Origin: Enchytraeus crypticus
Lineage: Eukaryota > Annelida > Clitellata > Enchytraeida > Enchytraeidae
Assembly: GCA_905160935.1 (NCBI GenBank)
Contig: CAJHZI010000263.1
Span: 717,501-781,500, forward strand
Reading direction: 5' to 3'
Length of the DNA: 64,000 nt
Numbering within the stretch: position 1 is the first letter of the stretch; every line of letters starts with the position of its first letter. Position numbers and translations under genes: made by a program. Positions 1-64,000 of the stretch are shown piece by piece. The notes under the pieces are model-generated. The model did no database searches and was not told the origin of the DNA. It saw only the letters and a list, made by a program, of their open reading frames with translations.

Positions 1-365
1 TCCTCAATTCGAGCAATTAAGCAATCGATCAGTCAATCCGTCAATAGCCAATCAGCCAGTCAGACCATCAATCAATCAAATCAATTGATCAATTTATAAA
101 TCAATCAATCGATAATTTAATCAATCAATAGATCCATCAATCAAAGTAATCTTTCAATTAATCAATCAATCGACAAATTAATCAATCAATCGATTAATCA
201 ATTAATCAATTAATTGCTCAATCAATCGATCTACAAATTAATCAAATCAATCAATCGATCAATCAATCAAATCAAATGATCAATCAATTAATCGATTAAT
301 TAATAAATAAATCAATCAGTCAATAAGTCGAACAATTAATCAAACAATCAATCGGTCAATCGATC
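1..365. repeat. AATC/GATT tetranucleotide-rich tract
   Basis: Degenerate ATCA/AATC repeats fill the intron right up to the donor of exon 372-736. On the coding (minus) strand they read GATT. Confidence 0.9.
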
Positions 366-371
366 ATTCAC

Positions 372-1063
372 CTCATGTCATTGAGGTTGGCTAGCTGATC
401 CTGAAACACCCTCTTCTCCTGCCTCAGCTTCTGCACCTCGAGTCTCAGCAGCTGAATGTCGTTCATCCTACAGCCGTACTGCTTCGAGCCCGCCTGGTAC
501 ATGGAGCCTATGACCTTGATCTTCTCGTGAAGAACCTTCACCTCTTCCTCTTTCTCCAGCAACTTCTTCTCGAGCATGGCCTGAGCCTGTACCATCTGCT
601 CAGCCTGGAGCTTGTCGAGCTTGATCTGAGCCTCTAGGTGAGAGTAAGCTCTCAGCAGGTTGTCTCTCTCAGTGTCTCCCTCTATCAGCTTCTCGTCCCT
701 CTTTCGTACCTCTGTCTTCAGCTTTCCTATCTCAAACTACACACACACACATGCATACACACATACACATACACATACACAAACATACACAAACATACAC
801 ACACATATACACATGCACGACATGCACGCACACGCACCTCTTACGTACCTCTGTCTTCAGCTTGCCTCTGTCAAACTATACACATACACACACACATACA
901 TACACATCACACACCCACGCGAGCGCAATCGGAAAATATATTCAATGTAGCATCGTGAATGTACATGTATGTAATTAATACACGTGTAGATCACACCCAT
1001 ATTCACATTACTGCCAAATGTATGAAATTAGACAAGCTAAACTTCATATTTGTTTCTTCCCCC

Positions 1064-1122
<59 letters not shown>

Positions 1123-2616
1123 TGTAGCTGAGCTAATCAAGCCACCTGTATGTGTGCATGTATGTGTGTCTGTACGCCTGGCTCACCTTGTTTCTCTCTA
1201 TCTCTCTCTGTAGCTGAGCTGATCGAGCCACTTGTATGTGTGTATGTATGTGTGTCTGAACGCCTGATTCACCTTGTTTTTCTGTATCTCTCTCTGTAGC
1301 TGAGCTGATCGAGCCACTTATAAGTGTGTATGTATGTGTGTCTGTACGCCTAGCTCACCTTGTTTCTCTCTATCTCTCTCTGTAGCTGAGCTGATCGAGC
1401 AACCTCACTCAGCACTTCTGCCTCTTTGAAGGACAAATCCTCTCTCAGCTGACTCACCTGACGATTTATCATCTTCATCTTATCCGCCTGGTCCTCCATC
1501 TCCTCCTGCAATCATCCAATCGCGCGTGGCCTTTCAATTATGCGTCATTCAATTAACCTATCACATGTGGCCTTTTAATTATGAGTCATTCAATCAACCA
1601 ATCACATGGGATCTTTCTATATTGAATCATTTAATCAACCTATCACGCATAGTATATCATTCTATCAAGCAATCAGACTTAGTCCGAATATTAGTTAATA
1701 CTCATAAAAAACTATTAGTTCGTAAAAAAATTAATGCTGAGCTTTAATAAGTACTGCACAAATTATTACACCATAAGATTTAATGATTTATATGGTAACA
1801 ATTACAGATCATCATCAGCATCTCTCCTTGAATCCCAGTTTAACAAGGGTCGGGCAAGCATAGATCGTGCCCATTCAAATTTAACCCTTTTTTACCGCTG
1901 GTACTTTGAAGTCCTTTTCCTATTACAAGTTATATCTATGACTTTCAATATGACCCCATACTTTACCAGCGGTGCTTGAAAGTCCACATACGAAACTAAG
2001 ACAATCTCGCAGTCTGGTTGCGAGAGAGACCAATTACCCAGAATGCTCAGCATCCAAACTGACCAATAGCGTCGTGTTATTCTAGTTTCAGAAAAATAAT
2101 CCTGGTAAAGTAAAATAAACACGCATTATAGTGAAATAATCAACTATGTCGATATCTATCACTTTTTAACACCACATGTTTAATCTATTAGGAAATTTAG
2201 TCCTTTTTCCGTGTAAAAGTCCAGTGAATGTCCCAGATTTTATTCTCAGATCAGCGCGGTTGGGATTCGAACCCACGAGGGTTCAATTCAATTCACCTCT
2301 TGATCTGCCCATTTAAAAGTTCATGACGTTATCCTTTGCGCTATCGAGACGTTCAAAGTGTAGTAGAATTGGTAGTAAAGTCCATAGACCCACCCGGACT
2401 CGTTCCATTTCTTTGCGGCAGATGTGGACGTGTCTCATGGAGTCGTTCAGTCGTTTCTGGGTCTTGACGAGCTCGGCGCGGGTCATCGGGTCAGACTTCT
2501 TCGTCTGTCCGTCACCCGTCGTCGTTGTCGTGGCGGCGGGCAGCGTCTCCTGACTCTCAGCCCCCTCCACCCCCGTCACCGCCGACTAGCAGCACAATCA
2601 ATACAACGCTTTATAA

Positions 2617-2672
<56 letters not shown>

Positions 2673-4001
2673 ACAATAATAATAATAATAATAATGATGA
2701 TAATAATAATAATAGAGGTTTAACATCCTTTTCCTCATCCAAGGATGATGTCAGGGACGTCCCCAATAGCACACGTCACAGATTATTTCGCCCAGAGTCC
2801 CCCAGATCAATCTGCAAAACAACAGTGCTGAGGAGAAGTAAGGTCCTAAAAGAAAGCCAGTCCTGTGTTCAAAAATGGTAAGGGTAGATTGATTATGTCT
2901 ACGGTGGGAAAAGGTAAGTCTTAAGCTTGCTAAACAAAGTTGAAAGAGAAAATCAAGAGCGAATCAACAATCAATACATCGTTTTATATCACTCTATCAC
3001 TCACAGGCTTTGAGCTAATATCATTTTGTAGACAGACGGAGAGATCTGCAATAAATCTCTCAATCAATCATGTAGGGGCAGCTAAATTTACTGTAACGGA
3101 TCAGCTTAATTGTAATAGGAGAAGTTAAGCACTATACAAAGTAAAATATTTGAGGGGTTCAAATCCTGCGCTCGTCCGTCACTGACATCGCTTTCGAGAG
3201 ATGAAACTGAAACAACATCGGTTTATAAACAATTAAACATTATAAGCTTGCAAGCTATGAAAAGGTCTTATGAAAAAGATATGACGGAACAGTGAATATA
3301 GAGAAGTAGTTGTAAATACCTTGGCCGTAGTGACCTTGAGAGCAGCTATCTAATATAGAGAAGTAGTAGTCCATACCTTGGCCCTAGTGGCCTTGAGAGC
3401 AGCTATCTCTGCCCTCCTCGCCTCTTCGTTCTCTTCCAGTTCCTTCATGATGGCATCGAGCAGTGACGTCAGCCGATCTTTGACGGCAGGGGTCGCATCG
3501 ATGTCCAAGAGCTCTGAGCTGAGTCTCTTTAAGGCTTGCTGGTGGTAGAACAGCCGCTCCCTGCAGAGATCTAGCTCAGCAGAGTCCTCTGCCGGCGGCT
3601 GTTCTTCCGTCTAAAAATATATAGTAAATATTGCGCGTCATAAAAAGGTGTTTCTATAATTTTTACATACTAGTAAATATTGCGCGCCATAAAAAGGGCT
3701 TTCTATAATTTTGATTATACCATTAAATATCGCGTGTGATAAAATGGTATTTTAATAATTTTTGAAGAATTGTGTTTATTATAAAATTTAAACCGCACAT
3801 TGAAAAAAGTCGCATAAATTACGCCCCAGTAACCTTACATGTATAGTAGAGAACGAGAATCAGGTGAGGCTTATTCCTAATAACTGTAGTTTTAATTTAT
3901 AACACAAGATAAACAATGAAGCTTTAACGCTATAAACGTACAATTGTTCATAACGAAAACTAAGCCTAACATGTCCAATGTTCACCACATACCTCCGCCA
4001 T
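372..4001 (-). CDS. CFAP58-like coiled-coil protein, 5' part of gene (5 exons)
   Basis: Exons in transcript order are 3993-4001 (ATG GCG GAG, then GTATGT), 3377-3610, 2394-2585, 1359-1505 and 372-736. All join in phase, giving 315 residues before the gene runs off the window. An in-frame TAG lies two codons before the ATG. The product is almost all charged coiled coil. The last exon has EKIKVIGSMYQAGSKQY, then RMNDIQLLRLEVQKLRQEK, which closely resembles the conserved block of CFAP58 (CCDC147), a sperm-flagellum and cilium protein. The exon before it (QVSQLREDLSFKEAEV) matches the block just upstream in CFAP58. In CFAP58 these blocks lie near residues 550-700, but here they end at 315, so this is a short-N-terminus relative or a divergent paralog. 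Family knowledge suggests an axonemal role. Membership is probable; exact orthology is not shown. Confidence 0.7.
843..885 (-). repeat. Extra copy of an acceptor and exon start (CFAP58-like)
   Basis: The minus strand reads TAG|TTTGACAGAGGCAAGCTG, then AAGACAGAGGTACG. This is a diverged copy of the acceptor and first ~36 bp of exon 372-736, separated from it by CA-rich sequence. Confidence 0.7.
1100..1400 (-). repeat. 86-bp tandem repeat of an exon end plus donor (CFAP58-like)
   Basis: The last ~45 bp of exon 1359-1505 (GCTCGATCAGCTCAGCTACA), the donor AAG|GTGAGC and about 40 bp of intron recur. Donors are at 1358, 1272 and 1186, with a fourth exon piece at 1115-1140 cut off by a CT run. Confidence 0.85.
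1885..2105. repeat. 220-bp dispersed repeat, copy 1
   Basis: The block starts TTTTTACCGCTGGTACTTTG and runs through CCAATTACCCAGAATGCTCA to a TAATCCTG end. It recurs at 50110-50330. Its first part contains an inverted pair around TACCAGCGG. In this copy it abuts SINE-B. Confidence 0.65.
2105..2338 (-). mobile_element. SINE-B copy (tRNA-derived)
   Basis: The minus strand has a tRNA-like head with B box GGGTTCGAATCC and the body GATCTGAGAATAAAATCTGG. It ends in GATATCGACATAGTTGATTA. Five copies are seen in the window. Confidence 0.75.
2710..2965 (-). mobile_element. LINE family D 3' end
   Basis: This copy has an ATT tail, the block CATCCAAGGATGATGTCAGG, and about 200 bp beyond. The minus strand reads like the end of a reverse-transcriptase frame (compare KLKTYLF in the copy at 37855-38110). 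Plus-strand ORFs over the adjacent AGT/AAT run are low complexity. Confidence 0.7.
3318..3412 (-). repeat. 57-bp duplication of an exon end plus donor (CFAP58-like)
   Basis: The end of exon 3377-3610 (ATAGCTGCTCTCAAGG, then CCAAG|GTATGG) is repeated once 57 bp further into the intron, with its donor intact (CCAAG|GTATTT). Confidence 0.8.
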
Positions 4002-4288
4002 TGTGCGCTAAAGATGTTCACTTGTGAAGCCGACAGAATCAGTCTCTTCTATTTTATCTTCTGCTTTCCAATTCACTCCTCCTTCCCTTCTTTTTTCCAC
4101 TTTTTCGTGAATCCTATTACTTCAATTAATCTCTACAGCCTAACTAAAGAAACACATTACGTTGTTCTCTAGCCATCACATTAGCTGCTATGACCGACTG
4201 ATAGATAATCAATTTCGAGTAGTTAAGGCTTCAAATTAAATTGTCATAAAACTAAGCTAAAATCTACTTCCGCATCATACGGGATATT

Positions 4289-4416
4289 GGCTGGAGCCAG
4301 TGGCGATGTCGATAAGATATTCGACCGAGGATCAGTATGTGCGGGGTTCAAATCCTGGGCTCGCTCGTCACTGACATCGCTTTCGAGTGAGGAAACTGAA
4401 GCTAACCTTAGCTTTT
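4289..4416 (+). mobile_element. SINE-A copy (tRNA-derived)
   Basis: It has a tRNA-like head (TGGAGCCAGTGGCGATGTCG as A box and GGGGTTCAAATCCTGG as B box), then the body CACTGACATCGCTTTCGAGT and the 3' end GCTAACCTTAGCTTTT. It is one of about a dozen copies in the window and serves as the model for the family. Confidence 0.8.
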
Positions 4417-5224
4417 ATTGTCAGATATATCCAAGGTACGAACCTAGAGAGGCTTAGGGGGAGGGGGGCTAACCCTCCTAAATCCTATACTCAGTCGCCC
4501 GATATTCAACCATTTGTCAACAGGGGCGGATTCAGGAATTTTTTAAGGGGGGGGGCCGAAATTTTTTTTTAGAGTATACATTTTTTGCTTACGCCTCGCC
4601 TTCTTCGGGACATATGACGCAACCAGACAAATTTCTGTGGGGGGGGGCTCAAAATTTGTTCACTACTGCGTTCGGCTCATAGAGTGAGTGTATCCCCGTA
4701 CCTTACCCCCTCCCCCCCCCCGCTCATACCGTACTAAAGTCAGGGGAAAACCTAAAATCCTACAATTGTTTTGAAAAAAAGTAGATTAATTTTTTAACCT
4801 CTGAAGAAACTCTGGGGATCTCGACGAATTGCAAAAGTGATCTAATTTTGGCAGTGGAGGTGGGGCTTAAGCCCCCCCCTCAGCCAGGCTATTTGCACCA
4901 CTGCTACGGGATAGAGTTCACATTTTTTACTTACACCCTTTTTTCCTCCAATGCATTGGTTATGTACTGGTTTAAGTGAAAATTGAGAGCTAGTGAAATG
5001 GTCAACATTTTTTCGGCCCCTTCCATTATACAGGGCTCCTAGTATATCCTAGAAAAAATCGAGCTATTGGAGCTGCGTTCCCTGTCGTATTTGGATACAC
5101 CATATTATGGTTTACTGATATTAATGCAGCCTTCTTGATAGGCTTATAAAAACTTCCGTTTAGCGTGTATTCGGGGTCGACACGGAGGGGACTGGATAGG
5201 AAATGGAACATTAAGGTCGGCTAT

Positions 5225-5370
5225 CCATCGGCCTGACACCACCAAGTGTACACGACTAGGTTTTTATTCGCCCATCGGAAGAGAAAACCCCACATCGCTA
5301 CGCAGCCTCGAACTCGCGACCTCTCATTTAAGGGAAGAGCTCTCTACCACTGCGCCACGAGGCGTTCCGT
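5225..5370 (-). mobile_element. tRNA-derived SINE of another family
   Basis: The minus strand reads CCTCGTGGCGCAGTGGTAGA (A box) and GTCGCGAGTTCGAGGCTGCG (B box), a tRNA-like head about 75 bp long. A non-tRNA body follows (GGGTTTTCTCTTCCGATGGG). There is no clean acceptor stem, so it is not a tRNA gene. The related B-box pieces at 5790-5870, 16275-16385, 17110-17215 and 52150-52200 (plus strand) have different flanks. Confidence 0.55.
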
Positions 5371-5584
5371 GTTAGGCCTATAGGAATATCAAATTAAATA
5401 TTTCTGCATATGGTGCATATAGAGTAAATTTACTACTTCAATTATGCTGCACAAGACTGTTCGTCTCAGTACAAAATGTAAATATTTAAATATCACAAAA
5501 CATAATTTATTTACTTCTTATGACGTCATGCAAGTTACACTGTATTAGGTATTTATTACTTTCCGGGCAGAGCTTGGTTGAAAT

Positions 5585-5770
5585 AACAACATAACAACAA
5601 CAACAATTAGAGTGTTACAGTCATCAATGACAACATCGAGCACTATTGAGACAAAATCAAGCCGGCGAGCAAAAAGCAGGTTCAAAAACGGTGCAAATTC
5701 CAAAATCCAGAAATTCAGTCCAAAGTCCAAAGTCATAACAACAACAAAGAGTAGAAACTTAATGCACACG
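5585..5770 (-). mobile_element. LINE family C tail
   Basis: This is the 3' tail only, starting with the AAC repeat and the family block (CAATTAGAGTGTTACAGTC, then CGAGCACTATTGAGACAAAA). No coding part remains. Confidence 0.7.
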
Positions 5771-6397
5771 TGCTCATTTGTTAGCGTGCATTTAACTGAA
5801 ACATAACAACTTGTCGCTCGCTGGTCTCTTAGACCGTGGTTCGAATCTCCGCTAGGCCGCACCAAACACCGAAAATGACTTTTTGTAAAGTTAAACATCC
5901 AGCCTGTAATGAAATGATCATCAAAGATGATACCTATCTCTCACATTATCACATATATAAAATATTAGCCATTGGGCCCAGTTTCGTCAACATTCAAGAT
6001 ACCAGTTCTTTGAAGGCCCTCAACTTTACAACAGAACAGCTCGTTCGGGATTTGATCCTAGAACCTCTGGGCCAGCTCATTTCAAACTGCATATAGTTGC
6101 TGACAAAACTTTCTGATGTTCCACGCACCGAGATAACTGTGACTCATTTTGTTTTATTTGATACTATTTGGTACAGATTTTATTTTTAGTAAGATTATTT
6201 CTATAAAGTGTAGTTTTCAACGGGTTTAACATTAGTGTCTATAGGGCAAAATTAAAATTTACTTTTACATTAGCGTTCAATGTTGACATGAGAGCAGTAT
6301 TCTAGTTTTGTTGATTGTTCACAATAGACTTTTAACTCTGCTAATAAGATAACTGTTTAGTTCCTTAGAGTCTGAAGAGTCAGAGTCTGAAGGGTAG

Positions 6398-6608
6398 AGT
6401 CTGCAAAGACGCATTATAGTGAAATGATCAACTGTGTTGACATCTACCACTTTTAATACCACATGTTTAAACCGTTATGCAATTTAGACCATTTTCCGTA
6501 TAACCAGTCCAGTGAATGTCCGATATTTTACTCTCAGATCAGCGCGGCTGGGATTCGAATCCACGTGGGTTCAATTCACCTCAGGATCTGTCATTTAAAA
6601 CTTAATAT
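6398..6608 (-). mobile_element. SINE-B copy
   Basis: It has the same body as the copy at 2105-2338, with B box on the plus strand reading GGGATTCGAATCCACG. Confidence 0.75.
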
Positions 6609-7124
6609 CCACTATTTATAGTATTAAAACTTTTGATTTGTAGTACAAATTTATTTCTTTTTCCCAATTTACTTTTAAATTTTAGTATTTACTTTTATCT
6701 CGTTACCTGAACTTATCTTTTTATGTTTCAATCTGTGTTCGATATTAATTAATTAGTAATTATTAATAATTGTCAATTGCAAATAATTTATAGTGAAATA
6801 GCTATGCAAATGGCTTACTTCGTAAGTCGTTCTACATGGTATATCTAGGCTAAATTTTAATAATTAACTGTCAATTCAAAGTGACATACAAATTATTAGA
6901 TTTACCTGTATTTCAAGCAAACGAATTAAAAGCAATAGTGCACGTGCTAGTGCTTTTTATATTAGTTTACTTACTTAATTAATTCAGTCTATTTGTCTTT
7001 CATGTCAATATATTTCAATAATTCAATTAACTCACAACTTTTAACAATTATACTGTTTGAGTTATTAAAAATCGTCCCTCTTTCTTCATTTATATGGAAA
7101 TGCATGAACCTTGCGTAATTGGAG

Positions 7125-7372
7125 TAAGTTATTGAACAGAATAGTTATTGAACAGAATAGTTATTGAACAGAATATTTATTGAACAGAATATTTATCGAA
7201 CAGAATATTTATTGAACAGAATATTTATTGAACAGAATAGTTATTGAACAGAATAGTTATTGAACAGAATATTTATTGAACAGAATATTTATTGAACAGA
7301 ATAGTTATTGAACAGAATAGTTATTGAACAGAATATTTATTGAACAGAATATTTATTGAACAGAATAGTTCG
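7125..7372. repeat. 16-bp minisatellite
   Basis: TATTGAACAGAATAGT/TATTGAACAGAATATT units, about 15 copies, lie in the CFAP58-SLC2A intergenic region. Confidence 0.9.
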
Positions 7373-7544
7373 CACAGTTCTACCAACAACTCTTATCACT
7401 AGAATAGAACATTATGAATAGTTCATAGAGCAAACACATCTGCAACAAGCTACTACTTTTTAATTCATTATCAAAAACGTAAAATAGAAACCATAATGCT
7501 TAAAATTAACTCAAATTATTATCAAACTATATCAAGTCTGGATT

Positions 7545-8025
7545 GAATATGAGATAAGTGATGTATAAGATTAGCGATGCATTAGATAGGTGATGAATGC
7601 GATAAGTGATTAATGCGGTAAGTGATGTATGAGATAGGTGATGAATGCGATAAGTGATGAATGCGATAAGTAATGTATGAGATAAGTGATGAATGAGATA
7701 AGTGATGTATGAGATAAATGCTATATGAGATAATTGATGTATGAGATAAGTGATGTATGAGATAAGTGATGTATGAGATAAGTGATGAATGAGATAAGTG
7801 ATGAATGAGATAAGTGATGTATGAGATAAGTGATGAATGAGATAAGTGATGAATGAGATAAGTGATGAATGAGATAAGTGATGTAAGAGATAAGTGATGT
7901 ATAAGATAAGTGATGTATGAGATAAGTGATGTATCAGATAAGTGATTTATGAGAAAAGTGATGTAAGAAATGCAGTGATGCATGAGTAAAGCGAGAATAA
8001 GATAAGTGATGGATGAGATAAAGCA
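7545..8025. repeat. 16-bp minisatellite
   Basis: GAGATAAGTGATGTAT-type units, about 30 copies with frequent single changes. The minus strand reads as a Ser/Ile/Leu/His low-complexity ORF that is not a gene. It ends about 180 bp downstream of the SLC2A stop. Confidence 0.9.
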
Positions 8026-8203
8026 GTCCACAGAGCTTTCAAAAATTATATAGTAAACGTTACAAGAAAATGATCTAATTAAACTAAAGATAGAAATAAA
8101 TAAAAAATATGATACAATACTGTAAGTAGACTCAACATATCAAAGCACCATACAGTGTTCATGAGAATAATAAAGAACACATACTAAGTTCCAATCTAGA
8201 GAA

Positions 8204-11200
8204 TTAAGCCAATAGAGGTCTCCTTTCAGAATCTTCTTTATTGCTTAGTCTCTTACAGCAAGACCTGTAAACAGACTTAACGGAACTGGTTGCAACCGGT
8301 TCTTCTACCGGTTCACTATGCGTCAACAACACCTCCCCTACCTCCTCTAAAGCCCTGTTCTTTGTCTCCGGCACACAGTATAGCACAAAGATAACACCAG
8401 CAAGTGAAGTGGAGGCGTAGATTAAAAATGTTATATCCACGCCAAACATGTGGCAGAAAGGTTTGAAGGAAAAGGCGCATAAGGTTCCGGAGATGAGACC
8501 AGCTAAAGTTATAAGACTTCCGGCGACTGCTCGCTGCTTCTGAGGAAAGAGTTCTGAGATGACGACAGATGGCACGGTGCCCCAGCCCAGCGAGTAGGCG
8601 TATAGAAAGATAGCCACACTTCCGATAGACACATAGGTGATTATCTGAGAGGTTATGTAGGCAAATGTATCCGAGCTTTCACTGCAAATAGTGGTGTTAT
8701 CTAAAATACACAAAACACCATTTTTTATTCTTCATATTAATATTTATTAATTTTTAATTTTTATTCATTAATTTAATGTTGCTTCGCAGTTTTCTATACA
8801 CAGCTCTCATTGGCAATCATAATGAATTGGACTGGAACTTAACCGGGCTTATTTCTTGCGCATAAAACATTTAAACTTTACATATTTTGAGAACCATTGA
8901 AATATCTGTGAACCCATATTTTAAATATAAAATATTTTTTTTGGTCCTAATGAATAATTATGAAGAGTCGCATTTGAACTTACAGAGTTCAAATCAATAA
9001 ATTAACAGTAATTAAATCAGTAGATCAACGATTAAATTTCTGAAATTCCACTTTGAAAAAAACCTTATAGTACCTTCAAATAAGCCTTGAGAGTCGCACG
9101 AAATAATAAAATATTTATTAACCGAGTAGCAGTTCTATTCTTGTCGTTTACAATTTCTTCGACCATTTCGCTCAGATCGTAGATAATATTGGAAGATGGT
9201 TAAAAATATGTCAAATGCTATATTTACGCTTAAAATTACATGTATTTTAAATTTTCCTCCTTTTCAGGTGATAGTAGATAGAGGATATACTGCAAAGCTT
9301 GTTTAGAGTTAGGTAGAAATGAAGATCCTCCATTACAGGTTCTTTATTGTAATGCACGTCTTGTTGACGTCCCTAACATCATCCTTGTATGAGGAAACGG
9401 ACGTGAAGCCTTTATTGTTATTATTATTATTATTATTATCATTATTACTATAATTATTATTATTACTACTATTTATTATTATTCTTATTTATTTTTATTA
9501 TTTTTAAAATTATTACTATTATTATTATTGCTATTGTTATTATTTTTTTAATTGTATTTATTTATTTACTATTATTATTATTATTATTTATATAAATATT
9601 TTTTTACCCTGGTGTAAAGAACCAGGGGTTTGATAAAACGATTCAAGCAATACGTGCTGAATCGCCACCCGGCTATTATCTTCTTCTTCTTCTTCTTATT
9701 ATTATTATTATTATTATAAGTACTATTATTACAATTACTATTATTGTAGTATAGTGTCTACTAACCCCCACAGCTGCTGCTATTCACTGTTGAGTTCTGT
9801 GGTAGTCTCCCCTGCACGTAGAACGACCCGGCAAGACACGACAAACTCAACACCTGTATCACGCCCCCCACCACCAGTAGCTTTACCCTCCCCACCCTGT
9901 CCACCAGTCCCCCTGCCGTTCCCGTGGCCACCACCCTCAGCAACCCCACCCCCACCGTGGCAGCCCCCGGGTGACCAAAATGAGCTTTTTCAAAAATTGT
10001 CTGCATAAAGGCGACGATAGCGACAGAACCACCGAATCCCTGCAGCAGCATCATGAGCATACAGGTGGACAGGGGGCGCCACACGGCTCTCAGCTCTTTT
10101 ATTATTCCGCTGGAAAATATTCCGCGTTGAGGTTGAGAGCATTCGGCCAGTTTCTTCCTTATTTCCAGATATTCCTCGAGGATTTCTGCATCCACACAGG
10201 GCTGAATGGCTTCTGTGCTTCCGTTGGACTCTGACGAGGCGGCTCTTGGTTCAGTGGATGCAGCAGGCAGAGCGATGTTATCATGGATATGTCTACGATT
10301 CGGTGGAGTGGGTGGATTGCTGAATGGATTCTGTCTTGCCGATGTCTTTCCCTGATTCCTTCTACTGTCTGGCAGGATGTCTTTCTCTTGGCATATCTCA
10401 GTCTCCTCACCTGTCTCTAGTCTTGTTTCATCTTGGATGTTGACCTCATCGAAAGAACGATCATTGATCTGAGTAACTTGGTTGACCTCTGACCTCTCAC
10501 CTGCTCCACTGTTACTACGCCTCTCTCCATCCAAAACACTTCCCCCCTCAGCCAATCCACGCTCTCCCTTCTGCTCCAATTGTCTCAAGTGCTGCAGATC
10601 TCTGACTGGCTGTCCTCTTCCGCGCAGCCACTGAAGACAATTGATGCCGTCCAATAGGCGACCTTTCTGAATGAGCCACCGCGGCGACTCTCTCAGAGGT
10701 AGCATGGAGAGGAACATGGCTATGGATAGAGCGGCACCCACGAGAGCTAGAGTGCTGTTGTTGACGTACTGCCCCACCAGAAATGCCAGAGTCGTCCCCA
10801 ACGATATAAACATCTCGCAGAAAGCGCACAAAGCTCCTCTTCTCGACCTACAAAGAGAACATAGAATGGGATTGGTTGTTGTGTGTTATTTAGTCAATTT
10901 TAAGTAATTAAGGCAATAATCAACTATTTAAATATTTAGACAATATTATGGTTTTTGGGTGTAAGCTGTGCATACACCTGCTGCTCAGTTTAGCTGCATA
11001 GAAGTAATTAAGTCCAGTGAGCACTTAGCAGCAATTTACACATAAACAGAAGAGTACTTAGAAGCACATAGAAGTCAATAACCACTTGTCAGACTAGACC
11101 GAGTGCCGATTCAGTTTTAAAAGAGAAATACATGACAAACGTATTACATATGTCTTAACGTATTAAGCCTACATACGTATTACAAACGCATTACATATAA

Positions 11201-12746
11201 TTTTGCACATTTTAAATTTGAGGTGGGATTTAGCGCTTTCGATTTACTATGCGTAAATTTAAAAATTGAACGAACCAAAATTAAACTACATCGCGCCCGG
11301 TTAGTACTTTGTGGGCGACCACCTTGGATCACCGAGTTTTGACAGCTTTGAAAGAAAAAAAACCATCTTGGAAAACATCTTGAATCACCGAGTGTTGACA
11401 GCTTTAAAAGAAAAAACCACCTTGGAACACAGAGTGTTGTCAGCTTTGAACGAAAAAATCCCTACGGTGTTGGTTAGTAATTCATAAATCCGGCGCCTGC
11501 TGCAACCGATGCGCCAACAAAAGGTAACGATTACTGTTAAGTTAATAACCATGGAAAGGAAAGAACGAAAATAAAAGGTAAGCAAAAACAAAAAGGTAAG
11601 CAAAGTAGCAAAGTAGCACATGCCTTTGGTTGTCATGTGTGTATCAATAGGAAAATTAAAAAGGTGTATCAATGAGAAAATATAAAAGTCAAATATTTGA
11701 GGTGAAATAGATGTAGGCCTAGAAAACGACATGTACTAATGTCTATAGTTTGACACAATTCAACAGTTTGCCAAACCTTTATACCTTTATTTAGTTATAT
11801 AAAAGTCAAACGTTTAATATGAAGGTATTTCACGTTATATAATGAATAATTGGAAATACACACATTGATGGTGCAAAAGAAACAGATATAACTAAAATAC
11901 ACAAATAATACTATAGCTAAAAATATTGACTGTGATTATTGAAATGCTAGACTTAAAATTAATGCATATTAAAGATTTAATTAAATAAATAATTTATAGA
12001 CGCAGTAAATAACAACTGAAAACACACCTATGAGACATTTCTGCAATGTAGATATTGAAAGCGGAGAAAACCACAGCGCTACCAAACCCATTCAAAACCC
12101 TTCCAACAATCAGAGCCACATGTTCCTCAGCGAAGCATATACACAACCAGCCAATCAGCTGTGGCAACGCGGCAGCCATCAGAGTACCTCTTCTCCCCAG
12201 CCTATCAAGCGTCATTCCCACAACCAGACAGCTTAGGATTCCCCCAAAGTTTACCAGACTGGCAAATAGTGCTGACTCGGAGTGAGTCAGCATATTTGCT
12301 TCGATGAAGCGACCGATGGAGGGGGAGGTATAGCCGGTGACGAAACCTCTGCACAGCGGGGTGAAGCAGGCTAGCCCGGCAGTCAGAAGTTCCATCCACG
12401 GCAGCGCTCTCTTTGACGGCTGCTGACTTTCTAGCTGAGCGAGTTCATCTTCTGATCTTTGTGGCTCCATCTGTCCAGTTGATGGATTTTGTTGGTCTCT
12501 AGACGCCGTATGATGAAGAACGGTAGATGGATGGATAACGGCATAGTCGCTTACAGAGCTTGATTCGCTGCCGCTAGCATTGATGCTAACACGATTAGCA
12601 GCAATGGGATCCACATCAATGGTTAAGGGTTCAGAACCGCCGTCAGCTTCCTGGGCGTCAGAAGTTCTTGAACCGTAAGAAGAAGACAGGAGAGGCGTTG
12701 ATTCGCGCATTATGGCCGATAAATGAGACGGATCTATACGTAACAT
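8204..12746 (-). CDS. SLC2A-type facilitative sugar transporter (GLUT8/GLUT6/Tret1-like), 3 exons
   Basis: Exons are 12028-12746, 9766-10847 and 8204-8700. They join in frame (EMSH|RSRRGAL and SSCG|DNTT) to give 765 residues. The reading frame extends 5' of 12746 only with non-ATG codons; a second ATG at 12710 is possible. It is a 12-helix major facilitator sugar porter. Signatures seen are DRLGRRG after helix 2, GRVLNGFGSAVVFSAF then YIAEMS at helices 4-5, ESPRWLIQKGR after helix 6, and PETKNRALEEV after helix 12. Family members move hexoses or trehalose down gradients. A di-leucine motif near the N-terminus (RESTPLLSS) resembles the lysosomal/endosomal sorting signal of GLUT8, and the C-terminus ends RRPLLA. 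It is long for the family (about 480-520) because of a roughly 115-residue N-terminal tail and a 150-residue hydrophilic central loop. The substrate cannot be read from sequence. Confidence 0.88.
9340..9695 (+). mobile_element. LINE family D tail plus hairpin module
   Basis: The family D tail (ACATCATCCTTGTATGAGGA) and a long ATT-rich tract are followed at 9601-9690 by a module. The module contains an ACCCTGGT/ACCAGGGGT hairpin and the block TTTGATAAAACGATTCAAGC. The same order is found at 26100-26280. It lies in the SLC2A intron next to the donor at 9765. Confidence 0.65.
11455..11660. repeat. Dispersed repeat, copy 1
   Basis: CGGCGCCTGCTGCAACCGAT and GATGCGCCAACAAAAGG, then about 150 bp more, match 18320-18500. 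Three short direct repeats of CACCGAGTGTTGACAGCTTT type precede it at 11325-11450. It is in the SLC2A first intron. Confidence 0.55.
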
Positions 12747-13369
12747 GTTTTGGAAATGTCGACACGAAAAAGTGGTGTTTAATGACACCAAAATTTGGTG
12801 TGCTATCTTACAACTATATTGTTTTATATCAGTGGGATTATAGGTAGTGAAGCTAATTTAAGAAGATGATTTTAAAAGCAATCAGATAACAATAAAGTGG
12901 CCATATTTTCAACGGAATCGACATATTTACAGATGATTTATTTTGTAATAACTAACATTTTTGCTACAGTCAATTATTTTTTGCAAGAATTTGACTCAAA
13001 TAGGTGGAACCAGGTGGAACCTCTACACATTACAGTTTACCGTGATTCACAAGATGGCGGTAATTTTCGCTAACGATTCCCTCAATATTCGTCAGATGGA
13101 GACTGTGATGCTACGATTGATTCCCCAGATAGAGCTACTTGCTATAGGATTTTCATCTTTACAAGAAGAATGATAGCATCAGAGGAGCTAGTGGAGATAT
13201 TTCTCATTACGGCTGATACTACGCTATTTATTGTCCAATTTGTGGCGTGTGATGCAGATGATAGTTCAAAATCATTCAAATTTTCCATGACGAATTTTCA
13301 CTAAGTTCTGAAACAATAAAAAAGCATACACCAGTATATTGTATAAGCAGCCTACTTCTATTAGAGAAA

Positions 13370-13432
13370 TGGAAGATTCAAGCCTCGCATAATAAGATTT
13401 TAGAACATTTTTCTACTGATACTAAAGTCATC
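13370..13432. repeat. 60-bp direct repeat, partner at 14445-14505
   Basis: AGATTTTAGAACATTTTTCT, then ACTGATACTAAAGTC, is present in both places 1.07 kb apart, in the region upstream of SLC2A. Confidence 0.6.
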
Positions 13433-13874
13433 AGAGATGATAGGAAACAGATGAGAGGCTCACAAATAGAGAGCTGTATTATATAAACGATGCCAATCTC
13501 AAGGAAGCGACTAATAAATTATAATAGACAAGAAGTTAAGGAAGAACATTTCAGAACTTCAAAAATTGAACTTAAGCAAAAAAACTCCGTAAACACGTGC
13601 GATATGTAATGGTCTAACGAAAAGCACAAAAATGGTTATATCGTCGAGCCGGTCAGATTTTGCTATTAGCAATTTTGTTATTCTAAATAGGTTGATAATA
13701 GGATAATCATCATCATCATCATCATCGTCATCATCATCGTCATGTTCCTTTTAAATATATGTTACACATATTTCCCTCCACTAATGACTTTAATTATTTT
13801 TATCGACGTCACCCCTCCCAATAAATTTATTTTAAATACAATTAGAAAGCTATTCATATATCACAGAAGTATTA

Positions 13875-14170
13875 TGAGCATTCATAATGTCTACATATCT
13901 AGCATAAACCCTATCTAATATCTACATATATAACATGAACCCTATCTAATAGCTACATATCTAGTATGAACCCTATCTAATATCTACATATATAACAAGA
14001 ACTCCATCTAATATCTACATATCTAGCAAGAACTCTATCTAATATCTACATACATGTATATAACATGAACCCTATCTAATATCGGCATATCTAGCATGAA
14101 CTCTATCTAATATCTGCATATCTAGCATGAACCCTATCTAATATCTACATATCTAAAATGAACCCTATCT
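13875..14170. repeat. About 30-bp minisatellite
   Basis: CTATCTAATATCTACATATC, then TAGCATGAAC, units occur about ten times, upstream of SLC2A. Confidence 0.85.
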
Positions 14171-15483
14171 ACAGCATCTGACGTTTTATTTAATATTTTC
14201 CTTTATTTATGTTCAACTATAAATAAATGCAAACTATACAATACAACCGTAAAAACAACAATTAATTAAATTAAAACGATAAACACATAGAAAAATGCAA
14301 TGCAATGATAACTGCTATTAAATTCAATATAGTGATATTCAAAAATTAAATCCAATACAGCGATGTATACAATTAATTGTATATTGCGCTGTATTGCAGT
14401 TAGGACTATACATGCCTGTATTGCTGGCAGGATGTCTTTCTATTTGAAGATTCAGCCTCGCAGAAGATTTTAGAACATTTTTCTACTGATACTAAAGTCT
14501 TCTTTCTAATTGTATTTAAGTGCAATACAACGTATAAGCAATTAAATAAAATTAAACAACAATATAGTATATCATATACATGTAGAGCGCAGAATCATAT
14601 TAAATAGCACAACTGCTCTCGTATAACTTCATCAACAGATGCTTAACTATTAGAAAGGACTTACCATGCGATCTATTGAATCCCGTTTTCTATATAAAAC
14701 ACCTTTCTTTCTATCACTATCGAATTGTAATTGAAGAATGAAGTAACTCCCTCTCTGAAATGACGATCCAGTGCTCAAAGTCAAAAACAAATCATACTAT
14801 GAACAAGAAGGAAAGGCCACGCTAAGGGGCCTAGCAGGCTTCCAGGTACATTACGCCCTCAGTGCATAGCCCTTTAATCTCCGCATTGGACAATGTGTGG
14901 CCCAGTTATTTAACATGATGCTGAGAGGTTAGCGTAGCCCAGCTTCGGACAAAACTGCTGGGAAACCCTGCAATTTTTTTCCCAAATATTACAGTACTTA
15001 ATCATTACTTGCAAAAATTTTATCATCAATAAACGTAAAAGTCATAAGAAAAATCTAGTTGTTAATTTTTATTATGTTTTAACTAGTCTTAAGCAAACTT
15101 AATTTACTTTCTGACTCAGAAACTGTTATGTTATCTTAAATTATTAATTTCCCAGCAGACCAGAGTCAAATTGTAATAAGTGTTCCATAAAATAAAGGTG
15201 ATTTTGTGTTAGCGTTGTAATGCTTTTGCATCAATCTGTTTTAAGGGAAAAGTTTTAGTGAGAATAATCCACCGATAATCGTTCCTTTCCATAGGTGGGG
15301 AATAAAGCAGATATAAATATCTCGACATACTTCTAATGCTAAATCTTATTTAAACGTCTATATATCTATCAGTAAAGATTGTGTAAGTAACCGACCAGAT
15401 AACGTACGGCTAGGATGCAACCGAAGATCTACATAGGCAAGCTTGATAAGTTACAAGCCACTTGGCAATTATAGCGATAATGC

Positions 15484-15616
15484 TAAAGCTAAAGCTGATG
15501 TTAACGTCAGTTTCCTCACTCGAAAGCGATGCCAGTGACGAGCGAGCCCAGGATTTGAACCCCACACCTACTGAGCCGCGATCGAGTACCTTACTGACTT
15601 CGCCACTGGCTCCACC
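15484..15616 (-). mobile_element. SINE-A copy
   Basis: This is a full-length copy in reverse orientation; the B box is CCAGGATTTGAACCCC on the plus strand. Confidence 0.8.
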
Positions 15617-16045
15617 TAACTCTACTGCAGATAAGCGATATGGTCGTGATCTTGATATATTTTACATTCAATCTGAAAATACATTATACATGTAAAACTG
15701 ATAATTGCTTTAATAGAAATAAACGCATTCAATATATGCATTGCAGTGCCTCTAACTTGACATTAAAAATTCCCCCTAGCTTGAAAATAAACAAATTCGC
15801 CACTATGTTGTGTGTATGTCTGTATGTATGTGTGTGGGAGGGGGTAAGAACGGTTTGGGGTTTGGTAGGCGCTTCAGCCTACAGAGCATTGTGCTTCGTG
15901 CGCTTAACGAAGGTCTAGGCCAGCTTAGTTCACACCTCTTTTACAAATGTCTAAATAATTAGACCAATTCACAGAAATGCCAGAAGAGATCGATTCGATC
16001 AATAGTTGGCGCTACAGCAGAAACAGAGTAAATTTAAATCTAAAT

Positions 16046-16049
<4 letters not shown>

Positions 16050-16095
<46 letters not shown>
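16050..16095. repeat. GA/CT microsatellites of the window
   Basis: This is a GA run. Others lie at 1064-1110 (CT), 16405-16442 (CT), 17893-17923 (GA), 20090-20165 (GA), 30290-30440 (GA, abutting the donor of SMG8 exon 13), 48945-48962 and 49275-49298 (CT). Confidence 0.85.
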
Positions 16096-16096
<1 letters not shown>

Positions 16097-16401
16097 CAAA
16101 ACAATTAAAATAGGCATTTCATACACAGAGGCACCGTCAGTGACGATTCGGCTGTGTTTAGAACAAAGGCAAGCGTGCCAACAAATCAGCCGACTCGGTA
16201 TGAAGTTCATCATTTAAAAAATTACACAATTTAATAAATTCCGTAAAATAAAAACAAAAAGGAACAATACGAATAGTGGAGTCAGTAGAACATTCGGTTG
16301 AGAGGCTGATAGCGGTTCAGTAGATGAAGGGTTCAAATCCCGTTCTCGACCGTCACTTACAGGCTTTCGAAAAAAGACGGACGTTAATAACTATTAACTA
16401 A

Positions 16402-16446
<45 letters not shown>

Positions 16447-16457
16447 CATAGCACATA

Positions 16458-16688
16458 TTGAATGTCTCTATAGCGTAGGGGTAACGTCATGAAGTTTTAA
16501 ATGACAGATCCTGAGGTGAATTGAAACCTCGTGAGCTCGAATCCCAGCCGCGTTGATCTGTGAGTAAAATCTCGGACGTTCACTTGACTGGTTACACCGC
16601 AAACGGATTAAAATTGCCTAACGGTTTAAACATGTGGTGTTAAAAGTGACAGATATCAACGTAGTTGACCATTTCACTCTAATGCATG
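16458..16688 (+). mobile_element. SINE-B copy after a CT microsatellite
   Basis: It begins TATAGCGTAGGGGTAACGTC, has an ATCCCAGCCGCGTTGATCTG B-box region, and ends GACCATTTCACTCTAATGC. Confidence 0.78.
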
Positions 16689-17384
16689 TATACTTTTTTA
16701 CTATTAACTTCAAAGTAAAGAGTAATTTTAACGCAGAAGCAGCAAAGGACCAAATATTGCATCATAATTAACATCATCCTCACTATATTGTATAACCTTT
16801 GAAGAACTAAGATTTATCATTGTTATGCTATACAATAATTCTGCTCTCAACTTTTAAACCACTTAAGTGTATTTTATCGTTGGTTTTTAACCGTAGTTGG
16901 ATTGTTTAATTTGTTTTGTATTTTTATGAAGATTTCTGCCATGGGTAGACCTATGTCAGCTTTCTGATTTACGCTAGTTCACCGTCCAGAGGAAAGAGGT
17001 CAAAGTTCACATTTCGCTTCACTCATGGACACACTGTGCATGTCTAAAAATAGCTCTGAGCTCATGGACACACTGTGCAAAAATAGCCCAGAACCCAGAA
17101 AGGCGCGTGATGTCATTAGATTTAAAGTTATCGACCAAGAGATGCTTTGGAGCCCCGGGTTCGATCCCTATTGGGGCGCTGATCAGAGAGTACATTATAT
17201 AATCTTGGACCGGGACCGGTAAACAAATCATGAACTAACTGTCTAACGACTAAATATGAACCATTCAGAGATAGATGTCATCACAGATTTTCATTAAGAT
17301 GTGCTTAACATTAAGCTCAAGTGCAGAATAAGTCGTACTAAGCCGTCTATAGGCTTGCGGTAATGCCTTACATCATACATGACG

Positions 17385-17509
17385 AAAGCTAATGTTAACG
17401 TTAGTTTCCTCACTCGAAAGCGATGTCAGTGACGGGCGAGCCTAGGATTTGAACCCCTCACATACTGATCCGCGGTCGAGTATCTTACTGACATCGCCAC
17501 TGGCTCTAG
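17385..17509 (-). mobile_element. SINE-A copy
   Basis: This is a full-length reverse copy ending at CGCCACTGGCTCTAGCC. Confidence 0.8.
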
Positions 17510-17887
17510 CCAATGACGTATACATCTCTTATGCATCAGCATCTCATAGAACAATGAAAAAGTGCTGCTTTAGTTTTAGTATTTTAGTAGTTCATTAGAA
17601 TTAATAACTTAATACTTCAAGTTGTCCCGTGTTGTGTACGGGACTGTGGGTTAACAGGAAACCCACCAATCGCAGCTGCATATTTCATAAGTGGCGACTG
17701 CGCAAGAACTGGTGAAGGCTATGGAAATCCACTTCAGAAGCATTATTCTAATTCTCTAGACTATATAGAAGAGCGAATAATGTTTAGGCTATCGAGAAGG
17801 GCTTGACTTCTTGATCGACGGAGTGCTCTTTGTCGAGTGAGACAAAAGATTATGAATATGTAGGCCTACCTTGGACCTGCCACTTGG

Positions 17888-17924
<37 letters not shown>

Positions 17925-18319
17925 CTGCTTCACGACAAGCAATTGTTTGCGCAGACTTTCTTAACACCTGTGTAGGTGGTCTCTTACGACGACAAGCAGT
18001 TGTAAATTGAATCACATTCTTTGATCAAACACCTTAGTTCCTTAGCGCCGAAAACAAAACCGTTCAATATAAACTAACTGTTCATAGCTGTTCATTGTAG
18101 GTCACCGATACAAATACAGGCCACACCGTCTCTGCCAGTATCGCTTGATATATGGAAACAGACGTTAAACCCAGCTTAGCATGTATGTTTCTGCTATTAG
18201 AAACAAAGCAAACGATGAATAAATAACCTTGCTAACGGCTGCAACGTGAATAGCATAAGCAAACGATCGACTGGACAATAAATGATACCGTCACTGATAT
18301 CGCTTTCGAGTGAGGACAC

Positions 18320-18500
18320 TAACTGAAGGTGTTGGAAGATTATTCTTAAATCGGCGCCGGCTGCAATTGATGCGCCAACAAAAGGCAACGATTACTAACA
18401 ACCAAGGAGAGGAATGGAAGAAATATCGAAAACTACAAAAATAGAAACCATAAGAAAGGAAACTATGTAAGCACATGCGGTATGTCTTGTGTGTAACTAT
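18320..18500. repeat. Dispersed repeat, copy 2
   Basis: This is the counterpart of 11455-11660 (CGGCGCCGGCTGCAATTGAT, then GCACATGCGGTATGTC). Confidence 0.55.
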
Positions 18501-18780
18501 GCGAACAAAACTGAAGTTAACATGCCATTGTGCTTTTCCAGCTTTTAAAAGAACTCTAGCTACAACGTCTGATCACAGTACTGCTCTTTGGTCTAGTTCC
18601 TACGATAGAATCACGTCACTCGTGATAGCAGAGGCGTCACTGTAGACCTGTAGATAACAGAGACCATGTGTCGCGCTGTCTGGCTATACAAACCACCATC
18701 ATTAGAGCGGCAGACTTATTTAAAATAGCGACTTGTTCCTTCAAATTCTCCTTCAATATATTACAGTTTCATTCCATTCT

Positions 18781-19060
18781 AGAATGGAAGGAAAAAGAGG
18801 CAGGGGCAGGCCGAGCTTAGGTATGTTAGATGATTTAAAGACCCACTCGTATGTGGTAATGAAGAGGAAACATAACAACATAACATTACAACAATTAGAG
18901 TGCTATAGTCATCAATGACAACATCGAGCACTATTGAGACAAAATTAAGCCGGCATCTCTGTCTTCCGAAAGCGGAAGACAGAGAAGAGTGGAGGACTTA
19001 TATACCATGGACCTGCCAGTAGGCAGGTCCATGGTATATAAGTCCTAAGAGAGTCCACTA
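18781..19060 (+). mobile_element. LINE family F fragment with a 25-bp inverted repeat
   Basis: The frame [20 protein letters not shown] is interrupted by a LINE C tail (18885-18958). It is then followed by the family F end, which here forms a perfect 25-bp hairpin at 18993-19046 and a smaller hairpin at 18961-18980. Confidence 0.65.
18885..18958 (-). mobile_element. LINE family C tail fragment
   Basis: This is a short copy of the family C 3' tail (GAGTGCTATAGTCATC, then GACAACATCGAGCACTATTG), directly abutting the LINE F fragment at 18781-18885. Confidence 0.65.
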
Positions 19061-19389
19061 AGAGAGATATTAAAGCTCTTCTTTACTCCACACACGCACA
19101 CAGTGTTGATAAGGATGTGTGTTTTTGTGAGTGTAATATCTTTGCAACGGTTAAATTTCAAATCGAAGCAGTCTGCGAGTTTTGAATTAGGATTTAGGAC
19201 GACCTCTAGCAGTGGAATTACAAGACAATAAATTGCGCAGCTACAGTGGCCGCTCTTGTGAACACGTGCGGTTTACGGCGTCAATAGTCTAACAATAACT
19301 TATTGTTACCAATTAATTAATTAATTCACTGATATAATTAGTGTAAAGGCCCCATTGCATAAGAACGTCTGTAGAACATAACAACGAAG

Positions 19390-19478
19390 TATGTTCGGGG
19401 TCCAGATCCTGGGCTCGCTCGTCACTGACATCGCTTTCAAGTGAGGAAACTGTCATTTAACATTAGCTTTACCAGCTT
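19390..19478 (+). mobile_element. SINE-A copy, 5'-truncated
   Basis: It contains GGTCCAGATCCTGGGCTCGC through ATTAGCTTT; the A box is missing. A smaller fragment of the same family is at 18285-18322 (plus), and another at 3140-3200 (plus). Confidence 0.7.
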
Positions 19479-20085
19479 TTGCTTTTTAAACCTATGAAAA
19501 ATACAACACGATCCAGTCAGTATGCTTGGTAATAAGCCATCTCTTTAAACAACATTTTATTACACACTTAGCAATGCACTTCGGTATTTGCACACATAAA
19601 AAGCACTGATGCACATTTAAGACTTAATTCATACACTTGTACATATATTTCTATTGTAGCGTCCGGGACACTAAAGAATAGATCATTAATACCACGTGTC
19701 ATAAGAGGCAACAAAGCATAAACTGAGGAAGGCAAAGAACAACTACCTACCTCAGAAGAATTACATTGTTTATACTCTGACGACTAAATAAATATTTTAA
19801 TAATGCAAGTTTCTTTCTTGAGTTATAAGCTTATAGTTAATGTTTATAGTTAATGCTTTTAGTTAATTATAGCTTAATGTTTCAGTTATGAGATATATTA
19901 AAACGAGTAGTGGGACCAATTACTAAATAGTAAATTACGCCTACTACGACCACTGTGCTTCATTAACATCTTATAACTAGATGATCATAAATTTATATCA
20001 TCATGTTATTGACGTATTATCATTTTATGTCATTATCAAGTTATCAAAGTGTCTGGGAGTTATTTATTTGACTATAGAGACAAAG

Positions 20086-20138
<53 letters not shown>

Positions 20139-20804
20139 GAGAGAGAGAGAGAGAGAGATAAAGAGAGAGTGTTACAGTCAACCATGACATCACAGAGCAC
20201 TGCATTGGTTAGCCTACACTAATGAATCCAGTGAGAAGCCTGCAGGCTAACAGGTTCTGTTGATCAGTAGGTTGCCTGTAGGCACCAAACTCTCCCAGGT
20301 AAACATACCTGTCGTAGTCACCGTCAGCATAGATATCTCTCGTTAAAGAATGATTCCGTAATCGATCAATCAACCAACCAATCAATAAACCAACCAATCC
20401 ATCAATCAATCAATCTATCAATCGCTCGATCAATCAATCGATTAAGCAGCAATAATACGATAAATCAACAAATAAATAAATAACAGTGAAATAAAAATTT
20501 CAAAAAATTCATCAATGACCAGTAAATTAATAAATTAACAAGTAAACCAATTAACAATTAAATGAACCAATAACTCAACCAATCAGGTGACCTATTTGTC
20601 TGCCTAAAAACCAACCATAGGATCAACAGTCACAAGTTACGATTCACTCTAATTGCCAATTTTACGGCCTTCCAATAGATAGCAACTGACGGGTTTGTCG
20701 AGGTGACAGTCAATTTTTGATTTTTATGAACACTTTTAGACCCGATAAACTCCTCCGATTTGTCGGCTGACTCATCGTCACAAATTCCACCAGTTAAGCT
20801 TCTG

Positions 20805-21005
20805 TAGCCTTGTGTAATACGGAGTAATGTAATTTGAGCCTTGTGTAATACGGAGTAATGTAATTTGAGCCTTGTGTAATACGGAGTAATGTAATTTGAG
20901 CCTTGTGTAATACGGAGTAATGTAATTTGAGCCTTGTGTAATACGGATTAATGCAATTTGAGCCTTGTGTAATACGAATTAATGTTGAGAATTGTGTAAT
21001 GCGGA
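20805..21005. repeat. 32-bp minisatellite
   Basis: AGCCTTGTGTAATACGGAGT, then AATGTAATTTG, is repeated six times with decay at the right end. It is intergenic, about 0.8 kb beyond the SMG8 stop. Confidence 0.88.
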
Positions 21006-21589
21006 TTGATAATTTTTATAGCGATAGATTTATTAGTTAGTGTTAGTAGAGTTATTAGCGTTAAGTAGAGTAATATTTAGTTAGTAGTAATCTATCGATC
21101 ATTTGTTTACTATTCAAACTAATGAGAAAAAACTACTCCCCTCTGTCGAATAAAATAGTAACAGGATTGTAATTTACGACCCGTTGAGACGACAAACAGT
21201 TTGTCCCTATACTTGTAATTAGTCAGTAGCGTTGTGTGCATCTGAGACATGAATTCTCTGTTACAATAGTTAGCGAGAAGTGGCTCTATAATATAAAATG
21301 TTATCAGATAGATAGCATAGATTGAAGAACAGGGAACTGTTTGGGGTTTTTAGTCGCAGAACATTAACAAGGTGATTAGCATCCAAAGTTACACAGTGAA
21401 TGATCATAAATATACAATAAATCCCTTAATTTGTAAGACTTCACACAAAAATTATATTACTTCCTGGGTAAAAAAATGTCATCGAGAAAAAGCAGTTAAT
21501 TTTGGATAAGATAGATGTCTAGAGGCCTAATACAAGTCTGCGATATTTTAAATAATCATTGATCAGCAATAAGCTATATTAAGAAACAA

Positions 21590-21755
21590 ACAAGATAACA
21601 CACAAGATAACATACAAGATAACATACAAGATAACACACAAGATAACACACAAGATAACATACAAGATAACATACAAGATAACATACAAGATAACATACA
21701 AGATAACATACAAGAAAACATACTATATCAGATAACATACAAGATAACATACTGC
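21590..21755. repeat. 12-bp minisatellite downstream of SMG8
   Basis: AAGATAACATAC units, about 13 copies, end roughly 50 bp beyond the SMG8 stop codon, so they are probably in the 3' UTR. Confidence 0.85.
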
Positions 21756-21808
21756 AATAGAACCACTAACACACACCCTAAAACAACATTTTAACAACAT
21801 TATAATCA

Positions 21809-24800
21809 CTACACAGTAAAGAAAGGATACGGTAGGCGGAGCACCCAAACACCTGAGCTGTCAATCAATAGGCCATCATCACACTCGGGCCTAAAGAGTG
21901 GGCAGGGAGACGGGGCAGGCTGCACCCGAGGCCTAAGCTGCACTCTGATTGGTCCATTGGGCACAACAACATACAGCCTCATTAGTTGTGCTATAACCGG
22001 ATTGGTTGTTCTACAGAAATAAAATATAAACCGTTATTGGTCAGTTAATAACGTGCTTCTGTTACAAATTTGCTAAATGTGTAATTTACAAAATTTAAAT
22101 GTTTGAAATAAATAAAGAGATGCAGATTTCTACGTGTTGCATGAAAGTTTCAGAGACTTAGTTCTACTAAAATACTCTAAGAAGTGACCAGTGACCTCTA
22201 GAACTAGTGACCTCTAGAACCATTGACCTCTAGAACCAATGATCTCTAGAACCAGTGACCTCTAGAACCAGTGACCTCTAGAACCAGTGACCTCTAGAAC
22301 CATTGACCTCTAGAACCAATGATCTCTAGAACCAGTGATCTCTAGAACCAGTGACCTCTAGAACCTGTGACCTCTAGAACCTGTGACCTCTAGAACCAGT
22401 GACCTCTAGAACCAATGACCCCTAGAACCAATGGCCTCTAGAACCTGTGACCTCTAGAACCAGTGACCTCTAGATTGTTAGCTACGTATCTATCACCTCG
22501 GGTAGAGAGTAGACTCAAGACGTCACAGGTTCGTCGCCTCATCGAGCCGTCTCTGACGATAGGGATATGGAATTAGCTAATATTTGCATTCTGTGCCTGA
22601 AGACACCATCAGCAAGAGCTCAACTCTACATAAGAGAACCCTTAGAGTGGAATATAAATGTATCCCACTCACAAAAATAAAAATTAAAACAATACAAGTA
22701 GGTTTTACTTGACAAATTCACTAACCCACAGGGACAGGTGCAATAGAGGGGTATGTCTTGTGAGAGCAATCCATAGGCATTTTCTGATGAACTTTGATCC
22801 TGTATACAACAACAACATCATCAACAACAAAAACAACAACAACAACAAAAACAACAACAATATCAACAGCAGCAACAACAACAACAGCAATACCAATGAC
22901 TAGATTAGAGCGCTACTATTGTCAAAGACAACTCCCACTCACTCTCCTCTCTCTCTCTCTTTCTATCTCAGTGCACTTCCTACTGGCACAGCCGTTGTGT
23001 GTAACGCCTCCACTCTTCTCTGTCTTTCGTTTTTCTAGTAAACTAATAAAGTCGGAAAGATACTCGACCGCGGATCAGTATGTGCGGGTTTCAAATCCTG
23101 GGCTCGCCCATCACTGACAACGCTTTCGAGTGAGGAAACTGACGTTAACATTAGCTTTACCAGCTTTAACTCTAACCGGTATAACGGTCACAGTGGTTCC
23201 ACCGCTGATGGATCCCACGCAGCTCTGGGGCAGTGACTCGTACTCACTCCGCTCATCTGCTGCACTGCCCCACTGTCTGTGACCTTTGGGACACTCGTAA
23301 TCCAGGCCAAGGTACAGTCGTGCCATTGTGACCTTCACCTCTGCAGTAAACAAACAGTGCAATAAAACTAAACCCTTGTTGTTCTTGTTACATGAAAATA
23401 AAAGCAAAATATAGACAGTATAAATTACTATTACAAAAGAATTATACAATTTTTATTATAAATAAAAATAAAAGAAACTAAAACCATTTAAATTAAATAC
23501 AATAACTCAAGTTAAAACAGTTAAAATTAAATGGTATTCCTGAGGGGATGTCTTTGCCACAAAAATTCATTACAGCACAATTTGGATTTTATCTGTGCGC
23601 AATTTGGATTTCCTTTCGACCAATCAATAAACTCATCATTAGGTCATCATTTATTAAGTTTTTCCGGCTATATTTTAGCTGAAGATTTTAACTTTATTTT
23701 TGCACAAATTTCTACTTTCTTTGATATACCAGTAAATTATTAATAGCCATGATTTATTAAGTTATTACTTCTAAAATTATTGTTAGTCCTCTAACTAAGA
23801 ATAACAAAATGAACTTTAAGAGTAACTTAATTTAAAGCAATATACTTCAATACACTCTACTAATATACTATGATATAATACATATAGCCAATTATACTTG
23901 AGACAACTGTTAAAATGGGCAGATATTTTCATTCTGCTGCTAAGAATATAACAATAACGAATAGAACACGGTAGAAAGAGTTCTTAGTTAACTTTACTTC
24001 CCATTAAATTAAATACAAATATAGATAGAATCAAATAAAATTTATTCACTAAATAAAATTAAAACCAAGAGGTGACACCTGGCGAGTGACATTCTATTGA
24101 TAAATCGAGAGGCAGGAGATGTGGATCAGTGAAGTCAAACCCGGGCAGGTCCAGTCCTATAACACAACAGCAGAGATTGTGATCAATCAATCAATCAATC
24201 AGTCAATCGATTAATTAATTAATCCATCAATCAGTTAATCAATCAATCAATCAATCAATCAATCAGTCAATCAATCGAACAATCGATCGATCAATTTATC
24301 AATCAATCAACCAATAAATCAATCAATCGATGAATCAGTCATCAATCAATCAATCAATTAGTCAATGAATTAATCAATCAATCAATGGATGAATGAATGA
24401 ATCAGTCAATCAATCAATCAATCAGAAGATATACATACCGACACTGGGATCATAATCATTAGGATCGTCCAGTAGTCTAACGAGTGACCAGGAAGAGAAC
24501 TTAGGAAGACATCCAGGCCCTGAGTCACTGTGCAGCATACCAGGCAGGTAGCTCATTGTGGACTGCTGCTGTCTCAACACTGCACTAAAAGATGTAGCAG
24601 CTGTTCTTTCAGTTATTGTAGCAGCTGTTGTATCAGCTAGTGTATCAGCTGTTGTAGCAGCTGATGTAGCAGCTGACGTAGCAGCCGATGTAGCAACAGT
24701 TTTAGCAGCTGATGTAGCAGCAGTTGTAGCAGCCGATGTAGCGGCTGATGTAGCAGCTGTTGTAGCAGCTGATGTAGCAGCAGTTGTAGCAGCTGTTGTA

Positions 24801-27800
24801 GCAGCTGATGTAGCAGCTGATGTAGCAGCTGATATAGCAGCTGTTGTAGCCACTGCTAAAGAAAATGTTGAAGCAGCTAAAGTAAAAGATGTTGCAGCAG
24901 TTGTTGTAGCAGCAGCTGCTGCCATAGCTATGCTCGTGACATTAGCAAAAGGTTGATTAATGCTAAATGAATCATTTACAGAAACTACTACGTCGTTGTT
25001 AGCAAGAAGACTAGAGATAGCTGCATCAGTGCCAGCTGAATCAGAGATAGTATGAGCGGCGTTAGAAGACTCTTCAGTAACACATGAGATTGCTGCAGCA
25101 GCATTAGATACATTTTCAGAAGTATTAAAGATACTTTCAGTTGTATTTAAGATACTTTCAGTTGTATTAGTGATATATTCAGCAGCATTAGAGACATATT
25201 CAGCTGTATTAGAAATACCATCAGATGTATTAGAGTTATCTTCAACAGTGTTACCAATGCTCTCACTTGTAGCGCCAGGTGCAGACATGACAGTTAGCAA
25301 GGTATTTTCAGTAGCCGTGTCTTTAGGTTTGAATATGGCAGCAGTGATAGCTGTGAAAGCATTCGTGGTAACATTGGCAGCAGGGAAAGCATTCGTGGTA
25401 ACACTGGCAGCAGGGAAAACATTCGTGGTAACACTGTCAGGAGTGAAAACATTCGTGGTAACACTGTCAGGAGTGAAAGCACTCGTGGTAACACTGTCAG
25501 GAGTGGAAACATTCGTGGTAGCACTGGCAGGAGTGAAAACATTCGTGGTAGCACTAGCAGGACTGAAAACATTCGTGGTAACACTGTCAGGAGGAGGAAC
25601 AGAGTAGCCAAGCGAAGCCACGGTGCCCGATGTTGTGACGGACGAAGAAGTTTTGTCAGAAGCAGGGACTTGTCTAAACAACGCCTCGCACTCTTTCCCC
25701 TCCAAATCCTCCCTATCCACCCCCGAGTCCCCCTGGGCCATCAGGTAACCTGGACCCCCCACTCTAATGTCCCCCCTCTCTCTCTCAGTCTCTCTTTCGC
25801 TCTCAGTCACTCTCTCAGTCTCTCTACCCGCCATTTTAATGTTCTCTCTCTCTCTATCAGTCTCTCTATCTCCCTCACTGCTCGATCCTGAGATGTTCCT
25901 CTCAATTCTTCCCAAGGTCCGAGACATAAAACTAGGAGCGAGAACATCGTGGTCAGGAAACAAATCACTGCAATCCTCGCCCACTGAATGACCTGTGTAA
26001 ATAAACACAATCTATCTACAGTGGTCCATAGGATAGCAGACCCAAGGCACAAATTTTTAATTAATTTCTAGCTGTATAGTTAAACATTCATTAAATCATT
26101 GGAAGTCTCTGACATCATCCTTGGATGAGGAAACGGACGTTAAACCTTTATTATTATTTATTAATATTATTATTACTATTATTACTATTTTTACCTCGGG
26201 TGTACAGAACCCGAGGTTTGATAAAAACGCGTCGAGCAATACGTGTTGAATCACCGCCCGGCTACTCGAGATCATCTAGCCGAAGCAGACTGCAATGAAT
26301 CTTTGCAGAGTCATAGAAAGTCTTTGCCAAAGAAAAAATGTCTCTCATTATTATTATTATTACAGTAGTAGATATCCAGTGTATGAATGAGCTCACTTCT
26401 GCTTTTTATTAATTACTATTATTGTTTATTATTATTATTATTAGTATTGTTAGAAAAGCTAATGTCAGTGATGAGCGAATCCAGGATTTGAACCCCGCAC
26501 AAACTGATCCGCGGTCGAATATCTTACCGATATCACCACTGGCTCCAGCCACTACTATTATTAGTAGCAGTTAAATACTTCTACTAGAAAACAAACGACA
26601 ACTGTTTCAACAGCAGTACCAACAACAATACGATTAGAGCTCTACTGTTGTCCATGGCAACATCGAGCACTGCTTACCCTTGTTGAACTGATCGAGACTG
26701 AGCACTAGGCTTAGACTCGCCATCGCCCCTGTGAAGTCGTACTTGGACGAGTCTTTACGCGTTAGATGAGCCCGGGGGCTAGCCTCTCCACCCTGCCCCT
26801 CCTGGGTCGTCTGACTCAGCCTCTCGTACCCCCCCAGATAATCACTCGACTCCTGCCCCACCCCCGTCTCACCCCCACTGCCTGTCCTTATTCTATAGCA
26901 AATTATCATCATCATCATCATCGTCGTCGTCGTATCATCATCATCATCATCGTCGTCGTCGTATCATCATCATCATCATCGTCGTCGTCATCATCGTCAT
27001 CATCATCATCGTCATCATCATCATCATCTTCACCATCCTCCCTTGATTCCCGAATGCCCTTTCTGAGGTTGGTATGGATCTCAGTGCTTTAGTCGCCTTC
27101 TATGACACGCGCAGTCACCGGTTGGTCAATTCTTCAAACAACCTGGACAGAACACGAGGAATATGGACAAATAAAAAAAATAAAAAATAAAATACCTGAT
27201 AGACTAATAAATTAGTTCAAAATTAATAAATCACATAACTGAGAGACTTAAATATTAGCATCACAGAAGCTAATTTATAAACAAATTTATTTAAAGCTTA
27301 TTTATGAAGAAATAAATAAATAAATAACATAAAATACCTGATAGACTTATAAATAAGTTTAAAATTATTCAATCACATAACTGATAGACTTATAAATTAT
27401 CCTCACAGACCTCCCACTACACCCAACAATCTCTGCATCCCCCTCTGTCTCTCTCCCGCCAAACTTTCTCCCCACACCCATGAACGTAACCCCCGGCGAG
27501 TAATTCATCCCCGGGGGGTGCTGCAAAGCTCCGAGCAAGAACCGCCCCTCGCCCTTCCAATCAGGGGCCAGGACTGAGGGGGTTGAGCCACCCTGGGAGG
27601 TTTGGAGCATCAGGGGGGTGCCCGGGAGATCAGGTCCCCCTAAAATGTTTGACTGAGAGTCAGGGGAGGAAAGTGTTAGTATTTTGTAGTGATACAGAGA
27701 TTCACAGCATTGGGGCTCTAACTGAGTGTAGAAATCAAAGTTAGCTGCCTGAAAGCAATAATAAAATCAATCAATCAGTTAAATAAATCAAAAATAAATC

Positions 27801-29456
27801 AGTCAATTTAATTAATTAATCAATAAATCAAGCAATCAATTCATAAGTGAAATAGATTAGGCAGCACATTTATCAACATCATCACTCTTCTAAGATGAAT
27901 TGAATTCTACTTCATCTACGTGTAATAATATATAATATAATACGGATTAAATAATAGTATTAATATGTATTTCAGACTGTTACGACCATTGCAGAGAAAC
28001 AATAACACATTATTATACGCAGGACAGGTAAAGTAAGAGTTCTACAGACAATTATATTTAACAGTTTAGATAATAATACTAATAGTAAAATAATAATAGT
28101 AAGATAACGTCCGTAAATTAAAAAAAATATAAAATAAATAATAATATAATAAAAAATGCCCGTTTCCTCATCCAAGGATGATGTCAGGGACGTCAATGAT
28201 TAAATAATAACGATTATTAAATAATAATGATTATTAAATAATAATGATTATTAAATAATAATGATTATTAAATAATAATGATTATTAAATAATAATGATT
28301 ATTAAATAATAATGATTATTAAATAATAATGATTATTAAATAAAAATGATTATTAAATAATAATGATTATTAAATAATAATGATTATTAAATAATAATGA
28401 TTATTAAATAATAATGATTATTAAATAATAATGATTATTAAATAATAATGATTATTAAATAATAATGATTATTAAATAATAATGATTATTAAATAATAAT
28501 GATTATTAAATAATAATGATTATTAAATAATAATGATTATTAAATAATAATGATTATTAAATAATAATGATTATTAAATAATAATGATTATTAAATAATA
28601 ATGATTATTAAATAATAATGATTATTAAATAATAATGATTATTAAATAATAATGATTATTAAATAATAATGATTATTAAATAATAATGATTATTAAATAA
28701 TAATGATTATTAAATAATAATGATTATTAAATAATAATGATTATTAAATAATAATGATTATTAAATAATAATGATTATTAAATAATAATCATTATTAAAT
28801 AATAATGATTATTAAATAATAATGATTATTAAATAATAATGATTATTAAATAATAATGATTATTAAATAATAATGATTATTAAATAATAATGATTATTAA
28901 ATAATAATGATTATTAAATAATAATGATTATTAAATAATAATGATTATTAAATAATAATGATTATTAAATAATAATCATTATTAAATAATAATCATTATT
29001 AAATAATAATCATTATTAAATAATAATCATTATTAAATAATAATCATTATTAAATAATAATCATTATTAAATAATAATCATTATTAAATAATGATTATTA
29101 TTTAATAATAATCATTATTAAATAATAATCATTATTTAATAATAATCATTATTAAATAATAATCATTATTAAATAATAATCATTATTAAATAATAATCAT
29201 TATAGTTACATCTTCATCATCATCATCGTAAAGTGACTCATTTAAAAATCCAATGTAAATTCAAACGACATGAACCGAAACAAAAAGTCGACTGCGATAT
29301 CTAAGAATAAATACTAACAAGACTGTGCATCATCGTACATCTATACAAATAAATAGATAAAATCTTCAGGTCTGGGCTACTTAAGAACAGTTAAGAATAG
29401 AGCAACCATAAATTGTATGGGTTGAAGGAGGAGACTGAACATGAATTGAGAAATAC

Positions 29457-29530
<74 letters not shown>

Positions 29531-30055
29531 AGGCAATGATACTACTATAAAACAACTCTCTCTCAGTGCATTGCCATGGCAGGTCCATGGTAGAATATGC
29601 CTCCACTCGACTCTGTCTTCTATTTTCCTCTTCATTTCTACATACGAGTGGTTCCCTAACTCATCAAACATTCCTTTTAATACACCATTACTCTTTGGGG
29701 ATTCTGCTTATGACGAGGTGGCCCCCTATGCCTTCCTCAGCTTGGACTAACATTTACTGGGCAGGGGCGTCACACACAAGTAAAACACGTAACGAATAAT
29801 AAAGTGGTATATCAAATAGCAGATTTACCAAAACAAGAAATTAGACCCCTACCCTATGACTGAAAGGATCCTGACGGTCAGCTGCAGTTCTGCCACAGTT
29901 ACAGTATGACTTAGTGACCACGTCACTGTTGTGGTCTAACACAGGCAAGTGTGCAGTGCCCTCTAGCACAGGCATATCTGCCAGTCTATGTAGCTATGAG
30001 TACACACACACACACATACACATAGGCATATCTGTCAGTCTACACTGCTGTGAAT

Positions 30056-30086
<31 letters not shown>

Positions 30087-30400
30087 CACACAAACACACA
30101 AGCATATCTGTCAGTCTATGTAGCTATGAGTACACACACACACATATACACACACACAAACATACACACAGGCATATCTGGCAGTCTACGTAGCTGTGAA
30201 CACACACACACATACACACACACATACACAAATATATATGTACATATTTATACACACATATACTCACACATATACAAAGAGAGAGCGAGATCGTGTGTGA
30301 GAAGGAGAGAATGAGAGTGAGTGGATGAGAGGGAGGGAGAGATAGAGAGTGAGAGAGATGTAGAGAGAGAAAGACAGAGATAGAGAGAGAGAAAGAGAGG

Positions 30401-30440
<40 letters not shown>

Positions 30441-33400
30441 ACCTGATTTACACAATGACGGCCAGTGAGGCTAATCTCTTCACACATTTGACGACCGTTG
30501 AGCCAGTAAGCCTGGCAGTCTGCCTGAAGTCTCTCTAGATATGTGTCAACAACACATCCTCTAGCGTGCTGCATGAACAACACCTCAGCCTGCTCCATCT
30601 GTCCATCAATCAATCAATCAGTCAATCAATCAATCAATCACTCAATCAATCACACAGCCTCTAGCGTGCTGCATGAACAAAACCTCAGCCTGCTCCATCT
30701 GTCCATCAATCAATCAATCAGTCAATCAATCAATCAATCACTCAATCAATCACACAGCCTCTAGCGTGCTGCATGAACAAAACCTCAGCCTGCTCCATCT
30801 GTCCATCAATCAATCAATCAGTCAATCAATCAATCAATCACTCAATCAATCACACAGCCTCTAGCGTGCTGCATGAACAAAACCTCAGCCTGCTCCAACT
30901 GTCCATCAGTCAATCAATAAATCAATCAATCAGTCAATCCATCTTTCAATCAATTAATCGATCCATCAGTCAATCATTTAATCAATAAATTCATCAGTCA
31001 ATCAATCAATCAATCAATCATTGATTCACTCAATTAATCAATCAATCAATCAATCAACTAAACATGAGCCAATGCGTGTAATCAATTTTATTAGTTTGTT
31101 CCAGTAATTTAATTAACCAATGATTTACTCAATCAGGATTACCACTAAAACGTCAGATGGATTGCGAACACTCACAGGAAGAGATCACTTAAAGAGATCA
31201 CTTAAAGAGATCACTTAAAGAGGTCACTTAAAGAGATCACTTAAAGAGATCACTTAAAGAGATCACTTAAAAGAGATCACTTAAAGAGATCACTTAAAGA
31301 GATCACTTAAAGAGATCACTTAAAGAGATCACTTAAAGAGATCACTTAAAGAGATCACTTAAAGCTTTTCAAGAGAAATAAAAGCAACAATAAACACTTC
31401 TACGTTGTTTCAGTACAATTTCCTGCTGCATCTCCAGCAATGTCAACAATCTGACTTCTATTCACTTGGCGCCGTCAGACGCGATACCTGGCGAACAAAG
31501 AGATAAACCAAACCTTAGAGATGTGGTAGGAGAGTGTGTAGTGCTCGGGTAGCAATGAGATAAACCAAACCTTAGAGATGTGGTAGGAGAGTGTGTATTG
31601 CTCGGGTAGCAATGAGATAAACCAAACCTTAGAGATGTGGTAGGAGAGAGTGTAGTGCTGAGGCAGACCCTCCTGGTACGTCGCCTGGGCCAGTGGAAGC
31701 AGCTTAGCGCAGCGGCTGTAACAACAACAACAACAGTCATTTTCAGTATGTGCTGGTACAGTAACCGGAGAAGAAACAAAATTTGACTCATAGAAATCTA
31801 CTTTAAAAAAATTACCTCATAATGAAATATGCCTCATAACTTCTGCCTCATTTACATGTTGATATGCTTACCTACTCCTCTATTTGCGTAATTAACTAAT
31901 TTTATTTCATAAAGTTTTATTCATTTATTTACAAGCCTTTGTAACAGAATTGATTGATCAACGGAGCGCACATTAGAGGCTGCAGAACAGAGACTTAGCA
32001 TCCGGTTCATCTTCAGATGATGATGTTAGGGACGTCTCAGGCACTAATCTCTACAACCAGTCCATATTTTGATAAACACGCTTTAAACAGCATAACATTA
32101 TGTCGAGTCACACAGCCATTAGATAATAGCTCTAGGTTCTTTAAAAAATATTATTACAATTAAGAAATTAAGAAAGACGACTGGAGAAAGTCTATTTGCA
32201 TCCCGACCCTGATTAAACTGGGATTTAAGGGAAGATGATGATGATGATGATAATTAAGAAGTTATTAATTAATTAATTCTATACAAATTAAGAAACGGGT
32301 ATAAAGTTATTAAATCCCGAAGATGATGATTATAATTAAGAAGCTATTAAATAATTAATTCTACACAAATTAAGAAATGGTAGAAAGTAAACCTCTCAGA
32401 GAATCTGATGTCTAGGTCGTGTAGATTAGAGAGTATGGCTGAGATCTTTGGCTCCCATGTGTCTACCAGCATCAGCCCACGCAGTCTATGTACCGTCTCA
32501 AACCAGGCAGTGAACGAGCACACCTGCACACACACACACAGCTGCAGTTGTCATCAACGTGTGAGGAAACTGATATTAGATTAATTAAATTAATGAAATT
32601 AATGGGCTAAATTATAGATTTATCGAAAATAATAATTATCAAGAACGGTAATAATAAATAAATAATAATAATAAATAATTATCAAGAACGGTAGTTCTAC
32701 TTCTTGTAAGCTAACAGCGACACTCAGTAATAAGCAAATATTGATTCTTCTAACAAGTGGTGATGTCAGTAAAATATTTGAACACAGAACAGTATGTGCA
32801 GGGTTCAAATCCTGGGCCCAGCCGTCACTGGCATCGCTTTCGAGTGAGGAAACTGACATTAACTTTTTAAATAAATATTTAATTAATTAATAGGTTCTAT
32901 AGAATTCTATGATCTTACAAAACAATTTCCTACTAACCTCAAAGACCGCTGCCACATTATTTCTGCCGACATTATCATCGAAGCCCCGCCCTAGCGCCAG
33001 CTCTACATGTGGGCGGAGAAACTCTGCAAAACCTCGTCGATGACTCCGCCCTGATTTAACCTCAATTGAACTTGGTCGATCCCTACTCCCTTCTGATTGG
33101 TTGTTTTTTAGGTCAGCAGTTGAGGAATCATCCAATCGTGTATCAGGTAAGCTTTTGGTAGAACGAGCTCTTCTATTGGCTTGATAGCTGTAGCCTGAGA
33201 ACAACAACAACAACATGACTAATTTTTTATCCAAGAAAACATTGGGCACTAAGAAATAGTCAAAATGGGAAGGCCAAAAAATTATAATAGTTACGTTAAA
33301 TAAGTACTTGTATAAATGATCAAAAAAGTAATATTACAAATAAGTGTAATTTATATTATTACATTAATGGCTGGAGCCAGTGGCGAAGTCGGTAAGATAC

Positions 33401-36400
33401 TCGACCGCGGATCAGATGGCGCGGGGTTCAAATCCTGGGCTCGCCCGTCACTGACATCGCTTCGAGGGAGGAAACTGACGTTAACCTTAGCTTTAGCTTT
33501 TAATTTATTCTATTTCTTAAATATTTATATAATTTGCAGATATCGATTGGATGTAAGAATGGATATCTTGCTCGCTTGATAACTATGGGACTATTGAATT
33601 GAATCCCAGCTCTGGCAGAACTTCTTGACACCCAGAAACAAACGTTAAACTTATCTACATGTACGCAGATCATAGAGACTTAAAATCTTAAATTAGACTA
33701 GACTATATAATTCCCAGTGTTGTGTCCAGGTTCCCCATGTTGTGTCCAGGTTGTTTGAAGAATTGACTAACCGGTGACTGCACGTGCGGTAGACGGCGAC
33801 TAAAGCACTAAGATAGATGCCAGTGTCAGAAAGGGCATTCGGTTGGTGAGCGCCTAGGCTCCAGAAATTGCTAAAAAAATGTAAACGAATGGAAAAGTCT
33901 CAAATAGGGGAATGACTGATGGATGATATGATGTAGGACGGACAGGATTTGAAACAGTCGATTCGTATCCCGACCCTAGTTAAACTGGGACTCAAGGGAA
34001 GAAGATGATGATGAAGATGATGAGACTAGACTATATAAAGTTACACTTTGTTGAATAGTAATGATAGCAGAAGCAGAAGAGAACCAGGTTTATGTTGACT
34101 GCAGTCGCTCGTGAGATGAGAGAGGAAGAAGGAATCTCTGTCCCACACCAATCCCTCGTCAGCCGTAGACCCCACAAACACGAAGTCCTCACTAGAGGGC
34201 ACCGCAAATAACGAGTTGTTGCTGCATCAATCAATCAATCAAAAAATCAATCAATCATTCAGTCATTCAATCAGTCAATCAATCAAGCAATCAATCCATC
34301 AATCAATCAATTAGTCAATCAACCACACAATCAAAGCAATCAATAAATAAATCAATCAATCACACAATCAATCAAATCAATAAATCAAATCAATCAATCA
34401 AATCAATCAATCACACAATCAACCAAATCAATCAATAAATCAAATCAATCAATAAATCAAATCAATCAATCAATCAGCTAGTCACAGTTCTGGTAAGAAA
34501 TGTCTTCCTCGGTGATAGAAATATGATTATGAGATATGATGAGGAATATGATTATGAGATATGATGAGGAATATGATTATGAGATATGATGAGGAATATG
34601 ATTATGAGATATGATGAGGAATATGATTATGAGATATGATGAGGAATATGATTATGAGATATGATGAGGAAAATGATTGAGATTATCTGACATCTTCCAC
34701 ACTCATCTTCCACATTCATCTTACACAGTCATCTTCCACACTCATCTTCCACTGCACTGCTACGACGTTCAATAAACTACAATAATACATTGTGTTGAGC
34801 ATGTTTGTATCTTTAACATATTAATTTAATTCACAGGCTGGAGCCAGCAGTGATGTTGGCAAGTTATTCGACCTCGGATCAGTATGAGCGGGGTTCAAAT
34901 CTTGGTCTCGCCAATCACTGACATCGCTTTCGAGCGAGGAAACTGAGGTTAACATTAGCTTTTTACCCGCTTTTTTAATGAATTAGATTAACTAGGAGAG
35001 ACTCTGGTAGACCTGATGTTGGTGATGACCCTATCTTTACGTAGCAGCCTATATATGAGATCCTCCAGCGAGCGCTGCTGAGCTCTCTGTCTCTACAATC
35101 ACATAGACGAGCAACAAAAACAATCATCTCTAATTACATAGACGAGCAACAACAACAACAATCAATTAAATCAATCAATCAATTTAATTACCGTTTAAAT
35201 TCAATATATTCAGAGACGTCGTAAACATCACAGTGCTAAACCGATATATTTCAACCTACACACCTCTTCAATGAACGTCACAAATCTCTGACATTAACGT
35301 TTCGTGTGCCACAGTTAACCCAGAAACACTCGCAAGACAGTAAGATATTCGACTGTGGATCAGTATGTGTGGGGTTCAAATCCTGGGCTGCCCGTCACTG
35401 ACATAGCTTTCAAGTGAGGAAACTGGCGTTAACCTTAGCTATACCAGCTATAAGCTATATACTTAAACAGATTTTCCTGTCAGTGACAGAGAGAGCACTG
35501 GATTTGAACCGTGCACTTACTGATCCGCCGTCGGTCAATATGCCAACAAGTCACCGTCTCATCCCACTTAAAACCAGTAAACTGACTGAACGATAGATTA
35601 AATTAAAAATAAGTAATAATAAATGCACAAATATACATAAAATTAAAAATAATAATATAATTTAGCAAATAATAAAATAAAATAATAATGATAATAAAAT
35701 ATAAAATAATAGATAATAAATTAAATTTTAAATGGTAAAATGACTAAATTTCAAACCTTAGCAGTGCCAGACTGGTCTTCAGATCGGGAACTTGAGGGAG
35801 CGTCAAAGACAAAGAGCACCCGTGGAGAACAAGGCCTGCCGGTCTCAGCCCAGGCTCTTGGTACATTACAGTCCTTCAGTACATCAGTGATGTAGGGCTG
35901 CAGCTTTAGTCTACAACAGTAAATCAAACAATCAGTCCATCAATATATCAAACAAACAACAAACAATCAGTCAATAAAACAGTCTACAATTGACGATTAC
36001 GATTTACAATCTATGATTAATTACTCTGTGATTGACAGACTGACTGGCAGATTACTATAGTAAATCTGCCAGTCAGTCCGTCAATCCATCAAACAAACAG
36101 TCAATTAATAAAACAATGAATAAATCAATAAATTAATCAGTTAATTAATAAAACAATGAATAAATCAATAAATTTATCAGTTAATTAATAAAACAATGAA
36201 TAAATCAATAAATTAATCAGTTAATTAATAAAACAATGAATAAATCAATAATTTAATCAGTTAATTAATCGCTCTAACTGAAAGTTCAAACTGAAGGAGT
36301 TTACAAAGGCTTCTCAACTTCTCACCATAGAAATGAAATATTAAAAAGTTCACACCTTTATTTACATTTATCTGATCACTCAAATTAATGCTGCCGTCTC

Positions 36401-38385
36401 GGATGAATTCAATTCAAATATGAGAATAACACTTGTTAAAACTGATGACAATAATAACAATAATAAAGGTTTAACGTCCGTTTCCTCATACAAGGATGAT
36501 GGCAGGGACGTGATAATAAAATTATCAAACCTGAGTGCATCCAGGGTCTTAAAGAGGTTTATGTAGGACGGGTCAAAGGTCACACCAGGGCTAACCAACT
36601 GCAATGGAATAAATACAATAATCAAGCATAAAATAAGTAAATAGTTATATAATTAATTAGAAGAAATATAAATCTTTAAAAATTAATTTATGCACAGAAA
36701 ATATGTACATATATATAAATATAAAATACGCATGTATAGGCCTACCTGTTATCTAGTGCAATATATTCAAAGTATTCCCAAACACAAAATAAATAGGCCT
36801 AATATAGAAATAATAAATTATATAATCATTGTCATTATCTTCTTCCATTTGTTTCCAGTATGACTAAGGTCACGATACGAATAGACCTTCTCCACTCCAC
36901 TCTGTCCCATACCATATCATCAGTCAATCCTCTATTTTTCCATCCGTTTGAGACACTTTTGTAGCAATTTCTGGAGCCTAGGCGCTCAGAAATAGATAAA
37001 CAAATTTTTCCTAAACACACAGTATTTAAAAATTCACAATAAAGCAGTGTCAAAATTCCAACACAGGAGGATAAATTACTTAAGAACAGAGAATCTTCAG
37101 CTATAAATAATTTTCTAAATTTACTAATAAATAACAAATAGATTAAAAACTAATAAACAATTAATAACCAGAATGATATGAGAGACAGATAGAATAAAGA
37201 ACACAATCAAGTACTAACCAGTATGATATGAAAGACAGATAGAATAAAGAACAGGATCAAGTACTAACCAGTATGATATGAAAGACAGATAGAATAAAGA
37301 ACAGGATCAAGTACTAACCAGTATGATATGAAAGACAAATAGAATAGAGAACAGGATCAAGTACTAACCAGTATGATATGAGAGACAGATAGAATAAAGA
37401 ACAGGATCAAGTACTAACCAGTATGATATGAGAGACAGATAGAATAAAGAACAAGATCAAGTACTAACCAGTATGATATGAGAGACAGATAGAATAAAGA
37501 ACAGGATCAAGTACTAACCAGTATGATATGAGAGACAGATAGAATAAAGAACAAGATCAAGTACTAACCAGTATGATATGAGAGACAGATAGAATGAACA
37601 GCAGGGCTCTCGTATGAGAGTGTTCAGCTTGTCTCCAAAGCTCCAGAAAATTCTGTTTTATAAATATCCACATACAATCAGATTAAAGTAACGTTATTTT
37701 AAACAACCAGCAATACCAAGAACACAGAATCTCAACAACTGAAATGATCTTAATAACTTTGAATTCTCAAACAGAAATGATCTGACTATCATCAGAGAAT
37801 TGGTTGATCTGAAAATTATCTGAATTAATTATCATGTGAGAGACAGATAAAATAATAATAATAATAAAGGTTCAACGTCCGTTTCCTTATCCAGGGATGA
37901 TGTCAGGGATGTCCCCAACAGCACACATTACTAGAGATCAATTCACCCAGACCAATCTGCAATAGAAATGTGCTGAGGAGAAGTAAGTCCTAAACGAAAG
38001 CCAGTCCGGCGAACAAAAAATGGTCAGGGTAGATTGATTATGTCTATGGCGGGAAAAGATAAGTCTTAAGCTTTCTAGAGAATGTTGAAAGAAAAAAACA
38101 AGAGGGAAGATATTTTTTAAAAGAGTTAGAGTAGAGGAGAACCTGCGAGTTGTCCTTAGCGAGAGTAGAGAGACGAGTGAGACAGGCTGGGTCTGCACCG
38201 CTGATCAGGTGCAGGTAGATGACACTAGTCGTCGAGTCATAGCAGCCTTCTATATAGCACTGCATAAAGTGCATAGCAATCAAACAATGCAGTGAATCAG
38301 ACAGTATGCCTACTATATCTATATATCTATATCACTTTTGATATTGAATTTAAAATTTCTGTTATTATTTATATATATATATATT

Positions 38386-38461
<76 letters not shown>

Positions 38462-40440
38462 ATTATATATATATAATATATATATAATTATATATATATA
38501 TATATTTAAAAATAAAAATAAGTATACAAGTATAAAATAGAGCAGCCAACATGCAACATGCATGTGATTAGGAGGTGACTAAATCTAGGAAACATTTAGA
38601 AAATAAATTTTCATTCAAAAATGAACAGACATATATGCACAATTGCACATGTATATAAAATAAACCTAGAAATTAAAAACGTTTAAAAGTATTAAACGGG
38701 AGGAGCTTATATGTTTTAATATTACAGAGATTCTTACCACATCTTCAACACAAGTTATGCTTCTTTTTGAATTAGCTTCCTCGTTAAGCTACACACAATC
38801 AGAAATATTGCACATAACTGGTCTTGTATTTGAAAGCAATTTATAATCTCAGAACAAACATAAAATATATTCAAGTGTACATACTACGTAATATATTTCA
38901 CTGCTACATAAATTGCTGTGAACAATTAACTTCTTAAAAAGAACAATTAAAAACAATTAAGAACAATTAAACAATTAACAATTAAGAACAATAAAAAAAA
39001 AACAATTAACTTCTTAAAAAGAGTCATTTACAGAACTTTAGTCAAAGTTAAAACATCAGCAATAGCAGGGACCTCTCTCTCATCTTTCCTGTGTTCTGTC
39101 AAGTGCCAGGTCCAAGGTACATGTTGCAACTCACGGCTTTCTTGCTTAACAAAATAATACTTTGGACTGATTTTCTGGATTTTGGAATTTGCACCGTTTT
39201 TTTATCTTCTTTTTGCTCGCCAGCTTGATTTGACACAATAGTGCTTGTTGTTGTCATTGATGACTGTAGCACTCTAATTGTTGTTTTGTTATTATTAATG
39301 GAAGCATGCTCAGCATCCTATTGATTAAGATGATACCGTAACAAAATCTAAGCCATTACCAAACCTTAACAAGGGCTACCGCTGTGGAAAACACGGCTGC
39401 TGAGGTGGTTTTTATTGCTTTCTACTGTTCCTAACTACTTGACCCTAGTCAGGTGCAGCTTATGGATGGTTTGGTCACTTCTGTGGTGGATCAGACACAA
39501 AACGGAGACTGACAGCACCTTAATTACCAATTAATTAATTAATTAACCAATTAATTAATTAATTAACCAGAGCTGAATGAATAACTCTCAAGATCTTGAA
39601 TAAGACTGCAACGTGTAATTTAGAAAGAACAACAATGAAAAAGATTGCCATAAAAAGGTAAGAAGAACAGGTAAAGCACGAAACACTTACAAATTCACTT
39701 TTCGCAAATGAGTAGACAAATCCAGCCTTAGACCTAACATTGTTGCGACGACCTTTTCCAATCACGGCCACCACGCAGCAATTTTTGTCACTTTCACCAA
39801 TAAAACTGCCAAACACAGTACATGTTGTTAGCATCTTAGAAAAATCCATACATTTTATTTTAATTTGATTTATTATTTTACATTTAATTTTTACATTAAT
39901 TAGAAGATTAGTTAATACTGACTATTCAGAATATTGTAGATGGTAATCTAACTGATCCTCTAACAATAGTTTTTTAAACACTCCTGAAAAATAGTCGTTG
40001 AATTAGACAACTGAAACTCTATGGCTTCAGATACGTTTGTGGTGCAGTATTACCAATAAACTCTCACATTTGTATCTTCTGATATGAATTTTAAAATACC
40101 CATATAAACACTATTTTATAATAATAAATTATATCTCTAGTCAATAAATCTCTTCAATCACATAATTCTTGAACCAATAAATCAATAAATAATAACAAAT
40201 AATAATAATAATAATAACAATTAGATCAATAAACAACAAGTAAATGAGCCAGATATCTAATGTACAAGTAATGTGCATGTTATTAGAGAAGCAGTTATTA
40301 GCTGAATTGTTTTAAAATGGCTAAATATTACTTTATTACAGAAGTCCAACGATTGCAAGTAGACATGAATTAAGTTACCTGAGGTCAGTAGCAGTTTGAC
40401 ATTTGTGTTTGTCGATAATGAAGTTGAACTTAGTCCTCAT
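21809..40440 (-). CDS. SMG8: SMG8, nonsense-mediated mRNA decay factor (about 21 exons)
   Basis: Exons are 40379-40440 (ATG; in-frame TAA just upstream), 39691-39805, 38738-38788, 38143-38259, 37569-37640, 36531-36598, 35757-35910, 35013-35092, 34085-34221, 32938-33194, 32393-32523, 31628-31715, 30443-30598, 29853-29993, 27411-27748, 26678-26892, 24439-25992, 24079-24156, 23177-23340, probably 22527-22552, and 21809-22010 (stop TAG). Phases agree, giving about 1,401 residues. SMG8 binds SMG9 and restrains the SMG1 kinase that phosphorylates UPF1. Family blocks seen in order include CCVVAVIGKG (G-like N-terminal domain), FDPSYINLFKTLDALR, LEDLIYRLLRKDRVI, ISLTGRHCV, SYCNCGRTAADRQDPF, NFDFY, LPGMLHSDSGPG, AQLMRLYVVVP and GVWVLRLPYP. 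Human SMG8 has 991 residues; the surplus is mostly low-complexity sequence in the 1.55-kb exon. The protein stops soon after LRLPYP, so the last roughly 30 residues of the human protein are absent or on an unseen exon. Confidence 0.93.
22185..22475. repeat. 16-bp minisatellite beside the SMG8 microexon
   Basis: GTGACCTCTAGAACCA units, about 18 copies, lie in the last SMG8 intron. The array stops about 50 bp downstream of the candidate microexon. Confidence 0.88.
22527..22552 (-). CDS. SMG8: Candidate 26-bp SMG8 microexon (RRLDEATNL)
   Basis: The exon before (ends 23177, phase 0) and the last exon (starts 22010, needs phase 2) do not join directly. A 26-bp exon here restores the frame exactly. 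It is preceded by a good branch-point-like TAGCTAATTCC and a pyrimidine-rich CCCTATCGTCAG acceptor, and followed by GTGACG. It would add RRLDEATNL before TTNPVIAQLMRLYVV. The donor is weak, and no strong protein similarity supports the nine residues, so another solution (a different donor in the exon at 23177-23340) remains possible. Confidence 0.4.
23040..23172 (+). mobile_element. SINE-A copy at the edge of an SMG8 exon
   Basis: This copy ends ATTAGCTTTACCAGCTTTAA at 23170, right where the minus-strand SMG8 exon 23177-23340 ends. The donor GTTAGAGTTAAAG lies within a few bases of the element. Confidence 0.8.
24180..24430. repeat. AATC/GATT tetranucleotide tract filling the intron between SMG8 exons 17 and 18
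   Basis: The roughly 280-bp intron is nearly all (ATCA)n. It begins about 10 bp from the donor at 24438 and ends about 25 bp before the acceptor. Confidence 0.9.
24439..25992 (-). CDS. SMG8: SMG8 giant exon with Ala/Thr and SVTTNVFTPD repeats
   Basis: This single 1,554-bp exon holds conserved SMG8 sequence only at its two ends: DLFPDHDVLAPSFMSRTLG at the start, and LPGMLHSDSGPG then SSWSLVRLLDD at the end. Between them lie about 400 residues of low complexity. First comes an Arg/Glu-rich stretch. Then about nine 10-residue units like SVTTNVFTPD (30-bp DNA repeats near 25360-25600). A Ser/Asn/Thr region follows, and last a run of AATSAATT-type units at about 24600-24850. Acceptor and donor keep phase 1 on both sides, so the block can expand by whole codons without harm to the frame. 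The antisense strand is also open here but only as a mirror of the repeats. Confidence 0.85.
26100..26345 (+). mobile_element. LINE family D tail plus hairpin module
   Basis: The tail block (CATCATCCTTGGATGAGGAA) and ATT tract are followed by a perfect 9-bp hairpin at 26193-26217 and the block CGTCGAGCAATACGTGTTGA. The order is the same as at 9340-9695. Confidence 0.65.
26455..26552 (-). mobile_element. SINE-A copy
   Basis: This reverse copy (AAGCTAATGTCAGTGATGAG to CACCACTGGCTCCAGCC) has a short internal deletion. Confidence 0.75.
26620..26674 (-). mobile_element. LINE-C-like fragment abutting the donor of SMG8 exon 26678-26892
   Basis: Read on the minus strand, the exon ends AACAAGG, followed by GTAAGCAGTGCTCGATGTTG. 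The sequence from CAGTGCTCGATGTTG onward is the variant tail also found at 40820-40880 and 52810-52890. The mobile sequence therefore begins about five bases into the intron, and the donor site is at its edge. Confidence 0.6.
28148..28197 (-). mobile_element. LINE family D tail fragment
   Basis: This is 50 bp of the family D tail. Other short copies are at 31985-32035, 36455-36512 and 47970-48030, each beside an ATT/AAT run. This one borders the 17-bp satellite at 28198-29203. Confidence 0.65.
28198..29203. repeat. 17-bp near-palindromic satellite, about 59 units
   Basis: The unit AATAATGATTATTAAAT is an inverted repeat around one central base. Units carry G at the centre from 28198 to about 28970 (one exception near 28790) and C afterwards, with flips at 29084-29135. 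It lies in the SMG8 intron between exons 14 and 15. Confidence 0.92.
29456..29730 (-). mobile_element. LINE family F 3' end with 65-bp GA run
   Basis: A GA microsatellite (29460-29525) is joined to the family F block (GGCAGGTCCATGGTAGAATA and onward), in the SMG8 intron between exons 14 and 15. Long reading frames here are only the GA run plus element remnants. Confidence 0.65.
29965..30205 (-). repeat. Repeated acceptor plus exon start (SMG8 exon 14), 4 copies split by CA runs
   Basis: CTCATAG|CTACATAGACTGG then CAGATATGCC recurs at 29971, 30025, 30101 and 30171 (plus coordinates of GGCATATCTG). Copies are spaced 54-76 bp apart by CA microsatellite. Confidence 0.8.
30550..30910 (-). repeat. 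100-bp tandem repeat of an acceptor plus exon start (SMG8 exon 13), 4 copies
   Basis: The first ~42 bp of exon 30443-30598 (ATGGAGCAGGCTGAGG) with its GGACAG acceptor and GATT-repeat upstream sequence recur at exactly 100-bp steps (30591, 30691, 30791, 30891 on the plus strand). Confidence 0.9.
30605..31062. repeat. AATC/GATT tracts upstream of SMG8 exon 13
   Basis: Short (ATCA)n runs separate the four junction copies and continue to 31062. Confidence 0.88.
31165..31365. repeat. 14-bp minisatellite
   Basis: AAAGAGATCACTTA units, about 14 copies, lie in the SMG8 intron between exons 12 and 13. Confidence 0.9.
31510..31680 (-). repeat. 57-bp tandem repeat of an exon end plus donor (SMG8 exon 12), 3 copies
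   Basis: CTCTCCTACCACATCTCTAA followed by G|GTTTGGTTTATC recurs, with junctions at 31627, 31570 and 31513. Confidence 0.88.
32755..32868 (+). mobile_element. SINE-A copy
   Basis: This plus copy with B box AGGGTTCAAATCCTGG lies in the SMG8 intron between exons 10 and 11. Confidence 0.75.
33368..33510 (+). mobile_element. SINE-A copy
   Basis: This full-length plus copy (GGCTGGAGCCAGTGGCGAAG through CCTTAGCTTTAGC) is in the SMG8 intron between exons 9 and 10. Confidence 0.8.
33715..34020 (+). mobile_element. LINE family E 3' end with GAT tail
   Basis: A block (TTGTTTGAAGAATTGACTAA ... GAGCGCCTAGGCTCC ... GACCCTAGTTAAACTGGGAC) ends in a GATGAT tail. It lies between SMG8 exons 9 and 10. Related pieces are at 55770-56000 (plus), 32185-32250 (plus), 27095-27165 and 36840-36990 (minus) and 45085-45185 (minus). 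The 36840-36990 copy reads KNRGLTDDMVWDRVEWRRSI, a LINE C-terminus. Confidence 0.6.
34222..34490. repeat. AATC/GATT tract abutting the acceptor of SMG8 exon 9
   Basis: The coding strand reads GATTGATTGATGCAG immediately before the exon at 34221. Confidence 0.9.
34514..34672. repeat. 27-bp minisatellite
   Basis: ATATGATTATGAGATATGAT, then GAGGA, units occur six times in the SMG8 intron between exons 8 and 9. Confidence 0.88.
34837..34968 (+). mobile_element. SINE-A copy
   Basis: This full-length plus copy with slight divergence (GGAGCCAGCAGTGATGTTGG) sits between SMG8 exons 8 and 9. Confidence 0.8.
35335..35560 (+). mobile_element. Two SINE-A copies head to head
   Basis: A plus copy (35335-35452) is followed by a diverged reverse copy (35470-35560, TGGATTTGAACCGTGCAC), forming a long imperfect inverted repeat. 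Confidence 0.65.
36100..36262. repeat. About 50-bp repeat
   Basis: AATAAAACAATGAATAAATC, then AATAAATTAATCAGTTAATT, occurs four times between SMG8 exons 6 and 7. Confidence 0.8.
37165..37600 (-). repeat. 50-bp tandem repeat of an exon end plus donor (SMG8 exon 5), 9 copies
   Basis: Each unit holds the last ~28 bp of exon 37569-37640 (CTCTCATATCATACTG) and the donor GTTAGT. The junctions fall at exactly 50-bp steps from 37167 to 37567; the last is the true exon. Confidence 0.9.
37855..38110 (-). mobile_element. LINE family D 3' end
   Basis: This is the best family D copy: an ATT tail, GATGATGTCAGGGATG, then a minus-strand frame containing FSRKLKTYLFPP, typical of the last residues of a CR1/L2-type ORF2. 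It abuts the donor of the SMG8 exon at 38143. Confidence 0.75.
38360..38505. repeat. TA microsatellite
   Basis: It is a nearly pure AT dinucleotide run in the SMG8 intron between exons 3 and 4. Similar TA runs are at 44025-44085 (inside the hAT element) and 56730-56870 (PIGA intron, next to a CA run 56640-56720). Confidence 0.9.
39150..39300 (+). mobile_element. LINE family C tail
   Basis: The tail sequence (TTTGGACTGATTTTCTGGAT through TGATGACTGTAGCACTC) lies on the plus strand in the SMG8 intron between exons 2 and 3. Confidence 0.7.
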
Positions 40441-41549
40441 AATTTATCAATAATGTAGCTTTGTCTGTATCTAAAAAGGTAAACATACTGTATATCTATA
40501 TGCATGCATACTGAAAAGTAAATATATCGAAAGTTAATTTTAAAAATTAAATATCAACCTGTTTTTAAAATGGTACACTGATATTATGTCATAACTTTAC
40601 ATTTACTATAACTACTTATTGGAATATATTAAAATAGAACTATAAGTAACAAACTAGTATTACCAAATACAAATGTTCATAGTTTCATAGTATAGTTCAG
40701 TATGCACCAGCTAAATTGTATTGTTTTATAATTTACCTTTATTATATCGGTACTAGTGAAAGTAAAAATATTCAACAATAAACCTTACAGAAATCGTATT
40801 ACATTTTACACATATAAGGAACAACAACAATACGATTAGAATGCTACTGTTGTCCATGACAACATCGAACACTGTGGAACCCAATTACAACCGATGAGAA
40901 AATGATGACCGTTGCTACTGTATACCTTTTCAAACGTGACAGCAGAATCACCCATTCAAAATGAATGTCGAATATGTTAATATATTTCGCTAACTATTGC
41001 AGTATTGTAAATATCTGGTATATGGAAGTTTTTTAGTATCAAATTTTGGTTTAAAAGATTTGTTATTATTTATTTTTCTTGGACCAATATGCATGCTAAA
41101 CCGGACTATAGCTTCAGCTTAAACTCTCATATTAAGAGAATAAAATTAGTTTGACAGTAAATTACAGTTTCATTATGCATAAAAATCAAAGCAATTTATT
41201 TCTCCAATTATCCAGAATTTTGAGTCCAATTTAGAAATCGTGATACAATATTAATATTAGAATTGTAGCATTTATTTTGCGGTGCATCTACACTTAAATA
41301 TTCAGAAAGTAAGCTTTTCGTAAGGCCTGGTTCTGAATGTAAACACAGGATAGCGTTGCCATACTTGAAAGAATTGGAAGTTTGGACAAGAAAGTTAAAA
41401 ATCTAGTGTTGCGAAATGAACATCTGTGTCATTCCGTCACTTATAATATCACATGCTTAACCATTATGCACTTTGGACAGACGTCGGTGACTTAGTGTTT
41501 TCGACTGAAACACTTAATATTGGGCCTGGAAATTATGTATATCATCGTA

Positions 41550-41700
41550 AATGATCATTTCATGAGGGCTTTGGACCGATTTTCTTAAATTTTGCAATGT
41601 TTTTGGACCTTCTTTTTGCTCGCCGGTTTTATTTTGTCTCAATAGTGCTCGATGTTGTCGTTGATGACTGTAGCACTCTCAATGTTATTATTAAGATTAG
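41550..41700 (+). mobile_element. LINE family C tail, with related fragments at 40820-40880 and 52810-52920
   Basis: This copy has the GGACCGATTTTCTTAAATTT through GATGACTGTAGCACTC tail. The copies at 40820-40880 and 52810-52920 are a variant on the other strand (CAATACGATTAGAGTGCTAC, then GTTGTCCATGACAACA). Confidence 0.6.
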
Positions 41701-42147
41701 TATTCTTTGAGCCTGGACTGATTTATCGGATATTGGATTAACTGCACCTATTGTTCTTTACTTATCGATTCAGATTTGACTTTACAATGCTCGATGTTGT
41801 CTACAATGGTATTTGAACTATTGTGCCTATAGTTGTTACTCACTTTATGAGGGAGACTTTACTCTGATTAGCTCAAACAGGAATCGTCACGTTACTTCAG
41901 AAGAGTTCTTATTAATATCAGTCCATTTTAACGCTAAATAAGAGCACTCGACTGAGTAATGATCCATCAAAAAGTCTTTCCTAAAATATAGCATGTTAGG
42001 TGGTTTTCAGTGCTTTTCCTCGGTTTCCTGCTTATACTCACGCAGTTTTTAAGTTACTAGCACACAGTTTATAATCTTATCAACTTTCAGTAATGATATA
42101 ATCATTTCTATTTCAGAAATGTTCTCAGATCAAACCAATGTCTTGTA

Positions 42148-44018
42148 CCGAGTGACCACTCTCCAAACCACAACAAATTCCCTGACGTTTCCAGTGTGCC
42201 TCGACATTTCGATACCATCGCAGCATCGATTTCTATGTTGGTAAACAAAGTCAGAAATGATTTCTAAACAATATGCACTTTGCTATTTCATTTTACACTG
42301 ATAGATCTACAGTGTATAAAATGAGGCAAATATCAGCATACATGAGATTGTATGGTAACACCATTTTCTTTGTGATAAGCCCTGAAGTCTTGCAAATACT
42401 TCGTATATATTTCTAAAAGTGATGCCTATACCTTATTTAAACCATCAAATAAATAATTAATTAAATAGGCTAACCAATTAGATTACAGGGCGTACGCTAC
42501 TTAAAGTCTTGTTTGAAGAGATGCAATTTTGCTGTCAATTGCTGCAGCTTCGGCATTCATTTCTGACAGTTTTTGTTTCTCCTGCTGCTTGAGACTATCT
42601 ATCATTAGTTTACGCTTCCTCTCTTCACTGGCGCGCTTTTCTTCTTCAGATTGTTGCTCTTTCTTCAATCTGAGTGCATTCTGTTAAGTGGCATGAGACT
42701 GCCTAACACAGGCTATCATCTTGCTAGATATGTCTATTTTAGTTACATCCATACCTGCTAGACGAATTTCATCAAAAACTATTCTTTGTGCCACAACAGA
42801 GCTTTCCTCCATGTTGTCAATTAGGAGCTCCTTATTTATTGAGAACCCAGATTCTACGGACGCATTGTCATGAGAGAGTCAAAATCATTTTAATAACTTT
42901 CCACAATGGTGATTTCTTAAGATTGCTATCTGGTACAAAAATCTTGGAATAAAATTCATCAAGGTTTTGATCCCTATTATAGTTGTTGAACATTTCCTTA
43001 TGTTTGGTTTGTGCCAATGAACAGAGTTCAGTAAAAGAAGACTTGGCTTCATCAGCCTCACCTGCTGTTATTTGGCCCAACTCCTGTAAAATCTGCAGTA
43101 AATCTCTCATTCTAGTCTCTGTTGTGGTTCGACTGTACAGAATCGCAATAGGAATAATGCATGATATGGCTCGAGTTGCCTTTTACTTCAATGGACTTCT
43201 TTCTATTATTTTCTTAATCATGGCTACTACGAATTTTCTACACTGCATCTTTAATTCCATTTTCTGTAGCTCACTACAAACTGTCCTAGACATTTGAGAC
43301 ACAGCACCAAAACCAATGTCAATCTTTTCTCAGCCTAGCAGATTTTTAACATCATTTAGATCAATTGCTATCAATTTTCTGGCACTGTCAGCACTGTCAA
43401 CAACACTTGTTTTAACTACACGCTGCATCAATTTCCTAACTATAGCAGACACATCATCATATAAGAAAGCAGCCAATGGAGCTGAAGATTGAAATTCCTT
43501 CAGAAATCCTTCAGTAACTTTGCAAATTGAAATAAAACAGGCCAGTTTGGCTTTAAACAGAGGATCACCTGCAGCCTCTTTAATAACCGTTACGCTTGTC
43601 AAACCCTTTGCTAGTTTGGCCTCTTTAACAAATTTACATACATTATCGAATAATGCCAAGGCAGCCTCAGCAACTGATGTATTAGCTGTCCAACGAATCT
43701 GGCAAAATTTCTTTGGGAAAGTTTTGCATCCAGTCAAAGCGGCGAATGAAGCACGTCGTGCAGGCACATCTTAAATAAGCGATACATTGCTCGGAGAACA
43801 CCACTTCTTCCATCCACTTTCTTGATGACCAATTTGAAAGGCTCCATTTATTACATGTAGACCACATGACCCAATACTCAAAAGCTTTACAGAAATATCT
43901 TCATTCATCGAGTCCTCCTCATATTTGTCCAGAATCAACCAATTGACGGATGGTCCATCCATGCTAATTTGAAGAATCTTTTCTCTAGGTAAATTGGCGA
44001 TGCCTTCCTTAAATTTGG

Positions 44019-44088
<70 letters not shown>

Positions 44089-44859
44089 CCGAGAACTAAC
44101 TTTTTCACTCATCGTGATAGAGCCAATCAGAATTGAAAACAGTTTTTTTACTAGCCATTAAAATTCTTTATCAGAATATTATAATCTAAAAAAATACAAA
44201 TCAAGAAAATGTTAATTATTATTAGTTTAAGGTTATCGGGTTAGATTAGGGTCATTTATTTCAAGATATTGCTAAAATTTCAGTCGAAAATTGCACGGCT
44301 ATTGCAAAAAATGCAAGTCATGCTAGCTAGCAAATGATGATGAATATCATGTAACTAAAAAACCTAAAATATTGAAAATAAACATACATTAACATTAATC
44401 TAGTTAAAAACTAACCAAAGGCTATTAGCAAAAATTGTTTGCTGTGCACAGCTTGCCAACTTTGTCAACTATTGCTTAATAATTTGAAATTTCATGTGAC
44501 AAAACTTAGCATATGCTATTCATTTAAATTAATAATGAAGTCTATAAAAGATGGCGACACAGCGAGACAAAAATAAAACTTGTTTACATGTTTTGAAGTG
44601 CTGCCATTACTTTCTGATTACATATTACCCATTACAAACACAAAGCCTAAAATAAAGGTTTAATGACAGCTTCCTATGCAATTTGGCCAACAATTGGCGT
44701 CTTAGTGTTTGAACTTTTCATAGGCTTACTAAAAATGTTAAGAATGCCAAAATTCTATTTTCCCTAACTTTTTCCATTTTCCCTGACTTTTCCCTTACCA
44801 CTTTCACATTCCCTGACTTTTCCAGGTTTTCCCTGTTTTCCAGAAGAGTGGTCACCCTG
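42148..44859 (-). mobile_element. hAT-like DNA transposon with terminal inverted repeats and decayed transposase
   Basis: The ends are inverted: the left end starts CCGAGTGACCACTCT, and the right end read on the minus strand starts CAGGGTGACCACTCT. Both are followed by GGAAA/CCCTGA-type subterminal sequence. The 6-bp CTTGTA abuts both ends (42142-42147 and 44860-44865) as a likely target duplication. Inside is a minus-strand transposase remnant (42496-44010). An AT run at 44025-44085 interrupts the 5' side. It lies in the SMG8-UBE2R intergenic region. Confidence 0.72.
42496..44010 (-). pseudogene. hAT-like transposase remnant
   Basis: Minus-strand frames in order are ILQISMDGPSVNWLILDKY, then FPKKFCQIRWTANTSVAEAA and PLAAFLYDDVSAIVRKLMQR, then RMRDLLQILQELGQ, then NASVESGFSINKELLIDNME (the hAT C-terminal dimerisation-type end). 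A Lys/Glu-rich tail closes it. They are separated by stops and frameshifts, so no intact protein is encoded. The family is common in cnidarian, echinoderm and mollusc genomes as DUF-type hAT relatives. Confidence 0.7.
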
Positions 44860-45546
44860 CTTGTAATAGAGCCGTTAAACAAATCCAAAGATATGAACTA
44901 ATAAACTAATAGAAGAGTCGGCACACTGTATTCAATGTTTAAAACAGTCAATGTATCATAACTGAAAACTTGTGCACTAAACACACAGCAAGACAAGTTA
45001 AATGGAACAGAAACGCAGTCCTCTCGGTATATTAGCCTTCAGTAATGACTAAGTCATCATCATTAATCAATCATCATCATCATCTCAACTCCTCTCTGTC
45101 CCACACCATATCATCAGACAATCCCATATTTTTCATGTCCTTCTTAATCACCGCATCCCACGTCAGTTAAGGTCTACCTTTCTCTAGCTTAACATCCAGC
45201 ATCATTAATCAATCATAAGAATTACAGAAAATAAGAGATAAAATTTACTGTCCGTTTCAAGAAGGTGCTCTAAGGACTCCTTAGAATACTCAAACTTCAG
45301 CACAAACAATGGCAAATGACAAAAAATATCAACCATAAAGTGGGGGTCAAACTTATGAAAATCCAATTAATCCTGCAAAGCCATACGTAATTTAACAGTA
45401 TTGAGCAGAAAAATGAAAATGTTCAAGTACTATGGGTAATAAAATATATTCATTTTAAAATTGTCCTAGAACTTTAACTTGACAATTAAATTATAATAGA
45501 TAATGCTAACAAATAGACAATGCAAGCATAGACATAGAAAAATGCA

Positions 45547-45990
45547 AGAACAACAACTAATCGCCACACAAGCACAGAAACACATAAATACAAGCACAGA
45601 CTAATAATTCCACACATGTCTTAACATGTCCACACATACGCATGTTATGACATAAACGCAGGCGCAGCAACGTATGCACATCATGACCAAAAACACGATG
45701 TGTTCACATAATGGAGCATATCCAGAAATACAGTACAAGCATCATGTTTAGTTTGATATACACACGTTACCATTCTACAACCACACCCGAGGCACAAATT
45801 AGTCTCTCACTCTTCAGTGCACGGCCAAGTGGCAGGTTCAAGGTACATATTCATACTCAAAGTCTGTTTTCTCGCTCCATAAGAGCACTCGTTAGATCAA
45901 CAAGTTAATCCCTTCACTAAGTCTGTGCCTTATCCATACCTTATGTCGCCTATAGATTGGGAAAAGTATGGCTTCTGAGATACAATGATT
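45547..45990. repeat. Dispersed repeat J containing UBE2R junction pieces
   Basis: Positions 45547-45577 match 48050-48080 (AACAACAACTAATCGCCACA), the sequence just inside the donor of UBE2R exon 48091-48225. Positions 45755-45790 match 48888-48920, the acceptor of exon 48814-48911 plus 23 exon bases. The rest (AAGTGGCAGGTTCAAGGTAC onward) matches 48990-49050, 49050-49150 and 49300-49510. Confidence 0.6.
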
Positions 45991-46807
45991 TAGTAATTAT
46001 AACTAATAATTATCAATACCATTTATATAATGACACACCAGTGATTCTGAGTCGTTGCTCAACAAATTGGCAGTAGATCAACTGAAGACCGCTACAATTC
46101 TTAAGAGATAACTACTCCAGGTAGGAGACCTGCGAGGCAGCTTTTCTTCCAGGTTAGGGTAAAGCATGAGGTTATAACTTTTTATTTAGTTATTTTATTG
46201 TATATTTTATAAATTACACAAACACAAAGACACATATAACACACATTAGAACACATACAGTAGCAAACACATACACACATATTCCCACAAACATAGACAA
46301 CATATAATACAGATTCCCACACATACAGACACACATTCTCACACATACAGACACATATTTCCATTTACACAGGCAGTAGCAAGTACATACAAACCAATAT
46401 TTGGGAACATATACATGTAAAATGGCATATCAGCAGCGGTTTAATCATCTATCAAAACACACACACACTAATAAATTAATTGATTAGTTAATTGTAGAGA
46501 AATCAAACCAATAATTAAAGAGTACGACAAATGATCAAGCAATTAATTCCTAGTGAAACAGTCAAGCTCTCAATAAAATAGAGTCTTCAGTAACTCAATA
46601 CAGAAGTACATTAATGAAGGGCTCTATCCTACATATCAATACATTATCAATATTCCAATTGTCCTTAGATTTGCATAAATTAAACATAAACCAGTCAATT
46701 AGATGATTCTTATAAATCAGTCCAGATAATCTTTAAGCAAACGCTAAACAAAATGATCTATGCAGTGCTCGGCTAGCATTCAAAGTACAGTACAACAAAG
46801 TAATAGC

Positions 46808-46975
46808 TTCAATCAATCAATCAATAGTCAATCAATCAATTAATTCATCACTCACTCACTTACTGGCTTGCTCACTCATTCATTCACTCAATCAGTCTAT
46901 CATCAATCAATCAGCAAATCAATCAATCAAATCAATCAATCAATCAATCACCAATTAATCACCAATCAATCAGCA

Positions 46976-47005
<30 letters not shown>
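46808..47005. repeat. AATC/GATT tract directly after the UBE2R stop codon
   Basis: The UBE2R TGA at 47006 is followed at once on the coding strand by TTGATTGATTGATTTATTG, so the 3' UTR begins in the repeat. Similar tracts precede exons 47006-47219 (47222-47262) and 48091-48225 (48228-48420). Confidence 0.88.
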
Positions 47006-47006
<1 letters not shown>

Positions 47007-50000
47007 CATGAGTCACTATTACCAGAATCCTCTCCCTCATCATACAGACAGTTGACATCATCATCCTCATCTTCTGCATAATCGTCATCATAGAAGTCAA
47101 GGTCAGAAGCTGTGTCCGTGGGTTTTTGTGGTTTAGTGGTAACACAGTACTCAGCGAGAGTTGTGGGAACGACAACACCATCCTTCTGAGCATCAGCCTT
47201 TGTCAGCTCCACTTGTTTCCTGTTAAATCAATCAATCAGTCAATCAATCAATCATTCGATCAACCAAAACTCTCTCTCTCTCTCTTAGTGCACTGCCTAC
47301 TGGCAGGTCCATGGTATATACTATATAACGCCTCCACTCCTCTCTGTCTTCCGCTTTCCTCTTCATTTCCACATATGAGTGGGTCTTTCAATTATAAATC
47401 ATCTAAGATACCTAATCTCAGCCTGCCTCTGCCTCTTTTTCCTTTTTTCTTTTTCAATCAAAACAACAATGTAAATTTTTTAAACCTATTTAATTTTCTC
47501 GTCACCTTGGACGGCAAATATTATTTACAACTTTTGGTATTCAGGAAAAATGCACGAGCCGCTAAACAGCAGAAATTGCTGCAGATTATCAAAGAGCTCA
47601 GATGAGCCGCAGAGATATGGATAAAATATTTTACAGAAAAAAGGAAAGAGAAAAAAGCTTTTAAGAACCGATCAACAGTGAGAGTACTGGATGGCGTCGT
47701 TAACTTTTTTGACTGCTGTTTATAGAAGTGTTAGTAGACCCAGAAGTTCAGTAACGTTGATTCATAAAAAAGGTGTTTCATAGGAACCGGGCTCTCTCTA
47801 CAATTATATGAAATTTCCAAGTAGTAGATGAATTAATTGGTGATGGTTTATTTAGATTTACTATGATGTCTTCTTTGATCCTACTTTTTGTGTTTGCACT
47901 GTTTGATTTGTTTACTGTTATTTTTCTTCCTGTCAAATGTTGACGAATAAAGAAGTAGATGAATAGTATTACTAATAAAGGTTTAACTTCCGTTTCCTCA
48001 TACAAGGATGATGTCAGGGACGTCAAATAAGATATAATAAAGATATCAAGAACAACAACTAATCGCCACACAAGCAAAATGGAAAACCACCTGACAATTG
48101 TCTCGTACTCTTTGTCACGGCCCCTGGAGCTCTTCCACTTACGATACGCCACGGAGGCGTCGACATTGGCCGGAGAGAACGTGTTCGGTTCATTGAGCAG
48201 CGATATAATACTTAGCAGTATCGTTCTACAATCAATCAATCAATTAATCAATCAATCACTTCAACAATGAATCAGTCCAACAATCAATTCAATGTTCAAT
48301 CAATCAACTCAACAATCAATCCATTAATCAATGAATCCGTAATCCATTATTCGATTAAAAAAATTAAACAACAATAAATTAAATACAGAATCAACCAATC
48401 AACCAATATAATCAATTAACATTTATATATATTAGTAGAAGATGTGCTAGCTTCATTCCAGCAGCACATTTTCTCCAATTAAAATAATATTTTATAATGC
48501 TCCAATTTAATACTTAACAGTCTTGTTCTAAAAGTTAATTAATAAATTAGTCAATCTATTATTCCATTTAAACTATATTCAATCAATCAATCACTTTATC
48601 AAATAAAATACATCAGCCACAGAACAACAATCACTCAAATATCACAAATCAGAGCTATAGTGCCCCTTTTTCTCAAATAACAATTGACTCAAATAGTTAA
48701 CCAGATAAGTTGTCACCTTCTGCAGTCAATTCTCCAGTATCCTTTAGTTAACAAAATTAAAATAAACTCAAATCAAGAGAAATCACTACTAAAGACGAGA
48801 GACTGATCGGTACCTGACGTTTTGTGTGGGGTTCCATCTCTCTGATGGCAGTTCTCCACTCTGAGGATCATCCACTGGAGGATGGAGGATTGATATACAC
48901 ACGTTACCATTCTACAAACACACCCATCGCACAAATTAGTCTCTCCTATCTCTCTCTCTCTCTTATCTCACTTATCTCTCATTTCACTGCCAAGTGGCAG
49001 GTTCAAGGTACATATTCATACTCAAAGTCCGTCTACCATCTTATTTTTCAGTGCACTGCCAAGTGGCAGGTTCAAGGTACATATTCATACTCAAAGTCTG
49101 TCTACCATCGTTACCGTTCTACAACAACATCCCAGGCACAAATTAGTCTCTGCTCTAAATATGGCTACAGAGCTAGTTTCCCATTGCCTTCCTCAGTTCT
49201 TGGCTAGACATCTATTATAACACGTGTCGTTTTATGGTTGGTCTACAGTCTCACCACCTCAGTGGTCTGGGGCATCTCTCTCTCTCTCTCTCTCTCTTCA
49301 GTGTACTGCCAACTGGCAGGTTCAAGATACATATTCATACTCAAGTCTGCTGTCTCGTTCCATAAGAGCACTCCTTAGAAGTAAGTCCTTTACAAGTTAA
49401 TCCCTTCACAAAGTCTATGCCGTATACATACCTTATATAGCCTATAGTTTGGGAAAAGTATAGCTTCTAAGGAGGTTTCCCATTGCCTTCCTCAGTTAGA
49501 TGGATTAATTACCATTTATTCCTAGGGGAAAATATTAACACATTAGTAACATATCTTAATTAGAAGCTAACTCCTCAGTGAGCACATTTTTAAAGAAGTT
49601 AAGCTTTCTTGAAATCCTAGTAATACATACATACAGAAACCCTCGGAAGATATTTAACTATAAAGCAGATAGCAAAAGAACAGTAGGAAGACCTAAAAGA
49701 AGATGAAAGGACTGCTTCAAAGATGACTTGAAGGCTGCTGGAGTTAGCATTTATGGGAGAACAGTTCAGAAAGAAAAAGAATGAACAACAATTAAATGGC
49801 AAAAGAATGGAGTCCTGTACAGGAACATCATAGAGAAATCTTTAGCTGGAACCAGCCCTAGGATGATCACACAACAAGACAAGTTATGTATTCAAGAATT
49901 CCTGGTTGTATCCAACGCTAATGTAGAGTAAACTAGACATTTACAGCACAAATGTTGTACGAGATGAACCATATTAAAAGAGGCAGTTGATATTACTTCA

Positions 50001-51817
50001 GTTATCATGTTTATGTAAAAGCTGTAAATTCAAAAGGGTTAGTGATTAGGTTAATTATTTAGTTGACAAGAATTAGGAAAAGCGTAGTGCTGTAGCATAA
50101 GTTAACTTAACCATTTCTTTACTGCAGGTACTTTGAAGTCCTCCTCCTATTACAAGTTAAATCTATGACCTTCAATAACCACCCCTTATTTTACCAGCGG
50201 TACTTGAAAGTCCACAAATGTTCTTGCAGTCTGGATGCGAGAGAGACCAATTACCCAGAATGCTTAGCATCCAAACTGACCAATAGTGTCGTGTTATTCT
50301 AGTTCCAAAAGTAAATCCTGTTAAAGAACGGATTAAGATAAAATCACAGTATTGTACAAATGCATTAATATCATTACCTCATAGACATTCGGATGCCACA
50401 TCTTTGTAAGAAACTTGACAGAAGGTGGAGAGTAGGGATAGTCGAAAGGAAATTTCATATGTGCCTGTCAACAAAACAAACATAAACTCTTATTTACATG
50501 TTTATATTGTACCAGGATTTGTCAAATAAAATTCTAATATAATTCTTAATCTGACAAATGTACATGCTTACAGATGAGTTGCAAGCTTTTATTTTTTTGT
50601 TTTATATTTGAATATAAATTAATATCTCATCGATGGCAAGTAAAAAGCTGATAAAGCTAATGCTAAAGTCAGTTTCCTCACTCGAAGGCGATGTCAGTGA
50701 CGGGTGAGCCCAGGATTTGAACCACGCACACACTGATCCGCAGTCAAATATCGTACCACAATCGTCACTTTTGATTAAGCCTCAACAGATGGTTAGACAA
50801 AGTAACTCTATATATCTTGCATCAAGCAATCTTCATAGTAATTATTTTAAATTTCTTTGATTTATATTGGAATTAAACCCATGTTGAGGTAAAAATTTCT
50901 ACAAAACATCCTCGTCATAAAGAAGCCATTTAGTTCAGCAAATTTTAAAATAAAAATTAATATGGTATGATCTACATTAATAAGAAATGCTCTTCAGTAC
51001 TGGTGTACAACATTATATAATTTATATTGTCCCCCAAGCTAAGAATTTGTGAAAGAAGACCAAATAAAATCTGTAGAGGTTTTGAATAGCAAAATAATGC
51101 AAGCATATTTATTAAAGTAATAAGAAATCACTTCAGAGACCATATCTTTAATCTGTCTTACATCTAAAATTGACCTAATTGGTGATAAATTATGAGTTGA
51201 TGAAAAAAAGAAAACAAGATGATTGAATAAAAATAGACAGAAAGATACAGATAGAGACAGATAGACAGAAAGAAAGATAAACATAGAGATGAAGCTAACT
51301 GTGGAGCTGCCGAATCATGCTTTATTTAGAGTGACAATATATAAAAAATTATTTAAGTTCGCACCTTATTAAAAAAAACAAACAAATTTAAGTGAGTGAT
51401 TTGGATAAAATAATTTTAAATATATATCAGTTACCTATTGCCGTCAACGTTAACTAAAATTGTCAACTTTCAACTAGGTAGTTTGTTATATTTAGATAAC
51501 ATTCTGCATTCCTCTATTCCGAAATTTCTTTTTTATTTTGCAATGAATAGACTCTATTTTTACTCGTTAAATTTTGTCAATGAACAAAGAAAATCAATAA
51601 ATTGTTAATTTAATCTCGCCTTAAAACACAAAATACCTACCTTAAAATATCCACCCTCATAGATGGTAGCCGGGGGCCCAAAGATTGCCACCTCCCAGGT
51701 GAAAATGTTCGACTCGTCAGGGAGTCGAACCCGGAATCCCTCCACAGGTTCTTCTGCTAATCGTTTCATTTCCAGTTGGAGCGATTTGACAGCAGCGGGA
51801 CTAGGTGTTTTAGCCAT
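47006..51817 (-). CDS. UBE2R2: Ubiquitin-conjugating enzyme E2 R (CDC34 type), 5 exons
   Basis: Exons are 51641-51817 (ATG), 50378-50464, 48814-48911, 48091-48225 and 47006-47219 (TGA). Phases agree and give 236 residues, the length of human CDC34. The product is the E2 that works with SCF ubiquitin ligases to build Lys48 chains. The sequence shows the UBC fold with [19 protein letters not shown]: the HPN motif and the catalytic cysteine, which falls at residue 93 as in human CDC34. The Cdc34-specific acidic insert ([16 protein letters not shown]) follows. The end is the typical acidic tail ([14 protein letters not shown], then [12 protein letters not shown]), which binds cullin. CDC34 versus UBE2R2 cannot be separated because invertebrates usually have one ancestor of both; the symbol is nominal. 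Confidence 0.95.
47270..47460 (-). mobile_element. LINE family F 3' end with CT microsatellite
   Basis: The same block is present (CACTGCCTACTGGCAGGTCC, then CACATATGAGTGGGTC), beginning with a CT run. It lies just upstream of the last UBE2R exon. Confidence 0.7.
48985..49510. repeat. Repeat J cluster in UBE2R intron 2
   Basis: There are three copies of CACTGCCAAGTGGCAGGTTC with TACATATTCATACTCAAAGT, two of them in tandem (48990 and 49055) and one at 49305 with a longer downstream part. CT microsatellites precede the first and third. Confidence 0.6.
49620..49850 (+). mobile_element. Remnant of a LINE ORF C-terminus
   Basis: The plus strand reads [10 protein letters not shown], stop, [20 protein letters not shown], a common ending of non-LTR retrotransposon ORF2 proteins, with stops. 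It lies in UBE2R intron 2. Confidence 0.5.
50110..50330. repeat. 220-bp dispersed repeat, copy 2
   Basis: It is colinear with 1885-2105 and shares GAGAGAGACCAATTACCCAG and CAAACTGACCAATAG. It lies in UBE2R intron 2, just downstream of the exon at 50378. Confidence 0.65.
50652..50768 (-). mobile_element. SINE-A copy
   Basis: This reverse copy lies in UBE2R intron 1 (the intron upstream of exon 50378-50464). Confidence 0.75.
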
Positions 51818-53034
51818 TTGTTCTTTCCAAAACACGATCTATCCGTAAATAAAGAAGATTAGAGTAAAGATCATCCGAGGCCTGGAGCCAAACTTGTTCA
51901 ATTTTGATAAATTCGTAAAGGGGTGAGCCCACCCAGCAAGCTGTTGTTTTATTATGTTTACACCACTCACCAATGGCACCACAGAGCTATTTTTAGATCC
52001 GTCAGCTGTGACACGGCTTCCGTCAACACTATTTGGCTAATTATCATGATAGTCGAAATAAGTTGGATAAAATTGTTGGCTCAAAGATTTTACTCTGTCT
52101 ATATGTATTGCGATATATTAAAGTCTACTATTATACTGTAGTCTTACACATGCTGCTATGGTCTAGTGGGTTCGATTCTCGTTCGCGTCACTAGGTATAA
52201 CATCTTTAAATTGTAATCTTTAAATTTCCAAGATTAGGGTTATTGCTAGGGCTAACATACTGTATAAGTACTATATAACTCAATGTGCTTGGAGCAAATC
52301 AAGATCAAATAGCCGCCGCATTGAGCATGTAGACATTTTGTTCTTGTTTTGATCCAGCAATATATTTGGTTTTAAGAAGGTATGTAGGCTGTTTGATTTG
52401 TGTGCTTTTTAACTTATGTATGCATATGTATGTATTTGGATTCTAGAGGTGTTTATGAGTGTCAAGAAGTTAATTTCAACTATCAAGCTGTATGTAGAGT
52501 AGTATACAAATTTTCATACACCACAATGTCTTGATAAACAAAATATTAACTGAAGCCCCCTATAAACCACAGCCAATGTAAACCCATGTAATTAGGTCAG
52601 TGACATCCTTTCCTTATAGGGCAGCGCAGAAATGCTTTACCTTCCTTGCTGCTGATACCCGATATCCTATCAACAGCGATGCAGCTGTCATCCATGACAA
52701 TATAGAATGTTTGATAAATGACAGTGCAAATTTAATAAGCTGAACATCTAAGTTTAACTGCAGTGGATTGGGAATAGCGTGCTGCTTTCTTTTACCGTAC
52801 CTACGATTACAACAACAACAATACGATTAGAGTGCTACTGTTGTCCATGACAACATTGAGCACTGTGGAACCAAATCAAAGCCGATGAGCAGAGTGAGGG
52901 GTCCATAAATGGTGCGAGCCAAATCCAGGTAGTCAGCCCAAGGAAGGGTACTGTACGTGGTACTTAAATACTCACATGTAAATACTCCAAGTACTCACTT
53001 GTTACGCCTATTTCGAAGTCTTTGCAAAGTAAAG

Positions 53035-53265
53035 TAAACACGCATTATAGTGAATAATCAACTACGTTGATATCTATCACTTTTAAAACCATATGTTTAA
53101 TCCGTTAGGCAATTTAGACCATTTTCCGTATAACCAGTCCAGTGAATGTCCGAGATTTACTCTCAATCAGCGCGTCCGGGATTCGAATCCACGAGGGTTC
53201 AATTCACCGCAGGATTTGTCATTTAAAACTTCATGACGTTACCCCTACGCTATTTAGACATTCTA
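53035..53265 (-). mobile_element. SINE-B copy joined to LINE C
   Basis: This complete reverse copy has its head at 53265, abutting the LINE C fragment that starts at 53266. Confidence 0.75.
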
Positions 53266-53800
53266 CATGCACTGGCTAAAGATTAGAGAGCGTATCATTT
53301 ACAAAACAGCTTCGTTAACCTATAAGTCCATCACCATCCCTGGACAAACTTGTATGTCTCACTTGATTAAAGTGATGCAGCCTGCTATTACTCGGTCTTC
53401 TAAGTTAATTACTCTTGTGAGATATAGCTTACCTTCACGCTCTAAGCTATCTAATCGTTCTTTCCAGCATGCTGCACCTCAGATCTGGAATTCTCTTCCA
53501 TCCAATCTTCAGAAATCTTCATTTGAATCACATCAGCCTTTGCTTTCCTATGAGCAGTTCCATAAGCAGTTGAAGACCTATCTTTTCCATCTCTCTTTTC
53601 CATCCAGTGTCCATGAGCAGCGACCTGCGCCTAAACCACATTTTCTTTAACTCCCTTTATTTTGGACTGAATTTCTGGATTTTGTAATTTGCACCGTTTG
53701 TGGACCTTCCCTTTTTGCTCGCCGGCTTGATTTTGTCTCAATAGTGCTCGATGTTGTCATTGATGACTGTAGCACTCTAATTGTTGCTATTATTATTATT
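53266..53800 (+). mobile_element. LINE family C: 3' fragment
   Basis: The reading frame 53267-53650 carries the end of the same reverse-transcriptase family as the element at 58.2-60.1 kb ([20 protein letters not shown], then [13 protein letters not shown]). It is followed by the shared 3' tail and an ATT repeat ending near 53800. It starts abruptly against a SINE-B copy on its left. Confidence 0.8.
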
Positions 53801-54225
53801 ATTATTATTACTTACAAGTGTAGCTTGCACACATCGGTGCGCAGAAGTGCATACTACTAACGGTTTCTATTTTGCATTTTCATGGTTTAATGAACAATTA
53901 TTATTAATAATAATTAAAATTATTACATTGGGTTTGGCAGAATAAAAGTACAATAACACATTACATAAGCATGGCTATTTAATTCTTTCCGTTGATTGCT
54001 TATAATAGATACAGTCCGTAGAATCTATTGGCAACAGAGAGGTCACTTAATAATGTGGAAATATAATTTGTAATAAAAATAGTTTTTTGGTCAAATTAAA
54101 CAGCCATGACAGTAATTAAGGCAGAAAAGTACTTGAAAATGAAAAACTCTCAGTAAACTTTAGCACATTTCACTTAAAATATTAAGTGTACATAAAATAT
54201 ATTTCCTAAGTTTAGCAGATGCCAG

Positions 54226-56642
54226 TCATAGGCTTTCGCCGGCCAGTCTTTCTGTTGACTCTGAAGAGTTGTAATTTGTGTCACAGCCCTGCAGTTTGAT
54301 GTGAGACACGACACGCTCAGTGGCATCTACTGCTTTGTCAATGTGCTGCAGTGTCAATCAACACAGATACATGCACTGAACAGAATCAGCGTATAAAACG
54401 ACAAATAGGACTTATCTCTCTCTCTCTCTCTCTCTTAGTGCACTGCCCACTGGCAGGTCCATGGTATATAACGCCTCCACTGTTCTCTTACTTCCGCTTT
54501 CCTCTCATTTCCACATATGAGTGGATCTTTAAATCATCTAACATACCTAATCTCGGCCTGCCCCTGCCTCTTTTTCCTTCCATTCTACCTTCTATGACCT
54601 CTATTTAAAGTTACCATCATCACTAATTCATTATTAATATGATAATACAAGATACGAAGCTATCATCATCACTTTTTCATTATCAATATGATAATACAAG
54701 ATAAAAAGTTAGTTTCATCGCCTGACTTCATTTACATCATCATCATGAAGTTAAATTGGTATAATTTAGTTTTAGTGAAGAAGTTCATTGCTCACCTCAC
54801 GTGGGTACAGCCAGTCTAGAAACAGAAGAAAGAAGTGATTGATGACTGCAAATATTAGAAACAGTTTACCAGCCACTAGACCACAATGCTCGTACCTACC
54901 ATACAGAAATAAACAACCAAATATAAACAGTTTACCAGCCACTAGACTACAGTGTTTCTACCTACCATACAGAAATAAACAACCAAATATAAACAGTTTA
55001 CCAGCCACTAGACTACAGTGCTCGTATCTAACATACAGAAGTAAACAACCAAATATAAACAGTTTACCAGCCACTAGACTACAGTGCTCGTATCTAACAT
55101 ACAGAAGTAAACAACCAAATATAAACAGTTTACCAGCCACTAGACTACAGTGCTCGTATCTACCATACAGAAATAAATTACAAACACAGAGCACACCTGT
55201 GTAGACAATCAACAGGTAAATAGCAATACAGTGTACACCTGTGTAGACAATCAACAGGTAAATAGCAATAGAGTGCACACCTGTGTAGACTATCAACAGG
55301 TACACAGCAATACAGTGCACACCTGTGTGCCAATCAACAGGTAAATAGCAATATAGTGCACACCTGTCTATACAATCAACAGGAAAATGGCTATAAAGTG
55401 CACACCTGTGTAGACAATCAACAGGTAACCCTCCACTCTTCTCCACAGATACCCCACTCTCAGCAAGCTCTTGTTCCCTGATGTTCAAGTAAACATTTTC
55501 CGTTCTCTCAGCGACATTCTGCCACGTGTACATACGCTTCACCGCTTCATGGCTCATGTAGTAGTCCGCTTCACTGCGCTTTCCTCGCTTTATAACACAA
55601 ATAGCGGCTTCCAGCTCACCCGTAAGAGCTGACAGCAACAACAATGAGAACAGTTAAATAACTCGATATACGTAATTTATAACACACATACAGTCATATG
55701 CACTTAACTGCTATTACAACAATCTCAATACATTAAATTTTATTTTCAATTTGCAATGGCTTAAAAGTCATTCCCTGTGTTGTGTCCGGGTCGTTTGAAG
55801 AATTAGACCAACCGGTGACTGCACGTGCCGTAGAAGGCGACTAACTCACTAAGATCCATACCAACGTCAGAAAGGGCATTCGGTTAGTGAGCGCCTAGGC
55901 TCCAGTAATTGCCACAAAACTTAAACGAATGGATAAAAAATCTATTCGTATCCCTGCCCTGGTTAAACTGGGATTTAAGGGAAGATGATGACGATGATGA
56001 ATGGTTTAAAGGTATATAATTTAATTAATAAAAAATAATTAATTAATTAATTAATTTTACTAATCAATAAAAATTGATAAAATAATTATTTAGTTACTTA
56101 ATCAATAAATTAATCAATTAAACACTTCAAATGAATTAATTTGATTAATTTATTAATCAATGTTAAGTTTGAGTCAGAAGGCAATTTCATAGGTGTAAAA
56201 TTACGCAATTCACTAAAGAACTATGTGATGTGAACAAGTGTTTTATATATTAGCAAGAAATGAGACCTGGAGGGAGTTGGCACAGATAGACAGTTGATAA
56301 ATGTACTAAGAAATAGGAAGAAGAGTTGGATAGGACACATTCTATGGGGGGAAGGTCTATTAAAGAGGTCATAGAAGGTAGAATGGAAGGAAAAAGAGGC
56401 ACGGGCAGGCCGAGATTAGGTATGTTAGATGATTTAAAGACCCACTCATATGTGGAAATGTAGAGGAAAGCGAAAGACAAAGAAGAGTAGAGGCGTCATA
56501 TACCATGGACCTGCCAGTAGGCAGTGTACTAAGAGAGAGAGAGAGAGAGACCTGTAGCACTGGGCTCAGCCAGTCTGATGAGATGAGGGGGTAAGACTTC
56601 AGGTACTCCCCCCACTCTCGTGCTTACCACCTGCAGTCTACA

Positions 56643-56689
<47 letters not shown>

Positions 56690-56730
56690 TAGACACATAT
56701 ACACACACACACACATAGACACACATACAC

Positions 56731-56770
<40 letters not shown>

Positions 56771-56783
56771 CTATATCTATATC

Positions 56784-56862
<79 letters not shown>

Positions 56863-59800
56863 ATATATATATTAAAACACATACACTTAAATACACCCTT
56901 ACACATACATACATACATACCGATATATGCACACTAAAAGGAAGAACCAGTAAATCAGTGAGTCAGTCATGTAAGCAATACCCTTTATCTAGCTAAGCTA
57001 AGGGCAAATCAAGACTTGTAAATAGCAACATGTAACCACAGCATTAAGTATTAAGTAGAACAAGGCATAGAATTATCGGTTAATACAAGAATCATTCACT
57101 GAAGCTGATATTGGCAATATGAGGTGAGTCATGGAGAGCGGGACCTGTAAACATGTGCATAACGTAATTAGATTAAGAAGATAAAAGAAGTAGAACAAAG
57201 TTAAGACAGACCCGCAGGCTGCAGCCTCTACAATAGCGATGCAGAAAGCCTCTGTTAGAGATGTGTTGAGAAATATGTCTCCCTGTACCAGCACCTGACA
57301 CATATAAACACATAGAAACACATAGCACATAGAAACACATAGCACATAAAAACACATAGCATATAGAAACATATAGCACATAGAAACACATAGCACATAG
57401 AAACACATAGCATATAGAATCGCATAGCACATAGAAACACAAAGCACATATAAATACATAGCACACATAAACACATAGCACATACAAACCTACAGCACAC
57501 AGCACATAGTTACACATAGCACACATAGCACATAAAGACACAGAGTACACATAGCACATAGAAACACATAGCATATAGAAACACATAGCACATACAAACA
57601 CAGAGATGTCTCACTATAACAACACCTGACATATATACAAACGGACGTACATAAAAACACATAACACGATATGGTGAACTATACAGTCAAACATGAATAG
57701 TTTAGAAAAATGTAGAAATAGAAGCGAATACTGATAGAAGAAGAGAAACATACAGCTAGAAACAGAGAAGCATACATATAGACATATAGAAGCATACAGC
57801 TAAACATAGAGAAGCATACAGATAGACAAAGCATAGAGTTAGACATGGATAGGCATAGAGCTAGACATAGAGAAGCATCGAGCTAGACATATAGTAGCAT
57901 AGAGCTAGAGATAGAGAAGCATAGATCTAGAGATAGATAGGAATAGAGCTAGACACACATCTCTGACAGCAGAGTGCTCCACTGTGCCTAGCATATGAAC
58001 TCTGTCCTGTAGCTCATATCTCTCTCTCACCTCCTCTACTATCAACCTCTTAGGTCCATCCCCACCTACACATACATACACACATACATACACACATACA
58101 TATATACACCTCCTCTACTATCAACCTCTTAGGTCCATCCCCACCTACACATACATAATAATAACAATAATAATAACAACAATTACAGTGCTACAGCCAT
58201 CAATGACAACATCGAGCACTATTGAGACAAAATCCAGCTGGCGAGCAAAAAAAGAAGGTCCAAAAACTGTGCAAATTCCAAAATCCAGAAATTCAGTCCA
58301 AAGTAAAGGGAGTTAAAGAAAAGGTGGTTTAGGCGCAGGTCGCTGCTCATAGACACTGGATGGAAAAGAGAGATGGAAAAGATAGGTCATCAACTGCTTA
58401 TGGAGCTGCTCATAGGAAAGCAAAGGCTGATGTGATTCAAATGAAGATTTCTGAAGATTGGATGGAAGAGAATTCCAGATCTGAGGTGCAGCATGCTGGA
58501 AAGAACGATTAGATAGCTTAGAGCGTGAAGGTAAGCTATATCTCACAAGAGTAATTAACTTAGAAGACGAGTAATAGCAGGCTGCATCACTTTAATCAAG
58601 TGAGACATACAAGTTTGTCCAGGGATGGTGATGGACTTATAGGTTAACGAAGCAGTTTTGCAAATAATAAGCTCTTTAATCTTTATCCAGTGCAAAGACT
58701 TCAAAATAGGCGTAACATGTGAGTACTTGGAACTACAAAAAATTGCTCGCGCAAGAGAATTCTGAACAAACTGCAACCGATCAATCTCACAGCCAGGGAG
58801 ATTTAAAAACAGGGAATTGCAGTAGTCCAACTTTGATTGCACAAGAGCAGCACCAATTGTAGCAGCTGTCTCACGTGACAAATATGGACGTATTCGACGA
58901 AGATCACGGATATGGAAGAAACATGCTTGTGAAGTTTTAGTTATGTGTTTGTGGAAGGTTAGGTGTTTATCAAGGATAACACCGAGATTTGTCACAGAAG
59001 AAACAGGTGCTATTTTAATACCCGAAGATAACGAAAGAGCTTTCCCATTCAGCTTCAGAAGCTGTTGAGGTGTCCCGACCAACAAGAATTCAGTCTTAGA
59101 TGGATTAAGTGCCAAGAAATTAGCAGACATCCAAGAGGATATAGAATGAAAACTTTGTTGCAGGAGGGTTTCAGCATTAGAATAGGAGTTAGGGGTGAAA
59201 CAAGTGTACATTGAGTGTCATCAGCATATAGTTCATGATCAAGTGAATGAGAAGAGATTAGAGTGCTTAAGGGTGTTGTATAGAGGGTAAAGAGGATAGG
59301 ACCAAGAACGGAGCCTTGAGGCACACCATACTTTAAGTGAGAAGGCGAAGAGATGTACTCCATCACTTTCACACTAAAAGAACGATCCGTCAGATAGGAG
59401 GAAAACCAATCAAGAACAATTCCACGAACACCAAACCAGGAAGAAAGACATTCCAGAAGAATATTGTGATCAATGGTATCAAAAGCGGCCGAAAGATCAA
59501 GTATACATAATCCAGTTAAGCGTTGTGTGCACATGGCATTAACAATAGAATTGCACACAGATAGAAGCAACGTTTCAGTTGAACGATGCTTAGTATAAGC
59601 AGCTTGATGCTTATTAAATAGATCATTGTAAGAGAGATGAGTAGAAAGCCTCTGAAGAACAATTCTTTCAGTGAGCTTAGATATTTATGACAGATTAGAT
59701 ATAGGCCTGTAATTCGACAATAATTCCTTATCCAGTGTGGGCTTTTTAAGCAATGGAGTAATAACTGCACGCTTAAAAGCGCGAGGAAATTTGCCAGTAG

Positions 59801-61442
59801 AGAGAGAGAGGTTAACAATCAATGTTACTACTGGAGCAACTATGTGAATACACTTCTTTCAAAGAGAGGTTGGGATAGGATCCAAGTCACAATGTTTAGC
59901 TGGAGAGTCTAAAACTAATTTAGTAATCTCATCAATTGTAAATGGAGTGAAATTAGAAAGCTCATCTTTGGAATGATTCTCTACTGGAGTATGAGGAGTA
60001 GAGTTAGGAGCTGGAGTGATAGATTCTCTGAGATTGCATATCTTATCTGTAAAGTATTTGGAAAATTGTTCAGGCAGTGACTCCACAGGAGTAGAAGGAA
60101 GAGAAGGAGAAATAGATCTATGTAAAAGATCATTAACGGTTTTCCATACACACATACATACACACATACACATATACACCTCCTCTACTATCAATCTCTT
60201 AGGTCCATCCCCACCTACACATACATACACACATACATACACACATACACATATACACCTCCTCTACTATCAATCTCTTAGGTCCATCCCCACCTACACA
60301 TACATGCACACATACATACACACATACACATATACACCTCCTCCACTATAAAATTCTTAGGTCATCTCCACCTACACACATACATACACACATACACACG
60401 CATAAACACATACACAGAATTGGCAAATATCACGTCTGTTAAAAAAAGAAAACATATTATAACAATTAATAGTACGACAGTATTGAGACATAAAAAGAAA
60501 TGACGTTGTACCTAAGATGATGTGAACGTCACTATGTTTAAGACATATAGCTGGTATGATGTCATCAAGTCTTACCTATGATGAAGTGAACGTCACTGTG
60601 TTTAAGACATATAGCTGGTATGATGGAGTCAAGTAGATCTGCTCCCTTCCTATAGACAAGTCTGCTTAATACTATGATCGTTACTGAAACAATACAATGA
60701 ATTCCGGTTAATGCTCAATTCACATCGAACATTATCTAAGGAAAAAATAAATGCATTTTAAATGAAACAACAATTTAAATATCTTAAATTAGAATTATCT
60801 TAAATCAGAAAAACTGGAACGCAGCTATCACGTTACTGACATTCAACTTGAAGATTTGAAAGAGCTTTTGACTTAACTTAAGAAATGGTAACGATTAAAC
60901 TGCTCAGTGGAATTAATAGGAATGACATTGCTATTGTCATGTTGCACGATGAGGATTTTTCGCTGAGCTGAGCAAAATAAACAAACCGAAAAGCAAGTCC
61001 ATGCAGTTGATCCTCTGAAAAAACTTTATTCCATTGACTTATACGTAATCGACAAAGGCTGCATAGCACATGATACTCACGAAAAGATACTTGCATGCAT
61101 ATTTTAAAGGTAACGTCAAATCTAGAATAACAAGTCAGCGGACAAAATTATTCACTAACTTCAGAATGAGGGCCAGTTCCATTATAAACATTTACAGGTT
61201 CAGTAGTCACTTCTACCAGAAGAGTTAAATTACGCAACGTCATAGAAAACCATATATAAATATCATCCCTGTCAATATAGTGGTGTTTTAGTTGAAAGAA
61301 AACTGTAAGAAAATCTGAACGAACTTCTGCCACTAGCACGTCTACCAGGTTCAGGAGTGAACACAGTGGAGTCCACAGCATTAGGTATGACTGAGACTTT
61401 GTGTGGAGTCATGCTAGCTCTTAGTACTGTGTTCTCCTTGCT

Positions 61443-61473
<31 letters not shown>

Positions 61474-61549
61474 CAGAGTCTACAGCATTAGGTATGACTG
61501 TGACTTTGTGTGGAGTCATGCTAGGTCTTAGCACTGTGTTGTCCTTGCT

Positions 61550-61580
<31 letters not shown>

Positions 61581-63542
61581 CAGTCGAGCCTACAGCATTG
61601 GGTATGACTGTGACTTTATGCGGAGTCATGCTAGCTCTTAGTACTGTGTTCTCCTTGCTACAATCAATCAATCAATCAATCGATCGATAAATCAATCTAT
61701 CAATCAATCAATCGATCAATCAATCAATCAATCGATCAATCAATAAATCAATCTATCAATCAATCAATCGATCAATCAATCAATCGATCAATCAATAAAT
61801 CAATTTATCAATCAATCAATCGATCAATCAATCAATCAATTTATCAATCAATCAATCGATCAACCAATCAATCGATCGATCGATCAATCAATCAAGCAAC
61901 ATAATAAAAGATGCAGATTCTTAACTAAACAGCTAACACAATTAAAGGCTAAGTATGTCATATTAAAAGTAGCACTGGTAGCACTGGAGGTACAGAGAGA
62001 ACAGCAACAACAACAACAACACAAATAGCAAACATAGAGTTTAAATATCGCAATATTATATATGCTGATATCAGATCTTTACAGTGTAATATAATATACA
62101 AGAAAATACTCGGTTAAAAGAACAAAAACACAATACAGGATAAAATACATAAAAATACAAACCAAAATAAAATACATACCTGGTGCGTGAGATAGCGTAC
62201 TTAAATACGCCATCATAATGTTTAGTTACTTCATAATAGCCTATTTTGTATGTTAAAGAGACATATTTAACATACTAACAAAAACTCATTTATACACCAA
62301 CTGATTGTCTACACCCGATACAACATACCTGGTGTGTGAGACACTTATAACATGGTTGACTCCAGCCAATGAAAACATCTGATACAAAATACCTGGTGTG
62401 TGAGACACATATAACATGGTTGACTCCAGCCAATGAGAACATCTTATACAACATACCTGGTGCATGAGACACATATAACATGCTTGACTCCAGCCAATGA
62501 GAACATCTGATACAACATACCTGGTGTGTGAGACACATATAACATAGTTGACTCCAGCCAATGATAACATCTGATACAACATACCTGGTGTGTGACACAC
62601 ATATAACATGGTTGACTCCAGCCAATGAGAACATCTTATACAACATACCTGGTGCATGAGACACATATAACATGCTTGACTCCAGCCAATGAGAACATCT
62701 GATACAACATACCTGGTGTGTGAGACACATATAACATGGTTGACTCCAGCCAATGAGAACATCCGATACAACGTACCTGGTGTGTGAGACACATATAACG
62801 TGATTGACTCCAGCCAATGAGAATTTGAGAACTTTGTTAGTGAGAATTGAACTGGCATCAGCGAAACCGAACAACGAGTGATCGGTGAAGACAGCCTTGA
62901 TGCCCATTGTGCGCGCATGGAACATAGCCTCATGGGCCAGTGTGGAGAAAGCCTGAGCAAAAATTAACTCGCATAAAGCAACCCCCTTTTTTATCCACGC
63001 AAATAAAGCTAAACAGCTTTAAAGCTAAAAAACAGCGCTAAAGCTAAAAAATATTTTTAAAAAAAAAGCTAAACAGCAAATAAAGCTAAAACAAAAATAA
63101 ACCTAGAGCAAAGAATATAAGTTGTAATGGCGACTAAGGAGACTTTCTTTACTGAAATATTGTTTGGTATAAACAAAAGCATTATAGAAAGGCAAAACAG
63201 TATCTAGTATTGCCAAATTAACTGTCAAATATTAATATGCACCTAATATAATCATGAACTTAACGTGTTAAATTATTAAAGTGGACAAATCAGAACCAAC
63301 CAACTGAACAAATATTTAACTGCCCTGGTACAGAAGGAATACCCTGAGGTAGGCGAAATATAATATTTAAGACATAAGTTCAATTAATTAGGCTCATGCA
63401 TTATTTAGTCACAAAATTAATAAGTTAGTTTGTAAATTAAGATTTAAAACTTAACCGAGTGACCATGCACAATGTCAACGTTCTCTCTGATCAGAATGTT
63501 TCTAATGATCGGCAGAGCAGTGAAAATAGTCGGCAGCACACA
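54226..63542 (-). CDS. PIGA: PIGA, GPI-GlcNAc transferase catalytic subunit, N-terminus missing (10 exons seen)
   Basis: Exons are 63456-63542, 62777-62952, 61334-61440 (end uncertain; 61346 also keeps phase), 60576-60683, 57959-58065, 57212-57294, 56552-56637, 55406-55628, 54796-54895 and 54226-54345 (TGA). They encode about 400 residues matching PIGA from near human residue 115 to the end; the first ~110 residues must lie beyond 63542. PIGA transfers GlcNAc from UDP-GlcNAc to phosphatidylinositol on the cytosolic face of the ER, the first step of GPI-anchor synthesis. Seen are [59 protein letters not shown], the GT4 EX7E pair in [28 protein letters not shown] and [15 protein letters not shown] single membrane helix ([20 protein letters not shown]) precedes a short lumenal tail. 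Confidence 0.94.
54417..54606 (-). mobile_element. LINE family F 3' end with CT/GA microsatellite
   Basis: On the minus strand this reads as the C-terminus of a LINE reverse transcriptase ([17 protein letters not shown]-like). It is followed by the ACCATGGACCTGCCAGT block and a GA microsatellite. It is inside the PIGA terminal exon's upstream intron. Confidence 0.7.
54850..55185 (-). repeat. 66-bp tandem repeat of an acceptor plus exon start (PIGA exon 54796-54895), 5 copies
   Basis: TATGGTAG|GTACGAGCACTG, then TAGTGGCTGGTAAACTG, recurs at exactly 66-bp steps (plus coordinates 54864 to 55128). Sixty-six bp is 22 codons. Confidence 0.92.
55190..55430 (-). repeat. 42-bp tandem repeat of an exon end plus donor (PIGA exon 55406-55628), 6 copies
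   Basis: CCTGTTGATTGTCTACACAG followed by GTGTGCAC recurs with donors near 55404, 55362, 55321, 55279, 55237 and 55195. Forty-two bp is 14 codons, so the frame stays open. Confidence 0.92.
55770..56002 (+). mobile_element. LINE family E 3' end with GAT tail
   Basis: This is a second long copy of the family E tail (ACCAACCGGTGACTGCACGT, then GAGCGCCTAGGCTCCAG, then a GATGATGACGATGATGA end), in the PIGA intron between exons 56552 and 55628. Confidence 0.6.
56290..56550 (+). mobile_element. LINE family F 3' end abutting a PIGA splice donor
   Basis: The plus strand reads [20 protein letters not shown] and so on, then the ACCATGGACCTGCCAGTAGG block and a GA run ending at 56550. The PIGA exon 56552-56637 (minus) ends exactly there. 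Its donor is GTCTCTCTCTCT, so the intronic side of the splice site is supplied by the element's microsatellite. Confidence 0.75.
57300..57645 (-). repeat. TAGAAACACATAGCACA array and a diverged acceptor copy (PIGA exon 57212-57294)
   Basis: About 300 bp of a 17-18-bp repeat fills the intron next to the acceptor. At its far end (57604-57645) a diverged copy of the acceptor and exon start reads TATGTCAG|GTGTTGTTATAG. The array makes several low-complexity Cys/Tyr ORFs. Confidence 0.7.
57715..57958 (-). repeat. Repeat array against the donor of PIGA exon 57959-58065
   Basis: AGAGCTAGACATAGAGAAGC-type units of 20-22 bp run from about 57720 right up to the donor GTGTGT. They do not contain exon sequence. 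Confidence 0.7.
58030..58158 (-). repeat. 79-bp tandem repeat of an acceptor plus exon start (PIGA exon 57959-58065), left part
   Basis: TGTAG|GTGGGGATGGACCTAAG, then AGGTTGATAGTAGAGG, occurs at the exon and again 79 bp upstream. The series continues at 60175-60375 beyond the LINE insertion. Confidence 0.88.
58159..60143 (-). mobile_element. LINE family C: 5'-truncated non-LTR retrotransposon with reverse transcriptase, inside a PIGA intron
   Basis: This minus-strand element reads as a CR1/L2-like reverse transcriptase: [36 protein letters not shown] and the catalytic YADD. The usual C-terminal end region follows ([19 protein letters not shown]). The 3' untranslated tail (CAATTAGAGTGCTACAGTCAT type) ends in an ATT/GTT repeat at about 58159-58180. 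The 5' end at 60143 lacks endonuclease, and frameshifts split the N-terminal half, so it looks dead. It sits between copies of the tandem array of the next PIGA exon's acceptor and has CACATACA-rich flanks on both sides. Confidence 0.88.
60165..60380 (-). repeat. 79-bp tandem repeat, right part (three more copies)
   Basis: The acceptor-plus-exon unit appears at about 60205, 60284 and 60362 in 79-bp steps, the last diverged. Together with 58056 and 58135 it makes five copies. Confidence 0.85.
60509..60640 (-). repeat. 64-bp duplication of an exon end plus donor (PIGA exon 60576-60683)
   Basis: The exon end (ATACCAGCTATATGTCTTAA ... CATCATAG) and donor GTAAGA have a second copy 64 bp into the intron, with its donor at 60511 (CTTAG|GTACAA). 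Confidence 0.85.
61370..61665 (-). repeat. 107-110-bp tandem repeat of an acceptor plus exon start (PIGA exon 61334-61440), 3 copies
   Basis: About 75 bp of the exon (AAGGAGAACACAGTACTAAG, then TGACTCCACACAAAG) with TTGTAG acceptor and a GATT tract recurs. Copies begin at 61440, 61547 and 61657. Confidence 0.9.
61441..61905. repeat. AATC/GATT tracts upstream of PIGA exon 61334-61440
   Basis: Three short tracts lie between the junction copies, then a 240-bp degenerate tract with CGATCAATC units. Confidence 0.9.
62310..62830 (-). repeat. 64-bp tandem repeat of an exon end plus donor (PIGA exon 62777-62952), 8 copies
   Basis: Each unit encodes the exon end [14 protein letters not shown], then the donor CCAG|GTATGT. 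Steps are exactly 64 bp from 62357 to 62805. The array is free of stop codons in two frames over more than 200 codons, which explains the long overlapping ORFs seen here. Confidence 0.92.
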
Positions 63543-63745
63543 CTGGTTGTATATAGGTCTAATTGGTAGATAGTAAACCTATGCATACAACATTACACAC
63601 TGGTTGTATATAGGTCTAATTGGTAGATAGTAAACCTATACATACAACAATACACACTGGTTATATATAGGTCTAATTGGTAGATAGTAAACCTATACAT
63701 ACAACAATACACACTGGTTGTATATAGGTCTAATTGGTAGATAGA
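63539..63745 (-). repeat. 57-bp tandem repeat of an acceptor (PIGA exon 63456-63542), 4 copies
   Basis: ACCTATATACAACCAG|TGTG recurs at 57-bp steps (63544, 63601, 63658, 63715). The lower-most copy is the true acceptor. Confidence 0.85.
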
Positions 63746-63828
63746 AACCCGGCATACAAGAAGTTCCTTACAAATACACATTTATTTAACAGTAAGTAGT
63801 TGTATCTTTACGCAATTCAAGGACTTAC

Positions 63829-63904
63829 ACCAGTGGAAGGCTCATCGGTTTTGAAACTGTATTTTCCATCACACAACACAAGTGTGCTACCAGCCACAGT
63901 TGCC
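63829..63904 (-). CDS. Unassigned candidate exon upstream of PIGA
   Basis: This is a 76-bp open segment with a pyrimidine-rich acceptor (CTTTGCTCTTTAAG) and a strong donor (GTAAGT). It would encode ATVAGSTLVLCDGKY then SFKTDEPSTG. It lies where the next upstream PIGA exon is expected, and its phase fits the exon at 63542. However, the peptide does not match the PIGA segment I expect there. It may be a lineage-specific or alternative exon, part of another gene, or chance. Confidence 0.3.
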
Positions 63905-63926
63905 CTTAAAGAGCAAAGTACATTAG

Positions 63927-64000
63927 AATGTCTTAATAGCGTAGGGGTAACGTCATGAAGTTTTAAATGACAGATCCTGAGGTGAATTGAACCTTCGTGG
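63927..64000 (+). mobile_element. SINE-B copy cut by the window end
   Basis: It starts TGTCTTAATAGCGTAGGGGT and runs to the last base of the window, before the B box is complete. Confidence 0.75.

Follow-up and report, generated by a model that had tools for sequence, protein, structure and literature searches.

Short tandem repeats straddle exon-intron borders more often than random duplication predicts in genes of the annelid Enchytraeus crypticus

Short tandem repeats in genes of Enchytraeus crypticus straddle exon-intron borders at several times the frequency expected from random duplication, both in the window (the whole stretch of 64,000 nucleotides that was analysed, lying within contig C181) and in two gene families sampled outside it. 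This pattern is best read as the product of a duplication process that favours exon edges. Arrays of this kind, in which the repeated unit carries the end of an exon, a splice site and the adjoining intron, are already known as mirages from amphioxus; what is new here is the phylum, Annelida, together with an enrichment measured outside the discovery locus. The genome analysed comprises 524 Mb in 802 contigs, and the excerpt of the paper describing the nuclear assembly (GCA_905160935) states 525.2 Mb, gapless, from PacBio and Illumina data in 910 scaffolds (PMC8460440). COX1 on contig C802 shares 95% identity with proteins named Lumbriculus, Mesenchytraeus and Enchytraeidae. COX1 gave five further matches with stops on contigs C361, C424, C796, C373 and C166 (the last below the cut-off), which are probably nuclear copies of mitochondrial DNA.

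In the window, 52 splice junctions were placed over four genes (a CFAP58-like gene, a Sugar_tr transporter, SMG8 and PIGA), and a fifth gene with a UQ_con domain was left out of this set. The exons of CFAP58, SMG8 and PIGA, cut at the splice sites contiguous with them, join into a single open frame in each model, and the proteins align with known ones: the SMG8 model with human SMG8 (E 4e-73), the PIGA model with six other PIGA proteins (61-72% identity) and one exon of the CFAP58-like gene with the Pfam CFAP58 coiled coil. From these models we infer that the exon-contiguous site would be the one in use and that the inner copies would be passed over by splicing. The PIGA model lacks about seven residues at the exon 4 donor, an uncertain site that bears no array, and has about 11 surplus residues in exon 9. 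One SMG8 exon (24422-26011, minus strand; 529 codons, Smg8_Smg9 E 8.8e-14) contains long tandem repeats that keep the frame, with units of 12, 21 and 30 bp.

Tandem Repeats Finder (TRF) returned 155 rows in the window, and its arrays with a period of at least 20 bp cover 12 of the 52 junctions, seven donors and five acceptors, with one junction in each array (CFAP58 3377 and 1359; SMG8 37569, 31628, 30598 and 29993; PIGA 63578, 62777, 61440, 60576, 55406 and 54895). These 12 arrays have periods of 42-107 bp and 2.0-8.8 copies. Local alignment confirms three more junctions (CFAP58 736, PIGA 57294 and PIGA 58065), and the tandem repetition that the first-pass annotation had listed for the CFAP58-like, SMG8 and PIGA genes is thereby borne out at all 15 junctions, 12 by TRF and three by local alignment. 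TRF found no array at the four junctions of the Sugar_tr transporter gene. The features are as follows, in window coordinates:

698..751, minus strand: CFAP58-like exon Ed acceptor, authentic copy, exon start 736 (local alignment score 78, shuffle maximum 34; not called by TRF)
837..890, minus strand: CFAP58-like exon Ed acceptor and exon head, extra upstream copy (local alignment)
1107..1400, minus strand: CFAP58-like exon Ec donor array, exon end 1359, 86 bp x 3.4 (TRF; GT kept in the extra copies)
3295..3408, minus strand: CFAP58-like exon Ea donor array, exon end 3377, 57 bp x 2.0 (TRF and copy analysis)
29970..30234, minus strand: SMG8 exon 11 acceptor array, exon start 29993, about 70 bp x 3.2 (TRF and copy analysis)
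30552..31052, minus strand: SMG8 exon 10 acceptor array, exon start 30598, 100 bp x 3.9, continuing into a GATT microsatellite (TRF and copy analysis)
31496..31659, minus strand: SMG8 exon 9 donor array, exon end 31628, 57 bp x 2.9 (TRF and copy analysis)
37158..37595, minus strand: SMG8 exon 2 donor array, exon end 37569, 50 bp x 8.8 (TRF and copy analysis)
54859..55177, minus strand: PIGA exon 10 acceptor array, exon start 54895, 66 bp x 4.8 (TRF and copy analysis)
55186..55428, minus strand: PIGA exon 9 donor array, exon end 55406, 42 bp x 5.8 (TRF and copy analysis)
57275..57306, minus strand: PIGA exon 7 acceptor, authentic copy, exon start 57294 (local alignment score 39, shuffle maximum 26)
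57606..57637, minus strand: PIGA exon 7 acceptor and exon head, decayed upstream copy (local alignment)
58028..58105, minus strand: PIGA exon 6 acceptor, authentic copy, exon start 58065, about 2 kb from its array (local alignment)
60145..60416, minus strand: PIGA exon 6 acceptor array, remainder, 79 bp x 3.4, on the upstream side of the stretch that cuts it off from its exon (TRF and local alignment)
60509..60634, minus strand: PIGA exon 5 donor array, exon end 60576, 64 bp x 2.0 (TRF and copy analysis)
61362..61685, minus strand: PIGA exon 4 acceptor array, exon start 61440, 107 bp x 3.0 (TRF and copy analysis)
62317..62823, minus strand: PIGA exon 3 donor array, exon end 62777, 64 bp x 7.9 (TRF and copy analysis)
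63538..63749, minus strand: PIGA exon 2 acceptor array, exon start 63578, 57 bp x 3.7 (TRF and copy analysis)
1509-1646, 30306-30441, 32240-32392, 57299-57573 and 57728-57955: arrays starting a few bases from a junction and not crossing it (TRF)

The copy of the PIGA 57294 acceptor, which had been annotated as weak, is decayed. The PIGA exon 6 acceptor aligns with the array at 60145-60416 with a score of 146 (shuffle maximum 47), and this array is split by a LINE-like stretch (58160-60140, minus strand) that contains a reverse-transcriptase frame (RVT_1, E 9.6e-20). The array at SMG8 exon 2 occurs at a single place in the genome assembly. PIGA intron 9 (54896-55405) consists almost wholly of junction arrays, 502 of its 510 bp belonging to the exon 9 donor array and the exon 10 acceptor array. 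Among window introns an acceptor array is present in 5 of the 7 with a donor array versus 2 of the 17 without one (Fisher P 0.009; P 0.06 with TRF arrays only), and a reading of the myosin and kinesin lists showed no such donor and acceptor pair in one intron elsewhere. None of 24 exons in the window has arrays at both ends (P 0.05). Over the window and both families, 8 of the 14 non-spanning arrays that lie within 50 bp of a junction come within 12 bp of it, and these are possibly junction arrays in a decayed or one-sided state. Regular long arrays of 16-17 bp units, which reach 59 copies with a 98% match, lie at 28199-29203, 7127-7370, 7548-8021 and 22187-22474 and are a separate class from the 40-107 bp junction arrays.

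An array grows by the insertion of copies, so the real junction is confined to the terminal copy, the one adjoining its exon. Rotation and raw-coverage nulls count inner copies, where real junctions cannot lie, and for this reason we prefer a founder null, in which each array is collapsed and one founding unit is placed at random in the collapsed sequence. Under this null the 12 junction arrays of the window compare with 1.9-2.1 expected. Rotating the arrays against the junctions gives 5.5 expected for periods of at least 40 bp (P 0.002), 6.2 for at least 30 bp (P 0.007) and 6.8 for at least 20 bp (P 0.019); for periods of at least 10 bp the 12 arrays are not significantly above the 9.7 expected (P 0.22). 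Since the window had been picked for the feature, genes outside it were tested.

The independent sample comprises 114 exons with 176 accepted junctions from two gene families, myosin and kinesin, found by Pfam match outside the window. The myosin head set holds 74 exons on 36 merged segments (177 kb, 113 accepted junctions; 7 of 81 matches unused) and the kinesin set 40 exons on 28 stretches (38 kb, 63 junctions; 88 of 128 matches unused), the kinesin exons being the best 35 of the 128 matches by E-value, minus four rows (two long frames on contig C252 and two matches with at least three stops) and plus nine neighbours. Splice sites were placed with a matrix derived from the window junctions, edges scoring below 2 were removed (35 of 148 in myosin, 17 of 80 in kinesin), and arrays were accepted with a TRF score of at least 50, a period of at least 30 and at least 1.9 copies.

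In these sets a junction is spanned by 10 of the 45 myosin arrays and by 10 of the 17 kinesin arrays, where the founder null predicts 1.3 and 1.8, respectively. When a junction is counted only if it lies in a terminal copy, 18 of the 176 independent junctions are covered, versus 2.6 under the founder null and 2.6 at decoy sites; decoy exons delimited by the same edge finder thus match the founder null (2.61 and 2.64 per 176 junctions), and a count of 18 was reached in none of 400 decoy runs. An edge-free test, which uses Pfam-aligned coding blocks and makes no splice-site calls, agrees: 21 of 62 arrays cross a block edge versus 3.4 by the founder null and 5.0 at decoys (4.96, with 1000 decoy runs never exceeding 13.1). 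A single array lies entirely within an aligned block. These crossings fall at 9% of the coding-block edges tested (21 of 228), and arrays are found at 11% of the accepted junctions (20 of 176). By distance from the junction (window and myosin, period of at least 30), 22 arrays are spanning versus 3.3 expected, 10 lie within 50 bp versus 5.0, and 25 lie at 100-1600 bp versus 48.6, with numbers at expectation beyond 1600 bp.

The 32 spanning arrays, 12 from the window and 20 from the independent sets, are divided equally between donors and acceptors (16 each) and have 2.0 to 18.7 copies of a unit of 31-117 bp that joins exon edge, splice site and intron. The junction is only weakly centred in the unit (P 0.015 overall, 0.15 in the independent sets). 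Spanning arrays are more alike internally than others (median match 92% versus 85%, period of at least 40). In the seven with 2.0-2.2 copies, array length minus two units is -2 to 13 bp; such arrays are about two units long, and long flanking homology is therefore unnecessary for their formation. Copies were scored in 29 of the 32 arrays, three being left out, and among these GT is present in every extra donor copy and AG in most acceptor copies. Extra donor copies vary by 4.4% in their exonic and 3.7% in their intronic halves, extra acceptor copies by 7.6% and 8.6%.

We consider it probable that these arrays are junction minisatellites of the mirage type whose founding duplications favour either the exon-intron boundary itself or exonic DNA in which duplications are tolerated at the edges only. 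A piece of some 30-120 bp that covers an exon edge would be duplicated in tandem, and the duplicated unit would then expand as other minisatellites do, through slippage or through unequal exchange. Splicing would continue at the site that adjoins the exon, in which case the extra copies would be intron sequence and could be tolerated. Founding duplications are several-fold commoner at exon-intron boundaries than elsewhere in or near these genes, and the source of the bias may be a boundary hot spot, an exonic hot spot whose products survive at edges only, or retention by selection. The first-pass annotation had proposed a process that preferentially duplicates exon-intron boundaries, for which break repair near spliceosome- or R-loop-linked sites might be an example; the over-representation outside the window, in terminal copies as in the edge-free test, is compatible with such a putative process. 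More tentatively, a boundary-drawn duplication process might act genome-wide and seed junction minisatellites at about one junction in 10, perhaps with selection on extra donors in addition; it could be independent of amphioxus mirages or shared with them, and it might steadily lengthen introns and supply spare splice sites.

Selection could instead be what retains junction duplications, the extra splice sites supporting or buffering splicing, as had also been suggested at first. The donor copies speak for this: among extra copies their splice dinucleotide deviates at none of 104 bases (P 0.03), at none of 208 when two exon bases are added (P 0.0008, for four columns picked after the profile had been seen) and at none of 114 when extra copies are compared with the authentic one (P 0.007). 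Such constancy of the donor GT is a hint of selection beyond plain neutrality. The acceptor copies do not bear the buffering claim out, as their AG deviates at 6 of 104 bases (P 0.29), about as often as other positions. Moreover, the periods of the 32 arrays are evenly spread over the three remainders on division by three (10, 10 and 12), and with 22 of 32 not divisible by three the use of an inner copy would often shift the frame. Overall, retention by selection seems unlikely as the explanation.

The bias might also follow from introns having been short, since in ancestral introns of about 60-100 bp most duplications of 40-100 bp would be forced onto junctions, with later growth by other insertions. 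PIGA intron 9, made up almost entirely of its two arrays, would have been very short beforehand, and abutting arrays are common. However, other array-bearing introns of the window measure 400-2500 bp, and the high similarity within spanning arrays means that the other growth would also need to be recent, so that we regard this account as decidedly unlikely.

Chance, in the sense that a genome rich in minisatellites and genes dense in exons will put some arrays on exon edges, has three observations on its side: the window was chosen because of the feature, its excess is gone once short-period arrays are included, and raw overlap is nearly flat in the independent sets, where counting any copy gives 20 junctions versus 16.9 at decoys (10 versus 6.3 in myosin; 10 versus 13.2, below the decoys, in kinesin). 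The premise of the first-pass annotation that overlap with exon edges is rare in itself is weak here, as arrays are dense. Decoys without the terminal-copy rule run at 5.0 times the founder null, and raw overlap is therefore not comparable with that null; with raw overlap so close to decoys, the case for enrichment rests on the real junction being possible in the terminal copy only. Genes picked without regard to the feature nevertheless give 18 versus 2.6 in the terminal-copy test and 21 versus 3.4-5.0 in the edge-free test, which makes chance very unlikely.

Base composition was considered as a cause and rejected. GC content is 0.507 in the exons and 0.352 in the introns of CFAP58, SMG8 and PIGA; despite this gap, arrays away from junctions lie in DNA with more AT than the noncoding background (GC 0.313 versus 0.340), which means that composition by itself does not account for the bias.

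That the introns themselves were born by tandem duplication of an exon stretch containing AG|GT, the arrays being remnants of the event, is highly improbable: several donor units do read AG|GT, and the portion of the globin paper that we cite puts mirages forward as an origin of introns (PMC3087553), but in the one intron read for this purpose the intronic half of the PIGA exon 3 donor unit is unlike the start of exon 4, and intron ends that repeat the adjoining exons, as in an intron made by tandem exon duplication, were not found on reading PIGA exons 3 and 4. We give next to no credence to arrays collapsed or invented by the assembler: they are known from the assembly alone, and 80.6% of PacBio reads map according to the E. 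crypticus paper excerpt (PMC8460440), yet the assembly is described there as gapless and long-read based, the copies differ by substitutions and arrays recur on many contigs.

The annelid counts matter because mirages have so far been described, in the sources as excerpted, for a handful of lancelet genes, and the cause of exon-edge duplication can now be asked statistically. The arrays also bear on the growth of introns and on how near-perfect extra sites are skipped during splicing, and they may be a reason for gene predictors to err in genomes of this sort.

In the literature located, which was represented mostly by titles and the openings of abstracts, we found no report of junction-spanning arrays in annelids or of enrichment away from a discovery locus. 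The closest annelid case is that of the earthworm metallothionein genes, whose intron 1 carries minisatellites and whose exon 4 is duplicated in one clone (PMC12783039, in excerpt). As in Enchytraeus, these are intronic arrays of clitellate annelids with monomers of 25 bp and longer; unlike in Enchytraeus, the spanning of splice junctions is not described in that excerpt. In the potato RdRp gene an intron was gained through tandem genomic duplication (PMC4974935, in excerpt), and there too a tandem duplication inside a gene created additional splice signals; the outcome in potato is a new intron, whereas in Enchytraeus existing introns have acquired extra copies of their borders and the frame is intact in the three gene models. 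The arrays of Enchytraeus belong by anatomy to the mirage kind. Mirages were first described at amphioxus Adh3, and the parts of the sources used here also report them for the globins BflGb6 and BflGb9, for TnC and for PGBD5; at Adh3 they are unstable in length and in the soma, and splicing is apparently normal (PMC3087553, PMC3902484). In both animals the tandem unit spans the exon-intron boundary, 5' and 3' boundaries are both duplicated, and many copies keep splice signals. Length and somatic instability is a feature of the amphioxus arrays, and those of Enchytraeus are known from one assembly; unit lengths of 31-117 bp here compare with 10-72 bp at amphioxus Adh3 and 150-160 bp in its globins; and the host is now an annelid rather than a cephalochordate, with the enrichment measured over many exons.
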